In this document: piece after piece, positions 1 to 64,000 of the stretch
How the letters are laid out: each line of letters starts with the position of its first letter
Numbering within the stretch: position 1 is the stretch's first letter
Origin: Mimachlamys varia
Lineage: Eukaryota; Mollusca; Bivalvia; Pectinida; Pectinidae
Direction: 5' to 3'
Assembly: GCA_947623455.1 (NCBI GenBank)
Contig: OX392529.1
Coordinates: 4,030,001 to 4,094,000 of the forward strand
DNA length: 64,000 bases
Translations under genes and position numbers: made by a program
The notes under the pieces: generated by a model
Database searches by the model: none
What the model was told of the DNA's origin: nothing
The model's input: only the letters and a program-made list of their open reading frames with translations

Positions 1-1060
1 GCTGTCGTGATTCCTTGTTACATACAAGCATTTCAGTGAATAAACATGCATTTGGTGACAAAACCAAACAACAACTCTCGCCAGAAGGACAGGCCAACAC
101 CCTTAGTCAGCACAAGAAACTGTTTGCTTTTGAAGAAGGGGCATAACTCAATCAGTAGGGGAGGTAACTCATATTTCATACAAGGTTTTGTACACCAGAG
201 TATCACTCATTTGGAAGGTTTAATATGGACAATAGTGTCCACAGGAAGATACAATGTTGCCAGTATACTCCTCTTCCTTCTTTGGGGTATATAATTATAT
301 AATGAACAATAAATATATAAATAGAAATTGATGAAAGTTCCTGTGCTTTGCTGGAATCTTGTACTTTGTACAAACTTGAAGTGTGTTTGTTCCTATCCAC
401 TAATATTCAACATGCATATATCATCCCAGTGATTTATGGCTCACACAGGCAATATGTAGTGTAACCATAGTAACAGAAGAGGGTTTTCCCTACCTAACCA
501 TGACTAGTTTTGGAGTAAAGCACTGTAACTCTGGCTACAGTATCCCAGGAACAAACAAGTCTACCATCTACCACTTGGACAATATGTCAATCATGCATGT
601 CCTTGATGTCCAATAGCTTGTTGTTAAGGTCAGATACAACAAACTGGGGAGATTATGGTGAAGTTTTCCACAGAGAACATGCTGTTAGACAGTAGACAGT
701 CACCTAGACCACAGTAGGTCACACACACTTTCAGTATGCAGAACAAAATCACAGGAAACTGCATCTCATAGCCAAATATCCAACTCTCGACAGTTTCTAT
801 GCAGTAAAATCATAAAGTGACAAATTAAAAATAAGAAGATCATTCCCATTCCATAAACAAGTGAAAATAGACAAAAACTGCAACAAATAAAACAAAAAAA
901 ATTAGTAAAACAAAAACGAAAAAATCAAAATGTAAAAAACATTCGTTCCAAAGGCAGGACTAAGAGGGGGAGTAACGATGCTCCCCAGCTGAGAGTAAAC
1001 AAAGTTTCAAGGCCAGTAACGAGCATGCGGAGAAGATAGAGTACCTGGCCCTCGCGACTA
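1..1060. other. 3' flank of the DDAH gene, no gene recognised
   Basis: Downstream of the minus-strand DDAH stop codon. It holds A-rich stretches (about 880-950) and short open frames without family resemblance. I see no clear polyadenylation signal for DDAH on the minus strand, so the 3' UTR end is undetermined. Confidence 0.5.
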
Positions 1061-1204
1061 TCAGGGAAGAGTGGACACCACACTCTTATGGAGTTTCAAT
1101 TTTAACACCAACAGCACACTGTTGATTAAACTGCCACCAGCTTTGCTCATTTCCTCGAAGCAGATTTCATGGTGTGGCACCTGGTCAAGCTTATCTTGTA
1201 TCTC
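1061..1204 (-). CDS. DDAH1: DDAH exon 5 (terminal)
   Basis: Starts after a pyrimidine-rich tract and CAG acceptor and encodes 47 residues plus TGA. It continues in phase 0 from exon 4. It holds the C-terminal strand that normally carries the nucleophilic Cys; here that stretch reads AGGSLINSVLLV, with Asn at the Cys position. An acceptor about 30 nt further upstream would break the frame. Confidence 0.75.
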   Translation of the reverse strand, partial: EIQDKLDQVPHHEICFEEMSKAGGSLINSVLLVLKLKLHKSVVSTLP

Positions 1205-4200
1205 CTGGTAAAGTGATGTGCAGAAAGTAGAAACAACTGTGTGCATTGAATAAACTGATAGGACTGCAGGAGTTACTGCCCCTGATAAACAAGTAGGACA
1301 AAGTTACTACCCCTGATAAACAAGTAGGACAGATCTGACAGAGTTACTGCCCCTGATAAAAAGTAGGAAATAGCTGACAGAGTTACTGCCCCTGATGAAC
1401 AAGGGGCCTCGGACCACAATAAAACTTCCGGGTTGTTGTACACGAATGTTGTGCATAAGAACATTTCATATGGGTTACTAAATAATTTTTCCTGAATGAC
1501 CTATGACAGATATGCACAGTTTCTTTACATATAAATGTTCAACAATATCTATTCTAGTGACTAATTTTTGTTGACACCATTATCAAGTTTGTTTTCGCAG
1601 CAGAACACAATGAGCGATGAGGCTTGCGCATTGACGTTTTGGGATTTATGGTATTTTCCCTGTAAATGAAGGGTAGTGACATTAAACTGTCTTTCTAAAA
1701 TGCCGGTCATGAGGTACTTTCCAGCTCACAAAATTTTGAAATATTTTAATTTTTGATTTTCTTTGGTAGTAACATATATCACAATCAATTGTGGTCTGAG
1801 GCCAAGTACAACAGAACTGACAGAGTGATCTCCCTTGTTACAGTGCTCATCATCACATAGAAATCAGGTTATCATAACCTATACACTCAAATTGAAACGG
1901 AACAGAAATGATTATGTTTAAAGTAGGCTAGGCCTGTTGAACTAAATTCTCCCTTAGATCAAAGTTCTCTGAGCATTATTAGGGGTCTGCTTGTTTAGAT
2001 AAAACAATCTGTTTGGTTTTCCTTACCATCATACATGTACATTATCAGATATTAAATCCTGAAAAACCTGCAAATGTTTAATTTTTTATGCAGGCCTTAA
2101 AAGGTTTTTGCTTTGCTAGTCTGAAACAAGCACCAGAATACTGGGTTGACTATATTTGAATCTGAATGAAAATGGCCCTGAACAACATAATTGGTCGGCA
2201 TCTAACTTGATAAAGTGGTATCATGATTAGAATATGTTCCATTTCTGTAGTATACCATCAACCAAAGCCCTCCTATAATTGAAAGCAGTTAGAAAACAAA
2301 GAAAAAGTAACAGTCACACAAATTGTGTAGGAAACTAAGTAATCACATGACCAACTCTAAAACAAACACTGTCATAGGTGTAAGGAGGTAGGTGCATCAC
2401 AACATGGCTGGCTGTGTAAGTGTCAGTGCGAGACAATAGGGCTGGCTGTGTAAGTGTCAGTGCGAGACAATATGGCTGGCTGTGTAAGTGTCAGTGCGAG
2501 ACAATAGGGCTAGCTGTGTAAGTGTCAGTGCGAGACAATATGGCTGGCTGTGTAAGTGTCAGTGCGAGACAATAGGGCTAGCTGTGTAAGTGTCAGTGCG
2601 AGACAATAGGGCTGGCTGTGTAAGTGTCAGTGCCAGACAACATGGCTGGCTGTGTAAGTGTCAGTGCGAGACAATAGGGCTAGCTGTGTAAGTGTCAGTG
2701 CGAGACAATAGGGCTAGCTGTGTAAGTGTCAGTGCGAGACAATAGGGCTGGCTGTGTAAGTGTCAGTGCGAGACAATAGGGCTAGCTGTGTAAGTGTCAG
2801 TGCGAGACAATATGGCTGGCTGTGTAAGTGTCAGTGCGAGACAATAGGGCTAGCTGTGTAAGTGTCAGTGCGAGACAATATGGCTGGCTGTGTAAGTGTC
2901 AGTGCGAGACAACATGGCTGGCTGTGTAAGTGTCAGTGCGAGACAATATGGCTGGCTGTGTAAGTGTCAGTGCGAGACAACATGGCTTTTGGTTTGACTT
3001 TACACGTCAAGTGTGCAGAGTGCATTACAACATGGCTGCTGGTCTGGTGTGTAATGATGTTGGTATATACAACATGGCTGCTGGTCTGGTGTGTAATGAT
3101 GTTGGTGTATACAACATGGCTGCTGGTCTGGTGTGTAATGATGTTGGTGTATACAACATGGCTGCTGGTCTGGTGTGTAATGATGTTGGTGTATACAACA
3201 TGGCTGCTGGTCTGGTGTGTAATGATGTTGGTGTATACAACATGGCTGCTGGTCTGGTGTGTAATGATGTTGGTGTATACAACATGGCTGCTGGTCTGGT
3301 GTGTAATGATGTTGATGTATACAACATGGCTGCTGGTCTGGTGTGTAATGATGTTGGTGTATACAACATGGCTGCTGGTCTGGTGTGTAATGATGTTGGT
3401 GTATACAACATGGCTGCTGGTCTGGTGTGTAATGATGTTGGTGTATACAACATGGCTGCTGGTCTGGTGTGTAATGACGTTGGTGTATACAACATGGCTG
3501 CTGGTCTGGTGTGTAATGACGTTGGTGTATACAACATGGCTGCTGGTCTGGTGTGTAATGACGTTGGTGTATACAACATGGCTGCTGGTCTGGTGTGTAA
3601 TGATGTTGGTGTATACAACATGGCTGCTGGTCTGGTGTGTAATGATGTTGGTGTATACAACATGGCTGCTGGTCTGGTGTGTAATGATGTTGGTATATAC
3701 AATTTGTTGAAATAGGTATACATGTACTGCTTACATATCTTCATTCACAGTATAATATTTTATACGTGAAAGACAGTGTATTTTCTGAACACAATAATGG
3801 CTATACTACAGTGTGTTTTTCTGCTTGTGTTCCTTCATATTCTAACAAACCCAAGTCTTTTAATTATAGTTAATATTACTTTGCACAAAACTATTAAAGT
3901 TAAGTTTTTAAGAAGTATTACAGATGTACTGGCTTTGCACTTTTAAACTGTTAAACAATGTAGAGAGAAGGTCTCCATCACCATTTTAAAACTGTTAAAC
4001 ATTGTAGAAAGAAGGTCTCCATGACATAGAGATTATAAAGCCCTCAATTCTTCAGTCCCAATAAGACAGACTGTCTATATAAGGAAATATTTGAAGACTT
4101 GTCTATTCAGTAATGAGTTGTGTTTAAGTTATTGATAAAACTTGATATGAGTCACTTTATACAGGTTTAACAATGTATACTCACACTGTAGCACTTCTCG

Positions 4201-7200
4201 CCAATTTCACTGCGTGTGCGGTGAATCAGACGGCCATTAACATACAGCATGTTGGCGGCTCGGTCGTTGTCCAGCTTCAGGATCTTATAACTGTATTGGG
4301 CTGTACTGCGGATTTGCTGTAAACACAGTACATACATATAGCAGGGAATGTCATTCTATTCATGTAAATACCGGTACACAAAAAACTTTGATCAGGTAAA
4401 TATCACCACAAAATTAATAAGTGATAAATATGTGTTATATATCTGTATTGACATGCACAGCACTCTTGTCTAATAGGATTTCTTATATATACCTCTAAAC
4501 AAAGGACTTATGTTAGTATATTGTCTTTATACCTCTAAACGTAGGACTTATGTTAGTTTATTGTCTTTATACCTCTAATCATAGGACTTATGTTAGTATA
4601 TTGTCTTTATACCTCTAAACATAGGACTTATGTTAGTATATTGTCTTTATACCCCTACCCTGTAGGACTTATGTTAGTATATTGTCTTTATACCCCTACC
4701 CCGTAGGACTTATGTTAGTATATTGTCTTTATACCTCTAAACATAGGACTTATGTTAGTATATTATCTTTATACCCCTACCCTGTAGGACTTATGTTAGT
4801 ATATTGTCTTTATACCTCTAAACATAGGACTTATGTTAGTATATTGTCTTTATACCTCTACCCCGTAGGACTTATGTTAGTATATTGTCTTTATACCTCT
4901 AAACATAGGACTTATGTTAGTATATTGTCTTTATACCTCTAAACATAGGACTTATGTTAGTATATTGTCTTTATACCTCTAAACATAGGACTTATGTTAG
5001 TATATTGTCTTTATACCTCTAAACATAGGACTTATGTTAGTATATTGTCTTTATACCCCTACCCCGTAGGACTTATGTTAGTATATTGTCTTTATACCTC
5101 TACCCTGTAGGACTTATGTTAGTATATTGTCTTGATACCCCAACCCCGTAGGACTTATGTTAGTATATTGTCTTTATACCCCTACCCTGTAGGACTTATG
5201 TTAGTTTTTTGTCTTTATACCCCTACCCTGTAGGACTTATGTTAGTATATTGTCTTTATACCCCTACCCTGTAGGACTTATGTTAGTTTTTTGTCTTTAT
5301 ACCCCTACCCTGTAGGACTTATGTTAGTATATTGTCTTTATACCCCTACCCCGTAGGACTTATGTTAGTATATTGTCTTTATAACCCTACCCTGTAGGAC
5401 TTATGTTAGTATATTGTCTTTATACCCCTACCCTGTAGGACTTATGTTAGTATATTGTCTTTATACCTCTAAACATAGGACTTATGTTAGTATATTGTCT
5501 TTATACCCCTACCCCGTAGGACTTATGTTAGTATATTGTCTTTATACCCCTACCCTGTAGGACTTATGTTAGTATATTGTCTTTATACCTCTAACCATAG
5601 GACTTATGTTAGTATATTGTCTTTATACCCCTACCCCATAGGACTTATGTTAGTATATTGTCTTTATACCCCTACCCCGTAGGACTTATGTTAGTATATT
5701 GTCTTTATACCCCTACCCTGTAGGACTTATGTTAGTATATTGACTTTATACCCCTACCCTGTAGGACTTATGTTAGTTTTTTGTCTTTATACCCCTACCC
5801 TGTAGGACTTATGTTAGTATATTGACTTTATACCCCTATCCTGTAGGACTTATGTTAGTATGAGTACATAGTACATTGAGCCCATGGGACTGTGGCGGGA
5901 CTATGTTGAGTACATAGAGGCCAAGGGACTGGGGCTGGACTTCGTTGAGTACATTGAGGGCCATGGGACTGTGGCTGGACTATGTTGAGTACATTGAGGG
6001 CCATGGGACTGTGGCTGGACTATGTTGAGTACATAGAGGCCATGGGACTGTGGCTGGATTACGATGAGTACATAGAGGCCATGGGACTGTGGCTGGATTT
6101 ATGTTGAGTACATTGAGGCCATGGGACTGTGGCTGGATTTATGTTGAGTACATTGAGGCCATGGGACTGTAGCTAGACTACGTTGAGTACATTGAGCCCA
6201 TGGGACTGTGGCTGGACTACGTTGAGTACATTGAGGGCCATGGGACTGTGGCTAGACTACGTTGAGTACATTGAGCCCATGGGACTGTGGCTGGATTATG
6301 TTGAGTACATTGAGGGCCATGGGACTGTGGCTAGACTACGTTGAGTACATTGAGGCCAGGGGACTGTGGCTGGACTACGTTGAGTACATTGAGGCCAGGG
6401 GACTGTGGCTGGACTATGTTGAGTACATAGAGGCCAAGGGACTGTGGCTGGACTTCGTTGAGTACATTGAGGGCCATGGGACTGTGGCTGGACTATGTTG
6501 AGTACATTGAGGGCCATGGGACTGTGGCTGGATTTATGTTGAGTACATTGAGGCCATGGGACTGTGGCTAGACTACGTTGAGTACATTGAGCCCATGGGA
6601 CTGTGGCTGGACTTACGTTGAGTACATTGAGGCCAGGGGACTGTGGCTGGACTACGTTGAGTACATTGAGGCCATGGCACTGTGGCTGGATTATGTTGAG
6701 TACATTGAGGCCATGGGACTGTGGCTGGACTACGTTGAGTACATTGAGGGCCATGGGACTGTGGCTAGACTACGTTGAGTACATTGAGCCCATGGGACTG
6801 TGGCTGGATTATGTTGAGTACATTGAGGCCAGGGGACTGTGGCTGGACTACGTTGAGTACATTGAGGCCATGGCACTGTGGCTGGATAATGTTGAGTACA
6901 TTGAGGCCATGGGACTGTGGCTTGATTATGTTGAGTACATAGAGGCCATGGCACTGTGGCTGGACTACGTTGAGTACATAGAGGCCATGGGACTGTGGCT
7001 GGACTATGTTGAGTACATTGAGGGCAATGGGACTGTGGCTGGACTACGTTGAGTACATTGAGGCCATGGGACTGTGACTGGACTATGTTGAGTACATAGA
7101 GGCCATGGGACTGTGGCTGGACTATGTTGAGTACATTGAGGGCAATGGGACTGTGGCTGGACTACGTTGAGTACATTGAGGCCATGGGACTGTGACTGGA

Positions 7201-10200
7201 CTACGTTGAGTACATTGAGGCCATGGGACTGTGGCTGGACTATGTTGCATACATTGAGGCCATGGGACTGTGGCTGGACTATGTTGAGTACATTGAGGGC
7301 CATGGGACTGTGGTTGGACTATATTGAGAACATAGAGGCCATGGGACTGTGGCTTGATTATGTTGAGTACATAGAGGCCATGGGACTGTGGCTTGATTAT
7401 GTTGAGTACATTGAGGGCCATGGGACTGTGGCTGGACTATGTTGAGTACATAGAGGCCATGGGACTGTGGCTGGACTTACGTTGAGGGCCATGGGACTGT
7501 GGCTGGACTTACGTTGAGTACATAGAGGCCATGGGACTGTGGCTGGACTTACGTTGAGGGCCATGGGACTGTGGCTGGACTTACGTTGAGTACATTGAGG
7601 CCATGGGACTGTGGCTGGACTGTGTTGAGTACATTGAGGGCCATGGTACTGTGGCTGGACTACGATGAGTACATTGAGGCCATGGGACTGTGGCTGGACT
7701 ACGTTGAGTACATTAAGGGCCATGGTGACTGTGGCTAGACTATGTTGAGTACATTGAGGGCCATGGGACTGTGGCTGGACTATGTTGAGTACATTGAGGG
7801 CCATGGGACTGTAGCTAGACTACGTTGAGTACATTGAGGCCATGGGACTGTGGCTGGACTATGTTGAATACATTGAGGCCATGGGACTGTGGCTGGACTA
7901 TGTTGAGTACATTGAGGGCCATGGGACTGTGGCTAGACTACGTTGAGTACATTGAGGGCCATGGGACTGTGGCTAGACTACGTTGAGTACATTGAGGGCC
8001 ATGGGACTGTGGCTGGACTTACGTTGAGTACATTGAGGGCCATGGGACTGTGGCTGGACTTACGTTGAGTACATTGAGGGCCATGGGACTGTGGCTGGAC
8101 TTAGGTTGAGGGCCATGGGACTGTGGCTGGACTTACTTTGAGTACATTGAGGGCCATGGAACTGTGGTGGACTTAGGTTGAGTACATTGAGGGCCACGGG
8201 ACTGTGGCTGGACCTACGTTGAGTACATTGAGGGCCATGGGGAGTACATTGAGGGCCATGGGACTGTGGCTGGACTATGTTGAGTACATTGAGGGCCATG
8301 GGACTGTGGCTGGACTTACGTTGAGTACATTGAGGGCCATGGGACTGTGGCTGGACCAACATTGAGTACATTGAGGGCCATGGGACTGTGGCTGGACCTA
8401 CGTTGAGTACATAGAGGCCATGGGACTGTGGCTGGACCAACATTGAGTACATTAAGGGCCATAGGACTGTGACTGGACTTACGTTGAGTACATAGAGGCC
8501 ATGGGACTGTGGCTGGACCTACGTTGAGTACATTGAGGGCCATGGGACTGTGGCTGGACCTACGTTGAGTACATTGAGGGCCATGGGTAGTACATTGAGG
8601 GCCATGGGACTGTGGCTGGACTATGTTGAGTACATTGAGGGCCATGGAACAGTGGCTGGACTTACATTGAGTACATTAAGGCCATGGGACTGTGGCTGGA
8701 CTTACGTTGAGTACATTGATGGCCATGGGACTGTGGCTGGACTTACGTTGAGTACATTGAGGGCCATGGGACTGTGACTGGACCAACATTGAGGGCCATG
8801 GGACTGTGGCTGGACCAACATTGAGTACATTGAGGGCCATGGGACTGTGGCTGTACTATGTTGAGTACATTGAGGGCCATGGGACTGTGGCTGGACTTAG
8901 GTTGAGTACATTGAGGGCCATGGGACTGTGGCTGGACTTACGTTGAGTACATTGAGGGCCATGGGACTGTGGCTGGACTTACGTTGAGTACATTGAGGGC
9001 CATGGGACTGTGGCTGGACTTACGTTGAGTACATTGAGGACCATGGGACTGTGGCTGGACTTAGGTTGAGGGCCATGGGACTGTGGCTGGACTTACGTTG
9101 CGTACATTGAGGGCCATGGGACTGTGGCTGGACTTAGGTTGAGTACATTGAGGGCCATAGGACTTTGGCTGGACTTACGTTGAGTACATTGAGGGCCATG
9201 GGGAGTACATTGAGGGCCATGGGACTGTGGCTGGACTATGTTGAGTACATTGAGGGCCATGGGACTGTGGCTGGACTAACATTGAGTACACTAAGGCCAT
9301 GGGACTCTGACTGGACTTACGTTGAGTACATTGAGGCCATGGGACTGTGGCTGGACTTACGTTGAGTACATTGAGGGCGATGGGACTGTGGCTGGACTAT
9401 GTTGAGTACATTGAGGGCCATGGGACTGTGACTGGACTTACGTTGAGTACATTGAGGCCATGGGACTGTGGCTGGACTTACGTTGAGTACATTGAGGGCC
9501 ATGGGACTGTTGCCACATGCAATGATGTCCCTCCCTGCCATACACACTAGGGACTTGAGGCGAACATCGCCCCTCATCTTAATGGGTGTGACGTTGTACT
9601 CAGGGAACACCTTCACCACAGCATTAGCTCCTGCTTCATTACTCCTCTCGTCAGAGCCCACACCAACGAAGATCTCCTTACCTGTGGAAACAGCAAGGTT
9701 ATCTCCCTTTATTACACTAATACTCTTGTTCAATTCAATTATGCAATCATGATTGAGTCAAATAATGGCCAACACTTGAAATCTGTATCAAATAAGATAT
9801 AATCCGTGAATGACAACCTTAACTTGTTGTCTGTAGCAGTGATTTCATTCTGTAGAGTTAGCCCGAGGTATTCATTAGAAATAAAATCATGCAAACACCA
9901 TAACTATGCCAAAAACACAAATAATGCCCTTATATACACATCAAAAGGATCTGTTTGATATGAACAAGAAAACTACTTAAGCATTGAACTGCATTCAGTT
10001 GGCATTCATATAGCCTATGAATGCCAACTGAAAGCAGTTCAATACTTATATTTACCATTTTTAGAATCTGCTCATGTCATAAAACAATCAATAACACATT
10101 TTATTTCTCAGCATTTAGCTCAATAAATGTATTTGTCGCATACGCTTGTTCAATGAAAAGAACAGCCATCGCCCGGGGACGGTCAATGGTATCCAACATA

Positions 10201-13200
10201 ACAATTATGACGTCATAATAATGATGACGTCAGCAATTGGTCATTGGCATTCATGGCCTGATGAATGCCAACTGAATTTGGTAGGGATATATAGTGGCAA
10301 TGCCATTCAATGGTAAATATATATATAGAAATGTAAGAATTATTCATTAACAAACTGCAAGAAAGATTTGCTACATGGTGTTTAAACAGAATGTATAATT
10401 AATTATATTGATTTACATCAACTATTTATACATGGTTATATCAATATGAATTTGTCCCAGCGCAGCAGAGGAAAGTAAAAGAAATGATGATAAACAGTTT
10501 CCGCCTCAGCAGCTGAGCCGTGTAATATAAATATGATGAGTTTAATGTGTATACTAGTGATCAACAAACTAGTTGTAACTGTATCAGGAGTTGTCCTGTA
10601 TCAGTATAAACAGTACAAAACACAGATATATGGACCTACAATCATTACAAGATTTCCCTATGGTACCTCAGATACCCCGCTACCTCGCATCATTCCAGAT
10701 TTACCTAGGATTGATAATTACAAATCATACAAACAAATTCAACAGTGGTCACTCTCATTACTACAGACACGGGTTGGACAAAAGACCTCGACCATCCATG
10801 GATACTTATTAAATAAAACAATGAGATAGTTGATGATTCTCTATACACAGGTCACTGATGACAAGTCCCACAGCTACAGATCATCAACAAAACGGTGTGT
10901 GATGTAGCCGATAACGATTGTCAGTCAACATGCATGTAAATACTCATTACGATGGACATAAGTGGACACCAACAGCCTCATTTTGTAGGCAGAGGTCCAG
11001 ATAGTAACAACTGTACTTACAAACGCTCTGTGACAGTGTCCAGCTAGTAACAACTGTACTTACAAACGCTCTGTGACAGTGTCCAGCTAGTAACAACTGT
11101 GCTTACAAACGCTCTGTGACAGTGTCCAGCTAGTAACAACTGTACTTACAAACGCTCTGTGACAGTGTCCAGCTAGTAACAACTGTACTTACAAACGCTA
11201 TGTGGCAGTGTCCAGCTAGTAACAACTGTACTTACAAACATTCTGTGACAGTGTCCAGCTAGTAACAACTGTACTTACAAACGCTATGTGACAGTGTCCA
11301 GCTAGTAACAACTGTACTTACAAACGCTCTGTGGCAGTGTCCAGCTAGCAACAACTGTACTTACAAACGCTCTGTGACAGTGTCCAACTAGTAACAACTG
11401 TACTTACAAACGCTCTGTGACAGTGTCCAGCTAGTAACAACTGTACTTACAAACGCTCTGTGGCAGTGTCCAGCTAGTAACAACTGTACTTACAAACGCT
11501 CTGTGACAGTGTCCAGCTAGTAACAACTGTGCTTACAAACGCTCTGTGGCAGTGTCCAGTAAGCAACAAATGTACTTACAAACGCTGATAGTGTCCAGCT
11601 TGTAATGGCCATACCTTATCAACAACTACTGTGAAGTATTGAAGCCATGTCCAGCAGCATGAAGCAGGGACTTTTTGTGGCGTTGATAATACTGTCAAAC
11701 CTACATCTCGTCCTGTCTCAGTCAGGAGCTGATCTAAAAAAATTACAGGATGATTTGTTCGTCCAACGTGACTATAAGAAAATGATTCCGCCCCGGCGGG
11801 ACCTCAGAAGTCCCATTACGGTACACATGTCTTTTCACTTGAAAGGAATCAACAATTTAGACGAGGTAGAAGAGAAACTGACAACAACAGGATTCCTGGA
11901 GCTGACCTGGAACGACCAATACCTTACATGGGATCCAGATAACTATAGTGACATTGACTATTTCTATCTGCCCCAGAGCCAGGTGTGGAAACCAGACATC
12001 ACCCTACAGAATGGCTTCACAAAACTGCAGGAACTTGGAGACAATGCCATCTTAGTGAAGATCAGACATGATGGGATGGTCTTCTGGCAGCCGTACGAGG
12101 TGTTCCAGACTACATGCTTTATAAACATTGTAAATTTCCCCTTCGACAGTCAATCATGCAAACTAATATTTGGGGCATGGACTACATCTCCTGTGGATAT
12201 GGTGTTTGACCTGGGAGTGGATGAGGTGGAGCTCCAGTCCTTCCAACCTAACGGACTGTGGGACTTGGCAAGTTCTGAGGTGATTAGGACCACCAGCCAA
12301 ATCAATGTCAATCAGATAGAGGTAACCCTGAACCTGAGGAGGTCCCCACAATATTACTGGTTCACCATCATCTGCCCAGTCCTCTTCCTCTCCGTGCTCG
12401 CCATCTTCACGTTCATCATCCCTGTGGACAGTGGTGAAAAGATCGGCTACAGCATGACTGTCTACCTGGCATTCGCAGTCTTCCTCACCATTGTCAGTAA
12501 CTCTCTCCCAGTCAATTCCCAGACGATGTCCTACCTGAGCACCTACTTACTGACCCAACTGTCCTTAGGAACACTTATTGTCATGGTAACTGTGGTCCAG
12601 GTTCGCCTTCACAACTGTCTCCATAGTGAGGCTGCACCTTCGTGTGCTCAGTGCTTCGTACGATTCACCAGGAGGGTGCAAGCTTGTTTTTGGGTTAAGT
12701 CTAGGCCAGCCAAGGTAAATCCACATGCTGATGATGTTTCACTGTATCCACCCTGTCACTCTCCACTACCAACCTCTGGCCCTCCACCACTGGATCACAT
12801 AGAGGACAAAGACAACGGCCTTGGGGTCACACAGCTGAGAGCAACACTTACATCAAAACCCAGCTCACATTGTACTGGTATGAAATCTACTGAAGATTTA
12901 AAGTCCAACTACGGGTGTGTACAAATAAAAGAGGGGCAAGTGTTGGCTGCGATCAACTCTGGAGGTGAAGTACTGACTTGGGCAGATTTCCTCTCTGCAT
13001 TAGACCTCATTTTCTTCTGTGTGTTCTTCGTCCTGACTACTACAGCTGTCTCTCTCACCATGTTTTTTATCACAGCAGGTTGACTACCTTTATCACAACA
13101 TTTGTCCTTGTGCAATAAACATTACAGTGATTTAGATATTCTAATAACTGCAGACAGGAGTCTTATAAGCATTGACAATCCTACTGACAGCATGGAATTC

Positions 13201-16200
13201 GTAATACTACAGACAAATGCTGTTACACTCCTGTTGGTAGGTTGTACAGTATCTAGTCAGTCACCAAAGGATGAGGACTTATAATTAACCAACTTTTTTT
13301 GTCGATCCATTACCTGTGTTTGTACCTGTTGTGTGTACCAGAATTTAGACCTGTTGTGTGTACCTGAGTTTATATCTGTTGTTTATACCTGTTGTGTGTA
13401 CCTGTGTTTATACCTGTTGTATACCTGTGTTTGTACCTGTTGTGTGTACCTGTTGTGTGTACCTGTGTTTGTACCTGTTTCTGTACCTGTTGTGTGTACC
13501 TGTACCTGTGTTTATATCTGTTGTGTGTACCTGTATTTGTACCTGTTGTGTGTACCTGTGTTAATACCTGTGTTAATACCTGTTGTGTGTACCTGTTGTG
13601 TGTACCTGTTGTGTGTACCTGTTGTGTGTACCTGTTGTGTGTACCTGTACCTGTGTTTATACCTGTTATGTGTACCTGTGTTTATACCTGTTGTGTGTAC
13701 CTGTGTTAATACCTGTTGTGTGTACCTGTGTTTATATCTGTTGTTTGTACCTGTTGTGTGTACCTGTACCTGTGTTTATACCTGTTATGTGTACCTGTGT
13801 TTATACCTGTTGTGTGTACCTGTGTTAATACCTGTTGTGTGTACCTGTGTTTATATCTGTTATGTGTACCTGTTGTTTGTACCCGTTATGTGTACCTGTG
13901 TTTGTACCTGTTATGTGTACCTGTTGTGTGTAACTGAGATTATCTCTGTTGTGTGTACCTGTGTTTGTACCTGTTGTTTGTACCTGTGTTTGTACCTGTT
14001 GTGTGTACCTATGTTTGTACCTGTGTTTGTACCTGTTGTGTGTACCTGTGTTGTACCTGTTTTGTGTACCTGTATCAATGTTAACTAAATATGGATTCAC
14101 ATAAATTTGTATACTTGTAATTTGTTGTTACGCCAGTATAACTGTGAGAAATCAATAAACATGCATTAATTACTTCTGGATACAGTATTAGCTGGCTATA
14201 TAACCCACCATTGTTGAGTCTGCACCAGTCACCCAAAATTTTGCTCTAGTGTCTTGTGTTTATTTTTGAAAAAGGCTCCAGATATAAAAGTCGATCAAGA
14301 GAGAAATCACAAGGGTTTTTTTATTATTATTTGTGGTGTTGTCCTGTCTTGTAATTAAATGTTGTAACATACATTGTTACTAATTGTTTTTAATGTATAA
14401 CTAACTTTCTCAGTGGCAATTACCTCCTAAAACTGTGGTACCGTACACTTTATTTCTTACTGAGAAGATGCATCTCAAGATTTCACATTATTTAGACATC
14501 ATACCATGAGTAGATAGCTTTTAGATAACTTTTCTTTCAATCCAAAGGTAAGAAAAGATCATGATGAAATTACAGAATTAAATGACACAAACTGTGGTGG
14601 CTGTGGTGAAGCAGTGATTCCCATCTCCCTGTATGTTTAACACTATATAATAACAGATGACATTTTATCAGCTATGTATTTTGCTGCATTAGGAACAATC
14701 AACCGGTGAATTCATGCAGAAAATTGGAAATTGTCACCCGGTTCTCACATTTATGATTCGATGATCATGAGTACACACATTATTGTGAATATTACACAGC
14801 AAAGTTGTGTGGGTTCACAGTTTTGACGGAGTATTGAGTATTTTAAAATCATGTCCCATAATATGGTAAAATATTCTGAAATAGGATAATCCTCCATTAA
14901 ATTGGCATCAAATTGGTTGCTTAAATGGTTATAAAAAAACCCAGGTACATTGCAATTGTAATAGAATGTAAGTAGTGGGGCTGTATGTCCAGTATTTAGG
15001 ACCTTGACCTAGTTACCTTGACCTAGATTAATGGGGATGTATAGGTTATGTCTGGTGAGTAGGACCTAGACAGTGTGGAACATATTTCCAGTATGTGGGA
15101 CCTTGACCTAGTTACCTTGACCTAGATGACTAGTGATGTATACAGGTTATGTCTGGTAAGTAGGACCTAGACAGGGTGGAACATATTTCTAGTATGTAGA
15201 ACCTTGACCTAGTTACCTTGACCTAGATGACTAGGGATGTATACAGGTTATGTCTGGTAAGTAGGACCTAGACAGGGTGGAACATATTTCTAGTATGTAG
15301 GACCTTGACCTAGTTACCTTGACCTAGATGACTAGGGATGTATACAGGTTATGTCTGAAAGGGGGGAGTTAAGTAGTTCGCAGAAAATGGGTTTAGTCTC
15401 ATTAATCTATAAGAAAAATAATCCTTTAGACTTAGCTAATTGGAGACCTATATCCCTGTTGAATATAGATTATAAAATTGCAGCTCATGTACTTGCGACT
15501 AGGTTAAAAAATGTAATGCCAAATATAATTGAAACTGACCAAAACGGTTATATAAAAAATAGATTTATAGGTTACAATATCAGACAAATTCAGGACATTA
15601 TTGATTATTCGGAAAAATTTAACACAGACACATGTATATTATTTCTTGACTTTAAAAAAGCATTTGATACAATAGAATGGGATTATATGACAGCCGCATT
15701 GAAAAGATATGGTTTTGGAAAGTCTTTTATGAAATGGATAACTACATTTTATAGAAATATAACAGCATGCGCGAAGAATAATAATTGGATAACCGGCGAA
15801 TTTAATATATCTAGAGGAATTAGACAAGGATGTCCGTTGTCATGCTTAATTTTTGTGATAGCAGTTGAAATTATGGCAAATAGAATTAGAAACGACAAAG
15901 GAATATCTGGATTTCGGATAAATAAAAAACACATAAAAATATCACAACTTGCTGATGATTCAACACTTTTTCTAAGGTATTCAGACATACATAAAGTTTT
16001 AAAAATTATTGAAGATTTTGGTAGAGTTTCAGGTTTAAGGTTGAATAAAGGGAAAACAGAAGGGTTATTGTTGGGAAGTAATAAAAGAAAAAGAAGTTTT
16101 TACGAGGGAATAGATTGGTCAAAAAGAGAAATAAAAGCACTTGGAATTTATTTTGGTACCAATAAAAAAGTATGCAGCAATCTGAACTGGGAAAGGAAAA

Positions 16201-19200
16201 AAACTACGATTGATGACATGCTTAAAAATTGGAAGAAACGAAAACTGACATTAATGGGGAAAATTATGATAGTACAGGCACTTCTGATACCAAAGATTAC
16301 ATACTTGGCAACTACGCAAATTCTAGATTCGACGAAAATCAAGGAATTAGAACAATTAATATTTAAGTTTGTATGGGAAGGGAAGGGTGAGAAAGTAAAG
16401 AGAAAAACGATTATTGGGAAATACAAATTTGGTGGGTTAAATTTAAGAGACATAAAATCTCATATAGATGTGTTAAGAATAAGCTGGGTGAAGAGATTAA
16501 CTGATGAAACGGATGCCAATTGGAAGATCATTCCCCGGATAATGTTAGAGAAATACGGTTCAAATTTCTTAATATTTAAGATGAATATAGGTAATTTAAG
16601 AAATATCAAAAATATTAAGCGTGAGATTTCAGATTTTTATTACAATATACTTGAATCATGGGTAAAATTCAGAGGAATAGAAAGTACTTATGAAAATTAT
16701 AGGAATATACGAAAATCAATTATATGGGGTAACAAAGAGATCAAGATATTAAATAACACATTGATATACAAATCATGGGTAGACAGTAATATAATATTTG
16801 TTGAAGACATTATCAACCAACATGGGGAAATTGATGAAAATATAATATATACTAAACTTAGAGATAAGCACAACTGGATCATTGAAACAGCAAAAATTAA
16901 AAAAGCCATTCCGAATGAATGGAAGATTTGTCTGAAAAAGGAAAAATCGTATAAAACGAGAGTAAAAATGGAGAATTATATATATATATGTTCCAACAAA
17001 GCAAATCGAAATATAAAGCTAGATGATTTAACAAACAAGAGCATTTACGACATAGCATTGCAGCGCAAATTTGAAAAAAGTTATTGTTGGAACATGTGGA
17101 TTAATAGATTTAACACAGAACATTATAAAGCATGTGAGTGTATGTTCGAATTCATATATAGTCAGCTCATAGATAACAGATACAAGATGTTTAGATGGAA
17201 GTTGTTCAATTATATAATTCCATGTAAGGTAAATTTAAAAAGATGGAAAATAGAAGATAATGATCTATGTCATATATGCAATGAAAAGGAAAACTATGTC
17301 CATTATTTCATTGAATGTAAATACTTCATACAATTTTGGAAAGTGATACGAGATATTTTAAGAAAAACAGGATTTGCGATCAATTTACAAAACTTACAAT
17401 ACCTGATTTTAGGGTACAAAATATATCAAATGAATACTGTAGAACTAAATATTTTGTTAACTTTAATTGGGTTTACGATATATAAAGCATACCATCAAAG
17501 TAAACAGAAACGGGAGAAAGTAAACATCATATCAATTCTTAAATATGAATTGCAGCATGTTATTACTATACGACGCAAACCATCAAATTTATTAAAAACA
17601 TTTATTAGTTATATTTAAATTAAGGAGCAATCCTTAATTACTTTTGTTATTTGAAATGTCCTGTAATAGTAAGACTGGAAGACGTCTCAGTCGGTAGGGA
17701 CTGGCCCAATCACTTGGACTTCTGTGAGCTCCGGCTATTAAAACGGTTCTTTTTTAGATTAAAAATCTGTTGAGGTATATAAACACTTGAAACAAATATT
17801 ATGTCATATATTATATCAATGAATGGAAACGTAACTTCTATTTTTGGAAGAAGCCTCAATTGGTGGCACAAACACCGAAGATTGCTCTAGTAAGAAAATA
17901 ACTTATGACTGAAAAAGTTCTTAATGGATAAAATATATACCTCAACTATATGCATGTGGTATGAAAAAGTATTCCTTAAATATTGATTTGGTAAGTAACG
18001 TATAGATATGACTGGAGGAAGTTTTGGTCGGTAGGGACTGGCCCAACCACTAAAACCACCTCTAGTCATACCTATATATATTAAACGGAATTACTATTAC
18101 TAAAGAAAGAACTAAATAACGCCATCACTAACTAACACAGTGAGAGTGAAAGGGAATGTAAAAAATGTCCAGATAGAGTGTAAGAATGTTACAATGTTTG
18201 AAAGAGAATGACTGATGTATATGAGTTGAGTGTGGATAATTGATGTTAAAACGAAAATCAGATAAATAATGATTAAATATAAGAAAATGAATGAAAAAGA
18301 CAACAACAAAACAAACATGTACGATGATGAAATGGCTCGGTGCTAAGCACCAAATAATCTATATATATCATGATAAGATATTAGAGTAAAATACACGTAT
18401 ATGCACTTAATAACCACGCATGTACTAATAGATACTAACAGACTAATTATTTTTGTTTGATTTCTTGAAAGTGTACTTGGTAGAAAAGATGTGAAAAAAT
18501 GTAAAACTATATAACTATATACAATATATACATGAGCCAAAACTGAGTACAAAAAAAAAAAAGGTTATGTCTGGTAAGTAGGACCCAGACAGGGTGGAAT
18601 ATATTTTCAGTATGTGGGACCTTGACCTAGTAACCTTGACCTGGATGACTGGGGAAGTATATAGGTACATGTAAAAAACCCAGTTATCTCTAATACCACT
18701 CATTCTTTTAACAGTTCGTTTGGTTCTAAACGAGTTCGTACATATTCAACCATCCTTGGATTACTCGAATACCATGTTTTCCTCAAACTATTGATCAGGT
18801 CCCCATGAGTTAAATTAAGTGGGGTTCTACTGCATACATGTATATAAATCATATGAATAGGCCATAACCACAGGGAGATGTTTTTATTGAAGATAGAATG
18901 TTGGAACCAAGAAAATGGATACTACACATGTACATTAGTTGCAGGATTAAGACAATTGGGATACAAACCTTGTCTTTCAGGGCCCTGAGAGTTGGATACA
19001 CATTGTATATATATATATACACATGTCTAGCAAGCATGTCAAACTAAATCAGGGGGAAAGTGATATGCAAGGCATATAAGATCTAGATAATAATAATAAT
19101 TTTTGTTTAAACTTAATGACATATTGAGTCAATGACTCACCTTACATTATGGCCAAGCATGATAAAATGTATATAATTATTTACAACAAAGTTACGACAA

Positions 19201-22200
19201 TCATAAAACAACACACAATATTTTTAAGACACATATATACATGTAGTAATACAGTAACTGTGTATGTTCTGTACTGTGTATGTTCTATACTGTATATGTT
19301 CTATACTGTGTATGTTCTATACAGTGTATGTTCTATACTGTGTATGTTCTATACTGTGTATGTTCTATAGTGTGTATGTTCTATACAGTGTAAGTTATAT
19401 ACAGTGTAAGTTATATACAGTGTAAGTTATATACAGTGTAAGTTATATACTGTGTATGTTCTATACTGTATATGTTCTATACTGTATATGTTCTATACTG
19501 TGTATGTTCTATACTGTGTATGTTCTATACAGTGTAAGTTATATACAGTGTAAGTTATATACAGTGTAAGTTATATACAGTGTAAGTTATATACTGTGTA
19601 TGTTCTATACTGTATATGTTCTATACTGTGTATGTTCTATACAGTGTAAGTTATATACAGTGTAAGTTATATACAGTGTATGTTCTATACTGTATATGTT
19701 CTATACTGTATATGTTCTATACTGTATATGTTCTATACAGTATATGTTCTATACTGTGTATGTTCTATACTGTGTATGTTCTATACTGTGTATGTTCTAT
19801 ACTGTGTATGTTCTATACAGTGTATGTTCTATACTGTATATGTTCTACACTGTGTATGTTCTATACTGTATATGTTCTATACTGTGTATGTTCTATACTG
19901 TGTATGTTCTATACTGTGTATGTTCTATACAGTGTAAGTTCTATACTGTATATGTTCTACATTGTGTATTTTCTACACTGTGTATGTTCTATACTGTGTA
20001 TGTTCTACATTGTATATGTTCTACACTGTGTATGTTCTATACTGTGTATGTTCTATACTGTGTATGTTCTATACAGTGTATGTTCTATACTGTGTATGTT
20101 CTATACAGTGTATGTTCTATACTGTATATGTTCTATACTGTATATGTTCTACACTGTGTATGTTCTATACTGTGTATGTTCTATACTGTGTATGTTCTAT
20201 ACAGTGTATGTTCTATACTGTGTATGTTCTATACAGTGTATGTTCTATACTGTGTATGTTCTATACAGTGTATGTTCTATACTGTGTATGTTCTATACAG
20301 TGTATGTTCTATACTGTATATGTTCTATACTGTATATGTTCTACACTGTGTATGTTCTATACTGTGTATGTTCTATACTGTATATGTTCTATACTGTATA
20401 TGTTCTACACTGTGTATGTTCTATACAGTGTACATGTATGTTCTATACTGTGTATGTTCTACATTGTGTATGTTCTATACTGTATATGTTCTATACTGTG
20501 TATGTTCTATACTGTGTATGTTCTATACTGTGTATGTTCTATACTGTATATGTTCTATACTGTGTATGTTCTATACTGTGTATGTTCTATACTGTATATG
20601 TTCTATACTGTGTATGTTCTATACTGTGTATGTTCTATACTGTATATGTTCTATACTGTGTATGTTCTATACTGTATATGTTCTATACTGTGTATGTTCT
20701 ATACTGTGTATGTTCTATACTGTGTATGTTCTATACTGTGTATGTTCTATACTGTGTATGTTCTATACTGTATATGTTCTATACTGTATATGTTCTATAC
20801 TGTATATGTTCTATACTGTGTATGTTCTATACTGTATATGTTCTATACTGTATATGTTCTATACTGTGTATGTTCTATACTGTATATGTTCTATACTGTA
20901 TATGTTCTATACTGTGTATGTTCTATACTGTATATGTTCTATACTGTATATGTTCTATACTGTGTATGTTCTATACTGTATATGTTCTATACTGTATATG
21001 TTCTATACTGTATATGTTCTATACTGTGTATGTTCTATACTGTATATGTTCTATACTGTGTATGTTCTATACTGTGTATGTTCTATACTGTATATGTTCT
21101 ATACTGTATATGTTCTATACTGTATATGTTCTATACTGTATATGTTCTATACTGTGTATGTTCTATACTGTATATGTTCTATACTGTATATGTTCTATAC
21201 TGTATATGTTCTATACTGTATATGTTCTATACTGTATATGTTCTACACTGTGTATGTTCTATACTGTATATGTTCTATACTGTGTATGTTCTATACTGTG
21301 TATGTTCTATACTGTATATGTTCTATACTGTATATGTTCTATACTGTGTATGTTCTATACTGTGTATGTTCTATACTGTATATGTTCTATACTGTATATG
21401 TTCTTTACTGTGTATGTTCTATACAGTGTACATGTATGTTCTATACTGTGTATGTTCTACATTGTGTATGTTCTATACTGTATATGTTCTATACTGTGTA
21501 TGTTCTATACAGTGTATGTTCTATACTGTATATGTTCTACACTGTGTATGTTCTATACTGTATATGTTCTATACTGTGTATGTTCTATACTGTGTATGTT
21601 CTATACTGTATATGTTCTATACTGTATATGTTCTTTACTGTGTATGTTCTATACAGTGTACGTTACGTCTCCATACCTATAAGTACTCACCGGTGAAGAG
21701 GATGTCTCCTCCATTAACATATGCTTCAGGATCTTTAATCTCAAACACATGAAGATTCAGGTCCTGTAACAGCTTCCGAACTCCAGCAACCTGTGAGGTC
21801 AAACAAAATGGAGGTCATTAAGCCTCTGACAGCAACCTATGATTAATCAAATATAATGTACAAATTATGCCCCCAAAACCTTATTTATTTTGTCATTTTA
21901 CAATGTGCTCAAACACCATAAGTATCTCTGTATACATGAAGTACATTTAAGCATTAAACTGCATTCTGTTTGGGGTTATAGATAATATGAAGGCCCACTG
22001 CATTACAGGAAAAGAGCATTAACCTCGCAAGAGGTTCATGTTTGATTTCCTGTAATTCTGTGGGTGTTTGTGATCATATCACCAGAATGCAGTTTAATGC
22101 TTATATTTACATTCCCACTCTGGAATGTTGAATTGGCAGAACTGCCCATAGCCTGTGCATAGGGCAAAGACAGTCATAACCAGATCATGGGGCTGAAAAA

Positions 22201-22961
22201 CAGGTTTGCTCGTGATGCAATTGTTGTGGCTGCGCCGGGATTTGAATCCGGGACTCCCGCTTGGAAGGTGAACATTAATTGTAACGATTGAGCCAAAAGT
22301 CTGGACGTTAGGCTCGAGGGCCTAACACTGTCTAATTATACCACAATGTCGAATATTTTGGTATGTCGATAATTGGTAATCGGACCATACTACTGTACAT
22401 ACACTGAAAGCAGGCATGCAAAACATATAGCATAATACTAGTGTAAGAAATGTGTCATAATTACAGGACTAAGCTATATAAAACACAATGTACCAATTAT
22501 AATGTACATAGGACCTACCTTACACACCTCACTTCATATACTGAATCATAGGCATCGTGAATGAAGCTAACCAATGAACTACCAGTTTACAATTAATAAC
22601 CCCAGTAAAGTCCCCATTGCCATAGCTATATGGTGTGTTTGGGGAATACTACGTACTGTAGGTCTAGCTACACACTACCTACCTCTCCGTGTCTGGTTTT
22701 GGAAAAAGGTCTGAGGATAAGAGCAACTCCTCCTATGGCCAGGGCACAATCTTCAAGGAAAGCACATTCGGGGTACGCCTCGTCAGATGCCAACTCAATA
22801 ACGCGCACGTCGCATTTTTTCATTGTTTTAATAAACTCTTGATGCTCTTCGCGTGCCCTATCAATGTCGATAGGTTGTGCATCCGTCTGCTGCGACTGGA
22901 TGTCCTTAAAACTCTCCGGAATACGGCTAACAATCGCATAGTTGTAGTGAAAGGCTGCCAT
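1061..22961 (-). CDS. DDAH1: Dimethylarginine dimethylaminohydrolase-family protein, 5 exons (span includes introns)
   Basis: Spliced CDS joins 22683-22961, 21691-21790, 9482-9681, 4185-4316 and 1061-1204: 855 nt, 284 residues, against 285 in human DDAH1. All junctions are GT-AG and in phase. DDAH hydrolyses asymmetric methylarginines, the inhibitors of nitric oxide synthase, in the cytosol. Recognisable blocks are the N-terminal FLED acidic motif (exon 1), NGGDILFTG (exon 2), RLKSLVCMAG (exon 3) and LIHRT (exon 4). Measured against the human protein, the substrate-binding Glu78, Asp79, Arg98 and Arg145 are retained. The catalytic His173 is Arg (RLKS for HLKS), Asp269 is Gly, and catalytic Cys274 is Asn (SLINS for LLTCC). 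It therefore looks like an intact reading frame for a probable pseudoenzyme. The human comparison is from memory of the family; the substitutions themselves are read from two separate exons. Introns 2, 3 and 4 are packed with minisatellites, and intron 2 holds a nested receptor gene. Confidence 0.88.
1268..1410. repeat. Short tandem repeat, about 4 diverged copies
   Basis: The core GTTACTGCCCCTGATAAAC recurs about every 35-50 bp. It lies in DDAH intron 4, just upstream of the exon 5 acceptor. Confidence 0.7.
1411..2398. other. DDAH intron 4, unannotated part
   Basis: AT-rich intron sequence. I see no gene, repeat array or RNA here. Confidence 0.5.
2399..2990. repeat. 34-bp minisatellite, about 17 copies
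   Basis: The unit is built on GGCTGTGTAAGTGTCAGTGC plus GAGACAATA. Copies differ mainly at TATGG/TAGGG and GGCTGG/GGCTAG. It lies in DDAH intron 4. The TGTAAGTG motif is donor-like only on the plus strand, antisense to the gene. Confidence 0.95.
3027..3705. repeat. 42-bp minisatellite, 16 nearly identical copies
   Basis: Unit ACAACATGGCTGCTGGTCTG followed by GTGTGTAATGATGTTGGTGTAT. Copies are almost identical, so the array is young or recently homogenised. The unit is 14 codons and has no stop in several frames, which gives spurious long open frames on both strands. Confidence 0.97.
3706..4184. other. DDAH intron 4, donor-proximal part
   Basis: AT-rich. A roughly 45-bp segment containing AAACTGTTAAACA and GAAGGTCTCCAT occurs twice (about 3945-4025). 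Nothing else recognised. Confidence 0.5.
4185..4316 (-). CDS. DDAH1: DDAH exon 4
   Basis: 132 nt, phase 0 at both ends, with acceptor TTTACAG and donor GTGAGT. It encodes 44 residues including KILKLDNDRAANMLYVNG and LIHRT, which line up with the human segment around DDIAANCIYLN and LLHRT. Confidence 0.88.
4490..5861. repeat. 40-41-bp minisatellite, about 33 copies
   Basis: Unit GGACTTATGTTAGTATATTG plus TCTTTATACCCCTACCCTGTA. Two unit types, ACCCTGTAGG and AAACATAGG, are interspersed. On the gene's own (minus) strand each unit reads TACTAAC and then, about 13 nt later, CTACAGG: a branch-point-like motif followed by a 3'-splice-site-like AG. It lies in DDAH intron 3 near the exon 4 acceptor. 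Confidence 0.95.
5862..9512. repeat. 41-bp minisatellite derived from the DDAH exon 3/intron 3 junction, nearly 90 copies
   Basis: On the minus strand the unit reads CAGTCCCATGGCCCTCAATG, TACTCAAC, then GTAAGTCCAGCCA. The first 28 nt match the 3' end of DDAH exon 3 and the next 13 match the start of intron 3. The array runs straight into the exon. Copies nearest the exon (from about 7470) mostly keep GTAAGT. Distal copies mostly read GTAGTC or ATAGTC, with the donor weakened or lost. Some copies are partial. Confidence 0.95.
9482..9681 (-). CDS. DDAH1: DDAH exon 3
   Basis: 200 nt. Acceptor CCACAG; the first codon is completed by the single nt left from exon 2 (Gly); phase 0 at the GTAAGT donor. 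It encodes KEIFVGVG, ERSNEAGAN, RGDVRLKSLVCMAG and ends NSPMALNVLN. The codon CGC gives Arg at the family's catalytic His position. Its last 28 nt are the seed of the adjoining 41-bp array, so many equivalent donors follow it. Confidence 0.88.
9682..9976. other. DDAH intron 2, acceptor-proximal part
   Basis: AT-rich intron sequence with no recognised element. Confidence 0.5.
9977..10056. mobile_element. Foldback (MITE-like) element
   Basis: A 30-bp inverted repeat: GCATTGAACTGCATTCAGTT onward at 9981-10010 pairs with 10016-10045 across a 5-nt loop. The outer motif is shared with the element at 21948-22108, so both belong to one family. A related half-palindrome (TGGCATTCATGGCC) sits near 10245. 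Confidence 0.6.
10057..11005. other. DDAH intron 2, no gene recognised
   Basis: Two TGACGTCA-type motifs occur near 10207 and 10223. A 98-residue open frame (10533-10829) has no family resemblance and no supporting context. Otherwise AT-rich sequence. Confidence 0.45.
11006..11600. repeat. 43-bp minisatellite, about 13 copies, upstream of the receptor gene
   Basis: Unit ACTTACAAACGCTCTGTGAC plus AGTGTCCAGCTAGTAACAACTGT. The array ends about 45 bp before the receptor ATG, so it probably forms its promoter or 5' UTR. On the minus strand each unit contains TTTGTAAGT, a donor-like motif, but I cannot tie it to a known exon. Confidence 0.93.
11647..13083 (+). CDS. Cys-loop ligand-gated channel subunit, nicotinic acetylcholine receptor-like, intronless
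   Basis: 478 residues, single exon. A signal peptide at about 1-25 is followed by an extracellular ligand-binding domain with loop A (WKPDI), the Cys-loop CFINIVNFPFDSQSC (Cys157 and Cys171, 13 residues between) and loop B GAWTTSP. TM1 is at about 237-260, TM2 263-287 (starting GEKIGYSM), TM3 293-318, a loop of about 125 residues follows, and TM4 is at about 447-475. The Glu of GEK before TM2 is typical of cation-selective nicotinic channels. Loop C lacks the vicinal Cys pair, so it is not an alpha-type subunit by that criterion. It lies inside DDAH intron 2 on the opposite strand. The lack of introns suggests origin by retroposition, as known for many molluscan members of this expanded family. 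The agonist cannot be inferred. The first ATG is used because the signal peptide follows directly. Confidence 0.93.
   Translation: MSSSMKQGLFVALIILSNLHLVLSQSGADLKKLQDDLFVQRDYKKMIPPRRDLRSPITVHMSFHLKGINNLDEVEEKLTTTGFLELTWNDQYLTWDPDNYSDIDYFYLPQSQVWKPDITLQNGFTKLQELGDNAILVKIRHDGMVFWQPYEVFQTTCFINIVNFPFDSQSCKLIFGAWTTSPVDMVFDLGVDEVELQSFQPNGLWDLASSEVIRTTSQINVNQIEVTLNLRRSPQYYWFTIICPVLFLSVLAIFTFIIPVDSGEKIGYSMTVYLAFAVFLTIVSNSLPVNSQTMSYLSTYLLTQLSLGTLIVMVTVVQVRLHNCLHSEAAPSCAQCFVRFTRRVQACFWVKSRPAKVNPHADDVSLYPPCHSPLPTSGPPPLDHIEDKDNGLGVTQLRATLTSKPSSHCTGMKSTEDLKSNYGCVQIKEGQVLAAINSGGEVLTWADFLSALDLIFFCVFFVLTTTAVSLTMFFITAG
13114..13119 (+). promoter_or_regulatory. Polyadenylation signal of the receptor gene
   Basis: AATAAA, 30 nt after the TGA stop, in good position for 3' end formation. 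It implies a very short 3' UTR. Confidence 0.6.
13319..14078. repeat. Short-unit tandem array, 12-18 bp mixed units
   Basis: Built from TACCTGTTGTGTG and TACCTGTGTTTA in irregular order. It has open frames on both strands, with Cys/Val/Tyr-rich (plus) or Thr/Gln-rich (minus) translations that reflect base composition only. It lies 235 bp after the receptor stop. Confidence 0.92.
14079..14977. other. DDAH intron 2, no feature seen
   Basis: AT-rich sequence without recognisable gene, RNA or repeat array. Confidence 0.5.
14978..15357. repeat. 101-bp tandem repeat, left part (interrupted by a LINE)
   Basis: About 3.7 copies spaced 101-102 bp, each with GGTTATGTCTGGTAAGTAGG and GACCTTGACCTAGTTACC. 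The array resumes at 18563 after the inserted LINE, so it was one array before insertion. Confidence 0.92.
15347..15357 (+). other. Left target-site duplication of the LINE
   Basis: GGTTATGTCTG, repeated exactly at 18563-18573 after the poly(A) tail. Confidence 0.9.
15351..17618 (+). CDS. Retrotransposon ORF2 fragment: reverse transcriptase and C-terminal region
   Basis: 755 codons open. The ATG and first codons come from the target-site flank; element sequence begins at about residue 3. RT motifs in order: NWRPISLLN (about 26), FLDFKKAFD (about 98), GIRQGCPLSCLIF (about 160) and the active-site LADDSTLFL (about 199). A C-terminal CHIC-x7-H-x4-C zinc-knuckle-like motif at about 641-656 is typical of L1-group ORF2. 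The N-terminal apurinic endonuclease is absent, so the protein is not autonomous as it stands. The lysine/isoleucine-rich, AT-rich coding differs from the host genes. Confidence 0.92.
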   Translation: MSERGELSSSQKMGLVSLIYKKNNPLDLANWRPISLLNIDYKIAAHVLATRLKNVMPNIIETDQNGYIKNRFIGYNIRQIQDIIDYSEKFNTDTCILFLDFKKAFDTIEWDYMTAALKRYGFGKSFMKWITTFYRNITACAKNNNWITGEFNISRGIRQGCPLSCLIFVIAVEIMANRIRNDKGISGFRINKKHIKISQLADDSTLFLRYSDIHKVLKIIEDFGRVSGLRLNKGKTEGLLLGSNKRKRSFYEGIDWSKREIKALGIYFGTNKKVCSNLNWERKKTTIDDMLKNWKKRKLTLMGKIMIVQALLIPKITYLATTQILDSTKIKELEQLIFKFVWEGKGEKVKRKTIIGKYKFGGLNLRDIKSHIDVLRISWVKRLTDETDANWKIIPRIMLEKYGSNFLIFKMNIGNLRNIKNIKREISDFYYNILESWVKFRGIESTYENYRNIRKSIIWGNKEIKILNNTLIYKSWVDSNIIFVEDIINQHGEIDENIIYTKLRDKHNWIIETAKIKKAIPNEWKICLKKEKSYKTRVKMENYIYICSNKANRNIKLDDLTNKSIYDIALQRKFEKSYCWNMWINRFNTEHYKACECMFEFIYSQLIDNRYKMFRWKLFNYIIPCKVNLKRWKIEDNDLCHICNEKENYVHYFIECKYFIQFWKVIRDILRKTGFAINLQNLQYLILGYKIYQMNTVELNILLTLIGFTIYKAYHQSKQKREKVNIISILKYELQHVITIRRKPSNLLKTFISYI
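15358..18562 (+). mobile_element. 5'-truncated Tx1/L1-like non-LTR retrotransposon, 3.2 kb
   Basis: Flanked by an exact 11-bp target duplication and ending in A12 (18551-18562), the hallmarks of target-primed reverse transcription. The 5' end is truncated: the endonuclease domain is missing and the element begins just before the reverse transcriptase. The ORF is intact and the target duplication perfect, so the insertion is recent. The 3' UTR (17619-18550) carries two copies of a segment with CGGTAGGGACTGGCCCAA. It sits sense to the receptor gene and antisense to DDAH. Confidence 0.92.
18563..18674. repeat. 101-bp tandem repeat, right part
   Basis: Continuation of the array at 14978-15357, starting with the right copy of the 11-bp LINE target duplication (18563-18573). 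One full copy follows before the array ends. Confidence 0.88.
18675..19254. other. DDAH intron 2, no gene recognised
   Basis: AT-rich, with a short (TA)n stretch near 19005. Nothing else seen. Confidence 0.5.
19255..21664. repeat. 16-bp satellite-like array, about 150 copies
   Basis: Unit TGTTCTATACTGTGTA, with TGTATA, CAGTGTA and AGTTATATACAG variants. A higher-order segment with ACAGTGTACATGTATGTTC recurs at about 20425 and 21424. The array stops about 26 bp from the donor of DDAH exon 2. Because 16 is not a multiple of 3 and the unit has no stop, all three plus frames stay open for about 600-690 codons; this is not coding evidence. Confidence 0.97.
21691..21790 (-). CDS. DDAH1: DDAH exon 2
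   Basis: 100 nt with acceptor CTCACAG and donor GTGAGT. It encodes VAGVRKLLQDLNLHVFEIKD and ends NGGDILFT plus one nt of the following Gly codon. The GGD motif is characteristic of the DDAH/amidinotransferase fold. Confidence 0.9.
21948..22108. mobile_element. Foldback (MITE-like) element, DDAH intron 1
   Basis: Terminal inverted repeats TTAAGCATTAAACTGCATTC (left) and the reverse complement near 22085-22108. The terminal motif matches the element at 9977-10056. The interior includes a second inverted pair around TTACAGGAAA and TTTCCTGTAA. Confidence 0.65.
22205..22400 (-). repeat. tRNA-derived SINE-like repeat
   Basis: The minus strand holds a box A-like TGGCTCAATCG and a box B-like GATTCAAATCC followed by an acceptor-like GCGCAGCCA. 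No paired 5' acceptor arm is visible, so it is not a functional tRNA. The adjoining stretch near 22345-22395 (AATGTCGAATATTTTGGTA) recurs diverged at about 61856-61905, as expected for a dispersed element. Confidence 0.45.
22683..22961 (-). CDS. DDAH1: DDAH exon 1 (initiator)
   Basis: 279 coding nt, 93 residues, from ATG at 22961 to donor GTAGGT, phase 0. It includes AIVSRIPESF (matching the family's start AVVRALPESL), the acidic-motif segment PECAFLEDCALA and RPFSKTRHGE. This is the first ATG downstream of the promoter-like CRE. Confidence 0.9.
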
Positions 22962-22992
22962 CTTGAACAGGAAATGCTTCCGTGAGTGGTTG

Positions 22993-23000
22993 TGACGTCA
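22993..23000. promoter_or_regulatory. CRE/ATF-type site in the DDAH promoter
   Basis: The palindrome TGACGTCA lies 32 bp upstream of the DDAH start codon, in a short GC-richer stretch. The consensus is exact. Its function here is inferred from position only. Confidence 0.45.
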
Positions 23001-23165
23001 CATACTATTGACAAGAGCGACACCTTTGATGTCTGCCGCCAGGTGCGATGGTTTAGATTGGGGCGGACATTCCTAGGGAATGATTCATAAATTATTCAAC
23101 ACACGTTGTTTTATCCAGTAATTGTTATATGCGGCAATGTCATTAATTTTATGGCACGTTTGTAC

Positions 23166-23690
23166 GGGGCGCCGTTTTACTATTTATGAACAACTGGATA
23201 TCTAAAATTCGAGTTATGGATATGGTATCATTAAATAATTTTGGATATCCAAAATGTCCATGAATATGGGGCGCCGTTTAACTATTTATTAACAAAAGTG
23301 GATATCCAAAATTCGATTATGGATATCCATTATTCATTTTTCGATCCATTATTCCAATTTATGATATCACAAAAATTTGGATATCCTAAATTATTTTTGG
23401 ATATCCAAAATTCGAATGATGAATATCCATAAATGATTTTTGGATATCCAAAAAATCGAATAAAGGATATCCTTAATTCAAAGCATTTAACGATATCCAA
23501 AATTCGAATTATGGATATCCAAAAATGATTTATGGATATCCACAATTGGAATTTTGGATATCCAGTTTTGTTAATAAATAATAAAACGGCGCCCCATCCA
23601 TGAATGATAGTTGGATATCCAAAAATCGAATTATGGATATAAGCGGGTTTGGCGGTATAACGGGTGGCGATATAACGGGGTTTTACTGTA
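23166..23690. mobile_element. Foldback element made of GGATATCC palindromes
   Basis: The core element 23268-23595 (328 bp) has inverted ends GGGGCGCCGTTT and AAACGGCGCCCC. Its interior is a chain of imperfect TTTGGATATCCAAAATTCG palindromes. An extra left-end copy starts at 23166, and GGATATCC units continue to about 23640. Nearly every part can fold on another part. Confidence 0.7.
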
Positions 23691-23898
23691 TTGGAAATAC
23701 ATTGTCCGCGGCCCACCATGGGACATGCGCATAATAAAATTGAAGAAAACGCAAAAGAAATAGGCCATTCTGACAAAGGATTACTTTCTCGGTTTAGCAT
23801 TCTCTTTACTAATGCAGATACCTTAACGAAATTTAAGTTACAAGAACAAAAAAACAGTAGCAAAGCGGGATACCCCAGATGTAATAGCTATTTCCGAA

Positions 23899-24384
23899 GT
23901 GAAACCAAAGAATTTAAAAAGACAAATTGATCTGTCCGAATATAGCATAGAGGGATATGTCATAATATCTCTAAATATGTCCAAGGATCTGCCAGGGAGA
24001 GGCATGATCATGTACCTAAGAGAACGTCTTAAGTATTCCCAAATTACATTCAGCAACATAGAATTTGATGAGCTTATCTTATGTGAAGTAAAACTTAACT
24101 CTAATGAAAACGTACTTGTTGGCTCTCTATACAGAAGCCCAAATTTTAACTCATCAGAAGAAAATTTTAAGAATTTGTGCAAATTGCTACTAGAAACGGC
24201 TAAAAGGAAATACAACTATAAGATATTATTTGGGGATTTAAACTTACCGGAGATCGACTGGTCAAATTATAACACAAAAAACAACGAAACATCAACCGAG
24301 TTCAAGTTTATAGAATGTCAGGCAACCGACACGCGGAAGGGGTACGGACAATCCAAGCGTTATAGATTTAGTTCTAACAGATAA
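23899..24384 (+). pseudogene. LINE endonuclease fragment
   Basis: An open stretch with YSIEGYVI, LVGSLYRSPN and GDLNLPEIDW, the block that holds catalytic Asp/Asn of the apurinic endonuclease. The preceding part of the domain lies in another frame upstream (FTNADTL near 23805), so the ORF is broken. Confidence 0.75.
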
Positions 24385-25319
24385 AGAAGATTACATCGAA
24401 GCTGTTGAATTCAACCCTCCTCTGGGCAAAAGTGACCATTCAGTTATTATTATCCGCTGTAATTTTAGCGCCGAGATAGAAAATATAAGAAAAAAGCGTT
24501 ATTCCTATGATAAAGGTAATTTTCAGGAACCGTGTCATAGATTGGCAAGAACGTTTTTCGGAGTGCGAGAATGATGTAGAAAGGCAATGGATAATATTTA
24601 AGGCGATATAAGAAGAATCAATCAGCGATACTATCCCAGTGCAGAAAATAAAATCTCCGCGGTTATTGGTTAAAATCCAATAACCACAAGATCCAAGTAG
24701 ATAAAAAAGTGCTGAACAAAGTCAAAAGAAAGGCTAAATTATGGAACAAATACCTGCGCACACGGAATCAGGATGTCTATTCAGAATATTGTAAAGTTAG
24801 GAATCAAGTTAGGACACTTACAAAGAAGGCAGTAAAATTCCATGAGATGCAAATAGTATGCAAATAATCCTAAAAGTTCTGGAGATATGCCAAATCTAAA
24901 ACAACAATCAGGTCTAATATTTCAAATTTATATACAAGCATAAATAAGGAGGATATTACGGCAACAGATTATGAAAAGGCCAGTGTACTCGCGGACTTTT
25001 TCCAAACAGTGTTTACGCAAATAGATGATCGAGAATTGCCCGATATTGAAATGATAGATGTAGAACCAATTACTATACTCAATATATCTCGAGAAGCGGT
25101 AAAAAAGAAACTGATGGAATTAAAAATTTCGAAATCTCCAGGACCGGACATGATTCATCCTAGGGTTCTCAAAGAGACTGTGATGTCATAAGTCATCCAT
25201 TATCGTTAGGATTCAAAACATCCATAGACACAGGGGAGCTACCCGAGGATTGGAAATGTGCTAATATAACGACAATATTTAAGAAAGGAGATCGGAAAGA
25301 AGCTTCCAACTATAGACCA

Positions 25320-25958
25320 GTGAGCTTGACAAGCGTTGTCTGCAAGATACTTGAGTCACTAATCAGAGAAGAAATTATGATCCACATGAGGAAAAATAAA
25401 CTATTTAGTAAAGCACAATTCGGCTTCATAAATGGTAGGTCTACCGTTCTACAGCTTCTAAATGTCACGGAGAGATGGACAGATATTTTGGATAATGGAG
25501 GATGTGTGGATGTTATATACTGTGATTTTATGAAAGCATTTGATAAAGTCCCTCATCAACAACTCGTTCATAAACTCTCAAAATACGATATTGCTGGCAA
25601 ATTTTCCTCTTGGATTACAGCCTTTTTACTTGGAAGGAAACAGCGAGTCGTAGTAAACAGTGAAACATCACAATGGAATCCAGTAATAAGCGGTATACCA
25701 CAAGGATCTGTGTTGGGACCACTCCTATTTGTATTATATATAAACGATATGCCAGACGTAAAGAGCAATGGAACCGGAACTTATCTTTTTGCTGACGACA
25801 CGAAAGCATTTAGAGCCATTAATGATGAACAGGATTGTAAACTTCTTCAGCAAGATATATTTTCGTTAAACAAATGGTCAGAAACTTGGAAACTACGATT
25901 CCATCCAGAAAAATGCGTGTCGGATATACAAATATGGATCCCTATAACTACCAACTGA
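25320..25958 (+). pseudogene. LINE reverse transcriptase fragment
   Basis: 212 open codons with RT motifs from KILESLIREEI through the FADD active site (near 25790). It frameshifts near 25910 into the next open segment (25874-26215), which holds the post-RT region. The upstream segment 25009-25191 has the SPGPDMIHPRVLKE motif preceding the RT. Confidence 0.85.
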
Positions 25959-26327
25959 AAGAAAGTGCTCAACACCTAACATTTGTTGACTCAGAAAAGG
26001 ATATCGGGGTCACCATAGATAATAAACTTACTTTCGATAAACATATCTGTGAAAAGGTTAACAAAGCAAATTCGATCATGGGAGTATTACGGAGGACAAT
26101 GGAGTACATGAACCCATACAGTTTTAAAATGTTATACACGGCTTTAGTAAGACCCACATCGAGTATGCGGTCCAAGTCTGGTGACCTCATCTGTGGAAAC
26201 ATATTGAAACAATAGAAAATGTCCAACGTCGCGCAACAAAACAAGTTCCTGGTCTGTCAAATCTTTCCTATTCTGAACGTCTGCAAAAACTGTCACTACC
26301 AACGTTAGCATATAGACGGTCTCGGGG

Positions 26328-26765
26328 CATCGTCGGAAACCCACGGTACACTTCTCTGACGTTTGCATCCCGTGGGCCAGAATCGGTATAAACCTTCGTT
26401 TCCCCGAATAGAAGTTTATTCGGAGATTTCAACCAATCAAAATGGTCGTTTCTCGTGACACTCTGTTAGATGATTTTACCTTGACCACGACCAGCATATT
26501 TCTGTAGGCATGACGCCGATGTCAATCGCCGTATAGCAGGACCTTATATTTTAATCACAATCGACACAATTATAACACAATCGACAGGTTTTGTTGACAG
26601 GCGGTGATACAAATGAAACAGGATACCCCGGCTGTATTATATGTAGTCACGGATGAAACCATCGATATGATTGGCTACTATTTTAGTACGAAAACGAGAG
26701 TTTCTTTCCATTTGAGCCCACGGGATGCAAACGTCAGAGAAGTGTACCGTGGGTTTCTGACGATG
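26328..26765. mobile_element. MITE, 438 bp, about 50-bp TIRs, 9-bp target duplication
   Basis: The ends CATCGTCGGAAACCCACGG and CCGTGGGTTTCTGACGATG are inverted and match for about 50 bp with one or two mismatches. It is flanked by GTCTCGGGG at 26319-26327 and 26766-26774. It splits a LINE codon run: joining the two duplication copies restores the LINE's RGDMIEVYKI context. A 9-bp duplication with long TIRs fits a Mutator-like (MULE) nonautonomous element. No transposase inside. Confidence 0.9.
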
Positions 26766-27224
26766 GTCTCGGGGAGACATGATTGAGGTCTATAAAATCA
26801 TCTCTGGAAAATATGACGAGGAAGTTGCAGAATTGTTCTCCGTTAATGTAGGGCCAACCACTCGTGGACATAACTTTAAAATACATAAACAATTCTCAAG
26901 ACTAGCTGTTAAAAATATTCGTTCACGCAGAGAACTGTGGATATGTGGAATGGTCTGCCATTTGAAGTTGTAAATGCTGTATCAATAAAACAATTCGAAT
27001 ATAAATTGGATCAACATTGGAAAAATTAACCACAAAAATACTGTTTCAAAGAGAAAATCAAGCTGTGAACTAAATCATTATTTATCATTTCAGTAACTTT
27101 ATTACGATCAAAGGATGTAAATCCTATACATATATTTTTTTTATGTATGCTGTCAGAATAAATCTATGTATCTATGTACATACATCCTTGGTCATTATCA
27201 CCAGACGAGTATAAATGTACAGCA

Positions 27225-28290
27225 AGTCGTTTGGGGTTTTAGCTCACCTACCCGAAGGATAAGTGAGTTTTTGCAATGGGCATGTCCGTCTGTCGTCGGC
27301 CGGCATCAAGAACTCATTTTAAACGACTTGTTCTCAATAACCAAAAGGCTCTGAGCACTATGAAGCATGCTAGGGATAGGGACAACCATGTTTGTTCAAA
27401 TGGTAGGGACAACCATGTTTGTTCAAATGGATGACCTTGACCAAATTTTAAGGTCACAGGGGTCAAATGTCTTTAAATCTTCAAGCATTTTTTTTCTTCT
27501 AAATAACCAAAATAACCGGATACCAACAATTAATCGGCTTGCATGTATCAAGCTTGGGTGAAGGGCTGCTTTCAAAGTTTCTGAAGTGAACGATTTTTTA
27601 GTTTGATGATGGTGGGCCATTTAAATCGCCCTGCGCCCGTCCTTAAACAATTCTTGTTATCGCTATTTCTTAAGAAGCACTGAATGGATCTTTCTCAAAT
27701 TGCATATGTAGGTTCCCCTTGGTCCCTAGTAGTGCCCTTTTGTTTTTGGGACTGATCGAAAAAACAAAATGGCTGAAAGGCAGCCATCTTGGATTTTGAC
27801 ATGAAAGTTTGTTATCACTATTTCTTGGGAAGTACTCGATGGATCTTACTCAAATTTCATATGTAGGTTCCCCTTGGTGCCTAATGGTGCCCTTTTGATT
27901 TTGGGACCAATTGGAAAACCAAATGGATGAAAGGTGACCATCTTGGATTTTGCCATTGAAAGATTGTTATGGCTGTTTCTTGAGAAGTACAGAATGGATT
28001 TTACTCAAATTTCATATGTAGGTTTCCCTTGGTGCGTAGTTGTGCATGATTCATTTTCGGACAGATCCGATAAACAATATGGCCAAAAGGTGGCCATCTT
28101 GGATTTGTGAATAATAGTTTGCTATCACTATTTCTTGAGAAGTACTGGATGGATCATTCTCAAATTTCATATGTAGGTTCCCCTTGGTTCCTAGTTGTGC
28201 ATGGTCCATTTTTGCCATACAGCCATCTTGTATGTTGACTATGAAAGTATATTATAATTATTTTTCAAGAAATGCAAGATGGATTTGGAA
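27225..28290. repeat. Dispersed bivalve-type repeat with about 160-bp internal units
   Basis: It starts with TTTAGCTCACCTACCCGAAG and CCGTCTGTCGTCGGCC, a head typical of abundant molluscan interspersed repeats. It continues with about four diverged units holding CTCAAATTTCATATGTAGG, TTCCCCTTGGT and CCATCTTGGATTTT, spaced about 160 bp. Noncoding. Confidence 0.65.
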
Positions 28291-28930
28291 TTTGGAAAAA
28301 CAAAACTCTTGATCTTCTTTCAACTATTATTAATTTTCACTAGAAATTTATAGAACTAAGATTAAATGCATAAATTAAAGTTAAAATAAGAAGGGAAAAG
28401 ATCAATCTTCCTAAGAATGAATGAAAAATCACCATGGTGGCCGCCAATCTAAACTTATTTCACAAAACAAAGTTTTCCCTTTGTGGCCTAACTTCTTTGG
28501 AATTAGACAGAATTGTTTTGGACTTAAATTCTCCCACAGTTTCGCCACCTCAACAGGCAACACTACATCATAGACAAAGGAAACCAACTCAGGCCGCTCT
28601 TATGTAGGTCTCCAATTTGTTGAATGTAAATGTAGTCATTGATGATGATGGGTTAATAATACTTCCTTTCCTCATATTTATTCAAAGACCTATGGGCAGT
28701 GTATGGAATCGAGGACAATGAGCTAGGCATTACTTTCAGAATGGAATAGATGTTATATAACACAACCAATAGGATATTTAAGTATGACGTTTCTATGACT
28801 ACACTGTCATCATCATCAGACTAATGACCAGTGTGGAGCGTAATAGTACTGACGTATGTAGTGTACAAGATGGTATTGGAATCGACCATTTAATGTTTTG
28901 GGTGGTATTATAATCCTATTGACACCAAGG
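28291..28930. other. Intergenic, no feature recognised
   Basis: Between DDAH and the 3' end of VPS52. No gene or array seen. Confidence 0.45.
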
Positions 28931-29097
28931 TCAGAAAAAATGTGACAAGATGGTGAAAATTTGGGCCCAAAAATGTGACAAGATGGTGAAAATTTGGGCC
29001 AAAAAATGTGACAAGATGGTGAAAATTTGGGCCAAAACATGTGACAAGATGGTGAAAATTTGGGCCAAAAAATGTGACAAGATGGTGAAAATGCACT
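28931..29097. repeat. 32-33-bp tandem repeat, 5 copies
   Basis: Unit ATGTGACAAGATGGTGAAAA followed by TTTGGGCCAAAA. It directly precedes the 18-bp array. Confidence 0.93.
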
Positions 29098-29102
29098 GTA
29101 GT

Positions 29103-29238
29103 AACTGTTGATTCGGCTGTGGTTGTTGATTCGGCTGTGGTTGTTGATTCGGCTGTGGTTGTTGATTCGGCTGTGGTTGTTGATTCGGCTGTAGTTGTTG
29201 ATTCGGCTGTGGTTGTTGATTCGGCTGTGGTTGTTTTC
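29103..29238. repeat. 18-bp tandem repeat, about 7.5 copies
   Basis: Unit TGTTGATTCGGCTGTGGT, nearly perfect. The long minus-strand Thr/Ala/Glu-rich frame it creates is a composition effect. Confidence 0.93.
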
Positions 29239-30843
29239 ACTGTCGACTACCAGTATTTTGGAATTTTCTCGGTCAATGATATGATTTTGCTGCATTGAAT
29301 AATCTGTGAGTGCCGATTTATTGCCCGGAGACTAAGCATGTTTTCTCACTGATATTGTAAATATTTTGCCTGATTGTGATTCTGTGTGTTTCTCGTGTTC
29401 TTTAAGTTGGACCCTATATCTCCTGTAGGTACATATTCATGACGTCACCTTTTGGTGTTTTATCCTTACGATGGACTAGGGTATTTTGGAGTCTTGTGGG
29501 GTTTATGGCTGTAGTAATCCCCTGACCACGGTAAATCCTGAATGGTTTCTGACAGGCCTTTGATATAAGGAATAGCTCCCTGTTTTGAGAATCAGCCAAG
29601 ACCAATGGAGTTGAGAAACTCGACTCTAAAAATGTAAATGATGTACGACAATGGACAAAAGACAATCGCAATATGTTACCAGAGACAAAATTTAATAACA
29701 ACCATTACCAGGGTAAGTGTTATTTCTCATAATTTATTCATCATATTTACAGATACTATTCCTATATATACACAGAACAATTTGCTTCAGTACTTTCTCT
29801 TTCATATCCATACACACAAAATATTCCCTCCTCACACAATCAAATAACATACCCCAATAACAACAGCATATCTCTATCTCCCCCCTCAAACATATGACTT
29901 CGAAACTTATTACAATTAAATACAATATTATTAATATTTTCATCTTGTTGAAATAATGTGAATTGTTAAACATTGTATCATGATTTTATTTCAAAACTGA
30001 CATTACAATGAAATAGAAAAGGCCATTTAAGTTAACTTCATTACAACACAATTCATTTAACATTACCAACTGTCAACAGGTGTAAGTTACAGGTAACAAT
30101 TCATAAGAATGCAGTTTCAGTGTTATACATATGTTGGAAGAGTTATCTCCCTTGTAAAGTTATCGCCCCTAATTTGGTTTTATCTAATGGGTCTTTTTGT
30201 AAAGGAATAAATATCCCAGTGACATAGCATACACTCTGTGGGCCCCATCTGTGGGAAGCTGACAGTTTCACTGCCTTGAGTTTCGAAATATTATAAGACT
30301 CTTTTATGACCAAAGGTGTAAGATAGGGAAATTCCAACCGAGGGGTTTTCAAATTTGGTAAAACCCAAGACTTTGCTGAGTTAATCCTTAAATAGTTATT
30401 TCAGGATTAACTTTTTCATGAAAGAGTATTTTTGTCTCAAATCAACCACCTGAATAAGCCCAAAAACCATAAAAATACGTTTTGACTGGTTACCATTTTG
30501 AAAATTTCAACTTTTACTCTTAGAGTATTTTTGACAAAAATGGATCAAACAAGGAGATTAAGCATATCCCATATTTGCAAACAAAGTTTGCGCAAAATAA
30601 TTAATCTCACTTTTCTAATGTTTATGGTTAAAAATTTTTAAAGGTTTTTATTTCATCACATTGTTGTTTTCTCTTTTCGGCATCAGAGTTTACCGTATTC
30701 TTGAAATCATGTCATTGTTGAGCCATTGTGAGGTCACGTTGTGTGATATGCTATGTAACATGGATTTTTCTTACATACACCAATGTAGCTTTCTTCCATT
30801 GGCAAACTTTATCCAACATGGCGATATGCGAGAGAAAACATAG
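29239..30843. other. Intergenic, no gene recognised
   Basis: AT-rich sequence with short open frames lacking any recognisable family. I find no RNA gene or transposon signature. Confidence 0.45.
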
Positions 30844-31592
30844 CTCTTTAGGGCTCATTTGGACCTCTATCAGCTTATACTGGGCTCATTTGGACCTCCA
30901 TCAGCTTATACAGAGCTCATTTGGATCTCCATCAGCTTATACAGGGCTCATTTGGACCTCTATCAGCTTATACTGGGCTAATTTGGACCTTTATCAGCTT
31001 AAACAGGGCTCATTTGGATCTCCATCAGCTTATACAGGGCTCATTTGGATCTCCATCAGCTTATACAGGGCTCATTTGGACCTCTATCAGCTTATACAGG
31101 GCTCATTTGGACCTCTATCAGCGTATACAGGGCTAATTTGGACCTCTATCAGCTTATACAGGGCTAATTTGGACCTCTATCAGCTTATACAGGGCTCATT
31201 TGGATCTCCATCAGCTTATACAGGGCTCATTTGGCCCCCTTAGCTTATACAGGGCTCATTTGGATCTCCATCAGCTTATACAGGGCTCGTTTGGACCTCT
31301 ATCAGCTTATACAGGACTCATTTGGATCTCCATCAGCTTATACAGGGCTCATTTGGACCTCTATCAGCTTATACAGGGCTAATTTGGACCTTTATCAGCT
31401 TAAACAGGGCTCATTTGGACCTCTATCAGCTTATACAGGGCTAATTAGGACCTCTATCAGCTTATACAGAGCTCATTTGGATCTCCATCAGCTTATACAG
31501 GGCTCATTGGGACCTCTATCAGCTTATACAGGGCTCATTTGGACCTCAATCAGCTTATACAGGGCTAATTTGGACCTCTATCAGCTTATTCA
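30844..31592. repeat. 31-bp minisatellite, about 24 copies
   Basis: Unit AGGGCTCATTTGGACCTCTA plus TCAGCTTATAC. Two variants (GACCTCTATC and GATCTCCATC) alternate. Intergenic, 430 bp beyond the VPS52 stop. Confidence 0.95.
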
Positions 31593-32017
31593 TGTGTTTG
31601 AAATACAATTTATGATTCTACAAAATCCAAAAATCCCAGAGTATAGTGTCTCATAGATACAATGCTAGGAATATTGGCTGGTAATTAAGAGTTACATAAC
31701 TATTAAGGATCAAGTGTTATCAAGTGTTATCAAGTGCTTCGGGCTTTGAGAAGTATTAAGGATTCATAGAATATCCATGCTTCATTGCACTACACAGCTA
31801 CATGTACATATTGACATGACAGTAGAAAATATTGCAACTGTTGATTTAACAGAAAAACCTGTTATATAAAAATATATTAGTGCTTTTTGTTTGATTATCA
31901 TAACCTGGAGTCCTTTAGAATTTCAATTCTTTTGCAAACCTGACATGAGTGTTCTTGATAGTTATGAAACCCAATTTGGCCTAAACTATCTCTTCGAAAT
32001 GACAGGAGTAGTTGTAT
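31593..32017. other. VPS52 3' flank
   Basis: Includes the likely 3' UTR of VPS52 on the minus strand. No AATAAA is evident on that strand close to the stop. Confidence 0.5.
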
Positions 32018-32164
32018 CTAAAAAGTTGGTTTGTACTTCTTCACTTCAACCATGACATGATGGATATTGATGAGTTCATTTCGAATTGCCATATTACGGA
32101 ACGGTCCTTGTGATAATACTTTCTGAAAGCGATGATAGTACTGGATCAGCTGAGTAAGGGCCCC
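32018..32164 (-). CDS. VPS52: VPS52 exon 19 (terminal)
   Basis: 147 nt, 48 residues plus TAG, starting GALTQLIQYYHRF and ending VEVKKYKPTF. The acceptor TTGTAG is followed by GGGG. The acceptor region is the seed of the 42-bp repeat just upstream. Confidence 0.93.
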   Translation of the reverse strand, partial: GALTQLIQYYHRFQKVLSQGPFRNMAIRNELINIHHVMVEVKKYKPTF

Positions 32165-35100
32165 CTACAACACAAAGAAACACATTTTAGTCCTAGACTA
32201 GGGCCCCCTACAACACAAAAAATACATTTTAGTCCCAGACTAGGGCCCCCTACAACACAAAAAATACATTATAATAATGTAATGTGGAAAAAGAGGATTA
32301 TGCAGCATAAGCAACAACTTTGACCTTGACCCTTAAATGGATACCTGTAATATCTGTTTAATATTACCCTGCCACCCACCTATAATATACCTCTGTAATG
32401 TAATTCTGCCACCACCTGTTATATCTATGCAATATAACACTGCCACCCACCTGTAATATCTGTGTAATATAACACTGCCACCACCTGTAATATCTATGCA
32501 ATATAACACTGCCACCACCTGTTATATCTATGCAATATAACACTGCCACCACCTGAAATATCTATGCAATATAACACTGCAACCCACCTGTAATATCTGT
32601 GTTCCGTTTTTGAAGTTTGTAAATGCTCTCATTACATCTCCGTTGATCACCTCCAGTGCACGTTTCCAGTCATTGTTGAAGCCTCTAACTATCTGCTGTA
32701 TCCTTCCTGTAAAACAAAGTATGACACTACTACAACCTCTTTATTTCTGACGCTAAGATATTCACAAGCTACCAATATATATACCCTACCATCAGGACTT
32801 TACAAAGGAAAATTAATACCTTGGGTAGGATTAAAACTGATCTTCTGGTGACACAATTGTCCCTGGAGAGGTTAATAATCCTGTCAACCAGACACTGAGA
32901 GGTTGATAACCCTGGTAATGAGGCCCTGAGAGGTTGGTAACCCTGGTAACCAGGCACTGAGAGGTTGATAACCTTAGTAATGAGGCCCTGCGAGGTTGGT
33001 TAACCTGGTAACCAGGCACTGAGAGGTTGATAACCTTAGTAATGAGGCCCTAAGAGATTGGTTAACCTGGTAACCAGGCACTGAGAGGTTGGTAACCCTG
33101 GTAACCAGGCACTGAGAGGTTGATAACCTTAGTAATGAGGCCCTGAGGGGTTGGTAACCCTTGTAACCAGGCACTGAGAGGTTAATAACCCTGTCAACCA
33201 GGCACTGAGAGGTTGATAACACTGTCAACCAGGCAATGAGAGGTTGATTACCCTGGTAAGAGGTTGGTAACCAGGCACTGCGAGGTTGATAACCCGGGTA
33301 ACCAGGCACTGAGAGGTTGATAACCCTGGTAATGAGGCCCTAAGGCATTTGGTAACCCTGGTAACCAGGCACTGAGAGGTTGATTACCCTGGTAATAAGG
33401 CCCTAAGGTGTTGGTAACCCTGGTAACCAGGCACCGAGAGGTTGATAACTCTGATAACCAGGCACTGAGATGTTACTTACTCTCCTCATGTTTGAGACTG
33501 TCAGTTTGGCCACGCTCCAGCATCACCTCACAGTCCTTCACGAAGCTAATGAGACCCCCAAAGTGTGGGGAAAGTACCTCCTCAATAAACTCTGTTGTCC
33601 GTGCTGTTAGCAACTCCTTAAAACTCTCAGATTCCTTGGAATCTTCTGTTGTTCTCTCCTGAAAAAATGGGTTTATGTTTCTGCTATATCTATAAGTATT
33701 TAATTTTACAAATATATTTCATAAAATAGAGCAATTATAGTTCTGCTTGGTAGTAAACATTAATTAATAAACTAACAATTATAGAATGTACTGACCTTCA
33801 CCTACAATCATGTTAGCTATAATAACATGACGACCTTCACCTACAATATAGGTTCCTAGCATCATGTTAGCTATATACCCCCAGCATTACGACCTTGACT
33901 TACCATAACAACCCACAGCATTACGACATTGACTTACCATAATAACCTCCTACATTATGACCTTGACTTACCATAATAACCCCAACATTACGACCTTGAC
34001 TTACCATAATAACCTCCTACATTTGACCTTGACTTACCATAATAACCCCAACATTACGACCTTGACTTACCATAATAACCCCAACATTACGACCTTGACT
34101 TACCATAATAACCTCCTACATTTGACCTTGACTTACCATAATAACCCCAACATTAAGACCTTGACTTACCATAATAACCCCCAACATCATATCATAGTTG
34201 TTAATGAGGAAGATCAGTTGTTCTTTGCGGTGGGGAAACTCAGCAGCCATCTTAAGAATGAAATTTTCCACCTCAGTCTGAAGCTGCTCAAGGATGCGGT
34301 TGACTCGCTCATTGGCAAATGATTGGTTAATCCCAACTATTGCTGCTGAGAACTCGGCATAACGTCGTGTGATCTACAAAGTCAACAACACTGGTTAACA
34401 CAACTCCTGACACTCTCTGCTCAACACAACTCCTGACACTCTCTGCTCACACTCCAAACCTTATAGCTGCATCTGACACTCACTACTCATACTCCAAACC
34501 TTATAGCTGCATCTGACACTCACTGCTCACACTCCAAACCTTATAGCTGGGTCTGACACTCACTGCTCACACTCCAAACCTTATAGCTGGGTCTGACACT
34601 CACTGCTCACACTTCAAACCTTATAGCTGCATCTGACACTCACTACTCATACTCCAAACCTTATAGCTGTGTCTGACACTCACTACTCATACTCCAAACC
34701 TTATAGCTGTGTCTGACACTCACTACTCATACTCCAAACCTTATAGCTGCATCTGACACTCACTGCTCACACTCCAAACCTTATAGCTGCATCTGACACT
34801 CACTGCTCACACTCCAAACCTTATAGCTGTGTCTGACACTCACTGCTCACACTCCAAACCTTATAGCTATGTCTGACACTCACTTCTCACACTCCAAACC
34901 TTATAGCTGTGTCTGACACTCACTTCTCACACTCCAAACCTTATAGCTGTGTCTGACACTCACTTCTCACACTCCAAACCTTATAGCTGTGTCTGACACT
35001 CACTACTCATACTCCAAACCTTATAGCTGCATCTGACACTCACTACTCATACTCCAAACCTTATAGCTGTGTCTGACACTCACTTCTCACACTCCAAACC

Positions 35101-38100
35101 TTATAGCTGTGTCTGACACTCACTGCTCACACTCCAAACCTTATAGCTGCATCTGACACTCACTACTCATACTCCAAACCTTATAGCTGCATCTGACACT
35201 CACTGCTCACACTCCAAACCTTATAGCTGTGTCTGACACTCACTGCTCACACTCCAAATCTTATAGCTGTGTCTGACACTCACTGCTCACCCTCCAAACC
35301 TTATAGCTGTGTCTGACACTCACTGCTCACACTCCAAACCTTATAGCTACATATGACACTCACTGCTCACCCTCCAAACCTTGTAGCCCCATGTCACAGT
35401 CGTTTACAGGACTGAAATACACGTATGACAAAAGGCCTGACTTAAACATATCAGTGTGACCAACTTACAAAGTGTGGCCGGTTGTCAATACGACCAACTT
35501 ATATAGTGTGGCCGGTTGTCAATATGGCCAACTTACATAGTGTGGCCGGTTGTCAATATGGCCGACTTACATAGTGTGGCCGGTTGTCAATACGACCAAC
35601 TTATATAGTGTGGCCGGTTGTCAATACGACCAACTTATATAGTGTGGCCGGTTGTCAATATGGCCGACTTACATAGTGTGGCCGGTTGTCAATATGGCCA
35701 ACTTACATAGTGTGGCCGGTTGTCAATATGGCCAAATTTCTGAGGGTCACAGTCGCGGACGCTCTGTATGTTGAGATCGAGGAGGTACTCAAACCGAGGC
35801 CACATCATTTGTTGTAGTGCCTCCCAATACCTAAACAAAATTTATAAAGTTAAACGGTAAAAAAATAACACATTTCTACCACCAGTTCCAAACACACAGT
35901 CACAGTGGGTGAAGTAACAAAGTTAAATGATGATGTTATCGTTCTACAGTTGATGATGTTATCGTTCTAGCCTACAGTTGATGTTATCGTTCTAGCCTAC
36001 AGTTGATGATGTTATCGTTCTAGCCTACAGTTGATGATGTTATCGTTCTAGCCTACAGTTGATGATGTTATCGTTCTAGCCTACAGTTGATGATGTTATC
36101 GTTCTAGCCTACAGTTGATGATGTTATCGTTCTAGCCTACAGTTGATGATGTTATTGTTCTAGCCTACAGTTGATGATGTTATCGTTCTAGCCTACAGTT
36201 TATGATGTTATTGTTCTAGCCTACAGTTGACGATGTTATCGTTCTAGCCTACAGTTGATGATGTTATCGTTCTAGCCTACAGTTGATGATGTTATTGTTC
36301 TAGCCTACGTTTATGATGTTATCGTTCTAGCCTACAGTTGATGTTATCGTTCTAGCCTACAGTTGATGATGTTATCGTTCTAGCCTACAGTTGATGATGT
36401 TATCATTCTAGCCTACAGTTGATGATGTTATCGTTCTAGCCTACAGTTGATGATGTTATCATTCTAGCCTACAGTTGATGATGTTATCATTCTAGCCTAC
36501 AGTTGATGATGTTATCGTTCTAGCCTACATTTATGATGTTATCGTTCTAGCCTACAGTTTATGATGTTATCGTTCTACAGTTTATGATGTTATCGTTCTA
36601 GCCTACAGTTGATGTTATCGTTCTAGCCTACAGTTGATGATGTTATCGTTCTACAGTTTATGATGTTATCGTTCTAGCCTACAGTTGATGATGTTATCAT
36701 TCTAGCCTACAGATTATGATGTTATCGTTCTACAGTTGATGATGTTATCATTCTAGCCTACAGTTGATGATGTTATCATTCTAGCCTACAGTTGATGATC
36801 TTATTGTTCTAGCCTACAGTTGATGATATTATCGTTCCAGCCTACAGTTGATGATGTTATCGTTCTAGCCTATAGTTGATGATGTAATCATTCTAGCCTA
36901 CAGTTGATGATGTTAACCGATAACTTTATACAGTTGAACTCTAATACTCAATATGGTGGCTACCTGTCCAGAGCTGGTACCGATCTTTTCTGCATGATGG
37001 CGTGGAAACGATAAACAATGTGTATGGAGAGGAAGATGGCGATGGAATCAAAGCAGTCATTGATGTACTCCTCCATCTGTTTCTGTGTAAATAACAACAA
37101 ATGGTAATATTTCAGTCAGGGAGCATGTCGGGTACAAATATTTCAGTCAGGGAGCATGTCGGGTACAAATATTTCAGTCAGGGAGCGTATCGGGTACAAA
37201 TATTTCAGTCAGGGAGCATATCATGTACAAATATTTCAGTCAGGGAGCATATCAGGTACAAATATTTCAGTCAGGGAGTGTATCAGGTACAAATATTTCA
37301 GTCAGGGAGCATATCCGGTACAAATATTTCAGTCAGGGAGCATATCAAGTACAAATTTTTCAGTCAGGGAGCATATTGGGTACAAATATTTCAGTCAGGG
37401 AGCGTATCAGGTACAAATTTTTCAGTCAGGGAGCATATCATGTACAAATTTTTCAGTCAGGGAGCATATCAGGTACAAATATTTCAGTCAGGGAGCATAT
37501 CAGGTACAAATATTTCAGTTAAGGAGCATATTAGGTACAAATATTTCAGTCAGGGAGCATATCAAGTACAAATATTTCAGTCAGGGAGCGTATCAGGTAC
37601 AAATATTTCAGTCAGGGAGCGTATCAGGTACAAATTTTTCAGTCAGGGAGCATATCAGGTACAAATATTTCAGTCAGGGAGCCTATCGGGTACAAATATT
37701 TCAGTCAGGGAGCATATTAGGTACAAATATTTCAGTCAGGGAGCGTATCAGGTACAAATTTTTCAGTCAGGGAGCATATCAGGTACAAATATTTCAGTCA
37801 GGGAGCATATCGGGTACAAATATTTCAGTCAGGGAGCGTATCAGGTACAAATTTTTCAGTCAGGGAGCATATCGGGTACAAAAATTTCAGTCAGGGATAT
37901 TAACATATATTAACACCATTTTAGTGAAATATATAGCAACTATTAGGATATCAAACACACTGCTGGTGTATAAACTACATATGAAATAGTTTTACGATGG
38001 AATTAAAAATAAATCTGCCATACTCATGAAGTATAGGAGAAACCATTGAATACCTTGAGTACAGAGACAGAGCTTACTTAGTGTGAGGGTTTTGTCTATT

Positions 38101-41100
38101 GTAGCATTAAATAGATCTATGGAGACAGAACTTACCAGATAGAGGGTGAGGGTTTTGCCTATTATAGCATTAAATAGATCTATGGAGGCAGAACGTACCA
38201 GATAGAGGGTGAGGGTTTTGCCTATTATAGCATTAAATAGATCTATGGAGGCAGAACGTACCAGATAGAGGGTGAGGGTTTTGCCTATTATAGCATTAAA
38301 TAGATCTATGGAGGCAGAACTTACCAGATAGAGGGTGAGGGTTTTGTCTATTGTAGCATTAAATAGATCTATGGAGGCAGAACTTACCAGATAGAGGGTG
38401 AGGGTTTTGCCTTTCACAACATTAAATAGATCTATGGAGGCAGAACTTACCAGATAGAGGGTGAGGGTTTTGTCTATTGTAGCATTCAATAGATCTATGG
38501 AGGCAGAACTTACCAGATAGAGTGTGAGGGTTTTGCCTATTATAGCATTAAATAGATCTATGGCGGCAGAACTTACCAGATAGAGTATGAGGGTTTTGCC
38601 TTTCACAACATTAAATAGATCTATGGAGGCAGAAATTACCAGATAGAGTGTGAGGGTTTTGCCTTTCACAACATTAAATAGATCTATGGAGGCAGAACTT
38701 ACCAGATAGAGGGTGAGGGTTTTGCCTATTATAGCATTAAATAGATCTATGGCGGCAGAACTTACCAGATAGATGGTGAGGGTTTTGCCTTTCACAACAT
38801 TAAATAGATCTATGGAGGCAGAACTTACCAGATAGAGGGTGAGGGTTTTGCCTATTATAGCATTAAATAGATCTATGGCGGCAGAACTTACCAGATAGAT
38901 GGTGAGGGTTTTGCCTTTCACAACATTAAATAGATCTATGGAGGCAGAACTTACCAGATAGAGGGTGAGGGTTTTGCCTATAATAGCATTCAATAGATCT
39001 ATGGAGGCAGAACTTACCAGATAGAGGGTGAGGGTTTTGCCTATTATAGCATTAAATAGATCTATGGAGGCAGAACTTACCAGATAGAGTGTGAGGGTTT
39101 TGCCTATTATAGCATTAAATAGATCTATGGAGGCAGAACTTACCAGATAGAGTGTGAGGGTTTTGCCTATTATAGCATTAAATAGATCTATGGAGGCAGA
39201 ACTTACCAGATAGAGGGTGAGGGTTTTGCCTATAATAGCATTCAATAGATCTATGGAGGCAGAACTTACCAGATAGAGGGTGAGGGTTTTGCCTATTATA
39301 GCATTAAATAGATCTATGGAGACAGAACTTACCAGATAGAGTGTGAGGGTTTTGTCTATTATAGCAGTAAATAGATCTATGGAGGCAGAACTTACCAGAT
39401 AGAGGGTGAGGGTTTTGCCTTTCACAGCATTAAATAGATCTATGGAGGCAGAACTTACGAGATAGAGGGTGAGGGTTTTGCCTTTCACAACATTAAATAG
39501 ATCTATGGAGGCAGAACTTACCAGATAGAGGGTGAGGGTTTTGCCTATTACAGCATTAAATAGATCTATGGAGGCAGAACTTACCAGATAGAGGGTGAGG
39601 GTTTTGCCTATCACAGCATTAAATAGATCTATGGAGGCAGAACTTACCAGATAGAGGGTGAGGGTTTTGCCTATTATAGCATTAAATAGATCTATGGAGG
39701 CAGAACTTACCAGGTAGAGGGTGAGGGTTTTGCCTATTATAGCATTAAATAGATCTATGGAGGCAGAACTTACCAGATAGAGGGTGAGGGTTTTGCCTAT
39801 TATAGCATTAAATAGATCTATGGAGGCAGAACTTACCAGATAGAGGGTGAGGGTTTTGCCTATTATAGCATTAAATAGATCTATGGAGGCAGAACTTACC
39901 AGATAGATGGTGAGGGTTTTGCCTATCACAGCATTAAATAGATCTATGGAGGCAGAACTTACCAGATAGAGGGTGAGGGTTTTTCCTATCACAGCATTAA
40001 ATAGATCTATGGAGGCAGAACTTACCAGATAGAGTGTGAGGGTTTTGCCTATTATAGCATTAAATAGATCTATGGAGGCAGAGCCTGACGCCATGTAGAA
40101 GTCCACGAGGAACAGGTATTCTCGACAACAGTTGTCCATCAGGGCAAAGTGAATACTACGGAAAAGACTCTCAAAGTTGTACTGTAACAGAAAACATATA
40201 ATTCATAGTAATCTCAACACTTCTCATAGATTAACAGACTGTTTTACTGGTAAATCTCACACAAGTAATCAAGTATTTTATATATAAATAATGCGATTCA
40301 TAGTAATCTCAACACTTCTCATAAAGTAACACTTCTCATAGATTAACAGATTGTTTTACTGGTAAATCTCACACAAGTAATCAAGTATTTTATATATAAA
40401 TAATGCGATTCATAGTAATCTCAACACTTCTCATAAAGTAACACTTCTCATAGATTAACAGACTGTTTTACTGAAAAATCTCACAAGTAATCAAGTATTT
40501 TACAGTTCATTTAATTACCTCATATATGTATTTCAAATAACCTGCTGTCACTTTAGATGATGCTAACTCAGTACCAATTGTGTAAAACATTGTTTAAATC
40601 CACAGTGTTTGAGCAAAAGAAATAAATTCTGCTATATCCAAAGTCATACTAAAATCTGCTGAAGTATTGAAATTATTCCCAACAAATGTTGGCTGTATAA
40701 TAATACAACTGCTTTATACATTGGGTATAATTAATGAGTGCATTATGAGGGTTAAGTTTTACAGTACTTCTGTAAGATTGAACCTGGCCTTACAATGAGT
40801 GGTGGAGAAATAAGAGACATACCACTAGACCCTTCATCACAGCCACAAGTGCATGTATGTGCTGTACATGTGTACAACTGCAGATTATTCCATGCATTTC
40901 TCACATTTATGTTAATCTGCCCCCCCCCCCCCCCTCCGGTCAGACGCAGCAGCCCGCAGGTGCCCCTTTATTTGTATACCTTTTGATCTCTATGGGATAT
41001 ATATGGTTCAAACTTTGAATTCTGCTCTGGAGATTTAAGTTGATGGATGACAGACAATGCCAACACATAAGCTAGGTAAGCTTGGTAAAACGTACCGACT

Positions 41101-44100
41101 GAACCTACAAAACTGGGCATAACACTTAGAAGTCCCTTACAACGGCCCTCAAATTTGCCTTGTGCTGAACAAACACAACTGGGCGTCCAATCTATAAAAC
41201 TGGGCATAACACTTAGAAGTCCCTTACAACGGCCCTCAAATTTGCCTTGTGCTGAACAAACACAACTGGGCGTCCAATCTATAAAACTGGGCGTAACACT
41301 TAGAAAGTCCATTACAACGTCAATCAAATTTACCTTGTGCTGAACAAACATAACTGGGCGTCCAATCCATAAAACTGGGTGTAAGACTTAGAAGTCCCTT
41401 TACAACGGCCCTCATTTTTACCTTTGTGTCTGACTTTTGAGCTGCATGAGGCACAATGATTGGTCCCTCCAAATCTGCTCCGAGGATGTTGCCACGGTTA
41501 CCTAGAGTGAACACTGTGGACCTGTTTTTTAATGTTGGTTTTGTGGAGAAGAAACGTCAGAAATGTTAAGGAAAATCATGAAATACAAAATGCTGATCTC
41601 TGAAAGTCTTATCCCACCACTTCTAGATATAAATTCCCCCTTATAATCTGAAAGTCTAATCCCACCACTTCTAGATATAAATTCCCCTTATAATCGGAAA
41701 GTCTAATCCCACCACTTCTAGATATGAATTCCCCTTATAATCGGAAAGTCTAATCCCACCACTTCTAGATATGAATTCCCCTTATAATTGGAAAGTCTAA
41801 TCCCACCACTTCTAGATATGAATTCCCCTTATAATCGGAAAGTTCTAATTCTGACCTTTGTCTATAACAGTTAAGTAACAAATACAGACAGATTTAGAAC
41901 ATGACATTCGCTGTGCTGTACAAGCCAGAAGGCGTGAACAAGTTTACAGACAAGGATATTTCTCCTGGCAGTGTCCTCCACGCCCATTAAATCTTCTCGC
42001 TCTGCTACCTCCTCAAACTGCAAATAAAAACTCACTTTGTCATCAAAACTAGAAATTACATTGATTTTTTTATGTAAAAAGAGTTTTGTTTTCTTGGAAC
42101 TTTAAACTTCATACTGTGTGTCTTCTGTTTTTTCTTATTTGCATTTCCTGCAACAACCATACACCTTCAATTACTGGCTTGTATCACTCCTACAACAACC
42201 ATACATCTTCAATTTACTGGCTTGTATCACTCCTACAACAACCATACACCTTCAATTACTGGCTTGTATCACTCCTACAACAACTATACACCTTCAATTT
42301 ACTGGCGTGTATCACTCCTGCAACAACCATACACCTTCAATTACTGGCTTGTATCACTCCTACAACAACCATACACCTTCAATTACTGGCTTGTATCACT
42401 CCTACAACAACCATACACCTTCAATTACTGGCCTGTATCACTCCTACAACAACCATACATCTTCAATTTACTGGCGTGTATCACTCCTGCAACAACCATA
42501 CACCTTCAATTACTGGCTTGTATCACTCCTACAACAACCATACATCTTCAATACTGGCTTGCATCACTCCTACAACAACCATACACCTTCAATTACTGGC
42601 CTGTATCACTCCTACAACAACTATACACCTTCAATTACTGGCGTGTATCACTCATACAACAACCATACACCTTCAATTACTGGCGTGTATCACTCCTACA
42701 ACAACCATACATCTTCAATTACTGGTGTGTATCACTCCTACAACAATCATACACCTTCAATTACTGGCGTGTATCACTCATACAACAACCATACACCTTC
42801 AATTACTGGCGTGTATCACTCCTACAACAACCATACATCTTCAATTACTGGTGTGTATCACTCCTACAACAATCATACACCTTCAATTACTGGCGTGTAT
42901 CACTCATACAACAACCATACACCTTCAATTACTGGCGTGTATCACTCCTACAACAACCATACACCTTCAATTACTGGTGTGTATCACTCCTACAACAATC
43001 ATACACCTTCAATTACTGGCCTGTATCACTCCTACAACAACCATACACCTTCAATTACTGGCGTGTATCACTCCTACAACAACCATACACCTTCAATTAC
43101 TGGCTTGTATCACTCTTACAACAACCATACACCTTCAATTACTGGCCTGCATCACTCCTACAACAACCATACACCTTCAATTACTGGCGTGTATCACTCC
43201 TACAACAACCATACACCTTCAATTACTGGCTTGTATCACTCCTACAGCAACTATACACCTTCAATTACTGGCTTGTATCACTCCTACAACAACCATACAC
43301 CTTCAATTACTGGCCTGCATCACTCCTACAACAACCATACACCTTCAATTACTGGCTTGTATCACTCCTACAACAACTTTACACCTTCAATTACTGGCGT
43401 GTATCACTCCTACAACAACCATACATCTTCAATTTACTGGCTTGTATCACTCCTACAACAACCATACATCTTCAATTACTGGCTTGTATCACTCCTGCAA
43501 CAACCATACATCTTCAATTACTGGCTTGTATCACTCCTACAACAACCATACACCTTCAATTACTGGCTTGTATCACTCCTACAACAACCATACATCTTCA
43601 ATTACTGGCCTGTATCACTCCTACAACAACCATACATCTTCAATTACTGGCTTGTATCACTCCTACAACAACCATACATCTTAAATTTACTGGCTTGTAT
43701 CACTCCTACAACAACCATACATCTTCAATTACTGGCTTGTATCACTCCTACAACAACCATACACCTTCAATTACTGGCCTGTATCACTCCTACAACAACC
43801 ATACACCTTCAATTACTGGCTTGTATCACTCCTACAACAACTTTACACCTTCAATTACTGGCGTGTATCACTCCTGCAACAACCATACACCTTCAATTAC
43901 TGGCTTGTATCACTCCTACAACAACCATACATCTTCAATTTACTGGCTTGTATCACTCCTACAACAACCATACATCTTCAATTACTGGCGTGTATCACTC
44001 ATACAACAACCATACACCTTTCAATTACTGGCTTGTATCACTCCTGCAACAACCATACACCTTCAATTACTGGCTTGTATCACTCCTACAACAACCATAT

Positions 44101-47100
44101 ACCTTCAATTACTGGCTTGTATCACTGAACACCTGTATCTCTACAGAAACTTAATTTTCTTACCTTAATACTTATATACCTATATCTTTCTATATTTGTA
44201 CGACCCTACACCTATGTATGTACACATCATCAATTCCTTACTTTACCTGCCTTATCTCTCTACACCAACTATCCATTCCTTACTTTACCTGCCTTATCTC
44301 TCTACACCCACTATCCATTCCTTACTTTACCTGCCTTATCTCTCTACACCCACTATCCATCCCTTACTTTACCTGCCTTATCTCTCTACACTCACTATCC
44401 ATTCCTTACTTTACCTGCTTTATCTCTCTACACCCACTATCCATCCCTTACTTTACCTGCCTTATCTCTCTACACCAACTATCCATTCCTTACTTTACCT
44501 GCCTTATCTCTCTACACCCACTATCCATTCCTTACTTTACCTGCCTTATCTCTCTACACCCACTATCCATTCCTTACTTTACCTGCCTTATCTCTCTACA
44601 CCCACAATCCATTACTTACTTTACCTGCCTTATCTCTCTACACCCACTATCCATTCCTTACTGTACCTGCCTTATCTCTCTACACCCATTATCCATCCCT
44701 TACTTTACCTGCCTTATCTCTCTACACCCACTATCCATTCCTTACATTACCTGCCTTATCTCTCTACACTCACTATCCATTCCTTACTTTACCTGCCTTA
44801 TCTCTCTACACCCACTATCCATTCCTTACTGTACCTGCTTTATCTCTCTACACCCACTATCCATTCCTTACTTTACCTGCTTTATCTCTCTACACCCACT
44901 ATCCACTCCTTACTTTACCTGCCTTATCTCTCTACACCCACTATCCATTCCTTACTTTACCTGCCTTATCTCTCTACACCAACTATCCATTCCTTACATT
45001 ACCTGCCTTAAATCTCTACACCCACTATCCATCCCTTACTTTACCTGCCTTATCTCTCTACACCCACTATCCATCCCTTACTTTACCTGCCAATCCCTTC
45101 CCCTCGACGTACCTGTAGCTTCATCAGTCTGCTCAGGTAACCCTTGAAATAGGAGTAGTACATCTTACTCATGGTATCTATGTACTCATCTCTCACTTCC
45201 TTAGCAACGTGTCTCTCATTGGCCATCAGAAATTCATTAAAGAACCTGTAACACAAGCATAGAAAGTAGTAGAGCTAATATCTGAGAGCTCCAACAAAAT
45301 CTCAGTGTTTTATCAACTTTATAAACTCCACACTTCAGAAACTTCATGCTAAATTACCCAATGCAAATGTTGACATTAGATCATATGATGCTCACAAGAT
45401 TTTCATGAAAAAAGAAGACACAATGTATGAAACGCTTTCACATGATAGACAACACATGAGGACAGTCTGTAAAAGCTCACTAGATCCTACAGGCTAAACA
45501 ACGTTACCAAGCTCATCGGAACGTACAGAGTAGGCTAAATGCCATTGCCAAGTTCATTAAAACATATAGCCGGTGTAGTCTAATGTCATCAACAAGTTTA
45601 CCAGAACCAATAGATCGGGTAGGCCATTTGCCCTTACCTAGCTCACCAGAACATATGAATTGTTTGCAGTGTGGACATTTTCGCTTGTTTCGCTGGCATT
45701 AAATCTCTGAGAATAAAATATCTGAATACCACCTAAACTCTACAGTGTATACTATTATGATAGGTACACACCACGGCTGACAGTGTGAACGTTTCCACAC
45801 CGCAAACAGTTTCGAGCCTGACTAAGCGAAAAATTCCATCAGCAAAAATATTGGCTTTTACAGTACTTCATTGCTAGATGTCATTACCAAGCTCACTAGA
45901 ACCTATAACTGGACTTGCTAGATACCATAACCAAGTTCACTAGAACCTATAGCTGGACTGGCTAGGTGTCATTTCCAAGTTCACTAGAACCTATAGCTGG
46001 ACTGGCTAGATAACATTACCAAGTTCACTAGAACCTATAGCTGGACTGGCTAGGTGTCATTTCCAAGTTCACTAGAACCTATAGCTGGACTGGCTAGGTG
46101 CCATTACCAAGCTCACTAGAACCTATAGCTGGACTGGCTAGATACCATTACCAAGCTCACTAGAACCTATAGCTGGACTGGCTAGATGTCATTACCAAGT
46201 TCACTAGAACCTATAGCTGGACTGGCTAGATGCCATTTCCAAGCTCACTAGAACCTATAGCTGGACTGGCTAGATGTCATTTCCAAGTTCACTAGATCCT
46301 ATAGCTGGACTGGCTAGATGTCATTACCAAGCTCACTAGAACCTATAGCTGGACTGGCTAGATGCCATTTCCAAGCTCACTAGAACCTATAGCTGGACTG
46401 GCTAGATGTCATTTCCAAGTTCACTAGATCCTATAGCTGGACTGGCTAGATGTCATTACCAAGCTCACTAGAACCTATAGCTGGACTGGCTAGATGCCAT
46501 TTCCAAGCTCACTAGAACCTATAGCTGGACTGGCTAGATGCCATTTCCAAGTTCACTAGATCCTATAGCTGGACTGCCTAGATGCCATTTCCAAGCTCAC
46601 TAGAACCTATAGCTGGACTGGCTAGATGTCATTTCCAAGTTCACTAGATCCTATAGCTGGACTGGCTAGATGTCATTACCAAGCTCACTAGAACCTATAG
46701 CTGGACTGGCTAGATGTCATTACCAAGCTCACTAGAACCTATAGCTGGACTGGCTAGATGCCATTTCCGAGCTCACTAGAACCTATAGCTGGACTGGCTA
46801 GATGCCATTTCCAAGCTCACTAGAACCTATAGCTGGACTGGCTAGATGGCATTTCCAAGCTCACTAGAACCTATAGCTGGACTGGCTAGATACCATTACC
46901 AAGCTCACTAGAACCTATAGCTGGACTGGCTAGGTGTCATTTCCAAGTTCACTAGATCCTATAGCTGGACTGGCTAGATGTCATTACCAAGCTCACTAGA
47001 ACCTATAGCTGGACTGGCTAGATGTCATTTCCAAGCTCACTAGAACCTATAGCTGGACTGGCTAGATGCCATTTCCAAGTTCACTAGAACCTATAGCTGG

Positions 47101-50100
47101 ACTGGCTAGGTGTCATTTCCAAGTTCACTAGAACCTATAGCTGGACTGGCTAGATACCATTACCAAGCTCACTAGAACCTATAGCTTGACTGGCTAGATG
47201 TCATTTCCAAGTTCACTAGAACCTATAGCTTGACTTGCTAGATACCATTACCAAGCTCACTAGAACCTATAGCTGGACTGGCTAGATACCATTACCAAGC
47301 TCACTAGAACCTATAGCTGGACTGGCTAGGTGTCATTTCCAAGTTCACTAGAACCTATAGCTGGACTGGCTAGATACCATTACCAAGCTCACTAGAACCT
47401 ATAGCTTGACTGGCTAGATGTCATTTCCAAGCTCACTAGAACCTATAGCTTGACTGGCTAGGTGTCATTTCCAAGTTCACTAGAACCTTTAGCTGGACTG
47501 GCTAGATACCATTACCAAGTTCACTAGAACCTATAGCTGGACTGGCTAGATGTCATTTCCAAGCTCACTAGAACCTATAGCTGGACTGGCTAGATGTCAT
47601 TTCCAAGCTCACTAGAACCTATAGCTGGACTGGCTAGATGCCATTTCCAAGCTCACTAGAACCTATAGCTTGACTTGCTAGATACCATTACCAAGCTCAA
47701 TAGAACCTATAGCTGGACTGGCTAGATACCATTACCAAGTTCACTAGAACCTATAGCTGGACTGGCTAGATATCATTACCAAGCTCACTAGAACCTATAG
47801 CTGGACTGGCTAGATGCCATTTCCAAGCTCACTAGAACCTATAGCTGGACTGGCTACATTCCATTACCAAGCTCACTAGAACCTATAGCTGGACTGGCTA
47901 GGTGTCATTTCCAAGTTAACTAAAACCTATAGCTGGACTGACTAGATGTCATTACCAAGCTCACTAGAACCTATAGCTGGACTGACTAGATGCCATTTCC
48001 AAGCTCACTAGAACCTATAGCTTGACTGGCTAGATACCATTACCAAGCTCACTAGAACCTATAGCTGGACTGGCTAGATACCATTACCAAGCTCACTAGA
48101 ACCTATAGCTGGACTGACTAGATGCCATTTCCAAGTTCACTAGAACCTATAGCTGGACTGGCTAGATGTCATTACCAAGCTCACTAGAACCTATAGCTGG
48201 ACTGGTTAGATGCCATTTCCAAGTTCACTAGAACCTATAGCTGGACTGGCTAGATGCCATTTCCAAGTTCACTAGAACCTATAGCTGGACTGGCTAGATA
48301 CCATTACCAAGCTCACTAGAACCTATAGCTGGACTGGTTAGATAACATTACCAAGCTCACTAGAACCTATAGCTGGACTGACTAGATGCCATTTCCAAGC
48401 TCACTAGAACCTATAAATTAAGTCTAGGCTGAACACCAATACTAGGTGAATACATTGTGTCACAGATTCTTAACAATAAATCGTACCTAAACTTCAGCAT
48501 TGCATTTTGTGGAATGGTGTAGTTGCTCATGGGCTTGCGGAAGGAGTATATCTTCTGCATCAGGAACTCTCGGATTTTGGCAATTGCCTGTAAACATTGT
48601 CATTAGAGTTACATCTCTGATAAGGTAGGGGCTAACAGCTACACTTTACACTGTACATCATTATCTATATTCAAGTTTACAAGATTCTTGATTCATAGCA
48701 CTTTCTTTATTTAGAAGGATGTTACAACAAATACAAAGTGAAATAAATTAATATGAATAAAAGTGTTAAAAGACATGCTGCGATCACTGAACAGATTCAG
48801 TTTCAGCTTGCCCACATAGATATGTTTATACCACACTTAACTTCAAATGTCATAGTACCTCACCTTTATTTTCAACTTTTCCAGAATATCACGAACATCA
48901 AAACATGATTTGGCATCTCGGAAGGACTGTTCCTTAACAAAGTTTATTTTGTGGTTTAACTCATGGAGGTGTTCCAGGAACTCCCTTTCTGTGACTGGTG
49001 TATCCAAGATGTGGCTGGAATCATCAAACAGGAGGTTATCTCTAACATATTATTACACCCAGTTAGTCAGTACATTTTGTTACATTTTAGCTTTAAAATC
49101 AATGATCTACCACCTGTTCAGACTTAAACATTTATACTAACACCTGTATACATCCAAAGAGGAGGATAAAATAGGCATTTGTAATACATTTTCTTAAGAT
49201 TATGATTCATTCAAAGCTTTTGAACAAATGAAGACTTTAAGTACAGCTCCCCCCCCCCCCCCCCCCTGGTGTGTGACTCACTTGATCATTGTCTCTGGTA
49301 TAACCATCTCGTCCACAAACTGACTCAGCTCACCTCGCACAGCCTGCAACACAATATCATACTCTAAGCAGGCATATTCTTGTGTTTTCTTTGTGTATTT
49401 ATTGCTCAACATTTAGGTACCTGTATCTTGTGTGACATTTTTCTCAACTGTATGTATGTGTGACATCTACTTGTACTGTGTGTGACATCTACCTGTACTG
49501 TGTGTGACATCTACCTGTACTGTGTGTGACATCTACCTGTACTGTGTGTGACATCTACATGTACTGTGTGTGACATCTACCTGTACTGTGTGTGACATCT
49601 ACCTGTACTGTGTGTGACATCTACCTGTACTGTGTGTGACATCTACCTGTACTGTGTGTGACATCTACCTGTACTGTGTATGACGTCTACCAGTATTGTG
49701 TGTGATGTTTACCTGTATTGTGTTATGTTTACCTGTACTGTGTGTGATGTTTACCTGTACTGGGTGATGTTTACCTGTACTGTGTGTGACGTTTACCTGT
49801 ACTGTGTGTGACATTTACCTGTACTGTGTGTGACGTTTACCTGTACTGAGTGATGTTTACCTGTACTGTGTGTGATGTTTACCTGTATTGTGTGTGACAT
49901 TTACCCGTACTATGTGTGATGTTTACCTGTACTGTGTGTGACGTTTACCTGTACTGTGTGTGATGTTTATCTGTTCTGTGTGTGATGTTTACCAGTATTG
50001 TGTGTGACATTTACCTGTACTGTGTGTGGCGTTTACCTGTACTGTGTGTGGCGTTTCCCTGTACTGTGTGTGTGATGTTTACCTGTACTATGTGTGATGT

Positions 50101-53100
50101 TTACCTGTACTGTGTGTGACATTTACCTGTCCTATGTGTGATGTTTACCTGTTCTATGTGTGATGTTTACCTGTACGGTGTGTGATGTTTACCTGTACTG
50201 TGTGTGACATTTACCTGTACTGTGTGACATTTACCTGTACTGGGTGATGTTTACCTGTACTGGGTGATGTTTACCTGTACTGTGTGTGATGTTTACCTGT
50301 ACTGGGTGATGTTTACCTGTACTGTGTGTGATGTTTACCTGTACTGTGTGGGATGTTTACCTGTACTATGTGTGACGTCTACCTGTACTATGTGTGACGT
50401 CTACCTGTACTGTGTGTGATGTTTACCAGTTCTGTTTGTGATGTTTACCTGTACTGTGTGTGACGTTTATTTGTACTAAAAGTGAGGTTTACCTGTCGGT
50501 TTTTTAACTTGACGTTCATGGTAACAGACTGTTCCTGTAGAGTCTGGATCTCACTACTGATGCTGCTGAGGTCACCCTGGAAACCATTCAGCATCTGCTC
50601 CATTCTCTGTCATCAGAACAAAATATGCTCAAATTGTACTGTTTAAACTCTGATCTCGGCCATTTCTCATAGTTGAAATTTGATCTGAACAAAATGTATT
50701 TGAGATTCACAGTGCTGGTCCACAGAAATGTATAAGTATCCTGGCTTCAGATCTTTAAATTCTCAGAGATTTTAACAGTGACTCCTGTAACTTTAAAAGT
50801 AGTCCTATGTCATTTAAATGAGGAATTACGTGCCAAATATCAGGGCTTTGACAGCTTCAGAGAAAAACACTGATGGACAGAAGCTGGATGGACATAAGCT
50901 CAAAAGCATATAATGACATGCAAGTTTATAAAAGCCATTGTATAAAGTCAATTGAAAGTATACAGCAATCTAAGTTATGATTGTATACAATGTAAGTATT
51001 TGTGACACTTGTCAGCTACACTCACCTCCAGAATGGTGTCACAAGCCGCGATCTGTTTGTGCAGACTGGCGATGTTCTGACTCTCCTTAATGTCTGTATC
51101 ACATAAGGAATCCCATTTATCTAACACACAGCTCAAACAGCTTAAACAAAACACCTAAACAATAAACCTTGTAATGGGACCAAGTCAATCTAACTATAAC
51201 CAAGTTAACCCTACCAGAACAAAGTCAATTGTGTAAATTATATGTGAACCAAGCCAATCTGACAGAAGTTAAGTACATTCTATGGGAATAAGGTCAGTCT
51301 AATAGCTATAGGCACAGAGTAAACTTGGTAACTACATCGGTCTGTTAGGAACCAAGCTAATTGAATGGTAACAAGGTCAGTCTGTTAGGAACCAAGCTAA
51401 TTGAATGGTAACAAGGTCAGTCTGTTAGGAACCAAGCTAATTGAATGGTAACAAGGTCAGTCTGTTAGGAACCAAGCTAATTGAATGGTGACAAGGTCAG
51501 TCTGTTAGGAACCAAGCTAATTGAATGGTAACAAGGTCAGTCTGTTAGGAACCAAGCTAATTGAATGGTAACAAGGTCAGTCTGTTAGGAACCAAGTTAA
51601 TTGTTAATAGCAAAGTCAATTTGATAAAAAACCAAGCTAATTGTATGAGAACCAAGCTAATTGTAAAATAACAAAAGTCAATACTTTGAGAACTTAGTTA
51701 GTGACAGTCAGTCTGACAGAAACCACATGAATTCTAAGAGACCAAAGTCAAATCTGATAAGAACCAGGTAAACACAAAAAGGAACCATATAACTTTTATA
51801 AATCTCATCGTCTGATTGGAATGAAATACAGAATAATGGTAATTTGGTAAAACAACCTTGGGTAATGTAATTCAGTTTGTAATAAAGTTATCTGACCGGA
51901 ACCAAGTAAGTGTAATATGAACCAAGTAAAAAAACACTGGGTAAAAACCAAGTCTGTCTGATGGACAATCTGGGTAAAAACCAAGTCTGTCTGATGGACA
52001 ATCTGGGTAAAAACCAAGTCTGTCTGATATACAATCTGGGTAAAAACCAAGTCTGTCTGATATACAATCTGGGTAAACACCAAGTCTGTCTGATATACAA
52101 TCTGGGTAAAAACCAAATCTGTCTGATGGACAATCTGGGTAAAAACCAAGTCTGTCTGATGGACAATCTGGGTAAAAACCAAGTCTGTCTGATATACAAT
52201 CTGGGTAAAAACCAAGTCTGTCTGATATACAATCTGGGTAAAAACCAAGTCTGTCTGATATACAATCTGGGTAAAAACCAAGTCTGTCTGATGGACAATC
52301 TGGGTAAAAACCAAGTCTGTCTGATAAACAATCTGGGTAAAAACCAAGTCTGTCTGAAATACAATCTGGGTAAAAACCAAGTCTGTCTGATATACAAGCT
52401 GGTTAAACACCAAGTCTGTCTGATATACAATCTGGTTAAACACCAAGTCTGTCTGATGGACAATCTGGGTAAAAACCAAGTCTGTCTAATATACAATCTG
52501 GGTAAAAACAAAGTCTGTCTGACGGATAATCTGGGTAAAAACCAAGTCTGTCTGATGAACAATCTGGGTAAAAACCAAGTCTGTCTGATATACAATCTGG
52601 GTAAAAACCAAGTCTGTCTGATGGACAATCTGGGTAAAAACCAAGTCTGTCTGATATACAATCTGGCTAAAAACCAAGTCTGTCTGATGGACAATCTGGG
52701 TAAAAACCAAGTCTGTCTAATATACAATCTGGGTAAAAACAAAGTCTGTCTGATGGACAATCTGGGTAAAAATCAAGTCTGTCTAATGAACAATCTGAAA
52801 AAATCTGTGGAAACTAAGTGAGAAAAGTGTTATTGATATGATGTCAAGGATACAGTCCTGTATAGAGGCATTCTCTACATCTAGTAGCTCCCTCTCCACC
52901 TGTTTGGAATACTGCCTCAAATCAACTCCCTACAACATATCAGTCTATAACATTGTATACAAACATTCATATCAGCATATAACATCGTATAAAAACATTC
53001 ATATCAGCATATAACATCGTATAAAAACATTCATGTATGATGGTGTACACTTGTACCATAAAAGTCAACTTACAGTTACACAGGAACTTTACCCGAGGTG

Positions 53101-56100
53101 ACTAGTGGTGTACTCCTGGTACTATAGCAGCTATATATACAAAGTTACACAGGAACTTTACCCAAGGTGACTAGTGGTGTACCCCCAGTACTATAGCAGC
53201 TATACAAAGTTACACAGGAACTTTACCCTAGATGACTGGTGGTGTACACTTGTACCCCCGGTACTATAGCAGCTATACAAAGTTACACAGGAACTTTACC
53301 CGAGGTGACTGGTAGTGTACACTTGTACCCCCGGTACTATAACAGCTATACAAAGTTACACAGGAACTTTACCTGAGATGACTGGTGGTGTACATTTGTA
53401 CCCCCGGTACTATAACAGCTATACAAAGTTACACAGGAACTTTACCTGAGATGACTGGTGGTGTACACTTGTACCCCCGGTACTATAACAGCTATACAAA
53501 GTTACACAGGAACTTTACCCAAGGTGACTGGTGGTGTACACTTGTACCCCCAGTACTATAACAGCTATACAAAGTTACACAGGAACTTTACCTGAGATGA
53601 CTGGTGGTGTACATTTGTACCCCCGGTACTATAACAGCTATACAAAGTTACACAGGAACTTTACCTGAGATGACTGGTGGTGTACACCTGTACCCCCGGT
53701 ACTATAACAGCTATACAAAGTTACACAGTAACTTAACCTGAGGTGACTGGTGGTGTACACTTGTACACCCGGTACTATAACAGCTATACAAAGTTACACA
53801 GGAACTTTACCTGAGGTGACTGGTGGTGTACCCCCGGTTCTATAACAGCTATACAAAGTTACACAGTAACTTTACCCTAGGTGACTGGTGGTGTACACTT
53901 GTACCCCCAGTACTATAACAGCTATACAAAGTTACACAGGAACTTTACCCGAGGTGACTGGTGGTGTACACTTGTACCCCCGGTACTATAACAACTATAC
54001 AAAGTTACACAGGAACTTTACCCGAGGTGATTGGTGGTGTACACTTGTACCCCGGGTACTATAACAACTATACAAAGTTACACAGGAACTTTACCTGAGG
54101 TGACTGGTGGTGTACCCCCGGTACTATAACAGCTATACAAAGTTACACAGGAACTTTACCCGAGGTGATTGGTGGTGTACACTTGTACCCCCGGTACTAT
54201 AACAACTATACAAAGTTACACAGTAACTTTACCTGAGGTGACTGGTGGTGTACCCCCGGTACTATAACAACTATAGAAAGATACACAGTAACTTTACCCT
54301 AGGTGACTGGTGGTGTACCCCCGGTACTATAACAGCTATACAAAGTTACACAGGAACTTTACCTGAGGTGACTGGTGGTGTACCCCCGGTACTATAACAG
54401 CTATACAAAGTTACACAGTAACTTTACCTGAGGTGACTGGTGGTGTACCCCCGGTACTATAACAACTATAGAAAGATACACAGTAACTTTACCCTAGGTG
54501 ACTGGTGGTGTACCCCCGGTACTATAACAGCTATACAAAGTTACACAGGAACTTTACCTGAGGTGACTGGTGGTGTACCCCCGGTACTATAACAGCTATA
54601 CAAAGTTACACAGGAACTTTACCTGAGGTGACTGGTGGTGTACACTTGTACCCCTGGTACTATAACAGCTATACAAAGATACACAGGAACTTTACCTGAG
54701 GTGACTGGTGGTGTACCCCCGGTACTATAACAACTATACAAAGATACACAGGAACTTTACCCGAGGTGACTGGTGGTGTTCACTTGTACCCCCGGTACTA
54801 TAACAACTATACAAAGTTACACAGGAACTTTACCTGAGGTGACTGGTGGTGTACACATGTACCCCCGGTACTATAACAGCTATACAAAGTTACACAGTAA
54901 CTTTACCCGAGGTGACTGGTGGTGTACACTTGTACCCCCGGTACCGTACTATAACAACTATAGAAAGATACACAGGAACTTTACCCGAGGTGACTGGTGG
55001 TGTACACTTGTACCCCCGGTACCGTACTATAACAACTATAGAAAGATACACAGGAACTTTACCCGAGGTGACTGGTGGTGTACACTTGTACCCCCGGTAC
55101 TATAACAACTATACAAAGATACACAGGAACTTTACCCGAGGTGACTGGTGGTGTACTTACTGTATTCAGGGCTTCTTTAACAATGTCATCTTCCAAATTT
55201 TGTTGAATATGTACTGAAAATAGGATTTATAATAAATTAATAATTATTTAAATGAGACTTAAACGAAACCCCTCACATCAACACATTGACTGACATCTGT
55301 ATGACAAAATAAACAGAATCAGTATCTACACTAGTGACTGTGATGGATAGTAGATTTTAATCTGTTGAGTAATGAGCTGACAAAGTAACGAAATGTTTTT
55401 TTTTTTAAATAGTAAAAGTGACCTTGCCCTTTAGAACAATGAGATTTTTTCTTTCCAAACAAGTCAGTAATCTTGACCTCCGACAAAAAAAACAAAATGT
55501 AAACTTATTCAAGCTATTGTCATACTTCAACACTTTAATTAAGCTTTCTTTAGAGACAGGACACTCACCACTAGATTCCTTTAGAGACAAGACACTCACC
55601 ACCAGCTTTCTTTAGAGACAGGACATTCACCACCAGCTTCCTTTAGAGACAAGACGCTCACCACCAGCTTTCTTTAGAGACAAGACACTCACCACCAGCT
55701 TTCTTTAGAGACAAGACACTCACCACTAGATTCCTTTAGAGACAAGACACTCACCACCAGCTTCCTTTAGAGACAGGACACTCACCACCAGCTTCCTTTA
55801 GAGACAAGACACTCACCACCAGCTTCCTTTAGAGACAAGACACTCACCACCAGCTTCCTTTAGAGACAGGACACTCACCACCAGCTTCCTTTAGAGACAT
55901 GACACTCACCACCAGCTTCCTTTAGAGACAAGACACTCACCACTAGCTTTCTTTAGAGACAAGACACTCACCACCAGCTTCCTTTAGAGACAAGACACTC
56001 ACCACCAGCTTCCTTTAGAGACATGACACTCACCACAAGCTTCCTTTAGAGACAAGACACTCACCACCAGCTTCCTTTAGAGACAAGACACTCACCACCA

Positions 56101-59100
56101 GCTTCCTTTAGAGACAAGACACTCACCACCAGCTTCCTTTAGAGACAGGACACTCACCACCAGCTTCCTTTAGAGATAAAACACTCACCACCAGCTTCCT
56201 TTAGAGACAGGACACTCACCACCAGCTTCCTTTAGAGACAAGACACTCACCACCAGCTTCCTTTAGAGACAAGACACTCACCACCAGCTTCCTTTAGAGA
56301 CAGGACACTCACCACCAGCTTCCTTTAGAGATAAAACACTCACCACCAGCTTCCTTTAGAGACAGGACACTCACCACCAGCTTTCTTTAGAGACAAGACA
56401 CTCACCACCAGCTTCCTTTAGAGATAAAACACTCACCACCAGCTTCCTTTAGAGACAGGACACTCACCACCAGCTTCCTTTAGAGACAAGACACTCACCA
56501 CCAGCTTCCTTTAAAGACAGGACACTCACCACCAGCTTCCTTTAGAGACCGGACACTCACCAACAGCTTTCTTTAGAGACAAGACACTCACCACTAGATT
56601 CCTTTAAGGACAAGACACTCACCACCAGCTTCCTTTAGAGACAGGACATTCACCATCAGCTTCCTTTAGAGACAGGACACTCACCACCAGCTTTCTTTAG
56701 AGATAAGACACTCACCACCAGCTTCCTTTAGAGACAGGACACTCACCACCAGCTTCCTTTAGAGACAAGACACTCACCACCAGCTTCCTTTAGAGACATG
56801 ACTCTCACCACCAACTTCCTTTAGAGACAAGACACTCACCACCAGCTTCCTTTAGAGACAAGACACTCACCACCAGCTTCCTTTAGAGACAGGACACTCA
56901 CCACCAGCTTCCTTTAGAGACATGACACTCACCACCAGCTTTCTTTAGAGACAAGACACTCACCACCAGCTTCCTTTAGAGACAGGACACTCACCACCAG
57001 CTTCCTTTAGAGACAGGACACTCACCAACAGCTTTCTTTAGAGACAAGACACTCACCACTAGATTCCTTTAAGGACAAGACACTCACCACCAGCTTCCTT
57101 TAGAGACAGGACACTCACCATCAGCTTCCTTTAGAGACAAGACACTCACCACCAGCTTCCTTTAGAGACAAGACACTCACCACCAGCTTTCTTTAGAGAC
57201 AGGACACTCACCATCAGCTTCCTTTAGAGACAGGACATTCACCACTAGCTTCCTTTAGAGACAAGACACTCACCACCAGCTTCCTTTAAAGACAGGACAC
57301 TCACCACCAGCTTCCTTTAGAGACAGGACACTCACCACCAGCTTCCTTTAGAGACAAGACACTCACCACCAGCTTCCTTTGGAGACAAGACACTCACCAC
57401 CAGCTTCCTTTAGAGACAAGACACTCACCATCAGCTTCCTTTAGAGACAGGACACTCACCACCAGCTTCCTTTAGAGACAAGACACTCACCACCAGCTTC
57501 CTTTAGAGACAAGACACTCACCATCAGCTTCCTTTAGAGACAAGACACTCACCACCAGCTTCCTTTAGAGACAGGACACTCACCATCAGCTTCCTTTAGA
57601 GACAAGACACTCACCACCAGCTTCCTTTAGAGACAAGACACTCACCACCAGCTTCCTTTAGAGACAGGACACTCACCACTAGCTTTCTTTAGAGACAAGA
57701 CACTCACCACTAGCTTTCTTTAGAGATAAGACACTCACCACCGGCTTCCTTTAGAGACAAGACACTCACCACCAGCTTCCTTTAGAGACAAGACACTCAC
57801 CACCAGATTCCTTTAGAGACAAGACACTCACCACCAGCTTCCTTTAGAGACAAGACACTCACCACCAGCTTCCTTTAGAGACAAGACACTCACCACCAGC
57901 TTCCTTTAGAGACAAGACACTCACCACCAGCTTCCTTTAGAGACAAGACACTCACCACCAGCTTCCTTTAGAGACAAGACACTCACCACCAGCTTCCTTT
58001 AGAGACAAGACACTCACCACTAGATTCCTTTAGAGACAAGACACTCACCACCAGCTTTCTTTAGAGATAAAACACTCACCACCAGCTTCCTTTAGAGACA
58101 AGACACTCACCACCAGCTTCCTTTAGAGACAAGACACTCACCACCAGCTTCCTTTAGAGACATGACACTCACCACCAGCTTCCTTTAGAGATAAGACACT
58201 CACCACCAACTTTCTTTAGAGACAAGAAACTCACCACCAGCTTCCTTATAGCCAGATTATTTATACTTGTCATTAGCAATGAATTTCTATCAGCTAGCTG
58301 ATTATATATACTTACCATCAGCTTCTTCCAGCCAGAAATCTTCTGAAGTTAAGTCCAGCTCACCAAGGTTCAACTTTAGACTGTCAGTGACCTCCTGTAT
58401 GAATCCAGATCAAATTTAAATACACTGTATATACATGATATAGAGTGGTCTCTGAAAACCAGTTACTTTATAATATTGAGTAAAGCCGGGAAAGAGTAGA
58501 GACAGTACGTACTCTAAGGAAAGGTACTAGATCACCAACCTACAAACTTGTTATCCTATGAACTTTTATAAGCAATTGTTCTCTATTTATTCCCTTCCTG
58601 GTAGGTATTGGACAAGCTCGTTAATTGGTGTTAATCTACTGGCTTACACTTTAGCTACTACTGGCAATAAACTGAACTAAAGGCAGATTTGTAAGATGAA
58701 AAAGTCTTCAACTTGGTGTGTGATTTTGTCACTAACTTGCAATACTTATTTTTAACAGTCCTCCTTTTTTCTCAGAAAATGTGTTTTGCACAAACATATA
58801 CAATGTATGTTTCCTACATACCAGTATTTACTTTTCAGAAAATATTTCGAAACTTTTCATGATCTTCTCCTCCATTTCCTAATTATAATCTCCAGATGAA
58901 GCATTGTGTCATTTTTCCAGCATCAGCATCTTTACACTTCAGTTTCTCTGCTGGTATATTTAATATCTTTGTTGTTGTTTGAACACACACAGTATCACTG
59001 GTCAACAACGTGATTAACACAAGATCTGATTTCAGCTTAATGCTAGCTAAGGGGCTTTTTGGTGTGATTATGCTAATTAGTTACATGCTTTTCCTATCAT

Positions 59101-62100
59101 ATTTCTAATACTGTTTATAAATAATTTCATAAAATGCATTGTTTGTGGTGGTCGTCGTGGTTGGAGGGGGGGGGGGGGTCTTGATAAAGGAGCAGATCTA
59201 AGACTTCTAATAAAAATAACATAAATCATATTGACTGTCTACACTGAAAGAATTGCTCATACATTGTATATGGAATGTATATTGTATAATAGCCCAAGTT
59301 TCCTGGCCCTGACACCATGTCTAGTGTTGGGCCAGAGCGCTCTGCTATATAAAAATGTGGAATTCCAAACAGTGTCTAAGCAATAATAGGATCTTTTGTG
59401 TTCAGTCTGGATTGGTACACTTTGTAACTTAGTCACCCCTAACTAACTTATTGGTGTCCTGTCTCTTTACTTCTAACTTTTGAACATCCTCGATATCCAG
59501 GGGTTACACTCGCCTACATCCCTTATATGTCATGGCAAAACTGAAGACTCACCTTGTTGGTGAGGCAAGAAGACTAGTTCGACCCTTTGATGTATATCAA
59601 AAGAATCTCATGGTCACATAATGGTAAAAATTTACATGCTTTGAAGTTGGTTGCGGCTCCTTTGTAATCTTCAAAAGACTGCAGGCATGCGGCCTGAGTT
59701 TTGCCATGACATATTCTAGGAGTATAGAGAGCGTAGATGAGCACAACCCCTGGATATTGAGGATGACTTCTGAACGGTATTGACCAAATTCAACAATCTC
59801 AAGATATAAAAAAATCAGAGGAGGAGCAAGACAGAGAGATCCTGATCCTGGTTGATTTCGAATTTCCTGACTCAATGTTTTAAGAATTTTAAAAACTACA
59901 ACATTTACCAATCACATTATCTACAAATAAATTATGTATGCAAGAAGACCTATAAATCGACATGGTAATCATTTCATCTCGGACATCACACAAAACAACT
60001 ACATGCATGAATAAAATATTCCAATATTATTAATTCAACTGTCGAACTTTTACCTTATTTTTACAAATATCTGTCTGTCAATTCGTAAATTATACTCATC
60101 GTAATCCAAACATTTTCTGTCTGCTAGTCGCAACATGGCGGTCTTGTTGGCAGTATTGTAAGATTCAACATGGGCGCTACCTTGCAGTTCCGGAGATTTA
60201 AGCCAGGACAATCAAATTTTGTAATTGGGAACATAGTTGGGTTTTTTGGCATAATTCCATGCCAATTTAAAACTCTGTATTACCTTCTATTCATTAAGAT
60301 TTTATTCCATTGCACTTCACTGGGTCTGATGTAAAAAACAAGAATTCCACGAAAGTGGATGTGTCGCCTGTGCTGCAAGTTGGGAGATAAGTTTTTAGGA
60401 GCTATCTATGGATATGCATTGTATCAGTTCCAAGTGGAATAGAAACAGTGACCTTGACCTTTGAACCTGAAAAGCAATCCCAAGCGAGCACTTTTGGTAA
60501 GGAAGCACTGTATGAAGTTTGAGTTTGATTGGCCCAGGAAAAGTAATTTTCTATTTACAGTAACAGTGACCTTGACCTTCGACCCTAAAAAGCAATCCCA
60601 AGCGAGCACTTTTGTTTAGGAAGCACAATATGAAGTTTGAATTTGATAGGCCCAAGGAAACTGAAGTTGACGCACGGAAACCGATTTTCTATTTATAGCA
60701 ACAGTGACCTTGACCTTCGACCCTGAAAAGCAATCCAAAGTGAGCACTTTTGTTTAGGAAGCACTGTATGAAGTTTGAGTTTGATTGGCCCAAGGAAACT
60801 CAAGTTATCGCACGGAAACTGTTGGTGCAGACGCCGCCGACATAGTGATCCCTATATGTCGCCTTTTCAGGCGACACAAAAATCGTGATATTTTGCAATT
60901 TTCTAAATGAAAAAAAATAAACATTTTTCTATGCCCTTTTTACAGTGTTTTGTTCAAACTGTAAAAACAATTCTGCATTGCTGAAATTGCAAAATTCTTC
61001 GGCATGACCTAGATTTATAAGCTAAAATTAGCATGATCAGACAGAGGACATTCTTATTTGTAGAGTTGCAGCATCAATGTGCTATATGTGCTACATGTGT
61101 ATTTACTACTTGTTTTTTTGTGATCAATCTTGTTGATATTGTCACTGCTTTATGATTTATATGCTATGCACTAAACTTCATAAGCTTTTTAATGTGCTTT
61201 GTGTCCTGTTTTAGTTTTCTTCTAGTTTGACTACCATTTGTTTTTAAATATCTGATTTATTTTTATTTTTTTACCATCGATTCAATTTATGAAGCCTAAT
61301 TATAATTGAATATTAATTCTTTGGACTGATGATTAATTTTAATCTACACTATATTAATGTATATTCTGTCAAATTTTCCTTTTTACTATATTAGCATATT
61401 TGTACATTACACTTGTCCAGATGGTGTTTTAATTATCTGTGTAGTAATTAACCATGTGTTTGTGTATTAAATATTAATGCTAGTGTTCACTCTTATCTGT
61501 AATATTCTTACATAATGCCTTCTGTGATAGCTAACTTATTTACCTTTTCATGATTTTATATATACTGCTGTTAACCATATGTATAAAGATTATTGTATTG
61601 TATTTGGTTCCGTGTTGAGAAAGCGTTATCAACTTAACTTATTGGTAGAACGCTGAAAGTAGGTTTTTAAAGTTGCAAAAAATGGGCTTAAGTAAATATC
61701 TTATTTTATTGAAGTTTTTATTCAATTTGTTATAAAATTAACAATTTCGATCATAAGGTCGCCTTTTTTGGTCTATGTGTGCCTAGTTACTTAGTCTTGC
61801 AGCAGACGACACTTGCAGAGAATTCACGCGGGATTTCAAGAGATAAAATGGTGAAAATGTCGAATATTTCGGTACGTTAATAATGGGTCATCTTGACCGT
61901 ATATAACACCACAAATCTCTCCTCCTCAAACTCCTTTTTTATCTCTGTACAATCAGGCCTATTTACAAAATGGTAATTGTCAAGACACTTTCACTATACT
62001 CGTAAACCTTAATTCAAATGAGTATCTAAAATATCCTGGAAAGTCTATTTAAAAGACTGACACCTGCGCGCAGTCTGACAGTAGCCTGAGTAGAGTAACA

Positions 62101-62313
62101 AGTTATGTTTCGTTTACTATCAATGGATAGTTGTACATGTAGTAACCTTTATATTTATACCATCTCCACTCAACATAAATATGGCGGTTCCTTGAAAGTG
62201 CATATATCAAATGTCGATAAATATCGGGATATGAGAGAGAATTAAGTAACAGAAAATGTAGAATAATGAGCATACGTCCTTACAATGCTCTGCTCTCCAG
62301 CAGTTGACGCCAT
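32018..62313 (-). CDS. VPS52: VPS52, GARP/EARP complex subunit, 19 exons (span includes introns)
   Basis: Nineteen exons join in phase into 2106 nt, 701 residues (human 723). VPS52 is the core subunit of GARP (with VPS51, 53, 54), which tethers endosome-derived vesicles at the trans-Golgi, and of EARP at recycling endosomes. Conserved blocks in order: LGELDLTSEDF (about 22-32), VDLRQYSKQVE (about 56-66), the coiled-coil segment RMEQML...LQEQS (about 103-130), KIREFLMQKIYSFRKPM (about 215-231), EREDLMGVEDTA (about 295-306), STVFTLGNRG, MDNCCREYLF, ITRRYAEFS (about 487-495), INNYDMMLGV and ELINIHHVMVEVKKYKP at the C-terminus. All splice junctions are canonical except intron 11 (AT-AC, U12-type); intron 4 has U12-type GT-AG signals. 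Most introns carry minisatellites, many seeded at the 5' splice site. Nothing is broken, so the gene is presumably functional. Confidence 0.96.
32156..32285. repeat. 42-bp tandem repeat carrying the exon 19 3' splice site, 3 copies
   Basis: Each copy on the minus strand reads TTTTGTGTTGTAGGGGGCCC, i.e. the pyrimidine tract, AG and first exon nt. The gene-proximal copy is the genuine acceptor; two further copies lie upstream in intron 18. Confidence 0.85.
32335..32600. repeat. About 34-bp repeat from the VPS52 exon 18/intron 18 junction, about 7 copies
   Basis: Minus-strand unit GATATTACAG|GTGGTGGCAG plus TGTTATATTGCATA. Exon 18 ends AGATATTACAG|GTGGGTTGCAG, so 10-11 exonic nt and the GT donor are inside the unit. 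GTTAT/GTAAT variants occur. Confidence 0.85.
32588..32706 (-). CDS. VPS52: VPS52 exon 18
   Basis: 119 nt encoding RIQQIVRGFNNDW, VMRAFTNFKNGTQILQ. The first codon is split with exon 17 (phase 1); phase 0 at donor GTGGGT. Confidence 0.93.
32862..33472. repeat. About 35-bp minisatellite abutting the exon 17 donor, about 17 copies
   Basis: Plus-strand core AACCAGGCACTGAGAGGTTG with ATAACCCTGGT spacers; units with ATGAGGCCCTGAG alternate. On the gene strand the array starts about 8 nt into intron 17, right after GTAAGTA. No exonic nt are clearly in the unit. Confidence 0.92.
33481..33658 (-). CDS. VPS52: VPS52 exon 17
   Basis: 178 nt with acceptor TTTTTCAG and donor GTAAGT in phase 1. It encodes ESFKELLTARTTEFIEEVL, PHFGGLISFVKDCE and SLKHEE. 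Confidence 0.93.
33785..34186. repeat. 33-bp repeat from the exon 16/intron 16 junction, about 11 copies
   Basis: Minus-strand unit ATGTTGGGGTTATTATG|GTA followed by AGTCAAGGTCGTA. Exon 16 ends GATGTTGGGGGTTATTATG|G with intron TAAGTCAAGG, so about 17 exonic and 16 intronic nt are copied. Units with ATGTAGGAGG and partial units occur; distal copies near 33800 are diverged. Confidence 0.92.
34170..34373 (-). CDS. VPS52: VPS52 exon 16
   Basis: 204 nt, phase 0 both ends. It encodes ITRRYAEFSAAIVGINQSF, VENFILKMAAEF and FLINNYDMMLGVIM, one of the most conserved parts of the protein. The 3' end seeds the adjoining array. Confidence 0.95.
34388..35385. repeat. 40-bp minisatellite, about 24 copies
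   Basis: Unit CTCACACTCCAAACCTTATA plus GCTGCATCTGACACTCACTG. GTGTC/GCATC/GGGTC variants occur. VPS52 intron 15, near the exon 16 acceptor; no splice-site homology seen. Confidence 0.95.
35457..35740. repeat. 34-bp repeat from the exon 15/intron 15 junction, 8 donors
   Basis: On the minus strand each unit is GTAAGTT plus 27 nt matching the end of exon 15 (GGCCATATTGACAACCGGCC then ACACTAT). Donor positions step by exactly 34 bp (35701, 35667, 35633, 35599, 35565, 35531, 35497, 35463). Five keep GTAAGT; three read ATAAGT and have lost the GT. Confidence 0.95.
35707..35830 (-). CDS. VPS52: VPS52 exon 15
   Basis: 124 nt with acceptor TTTAG and donor GTAAGT, phase 0 at the end. It encodes YWEALQQMMWPRFEYLLDLN, IQSVRDCDPQKFG and IDNRPHY. 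The exon end is taken at the first donor; later donors in the array are alternatives. Confidence 0.93.
35935..36915. repeat. 28-bp minisatellite, about 34 copies
   Basis: Unit GATGATGTTATCGTTCTAGC plus CTACAGTT, with frequent 3-nt (GATGTTATC) and 9-nt (TTCTACAGTT) deletions. VPS52 intron 14, ending about 50 bp from the exon 14 donor. Confidence 0.96.
36964..37082 (-). CDS. VPS52: VPS52 exon 14
   Basis: 119 nt, donor GTAGCC (weak beyond GT), phase 2 at the end. It encodes KQMEEYINDCFDSIAIFLSI, HIVYRFHAIM and RSVPALD. Confidence 0.93.
37105..37897. repeat. 31-bp minisatellite, about 25 copies
   Basis: Unit TATTTCAGTCAGGGAGCATA plus TCAGGTACAAA, open in three plus frames. It lies in VPS52 intron 13 just upstream of the exon 14 acceptor; the unit does not contain that acceptor. 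Confidence 0.96.
38072..40082. repeat. 63-bp repeat from the VPS52 exon 13/intron 13 junction, about 32 copies
   Basis: Each minus-strand unit is the last 57 nt of exon 13 (TCTGCCTCCATAGATCTATT to CACTCTATCTG) followed by GTAAGT. 63 nt is 21 codons and no copy has a stop, so the exon frame stays open from 40139 to 37992. Almost every copy retains a GT donor (GTAAGT, GTACGT or GTAATT). Variants affect mainly the middle: AIIGKT, VVKGKT, ATIDKT, AVIGKT when translated. Confidence 0.97.
40026..40181 (-). CDS. VPS52: VPS52 exon 13
   Basis: 156 nt to the first GTAAGT, phase 0 both ends. It encodes YNFESLFRSIHFALMDNCCR, EYLFLVDFYMASGSASIDLF and ends GKTLTLYL. Joining to exon 14 from this first donor gives the length expected of the family. 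Use of any later donor in the array would insert multiples of 21 residues. Confidence 0.93.
40190..40505. repeat. About 120-bp tandem duplication, 2.5-3 copies
   Basis: Segments with TTCATAGTAATCTCAACACT, AACAGACTGTTTTACTG and CACAAGTAATCAAGTATTTT repeat at 40200, 40310 and 40430. VPS52 intron 12. Confidence 0.9.
40506..41100. other. VPS52 intron 12, unannotated part
   Basis: AT-rich, with a C15 homopolymer at 40920-40934. No gene seen. Confidence 0.5.
41108..41421. repeat. About 91-bp repeat including the exon 12 donor region, 3-4 copies
   Basis: Plus-strand unit includes AACTGGGCGTCCAATCTATA, CTTACAACGGCCCTCAAATT and TGCCTTGTGCTGAAC. On the gene strand copies read GCACAAG|GCAAAT (two) or GCACAAG|GTAAAT (one), against the genuine exon 12 end ACACAAAG|GTAAAAATGAG. 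The homology covers about 10 exonic nt. Confidence 0.82.
41422..41555 (-). CDS. VPS52: VPS52 exon 12
   Basis: 134 nt following an AC acceptor (U12-type AT-AC intron 11), with one nt of the first codon from exon 11. It encodes FFSTKPTLKNRSTVFTLGNR, GNILGADLEGPIIVPHAAQ. Without the AT-AC junction the conserved FFS-KP-LK-R segment would be lost. Confidence 0.92.
41556..41959 (-). other. VPS52: U12-type AT-AC intron (VPS52 intron 11)
   Basis: On the minus strand the intron begins ATATCCTT (41952-41959) and ends TTCCTTAAC followed by ATTTCTGAC at the exon (AC at 41556-41557). These are the textbook minor-spliceosome donor and branch-site sequences, with the branch site about 10 nt from the 3' end. 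It joins AGA-A to GT-TTC in frame (Ser) and restores the conserved protein. A 47-bp tandem array sits inside. Confidence 0.93.
41590..41850. repeat. About 47-bp tandem repeat, 5 copies
   Basis: Unit GAAAGTCTAATCCCACCACT plus TCTAGATATGAATTCCCCTT and ATAATCG. Entirely inside the AT-AC intron. Confidence 0.92.
41960..42017 (-). CDS. VPS52: VPS52 exon 11
   Basis: 58 nt with acceptor TTTGCAG, ending AGGAGAA before ATATCCTT. It encodes FEEVAEREDLMGVEDTARR, matching the very conserved family segment. Confidence 0.92.
42140..44128. repeat. 41-bp minisatellite, about 48 copies
   Basis: Unit CTACAACAACCATACACCTT plus CAATTACTGGCTTGTATCACT; some copies have ATTTACTGG (+1). Open in all three plus frames. 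VPS52 intron 10. Confidence 0.97.
44228..45095. repeat. 42-bp minisatellite near the exon 10 donor, about 21 copies
   Basis: Unit CCTTACTTTACCTGCCTTAT plus CTCTCTACACCCACTATCCATT. On the gene strand each unit holds GGCAG|GTAAAGTAAGG, a strong donor-like motif. The array begins about 20 nt into intron 10. Confidence 0.96.
45113..45245 (-). CDS. VPS52: VPS52 exon 10
   Basis: 133 nt with acceptor GTTACAG and donor GTACGT. It encodes FFNEFLMANERHVAKEVRDE, YIDTMSKMYYSYFKGYLSRL and MKLQ. Confidence 0.95.
45246..45880. other. VPS52 intron 9, acceptor-proximal part
   Basis: No gene. Short imperfect repeats of the following array (CTCACTAGA-type) begin to appear from about 45480. An inverted pair around CGAAACTGTTTGCGGTGTGG lies between about 45655 and 45820, possibly a foldback element. 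Confidence 0.45.
45881..48415. repeat. 44-bp minisatellite, about 57 copies
   Basis: Unit CTGGCTAGATGTCATTACCA plus AGCTCACTAGAACCTATAGC and TGGA. Higher-order blocks of three to four units recur (46185-46560). VPS52 intron 9, ending about 70 bp from the exon 9 donor. Confidence 0.97.
48487..48587 (-). CDS. VPS52: VPS52 exon 9
   Basis: 101 nt with acceptor TTTACAG and donor GTACGA. It encodes AIAKIREFLMQKIYSFRKPM, SNYTIPQNAMLKF. Phase 2 at the end. Confidence 0.95.
48864..49014 (-). CDS. VPS52: VPS52 exon 8
   Basis: 151 nt with acceptor TTCCAG and donor GTGAGG. It encodes HILDTPVTEREFLEHLHELN and FDVRDILEKLKIK. Introns 7 and 8 on either side are short and lack minisatellites; intron 7 has a C18 run (49249-49266). 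Confidence 0.94.
49282..49343 (-). CDS. VPS52: VPS52 exon 7
   Basis: 62 nt with acceptor TTGCAG and donor GTGAGT. It encodes AVRGELSQFVDEMVIPETMI plus two nt of the next codon. Confidence 0.94.
49440..50492. repeat. About 22-bp repeat carrying the exon 6 donor, about 47 copies
   Basis: Plus-strand unit CTGTACTGTGTGTGATGTTT plus AC. On the gene strand this is ACAG|GTAAACATCACACACAGT, matching the genuine junction ACAG|GTAAACCTCAC. The far part (49440-49690) is homogeneous with GTAGATGTC instead; the donor-proximal part is variable, with truncated units (ACTGGGTGATG). Confidence 0.92.
50493..50606 (-). CDS. VPS52: VPS52 exon 6
   Basis: 114 nt, phase 0 both ends. It encodes RMEQMLNGFQGDLSSISSEI, QTLQEQSVTMNVKLKNRQ, the heptad-rich coiled-coil segment of the family. 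Confidence 0.95.
50607..51025. other. VPS52 intron 5
   Basis: One of the few introns of this gene over 400 bp with no tandem array and no recognised element. Confidence 0.6.
51026..51093 (-). CDS. VPS52: VPS52 exon 5
   Basis: 68 nt encoding IKESQNIASLHKQIAACDTI and LE. Its acceptor (GATTCCTTATGTGATACAG) lacks a polypyrimidine tract and fits a U12-type branch site. Donor GTGAGT. Confidence 0.93.
51325..51605. repeat. 40-bp tandem repeat, 7 copies
   Basis: Unit AAGGTCAGTCTGTTAGGAAC plus CAAGCTAATTGAATGGTAAC. Flanked on both sides by degraded CCAAGTTAA-type copies (51170-51325 and 51605-51790). Confidence 0.93.
51940..52805. repeat. 33-bp minisatellite, about 26 copies
   Basis: Unit AATCTGGGTAAAAACCAAGT plus CTGTCTGATGGAC. 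33 nt is 11 codons, so frames stay open on both strands. It ends about 50 bp from the exon 4 donor. Confidence 0.96.
52854..52929 (-). CDS. VPS52: VPS52 exon 4
   Basis: 76 nt with acceptor TTGTAG and U12-type donor GTATCCTT. It encodes GVDLRQYSKQVERELLDVEN, ASIQD plus one nt. Confidence 0.94.
53080..55150. repeat. About 57-73-bp minisatellite abutting the exon 3 donor, about 28 copies
   Basis: Unit AAAGTTACACAGGAACTTTA, CCCGAGGTGACTGGTGGTGT, ACACTTGTACCCCCGGTACT and ATAACAGCTATAC. Short units lack ACACTTGT. The last copy merges with the exon 3 donor: genuine intron start GTAAGTACACCACCAGTCAC versus unit GTACACCACCAGTCACCT. Confidence 0.95.
55161..55213 (-). CDS. VPS52: VPS52 exon 3
   Basis: 53 nt with acceptor TTTTCAG and donor GTAAGT. 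With the G left from exon 2 it encodes VHIQQNLEDDIVKEALNT. Confidence 0.93.
55545..58262. repeat. 31-bp repeat from the VPS52 exon 2/intron 2 junction, about 87 copies
   Basis: Minus-strand unit GGAAGCTGGTG|GTGAGTGTC plus TTGTCTCTAAA; exon 2 ends GGAAGAAGCTGATG|GTAAGT. The copy closest to the gene (about 58230-58262) has longer exon homology (CTGGCTATAAGGAAGCTGGT versus CTGGCTGGAAGAAGCTGATG), which supports origin from the exon end. Nearly every copy keeps GGTGAGT. Confidence 0.95.
58316..58394 (-). CDS. VPS52: VPS52 exon 2
   Basis: 79 nt with acceptor CATACAG and donor GTAAGT, phase 1. It encodes EVTDSLKLNLGELDLTSEDF and WLEEAD. Confidence 0.93.
58395..59484. other. VPS52 intron 1, first part
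   Basis: AT-rich with a G13 run at 59166-59178. No gene or array seen. Confidence 0.5.
59485..59765. mobile_element. MITE, 281 bp, about 75-bp inverted repeats
   Basis: The left end CATCCTCGATATCCAGGGGT is inverted at the right end (ACCCCTGGATATTGAGGATG). Homology continues through TATGTCATGGCAAAACT. The flanks ACTTTTGAA and ACTTCTGAA resemble a 9-bp target duplication with one mismatch. Noncoding; a 104-residue open frame across it is fortuitous. Confidence 0.75.
59766..60340. other. VPS52 intron 1, middle part
   Basis: No feature recognised. Confidence 0.45.
60341..60885. repeat. Dispersed repeat with about 120-bp internal units
   Basis: Bounded by TGGATGTGTCGCC and its inverted partner GGCGACACA. 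It contains three copies of a unit with AACAGTGACCTTGACCTTCG and AAGCAATCCCAAGCGAGCAC. The layout is that of an interspersed bivalve repeat; the class is undetermined. Confidence 0.6.
60886..62283. other. VPS52 intron 1, first-exon-proximal part
   Basis: AT-rich. A stretch near 61856-61905 (AATGTCGAATATTTCGGTA) is a diverged copy of the sequence at about 22345-22395. No gene recognised. Confidence 0.45.
62284..62313 (-). CDS. VPS52: VPS52 exon 1 (initiator)
   Basis: 30 coding nt, MASTAGEQSI, then donor GTAAGG, phase 0. It joins in frame to exon 2 (EVTDSLKL). The N-terminus is not conserved in the family, so support is the ATG, splice site, phase and promoter position, not homology. Confidence 0.75.
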
Positions 62314-62429
62314 GTCACCGACTTCATCTGGGTCAATTAGACGTCAACGTCACGCCTTCTAGTGATGCAAACATTTTGCAGGTCGAGACTCCTTTCGAAG
62401 TCGACTTCCTTTTCCGGTTATCCGCCATC
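62314..62429. promoter_or_regulatory. Bidirectional promoter between VPS52 and a probable RPS18
   Basis: 116 bp separate two divergent start codons. On the plus side CTTCCTTTTCCGG (62405-62417) is a 5'TOP-like pyrimidine tract 12 bp before an ATG. Vertebrate VPS52 and RPS18 share a head-to-head promoter, which guides this reading. Confidence 0.55.
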
Positions 62430-62432
62430 ATG
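62430..62432 (+). CDS. RPS18: Probable RPS18 first coding exon (start codon only), partial gene
   Basis: GCCATCATG is followed at once by GTTAGT, a splice donor, so the exon would contribute only the initiator codon. This is a common layout for ribosomal protein genes and the one I recall for vertebrate RPS18. The rest of the gene is not found before the window ends. The assignment rests on synteny and promoter architecture, not on coding sequence. Confidence 0.4.
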
Positions 62433-64000
62433 GTTAGTGTTTATTTCGAGGTTGTTACTATCAAAATCTGTCTCCATCACGCTTAAATATTGAGATGCTA
62501 GTTGATATACAGGAATAAATACGTTCATTGAAGTATGAGGTATTTGATTCCTCACTTATTTAAGATTAAGGTTATTCTATTTTTGTATAAAACTCGAAAG
62601 GCCGAACGTGTTGAGCATACTTGGAACTTTTCTCTTGGGTCTCGTACAAGACTGTCTATTCGATATATCAATTCAGACACCATTAACTATAGATGTAATT
62701 CCTCTTTGTATTTTAACGGATTTTGTCACGTACACGAGTGTTGAGTCCCCGATGTGGAGATGTAATTACCCGTAAACATCATTCCTGATGGAGGGTGTAC
62801 CCTAAAAGAAGAAACATGAACGTTTCCTATTGTAAATAGGAAACGTTCTCTGTCGCACAATTTGATAGTTGTGGACAGACCGGTTCGTGACGTCTTTCAT
62901 CTATTTAGCTTTTGGGGGATAAAACACGACGAACTTTTTAAATGAAAACAGTGCATTGCTTGCTCTAGGTGTTCTTATCCCGAGAAAACTTATTTGCAAC
63001 ACGTACACAGGGTTCACCCTAGACCTTGGGAACAATGAGAGAAATAATCTCCCTTACCTAATTTGAGTGAGATTTTTCATATATGGATGGGATTTTTGGT
63101 ATTATGACACGTAATTTAGTATGAATTGATAGGAATACTATAAGTTCATAACAATTACATTTATTAAGTCAATAAATAAATAACACAAGGTACAGTAATT
63201 GGGTTTCCTGATCTTTTGTTTATTTTATTTCCTGGAGAAAATCGTCCTTGTTTGTGATTTTAACTCTGTCATATGCAGGCCTAATTAAAGTTAAAATTCC
63301 TCCAAAATCAACATTTCCTAATATAACATTAAAATTGCTACTAAACATCAATAGCATTGACATCGTCACGGATACAGTCAGTACCGTTGGCCTATTGGCC
63401 CCAGCACCGGTGGAGTCATTTCCTCTCTCAACCATCTACTTGTTTTCCATGGATTCATCATTGGTTAATGTTAATTTAATGAACTAAGACATCCCTGGCT
63501 GTTTGATCAACTTTCAATACTGTTTCTGGAGGCATTAACTACTTACATTTCCCCCCAATCGCAACCTGTCACAAATTTACAGACACCTGTACCTTTGTGT
63601 TTGCGTGGTGGCTTTGTCATCTAAACGTTTGAATTGCAAGTGATTGAGAAACAAGCGTCGTTGAGACTATGACTGGTACACACTATCATTAGGATTTGCA
63701 GACAGGAATACTTCTGGAACTACGATCCGTATTATTGATCGATGTAGGTATCCACTATACCTGAATTTTGGCTTGCACGTTTTTTTCTCGTTTTAGGACA
63801 GACTTTAACGCGATTTATAAGAAAATACAGCGAGAATCGCGCGAAATCGCGCCCAAAAGTGAACCCTGCGTACATGTTGTTTCCCCCATGCCAAGCATAC
63901 CACCAAATGCTTGAAACAACAGAAAAGAGAGACCGTATGCCCAGATCACAGTTCTAACCTAGTATCCTGAACTCTTTGAAGCTCAACCGGTTGAGCTATC
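62433..64000. other. Putative intron 1 of the plus-strand gene / unannotated right end
   Basis: No ribosomal protein coding exon is recognisable. Open frames at 63220-63487 on both strands overlap and show no family resemblance. A tRNA box A-like GATAGCTCAACCGG reads on the minus strand at the last bases, perhaps the edge of a tRNA-derived repeat. Confidence 0.4.
62818..62848. other. Perfect 14-bp hairpin with 3-nt loop
   Basis: GAACGTTTCCTATT and AATAGGAAACGTTC flank GTA. A perfect inverted repeat of this length is unlikely by chance in AT-rich sequence. It may be a small foldback remnant or a structured element; function unknown. Confidence 0.6.

Follow-up and report, generated by a model that had tools for sequence, protein, structure and literature searches.

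Introns may be gained, according to the Rogers model, through tandem duplication of AGGT-bearing sequence, and introner elements belong to one family whose copies are dispersed. Duplicated human genes have been described with internal tandem repeats at their exon-intron boundaries (De Grassi and Ciccarelli 2009, PMC2812944), where the passages on the subject report 27 intron modifications, with about four copies in paralogues from segmental duplications and novel introns arising via cryptic sites. For the potato RdRp gene, the relevant passages of PMC4974935 describe an acceptor-crossing tandem duplication that changed the exon-intron structure.

The window analysed here, 64,000 nucleotides on chromosome 3 of Mimachlamys varia, a scallop (GCA_947623455.1, OX392529.1, 4,030,001-4,094,000), carries minisatellites in the introns of VPS52 and DDAH, some of which span the authentic exon-intron junction. 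Like the human repeats, as those passages present them, they are minisatellites of about 30 bp over exon-intron boundaries that alter intron structure; unlike them, they display a donor-versus-acceptor asymmetry and multiplied authentic donors, neither of which figures in the passages of PMC2812944. With the Rogers model and the potato case, as far as the passages on the latter go, they share a tandem duplication carrying splice signals at the boundary, but here the copies, usually many, lengthen an intron that was already there, and no new intron was seen. Similar events in many introns recall introner elements, whereas the scallop units are local and differ from one another. In contrast to ordinary minisatellites and VNTRs, the founder segment can be identified, namely the authentic exon end with its donor. 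Topic searches of a literature that included few subscription journals showed no such donor-founded class among the matches listed. We favour, at a probability of about 0.55, the view that these minisatellites were founded by tandem duplications across the 3' end of an exon and its splice donor, which left the messenger RNA unaltered.

Arrays at the donors of VPS52 and DDAH

Both genes lie on the minus strand and were modelled as VPS52 exons 2-19 and DDAH exons 1-3, with VPS52 exon 1 placed at 62284-62313. The models match the Pfam families Vps52_C (1.9e-124) and DDAH_eukar (6.2e-8), and the spliced VPS52 model, free of repeats, shares 96% identity with VPS52 of Pecten maximus. They give 21 donors in the window, where the first-pass annotation had counted 22 introns. 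With the arrays left out, the flanking exons are joined in frame and agree with the protein of Pecten maximus; a Rogers-type gain of a new intron is thus rejected for the window, as the arrays sit inside introns.

With a threshold of score 150 and 2.4 copies (TRF), the intron arrays have units of 16-112 bp and up to 150 copies, including variant ones (Table 1); head-to-tail units of 10-100 bp in many copies with variant repeats identify them as minisatellites. At this threshold no array was found in VPS52 introns 5, 7 and 8 and DDAH intron 1, nor in VPS52 intron 1 (3.9 kb). Each unit was aligned to its own donor region and to the other 19 donors. Clear crossing of the junction, with 15-57 exonic nt and an unambiguous preference for the own donor, was observed at 5 of the 21 donors, those of DDAH intron 3 and VPS52 introns 13, 15, 16 and 18. 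Donor-crossing arrays are therefore real but fewer than the eight introns claimed at first: beyond these five firm cases, VPS52 introns 6 and 12 are plausible on weak alignments, and for VPS52 intron 2 crossing is indistinguishable from chance, which leaves that claim unsupported. The four further arrays said to begin within about 30 nt of a donor (DDAH intron 2; VPS52 introns 3, 10 and 17) do so. Overlooked at first were a second array in DDAH intron 3 and one that extends across the acceptor of VPS52 exon 19.

Table 1. Arrays of the window by intron. Starts are relative to the donor, negative values lying inside the exon; the last column gives the alignment of the unit to its own donor versus other donors.
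Feature	Position	Strand	Unit and copies	Remarks	Start	Own vs other
VPS52 intron 13	38083..40082	-	63 bp x 31.7	57 nt from the end of exon 13, and GTAAGT	-57	133 vs 16
VPS52 exon 13	40026..40181	-		founder of intron 13 array (gene model)		
VPS52 intron 15	35460..35735	-	34 bp x 8.1	29-32 exonic nt	-29	83 vs 18
VPS52 intron 16	33875..34187	-	33 bp x 9.4	18 exonic nt	-18	53 vs 18
VPS52 intron 18	32343..32602	-	34 bp (TRF also 103)	15 exonic nt	-15	44 vs 18
DDAH intron 3	5870..9510	-	39-41 bp x ~93	29-32 exonic nt	-29	69 vs <=17
DDAH intron 3, second array	4503..5861	-	41 bp x 33	diverged copy of DDAH intron 3 junction		25 vs <=14
VPS52 intron 6	49457..50496	-	22 bp x 47.8	4 exonic nt; plausible crossing	-4	25 vs 22
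VPS52 intron 12	41105..41414	-	87 bp x 3.5	donor crossed with indels; plausible	+7	19 vs 16
VPS52 intron 2	55542..58247	-	31 bp x 87	GTGAGT-like copies	+68	22 vs 23
VPS52 exon 19 acceptor	32157..32270	-	42 bp x 2.7	acceptor crossed; 8 exonic nt		
VPS52 intron 3	53074..55156	-	73 bp		+4	
VPS52 intron 10	44229..45091	-	42 bp		+21	
VPS52 intron 17	32866..33474	-	31 bp		+6	
DDAH intron 2	19257..21664	-	16 bp x 150		+26	
VPS52 intron 4					+56	
VPS52 intron 9					+71	
VPS52 intron 11					+110	
VPS52 intron 14					+48	

Donors, acceptors and the GTAAGT hexamer

Arrays of the window lie close to donors, within 71 nt in 14 of 15 introns (p 5e-5 to 5e-4), and the sum of log distances gives p 0.0008-0.005, while its acceptors show no excess of arrays apart from a borderline p of 0.054 in one of three settings. 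A point-insertion null gave p 5e-5, but once seeds were allowed across the edges the donor-crossing count became weak: among the 15 introns with both ends known, the loose count is 6 against 2.8-3.6 expected (p 0.05-0.14) and the strict count 4 (p 0.29-0.51 under uniform seeding). We therefore examined 63 introns of myosin genes elsewhere in the genome, chosen by family and not by repeats. These introns were inferred from exon pairs, because HMM matches on their own give noisy exon edges (arrays within 30 nt at 4/57 three-prime and 2/57 five-prime edges). Five of the 63 carry donor-crossing arrays with 19-73 exonic nt, and the phenomenon thus recurs beyond VPS52 and DDAH, on several chromosomes. 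No arrays were present in three compact chaperonin genes (23.7 kb, with 11 called introns).

In the pooled sets, 10 of 55 arrays extend 15 nt or more into the exon across their own donor (15-73 exonic nt), whereas the three that overlap an acceptor include only 6-8 exonic nt. Deep crossings accordingly number 10 at donors and 0 at acceptors (p 0.002), and for the myosins by themselves 5 and 0 (0.06 by a two-sided binomial test); at any depth the comparison is 10 to 3 (p 0.09). Under uniform seeding 2.48 deep donor crossings would be expected in the pooled sets (P 1.1e-4) and 0.71 in the myosins (P 2.6e-4). Only 2 of 1870 mismatched array-donor pairs passed the same test, which rules out one dispersed, introner-like family within the sequences compared; units differ between introns, and the initial claim of a process acting recurrently, as opposed to one repeat family, holds.

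Among five motif features tried, plus a score for U1 complementarity, the hexamer GTAAGT was found in 8/10 crossed and 13/72 other donors (p 1.8e-4). The association is present in the window (4/5 versus 3/14, p 0.038) and in the myosins (4/5 versus 10/58, p 0.007), where it is stable with better-supported introns only (p 0.007-0.034). U1 complementarity differs less between crossed and other donors (7.30 versus 6.61 matches of 9, p 0.022) and an exonic AG is rarer at crossed donors (3/10 versus 48/72, p 0.037), so that the intronic hexamer stands out.

Within the arrays, the GT of the decoy donors is kept in 31/31 copies in VPS52 intron 13, in 9/9 in intron 16 and, by eye, in all five near-identical 75-bp copies of array L012. 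DDAH intron 3 retains it in 50 of 93 copies, and in array C9_3842500 the decoys are mostly altered, with one GTAAGT in 34 copies. No uniform pressure on the decoy donors is thus apparent across arrays.

A proposed silent origin and its alternatives

A duplication comprising exon tail, GT and intron head would keep the exon-proximal first donor in its native position. If the spliceosome commits to that donor as soon as it emerges, the mRNA would remain unchanged and later copies would be plain intron, free to expand by unequal exchange or slippage while the exon end is preserved as copy 1. Duplication across an acceptor, by contrast, would put a spare AG and exon sequence upstream of the real acceptor and alter the mRNA, and deep acceptor-crossing arrays would be removed by selection; the 10:0 asymmetry is also the expected outcome of selection on mRNA. 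GTAAGT may be over-represented since quick commitment to a strong first donor would render decoys harmless. Such a filter alone cannot make crossings denser than arrays in the intron interior, where they are tolerated, but ten deep crossings were observed against 2.48 expected; an extra bias of duplication toward exon edges seems required, although lengthening of introns after seeding would narrow the gap. The silent-duplication model is weakened by this excess over uniform seeding, by the mixed retention of decoy donors and by the arrayless chaperonin genes, and likewise by the p of 0.09 at any depth and the mere 5 versus 0 in the myosins.

Alternatively, a process at the 5' splice site itself (U1/U6 pairing, an R-loop, polymerase pausing or a breakpoint at GTAAGT) might start the duplications and make the donor a mutational hot spot, a possibility to which we give distinctly less credence. 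It would account for crossings at about fourfold the level of uniform seeding, mostly at GTAAGT donors, and for array starts near the donors in 14 of 15 window introns; the AAGT that in L012 is common to exon and donor and is found at both ends of the duplication (seen by eye) offers a microhomology, and neither of the U12-type donors in VPS52 is crossed (n=2). However, a donor matrix applied to the units of non-crossing arrays scored better in sense in just 12/23, and thus no sense-strand excess of donor motifs is seen; the GC skew of donor-proximal arrays is unbiased (n=15, p 0.6), myosin arrays adjoin acceptors as often as donors (6/18 within 30 nt on each side), and VPS52 intron 1 contains no array at the above threshold. 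These findings speak against the U1, R-loop or pausing cause put forward in the first-pass annotation. Moreover, donors near non-crossing arrays are not significantly enriched in GTAAGT (4/12 versus 9/60, p 0.21), a result easier to reconcile with a filter acting on the copies of donors than with an origin driven by the donor. That no special process operates, and that dense random minisatellites in short introns simply include some that cross donors, is unlikely. The ordinary strict count in the window agrees with it, as does the richness of scallops in tandem repeats noted in passages of PMC10225492, but the pooled and myosin excesses of deep crossings, the lack of deep acceptor crossings and the GTAAGT association do not.

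Coding or isoform-generating repeats maintained for protein variation are a very improbable explanation. Although the frame of VPS52 intron 13 stays open for 677 codons beyond the donor and the L012 unit keeps the frame, 5/19 variants among the intron 13 copies are synonymous against 5.4 expected; as these variants are random for coding effect, a coding tandem repeat there was rejected. In the other crossed window introns a stop is reached within 5-54 codons, and most window units are not multiples of three. Least probable of all is an assembly artefact: assemblies of long tandem arrays are generally prone to error, but the passages of PMC11252643 on this genome report a HiFi assembly with 44-fold coverage and QV 64.4, the copies carry many distinct variants, and the pattern recurs on several chromosomes.

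Consequences for intron growth

Judging from genomic sequence, silent duplication probably lengthens introns recurrently and unseen in messenger RNA, and would provide a direct, datable route of intron lengthening. The arrays place near-identical 5' splice sites, up to dozens in number, next to the real donor as its competitors, and these natural series offer a ready test of the first-donor-wins rule. More speculatively, and with considerable doubt, recognition of GTAAGT might itself provoke duplication, scallop introns might grow outward from their donors, the exon end could act as a master copy that re-founds the array, and donor-founded arrays could form a genome-wide class. If the link to GTAAGT is mutational, splice-site recognition would be tied to DNA instability. 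Thirteen donor-proximal arrays gave no sign of growth polarity, in the sense of fresher copies near the donor than at the distal end (p 0.89).

An alternate haplotype assembly of M. varia exists (GCA_947622925.1), and PMC11252643 names a muscle RNA-seq data set from the sequenced specimen (ERR10908612). The three deepest crossings have units of 63, 75 and 81 bp, all multiples of three, in numbers too small to indicate an excess. Several arrays are followed by decayed copies past their 3' end.

Arrays at the donors of VPS52 and DDAH

Both VPS52 and DDAH lie on the minus strand of the window. The modelled VPS52 exons 2-19 form a single open reading frame with Pfam support, whose product is 96% identical to that of Pecten maximus, and DDAH contributes exons 1-3, its intron 3 extending past the low end of the window. 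Minisatellite arrays account for 80% of VPS52 introns 2-18, for 67% of what is visible of DDAH intron 3 and for 50% of the window overall. In the 15 array-bearing introns with both ends visible, the median distance is 7 nt from the 5′ splice site (donor) to the first array and 113 nt from the last array to the 3′ splice site (acceptor).

Junction crossing, in which the array unit reaches into the exon, was judged in the window by aligning each unit with the exon end of its own intron; the remaining donors all served as controls. The first-pass annotation had reported donor-spanning units in eight introns; the alignment upholds five unambiguously (DDAH intron 3 and VPS52 introns 13, 15, 16 and 18), is weak for VPS52 introns 6 and 12, and fails to separate the own-donor match of the intron 2 unit from matches to other donors. 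The clearest case is VPS52 intron 13, where the unit joins the 57 terminal exonic nt to GTAAGT and is repeated about 31 times. Despite an exon frame open across 677 codons, variants within this array are random for coding effect, and we therefore reject its retention as protein. The acceptor of VPS52 exon 19 is crossed by one array, 8 nt deep. Arrays cross neither of the VPS52 donors after exons 4 and 11, which belong to two U12-like introns. In DDAH intron 3, the second array derives, with divergence, from the exon 3 junction array next to it: an existing array has founded a further one whose unit is new.

As a null model for the window, one-unit seeds were placed uniformly in array-collapsed introns, with edge crossing permitted. 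The number of crossed donors is weak evidence against chance (6/15 introns by the loose count, against an expected 2.8-3.6, p = 0.05-0.14; 4/15 by the strict count, p = 0.29-0.51). Array proximity to donors is significant: the summed log distance gives p = 0.0008-0.005, and 14 of the 15 introns carry an array within 71 nt of the donor (p = 5e-5 to 5e-4). Closeness to acceptors shows no excess under this null when 0 or 30 nt of intron end are excluded (p = 0.89 and 0.5, respectively); excluding 60 nt gives p = 0.054.

Features of the window and of the myosin stretches
Feature	Location	Strand	Description
VPS52 exon 1	window 62284-62313	-	
U12-like intron after VPS52 exon 4	window 51094-52853	-	donor GTATCCTT
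AT-AC U12-like intron after VPS52 exon 11	window 41556-41959	-	ATATCCTT ... TTCTGAC
Cys-loop ligand-gated channel	window 11647-13080	+	uninterrupted frame, 478 aa; Neur_chan_LBD 3.1e-46; nested within DDAH intron 2, opposite in strand to DDAH
Uninterrupted frame in DDAH intron 2	window 15336-17615	+	760 aa; LINE-type reverse transcriptase-like by eye
Second DDAH intron 3 array	window 4503-5861		
Donor-crossing array	C15_17926500		37 bp x 64.6
Donor-crossing arrays	C9_30973000		33 bp x 57.3 and 81 bp x 20.8
Donor-crossing array	C9_3842500		35 bp x 34
Donor-crossing array	L012 (contig C5), ~1440-1825		75 bp x 5.1
Acceptor-crossing array	L020 2588-2679		6 exonic nt only
Acceptor-crossing array	L017, intron at 4160		6 exonic nt only
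Array ending 1-3 nt short of acceptor	L013 3583-3935		
Array ending 1-3 nt short of acceptor	L015 9043-9370 (sense orientation)		

Myosin and chaperonin genes

Since most window introns belong to one gene and had been picked by the first-pass annotation, other genes were examined. Myosin motor-domain genes, a many-exon family whose repeats were not known at the time of choice, served as the independent sample, with at least 74 exon matches on the genome among the matches listed, only the best candidates being scored. Thirty-eight stretches were fetched and merged to 28 (264,228 bp), in which 68 arrays occupy 19% of bases. Searching with exon translations (tblastn) gave 141 exon clusters, and 62 introns were obtained from neighbouring exons whose frames and splice signals fitted together, a count that leaves out pairs without a confident intron. 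Arrays are present in 18 of the 62. Closeness to intron ends in the myosins is two-sided: six of these 18 have an array no more than 30 nt from the donor (expected 1.95; p = 0.007), and six have one that close to the acceptor (expected 1.97; p = 0.009). When every distance is taken into account, the p value for closeness is 0.003 at donors and 0.064 at acceptors.

At C9_3842500 the TRF array start lies 56 nt inside, and 44-bp copies make the array contiguous with the exon. The L012 intron is an extra one, read by eye and kept out of the null for end distances; its five near-identical, in-frame 75-bp copies comprise the last 73 exonic nt plus the donor, and the array looks recent. Some myosin exons of the assembly sit within open frames of 744-1573 codons, too long for an exon alone and possibly reflecting in-frame arrays or stop-poor introns. 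Three chaperonin genes, picked for compactness, are free of arrays across 23.7 kb; here 11 exon pairs gave a called intron, three yielded none and four were skipped.

Deep crossing and the GTAAGT hexamer

Pooling 30 window and 25 myosin arrays under one rule for both sides, we find that 10/55 cross their own donor, each 15-73 exonic nt deep, and three cross an acceptor by 6-8 nt; among mismatched array-donor pairs, 2/1870 pass the same rule. At a depth of at least 15 nt the donor-to-acceptor ratio is 10 to 0 (p = 0.002; myosins alone 5 to 0, two-sided 0.06), and at any depth 10 to 3 (p = 0.09). Uniform seeding expects 2.48 deep donor crossings against the 10 seen (P of at least 10 = 1.1e-4), and 0.71 against 5 in the myosins alone (P = 2.6e-4), with the length of the L012 intron set by the analyst at 265 nt in the sum.

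Five motif features were tried, GTAAGT among them, together with a complementarity score; this hexamer occurs at 8/10 crossed donors versus 13/72 other U2-type donors (p = 1.8e-4). The link is present in each set separately (window, p = 0.038; myosins, p = 0.007), and restricting the myosins to better-supported introns gives p = 0.007-0.034. Crossed donors less often have exonic AG at -2,-1 (3/10 versus 48/72, p = 0.037).

Origin of the donor-crossing arrays

A duplication across the donor would keep the native junction ahead of all copies and add only intron length, whereas one across the acceptor would alter the mRNA, and this difference would account for the asymmetry in depth. Strong donors would commit splicing fast, which, combined with silent duplication, would explain the link to GTAAGT. 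In the potato case of PMC4974935, the duplication crosses an acceptor and changes the mRNA. Silent duplication alone does not account for the fourfold excess of deep donor crossings over the uniform expectation; exon edges might be hot for duplication, arrays might be re-founded from the exon end as a preserved template, or the founding of the arrays might date from a time when introns were shorter.

The first-pass annotation had proposed that some process linked to the 5′ splice site (U1 binding, R-loops, pausing at the exon end or a repair bias were its examples) starts the duplication. Such a donor-driven (U1-type) origin is possible: the richness of crossed donors in GTAAGT agrees with it and is its sole positive mechanistic support here, but donor-like motifs in non-crossing arrays show no sense-strand excess (12/23) and donor-proximal arrays no GC-skew bias (p = 0.6). 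The donor end of arrays is not fresher than the rest.

Minisatellites at exon-intron boundaries and intron gain through tandem duplication are already known (PMC2812944; PMC4974935); a recurrent class of arrays founded by authentic donors was not found in the open-licence papers searched. In L012, AAGT is common to exon and donor and, by eye, stands at both ends of the duplicated segment, as would be expected of microhomology-mediated duplication. Certain arrays keep their decoy donors intact, whereas in other arrays most of the decoys are altered.
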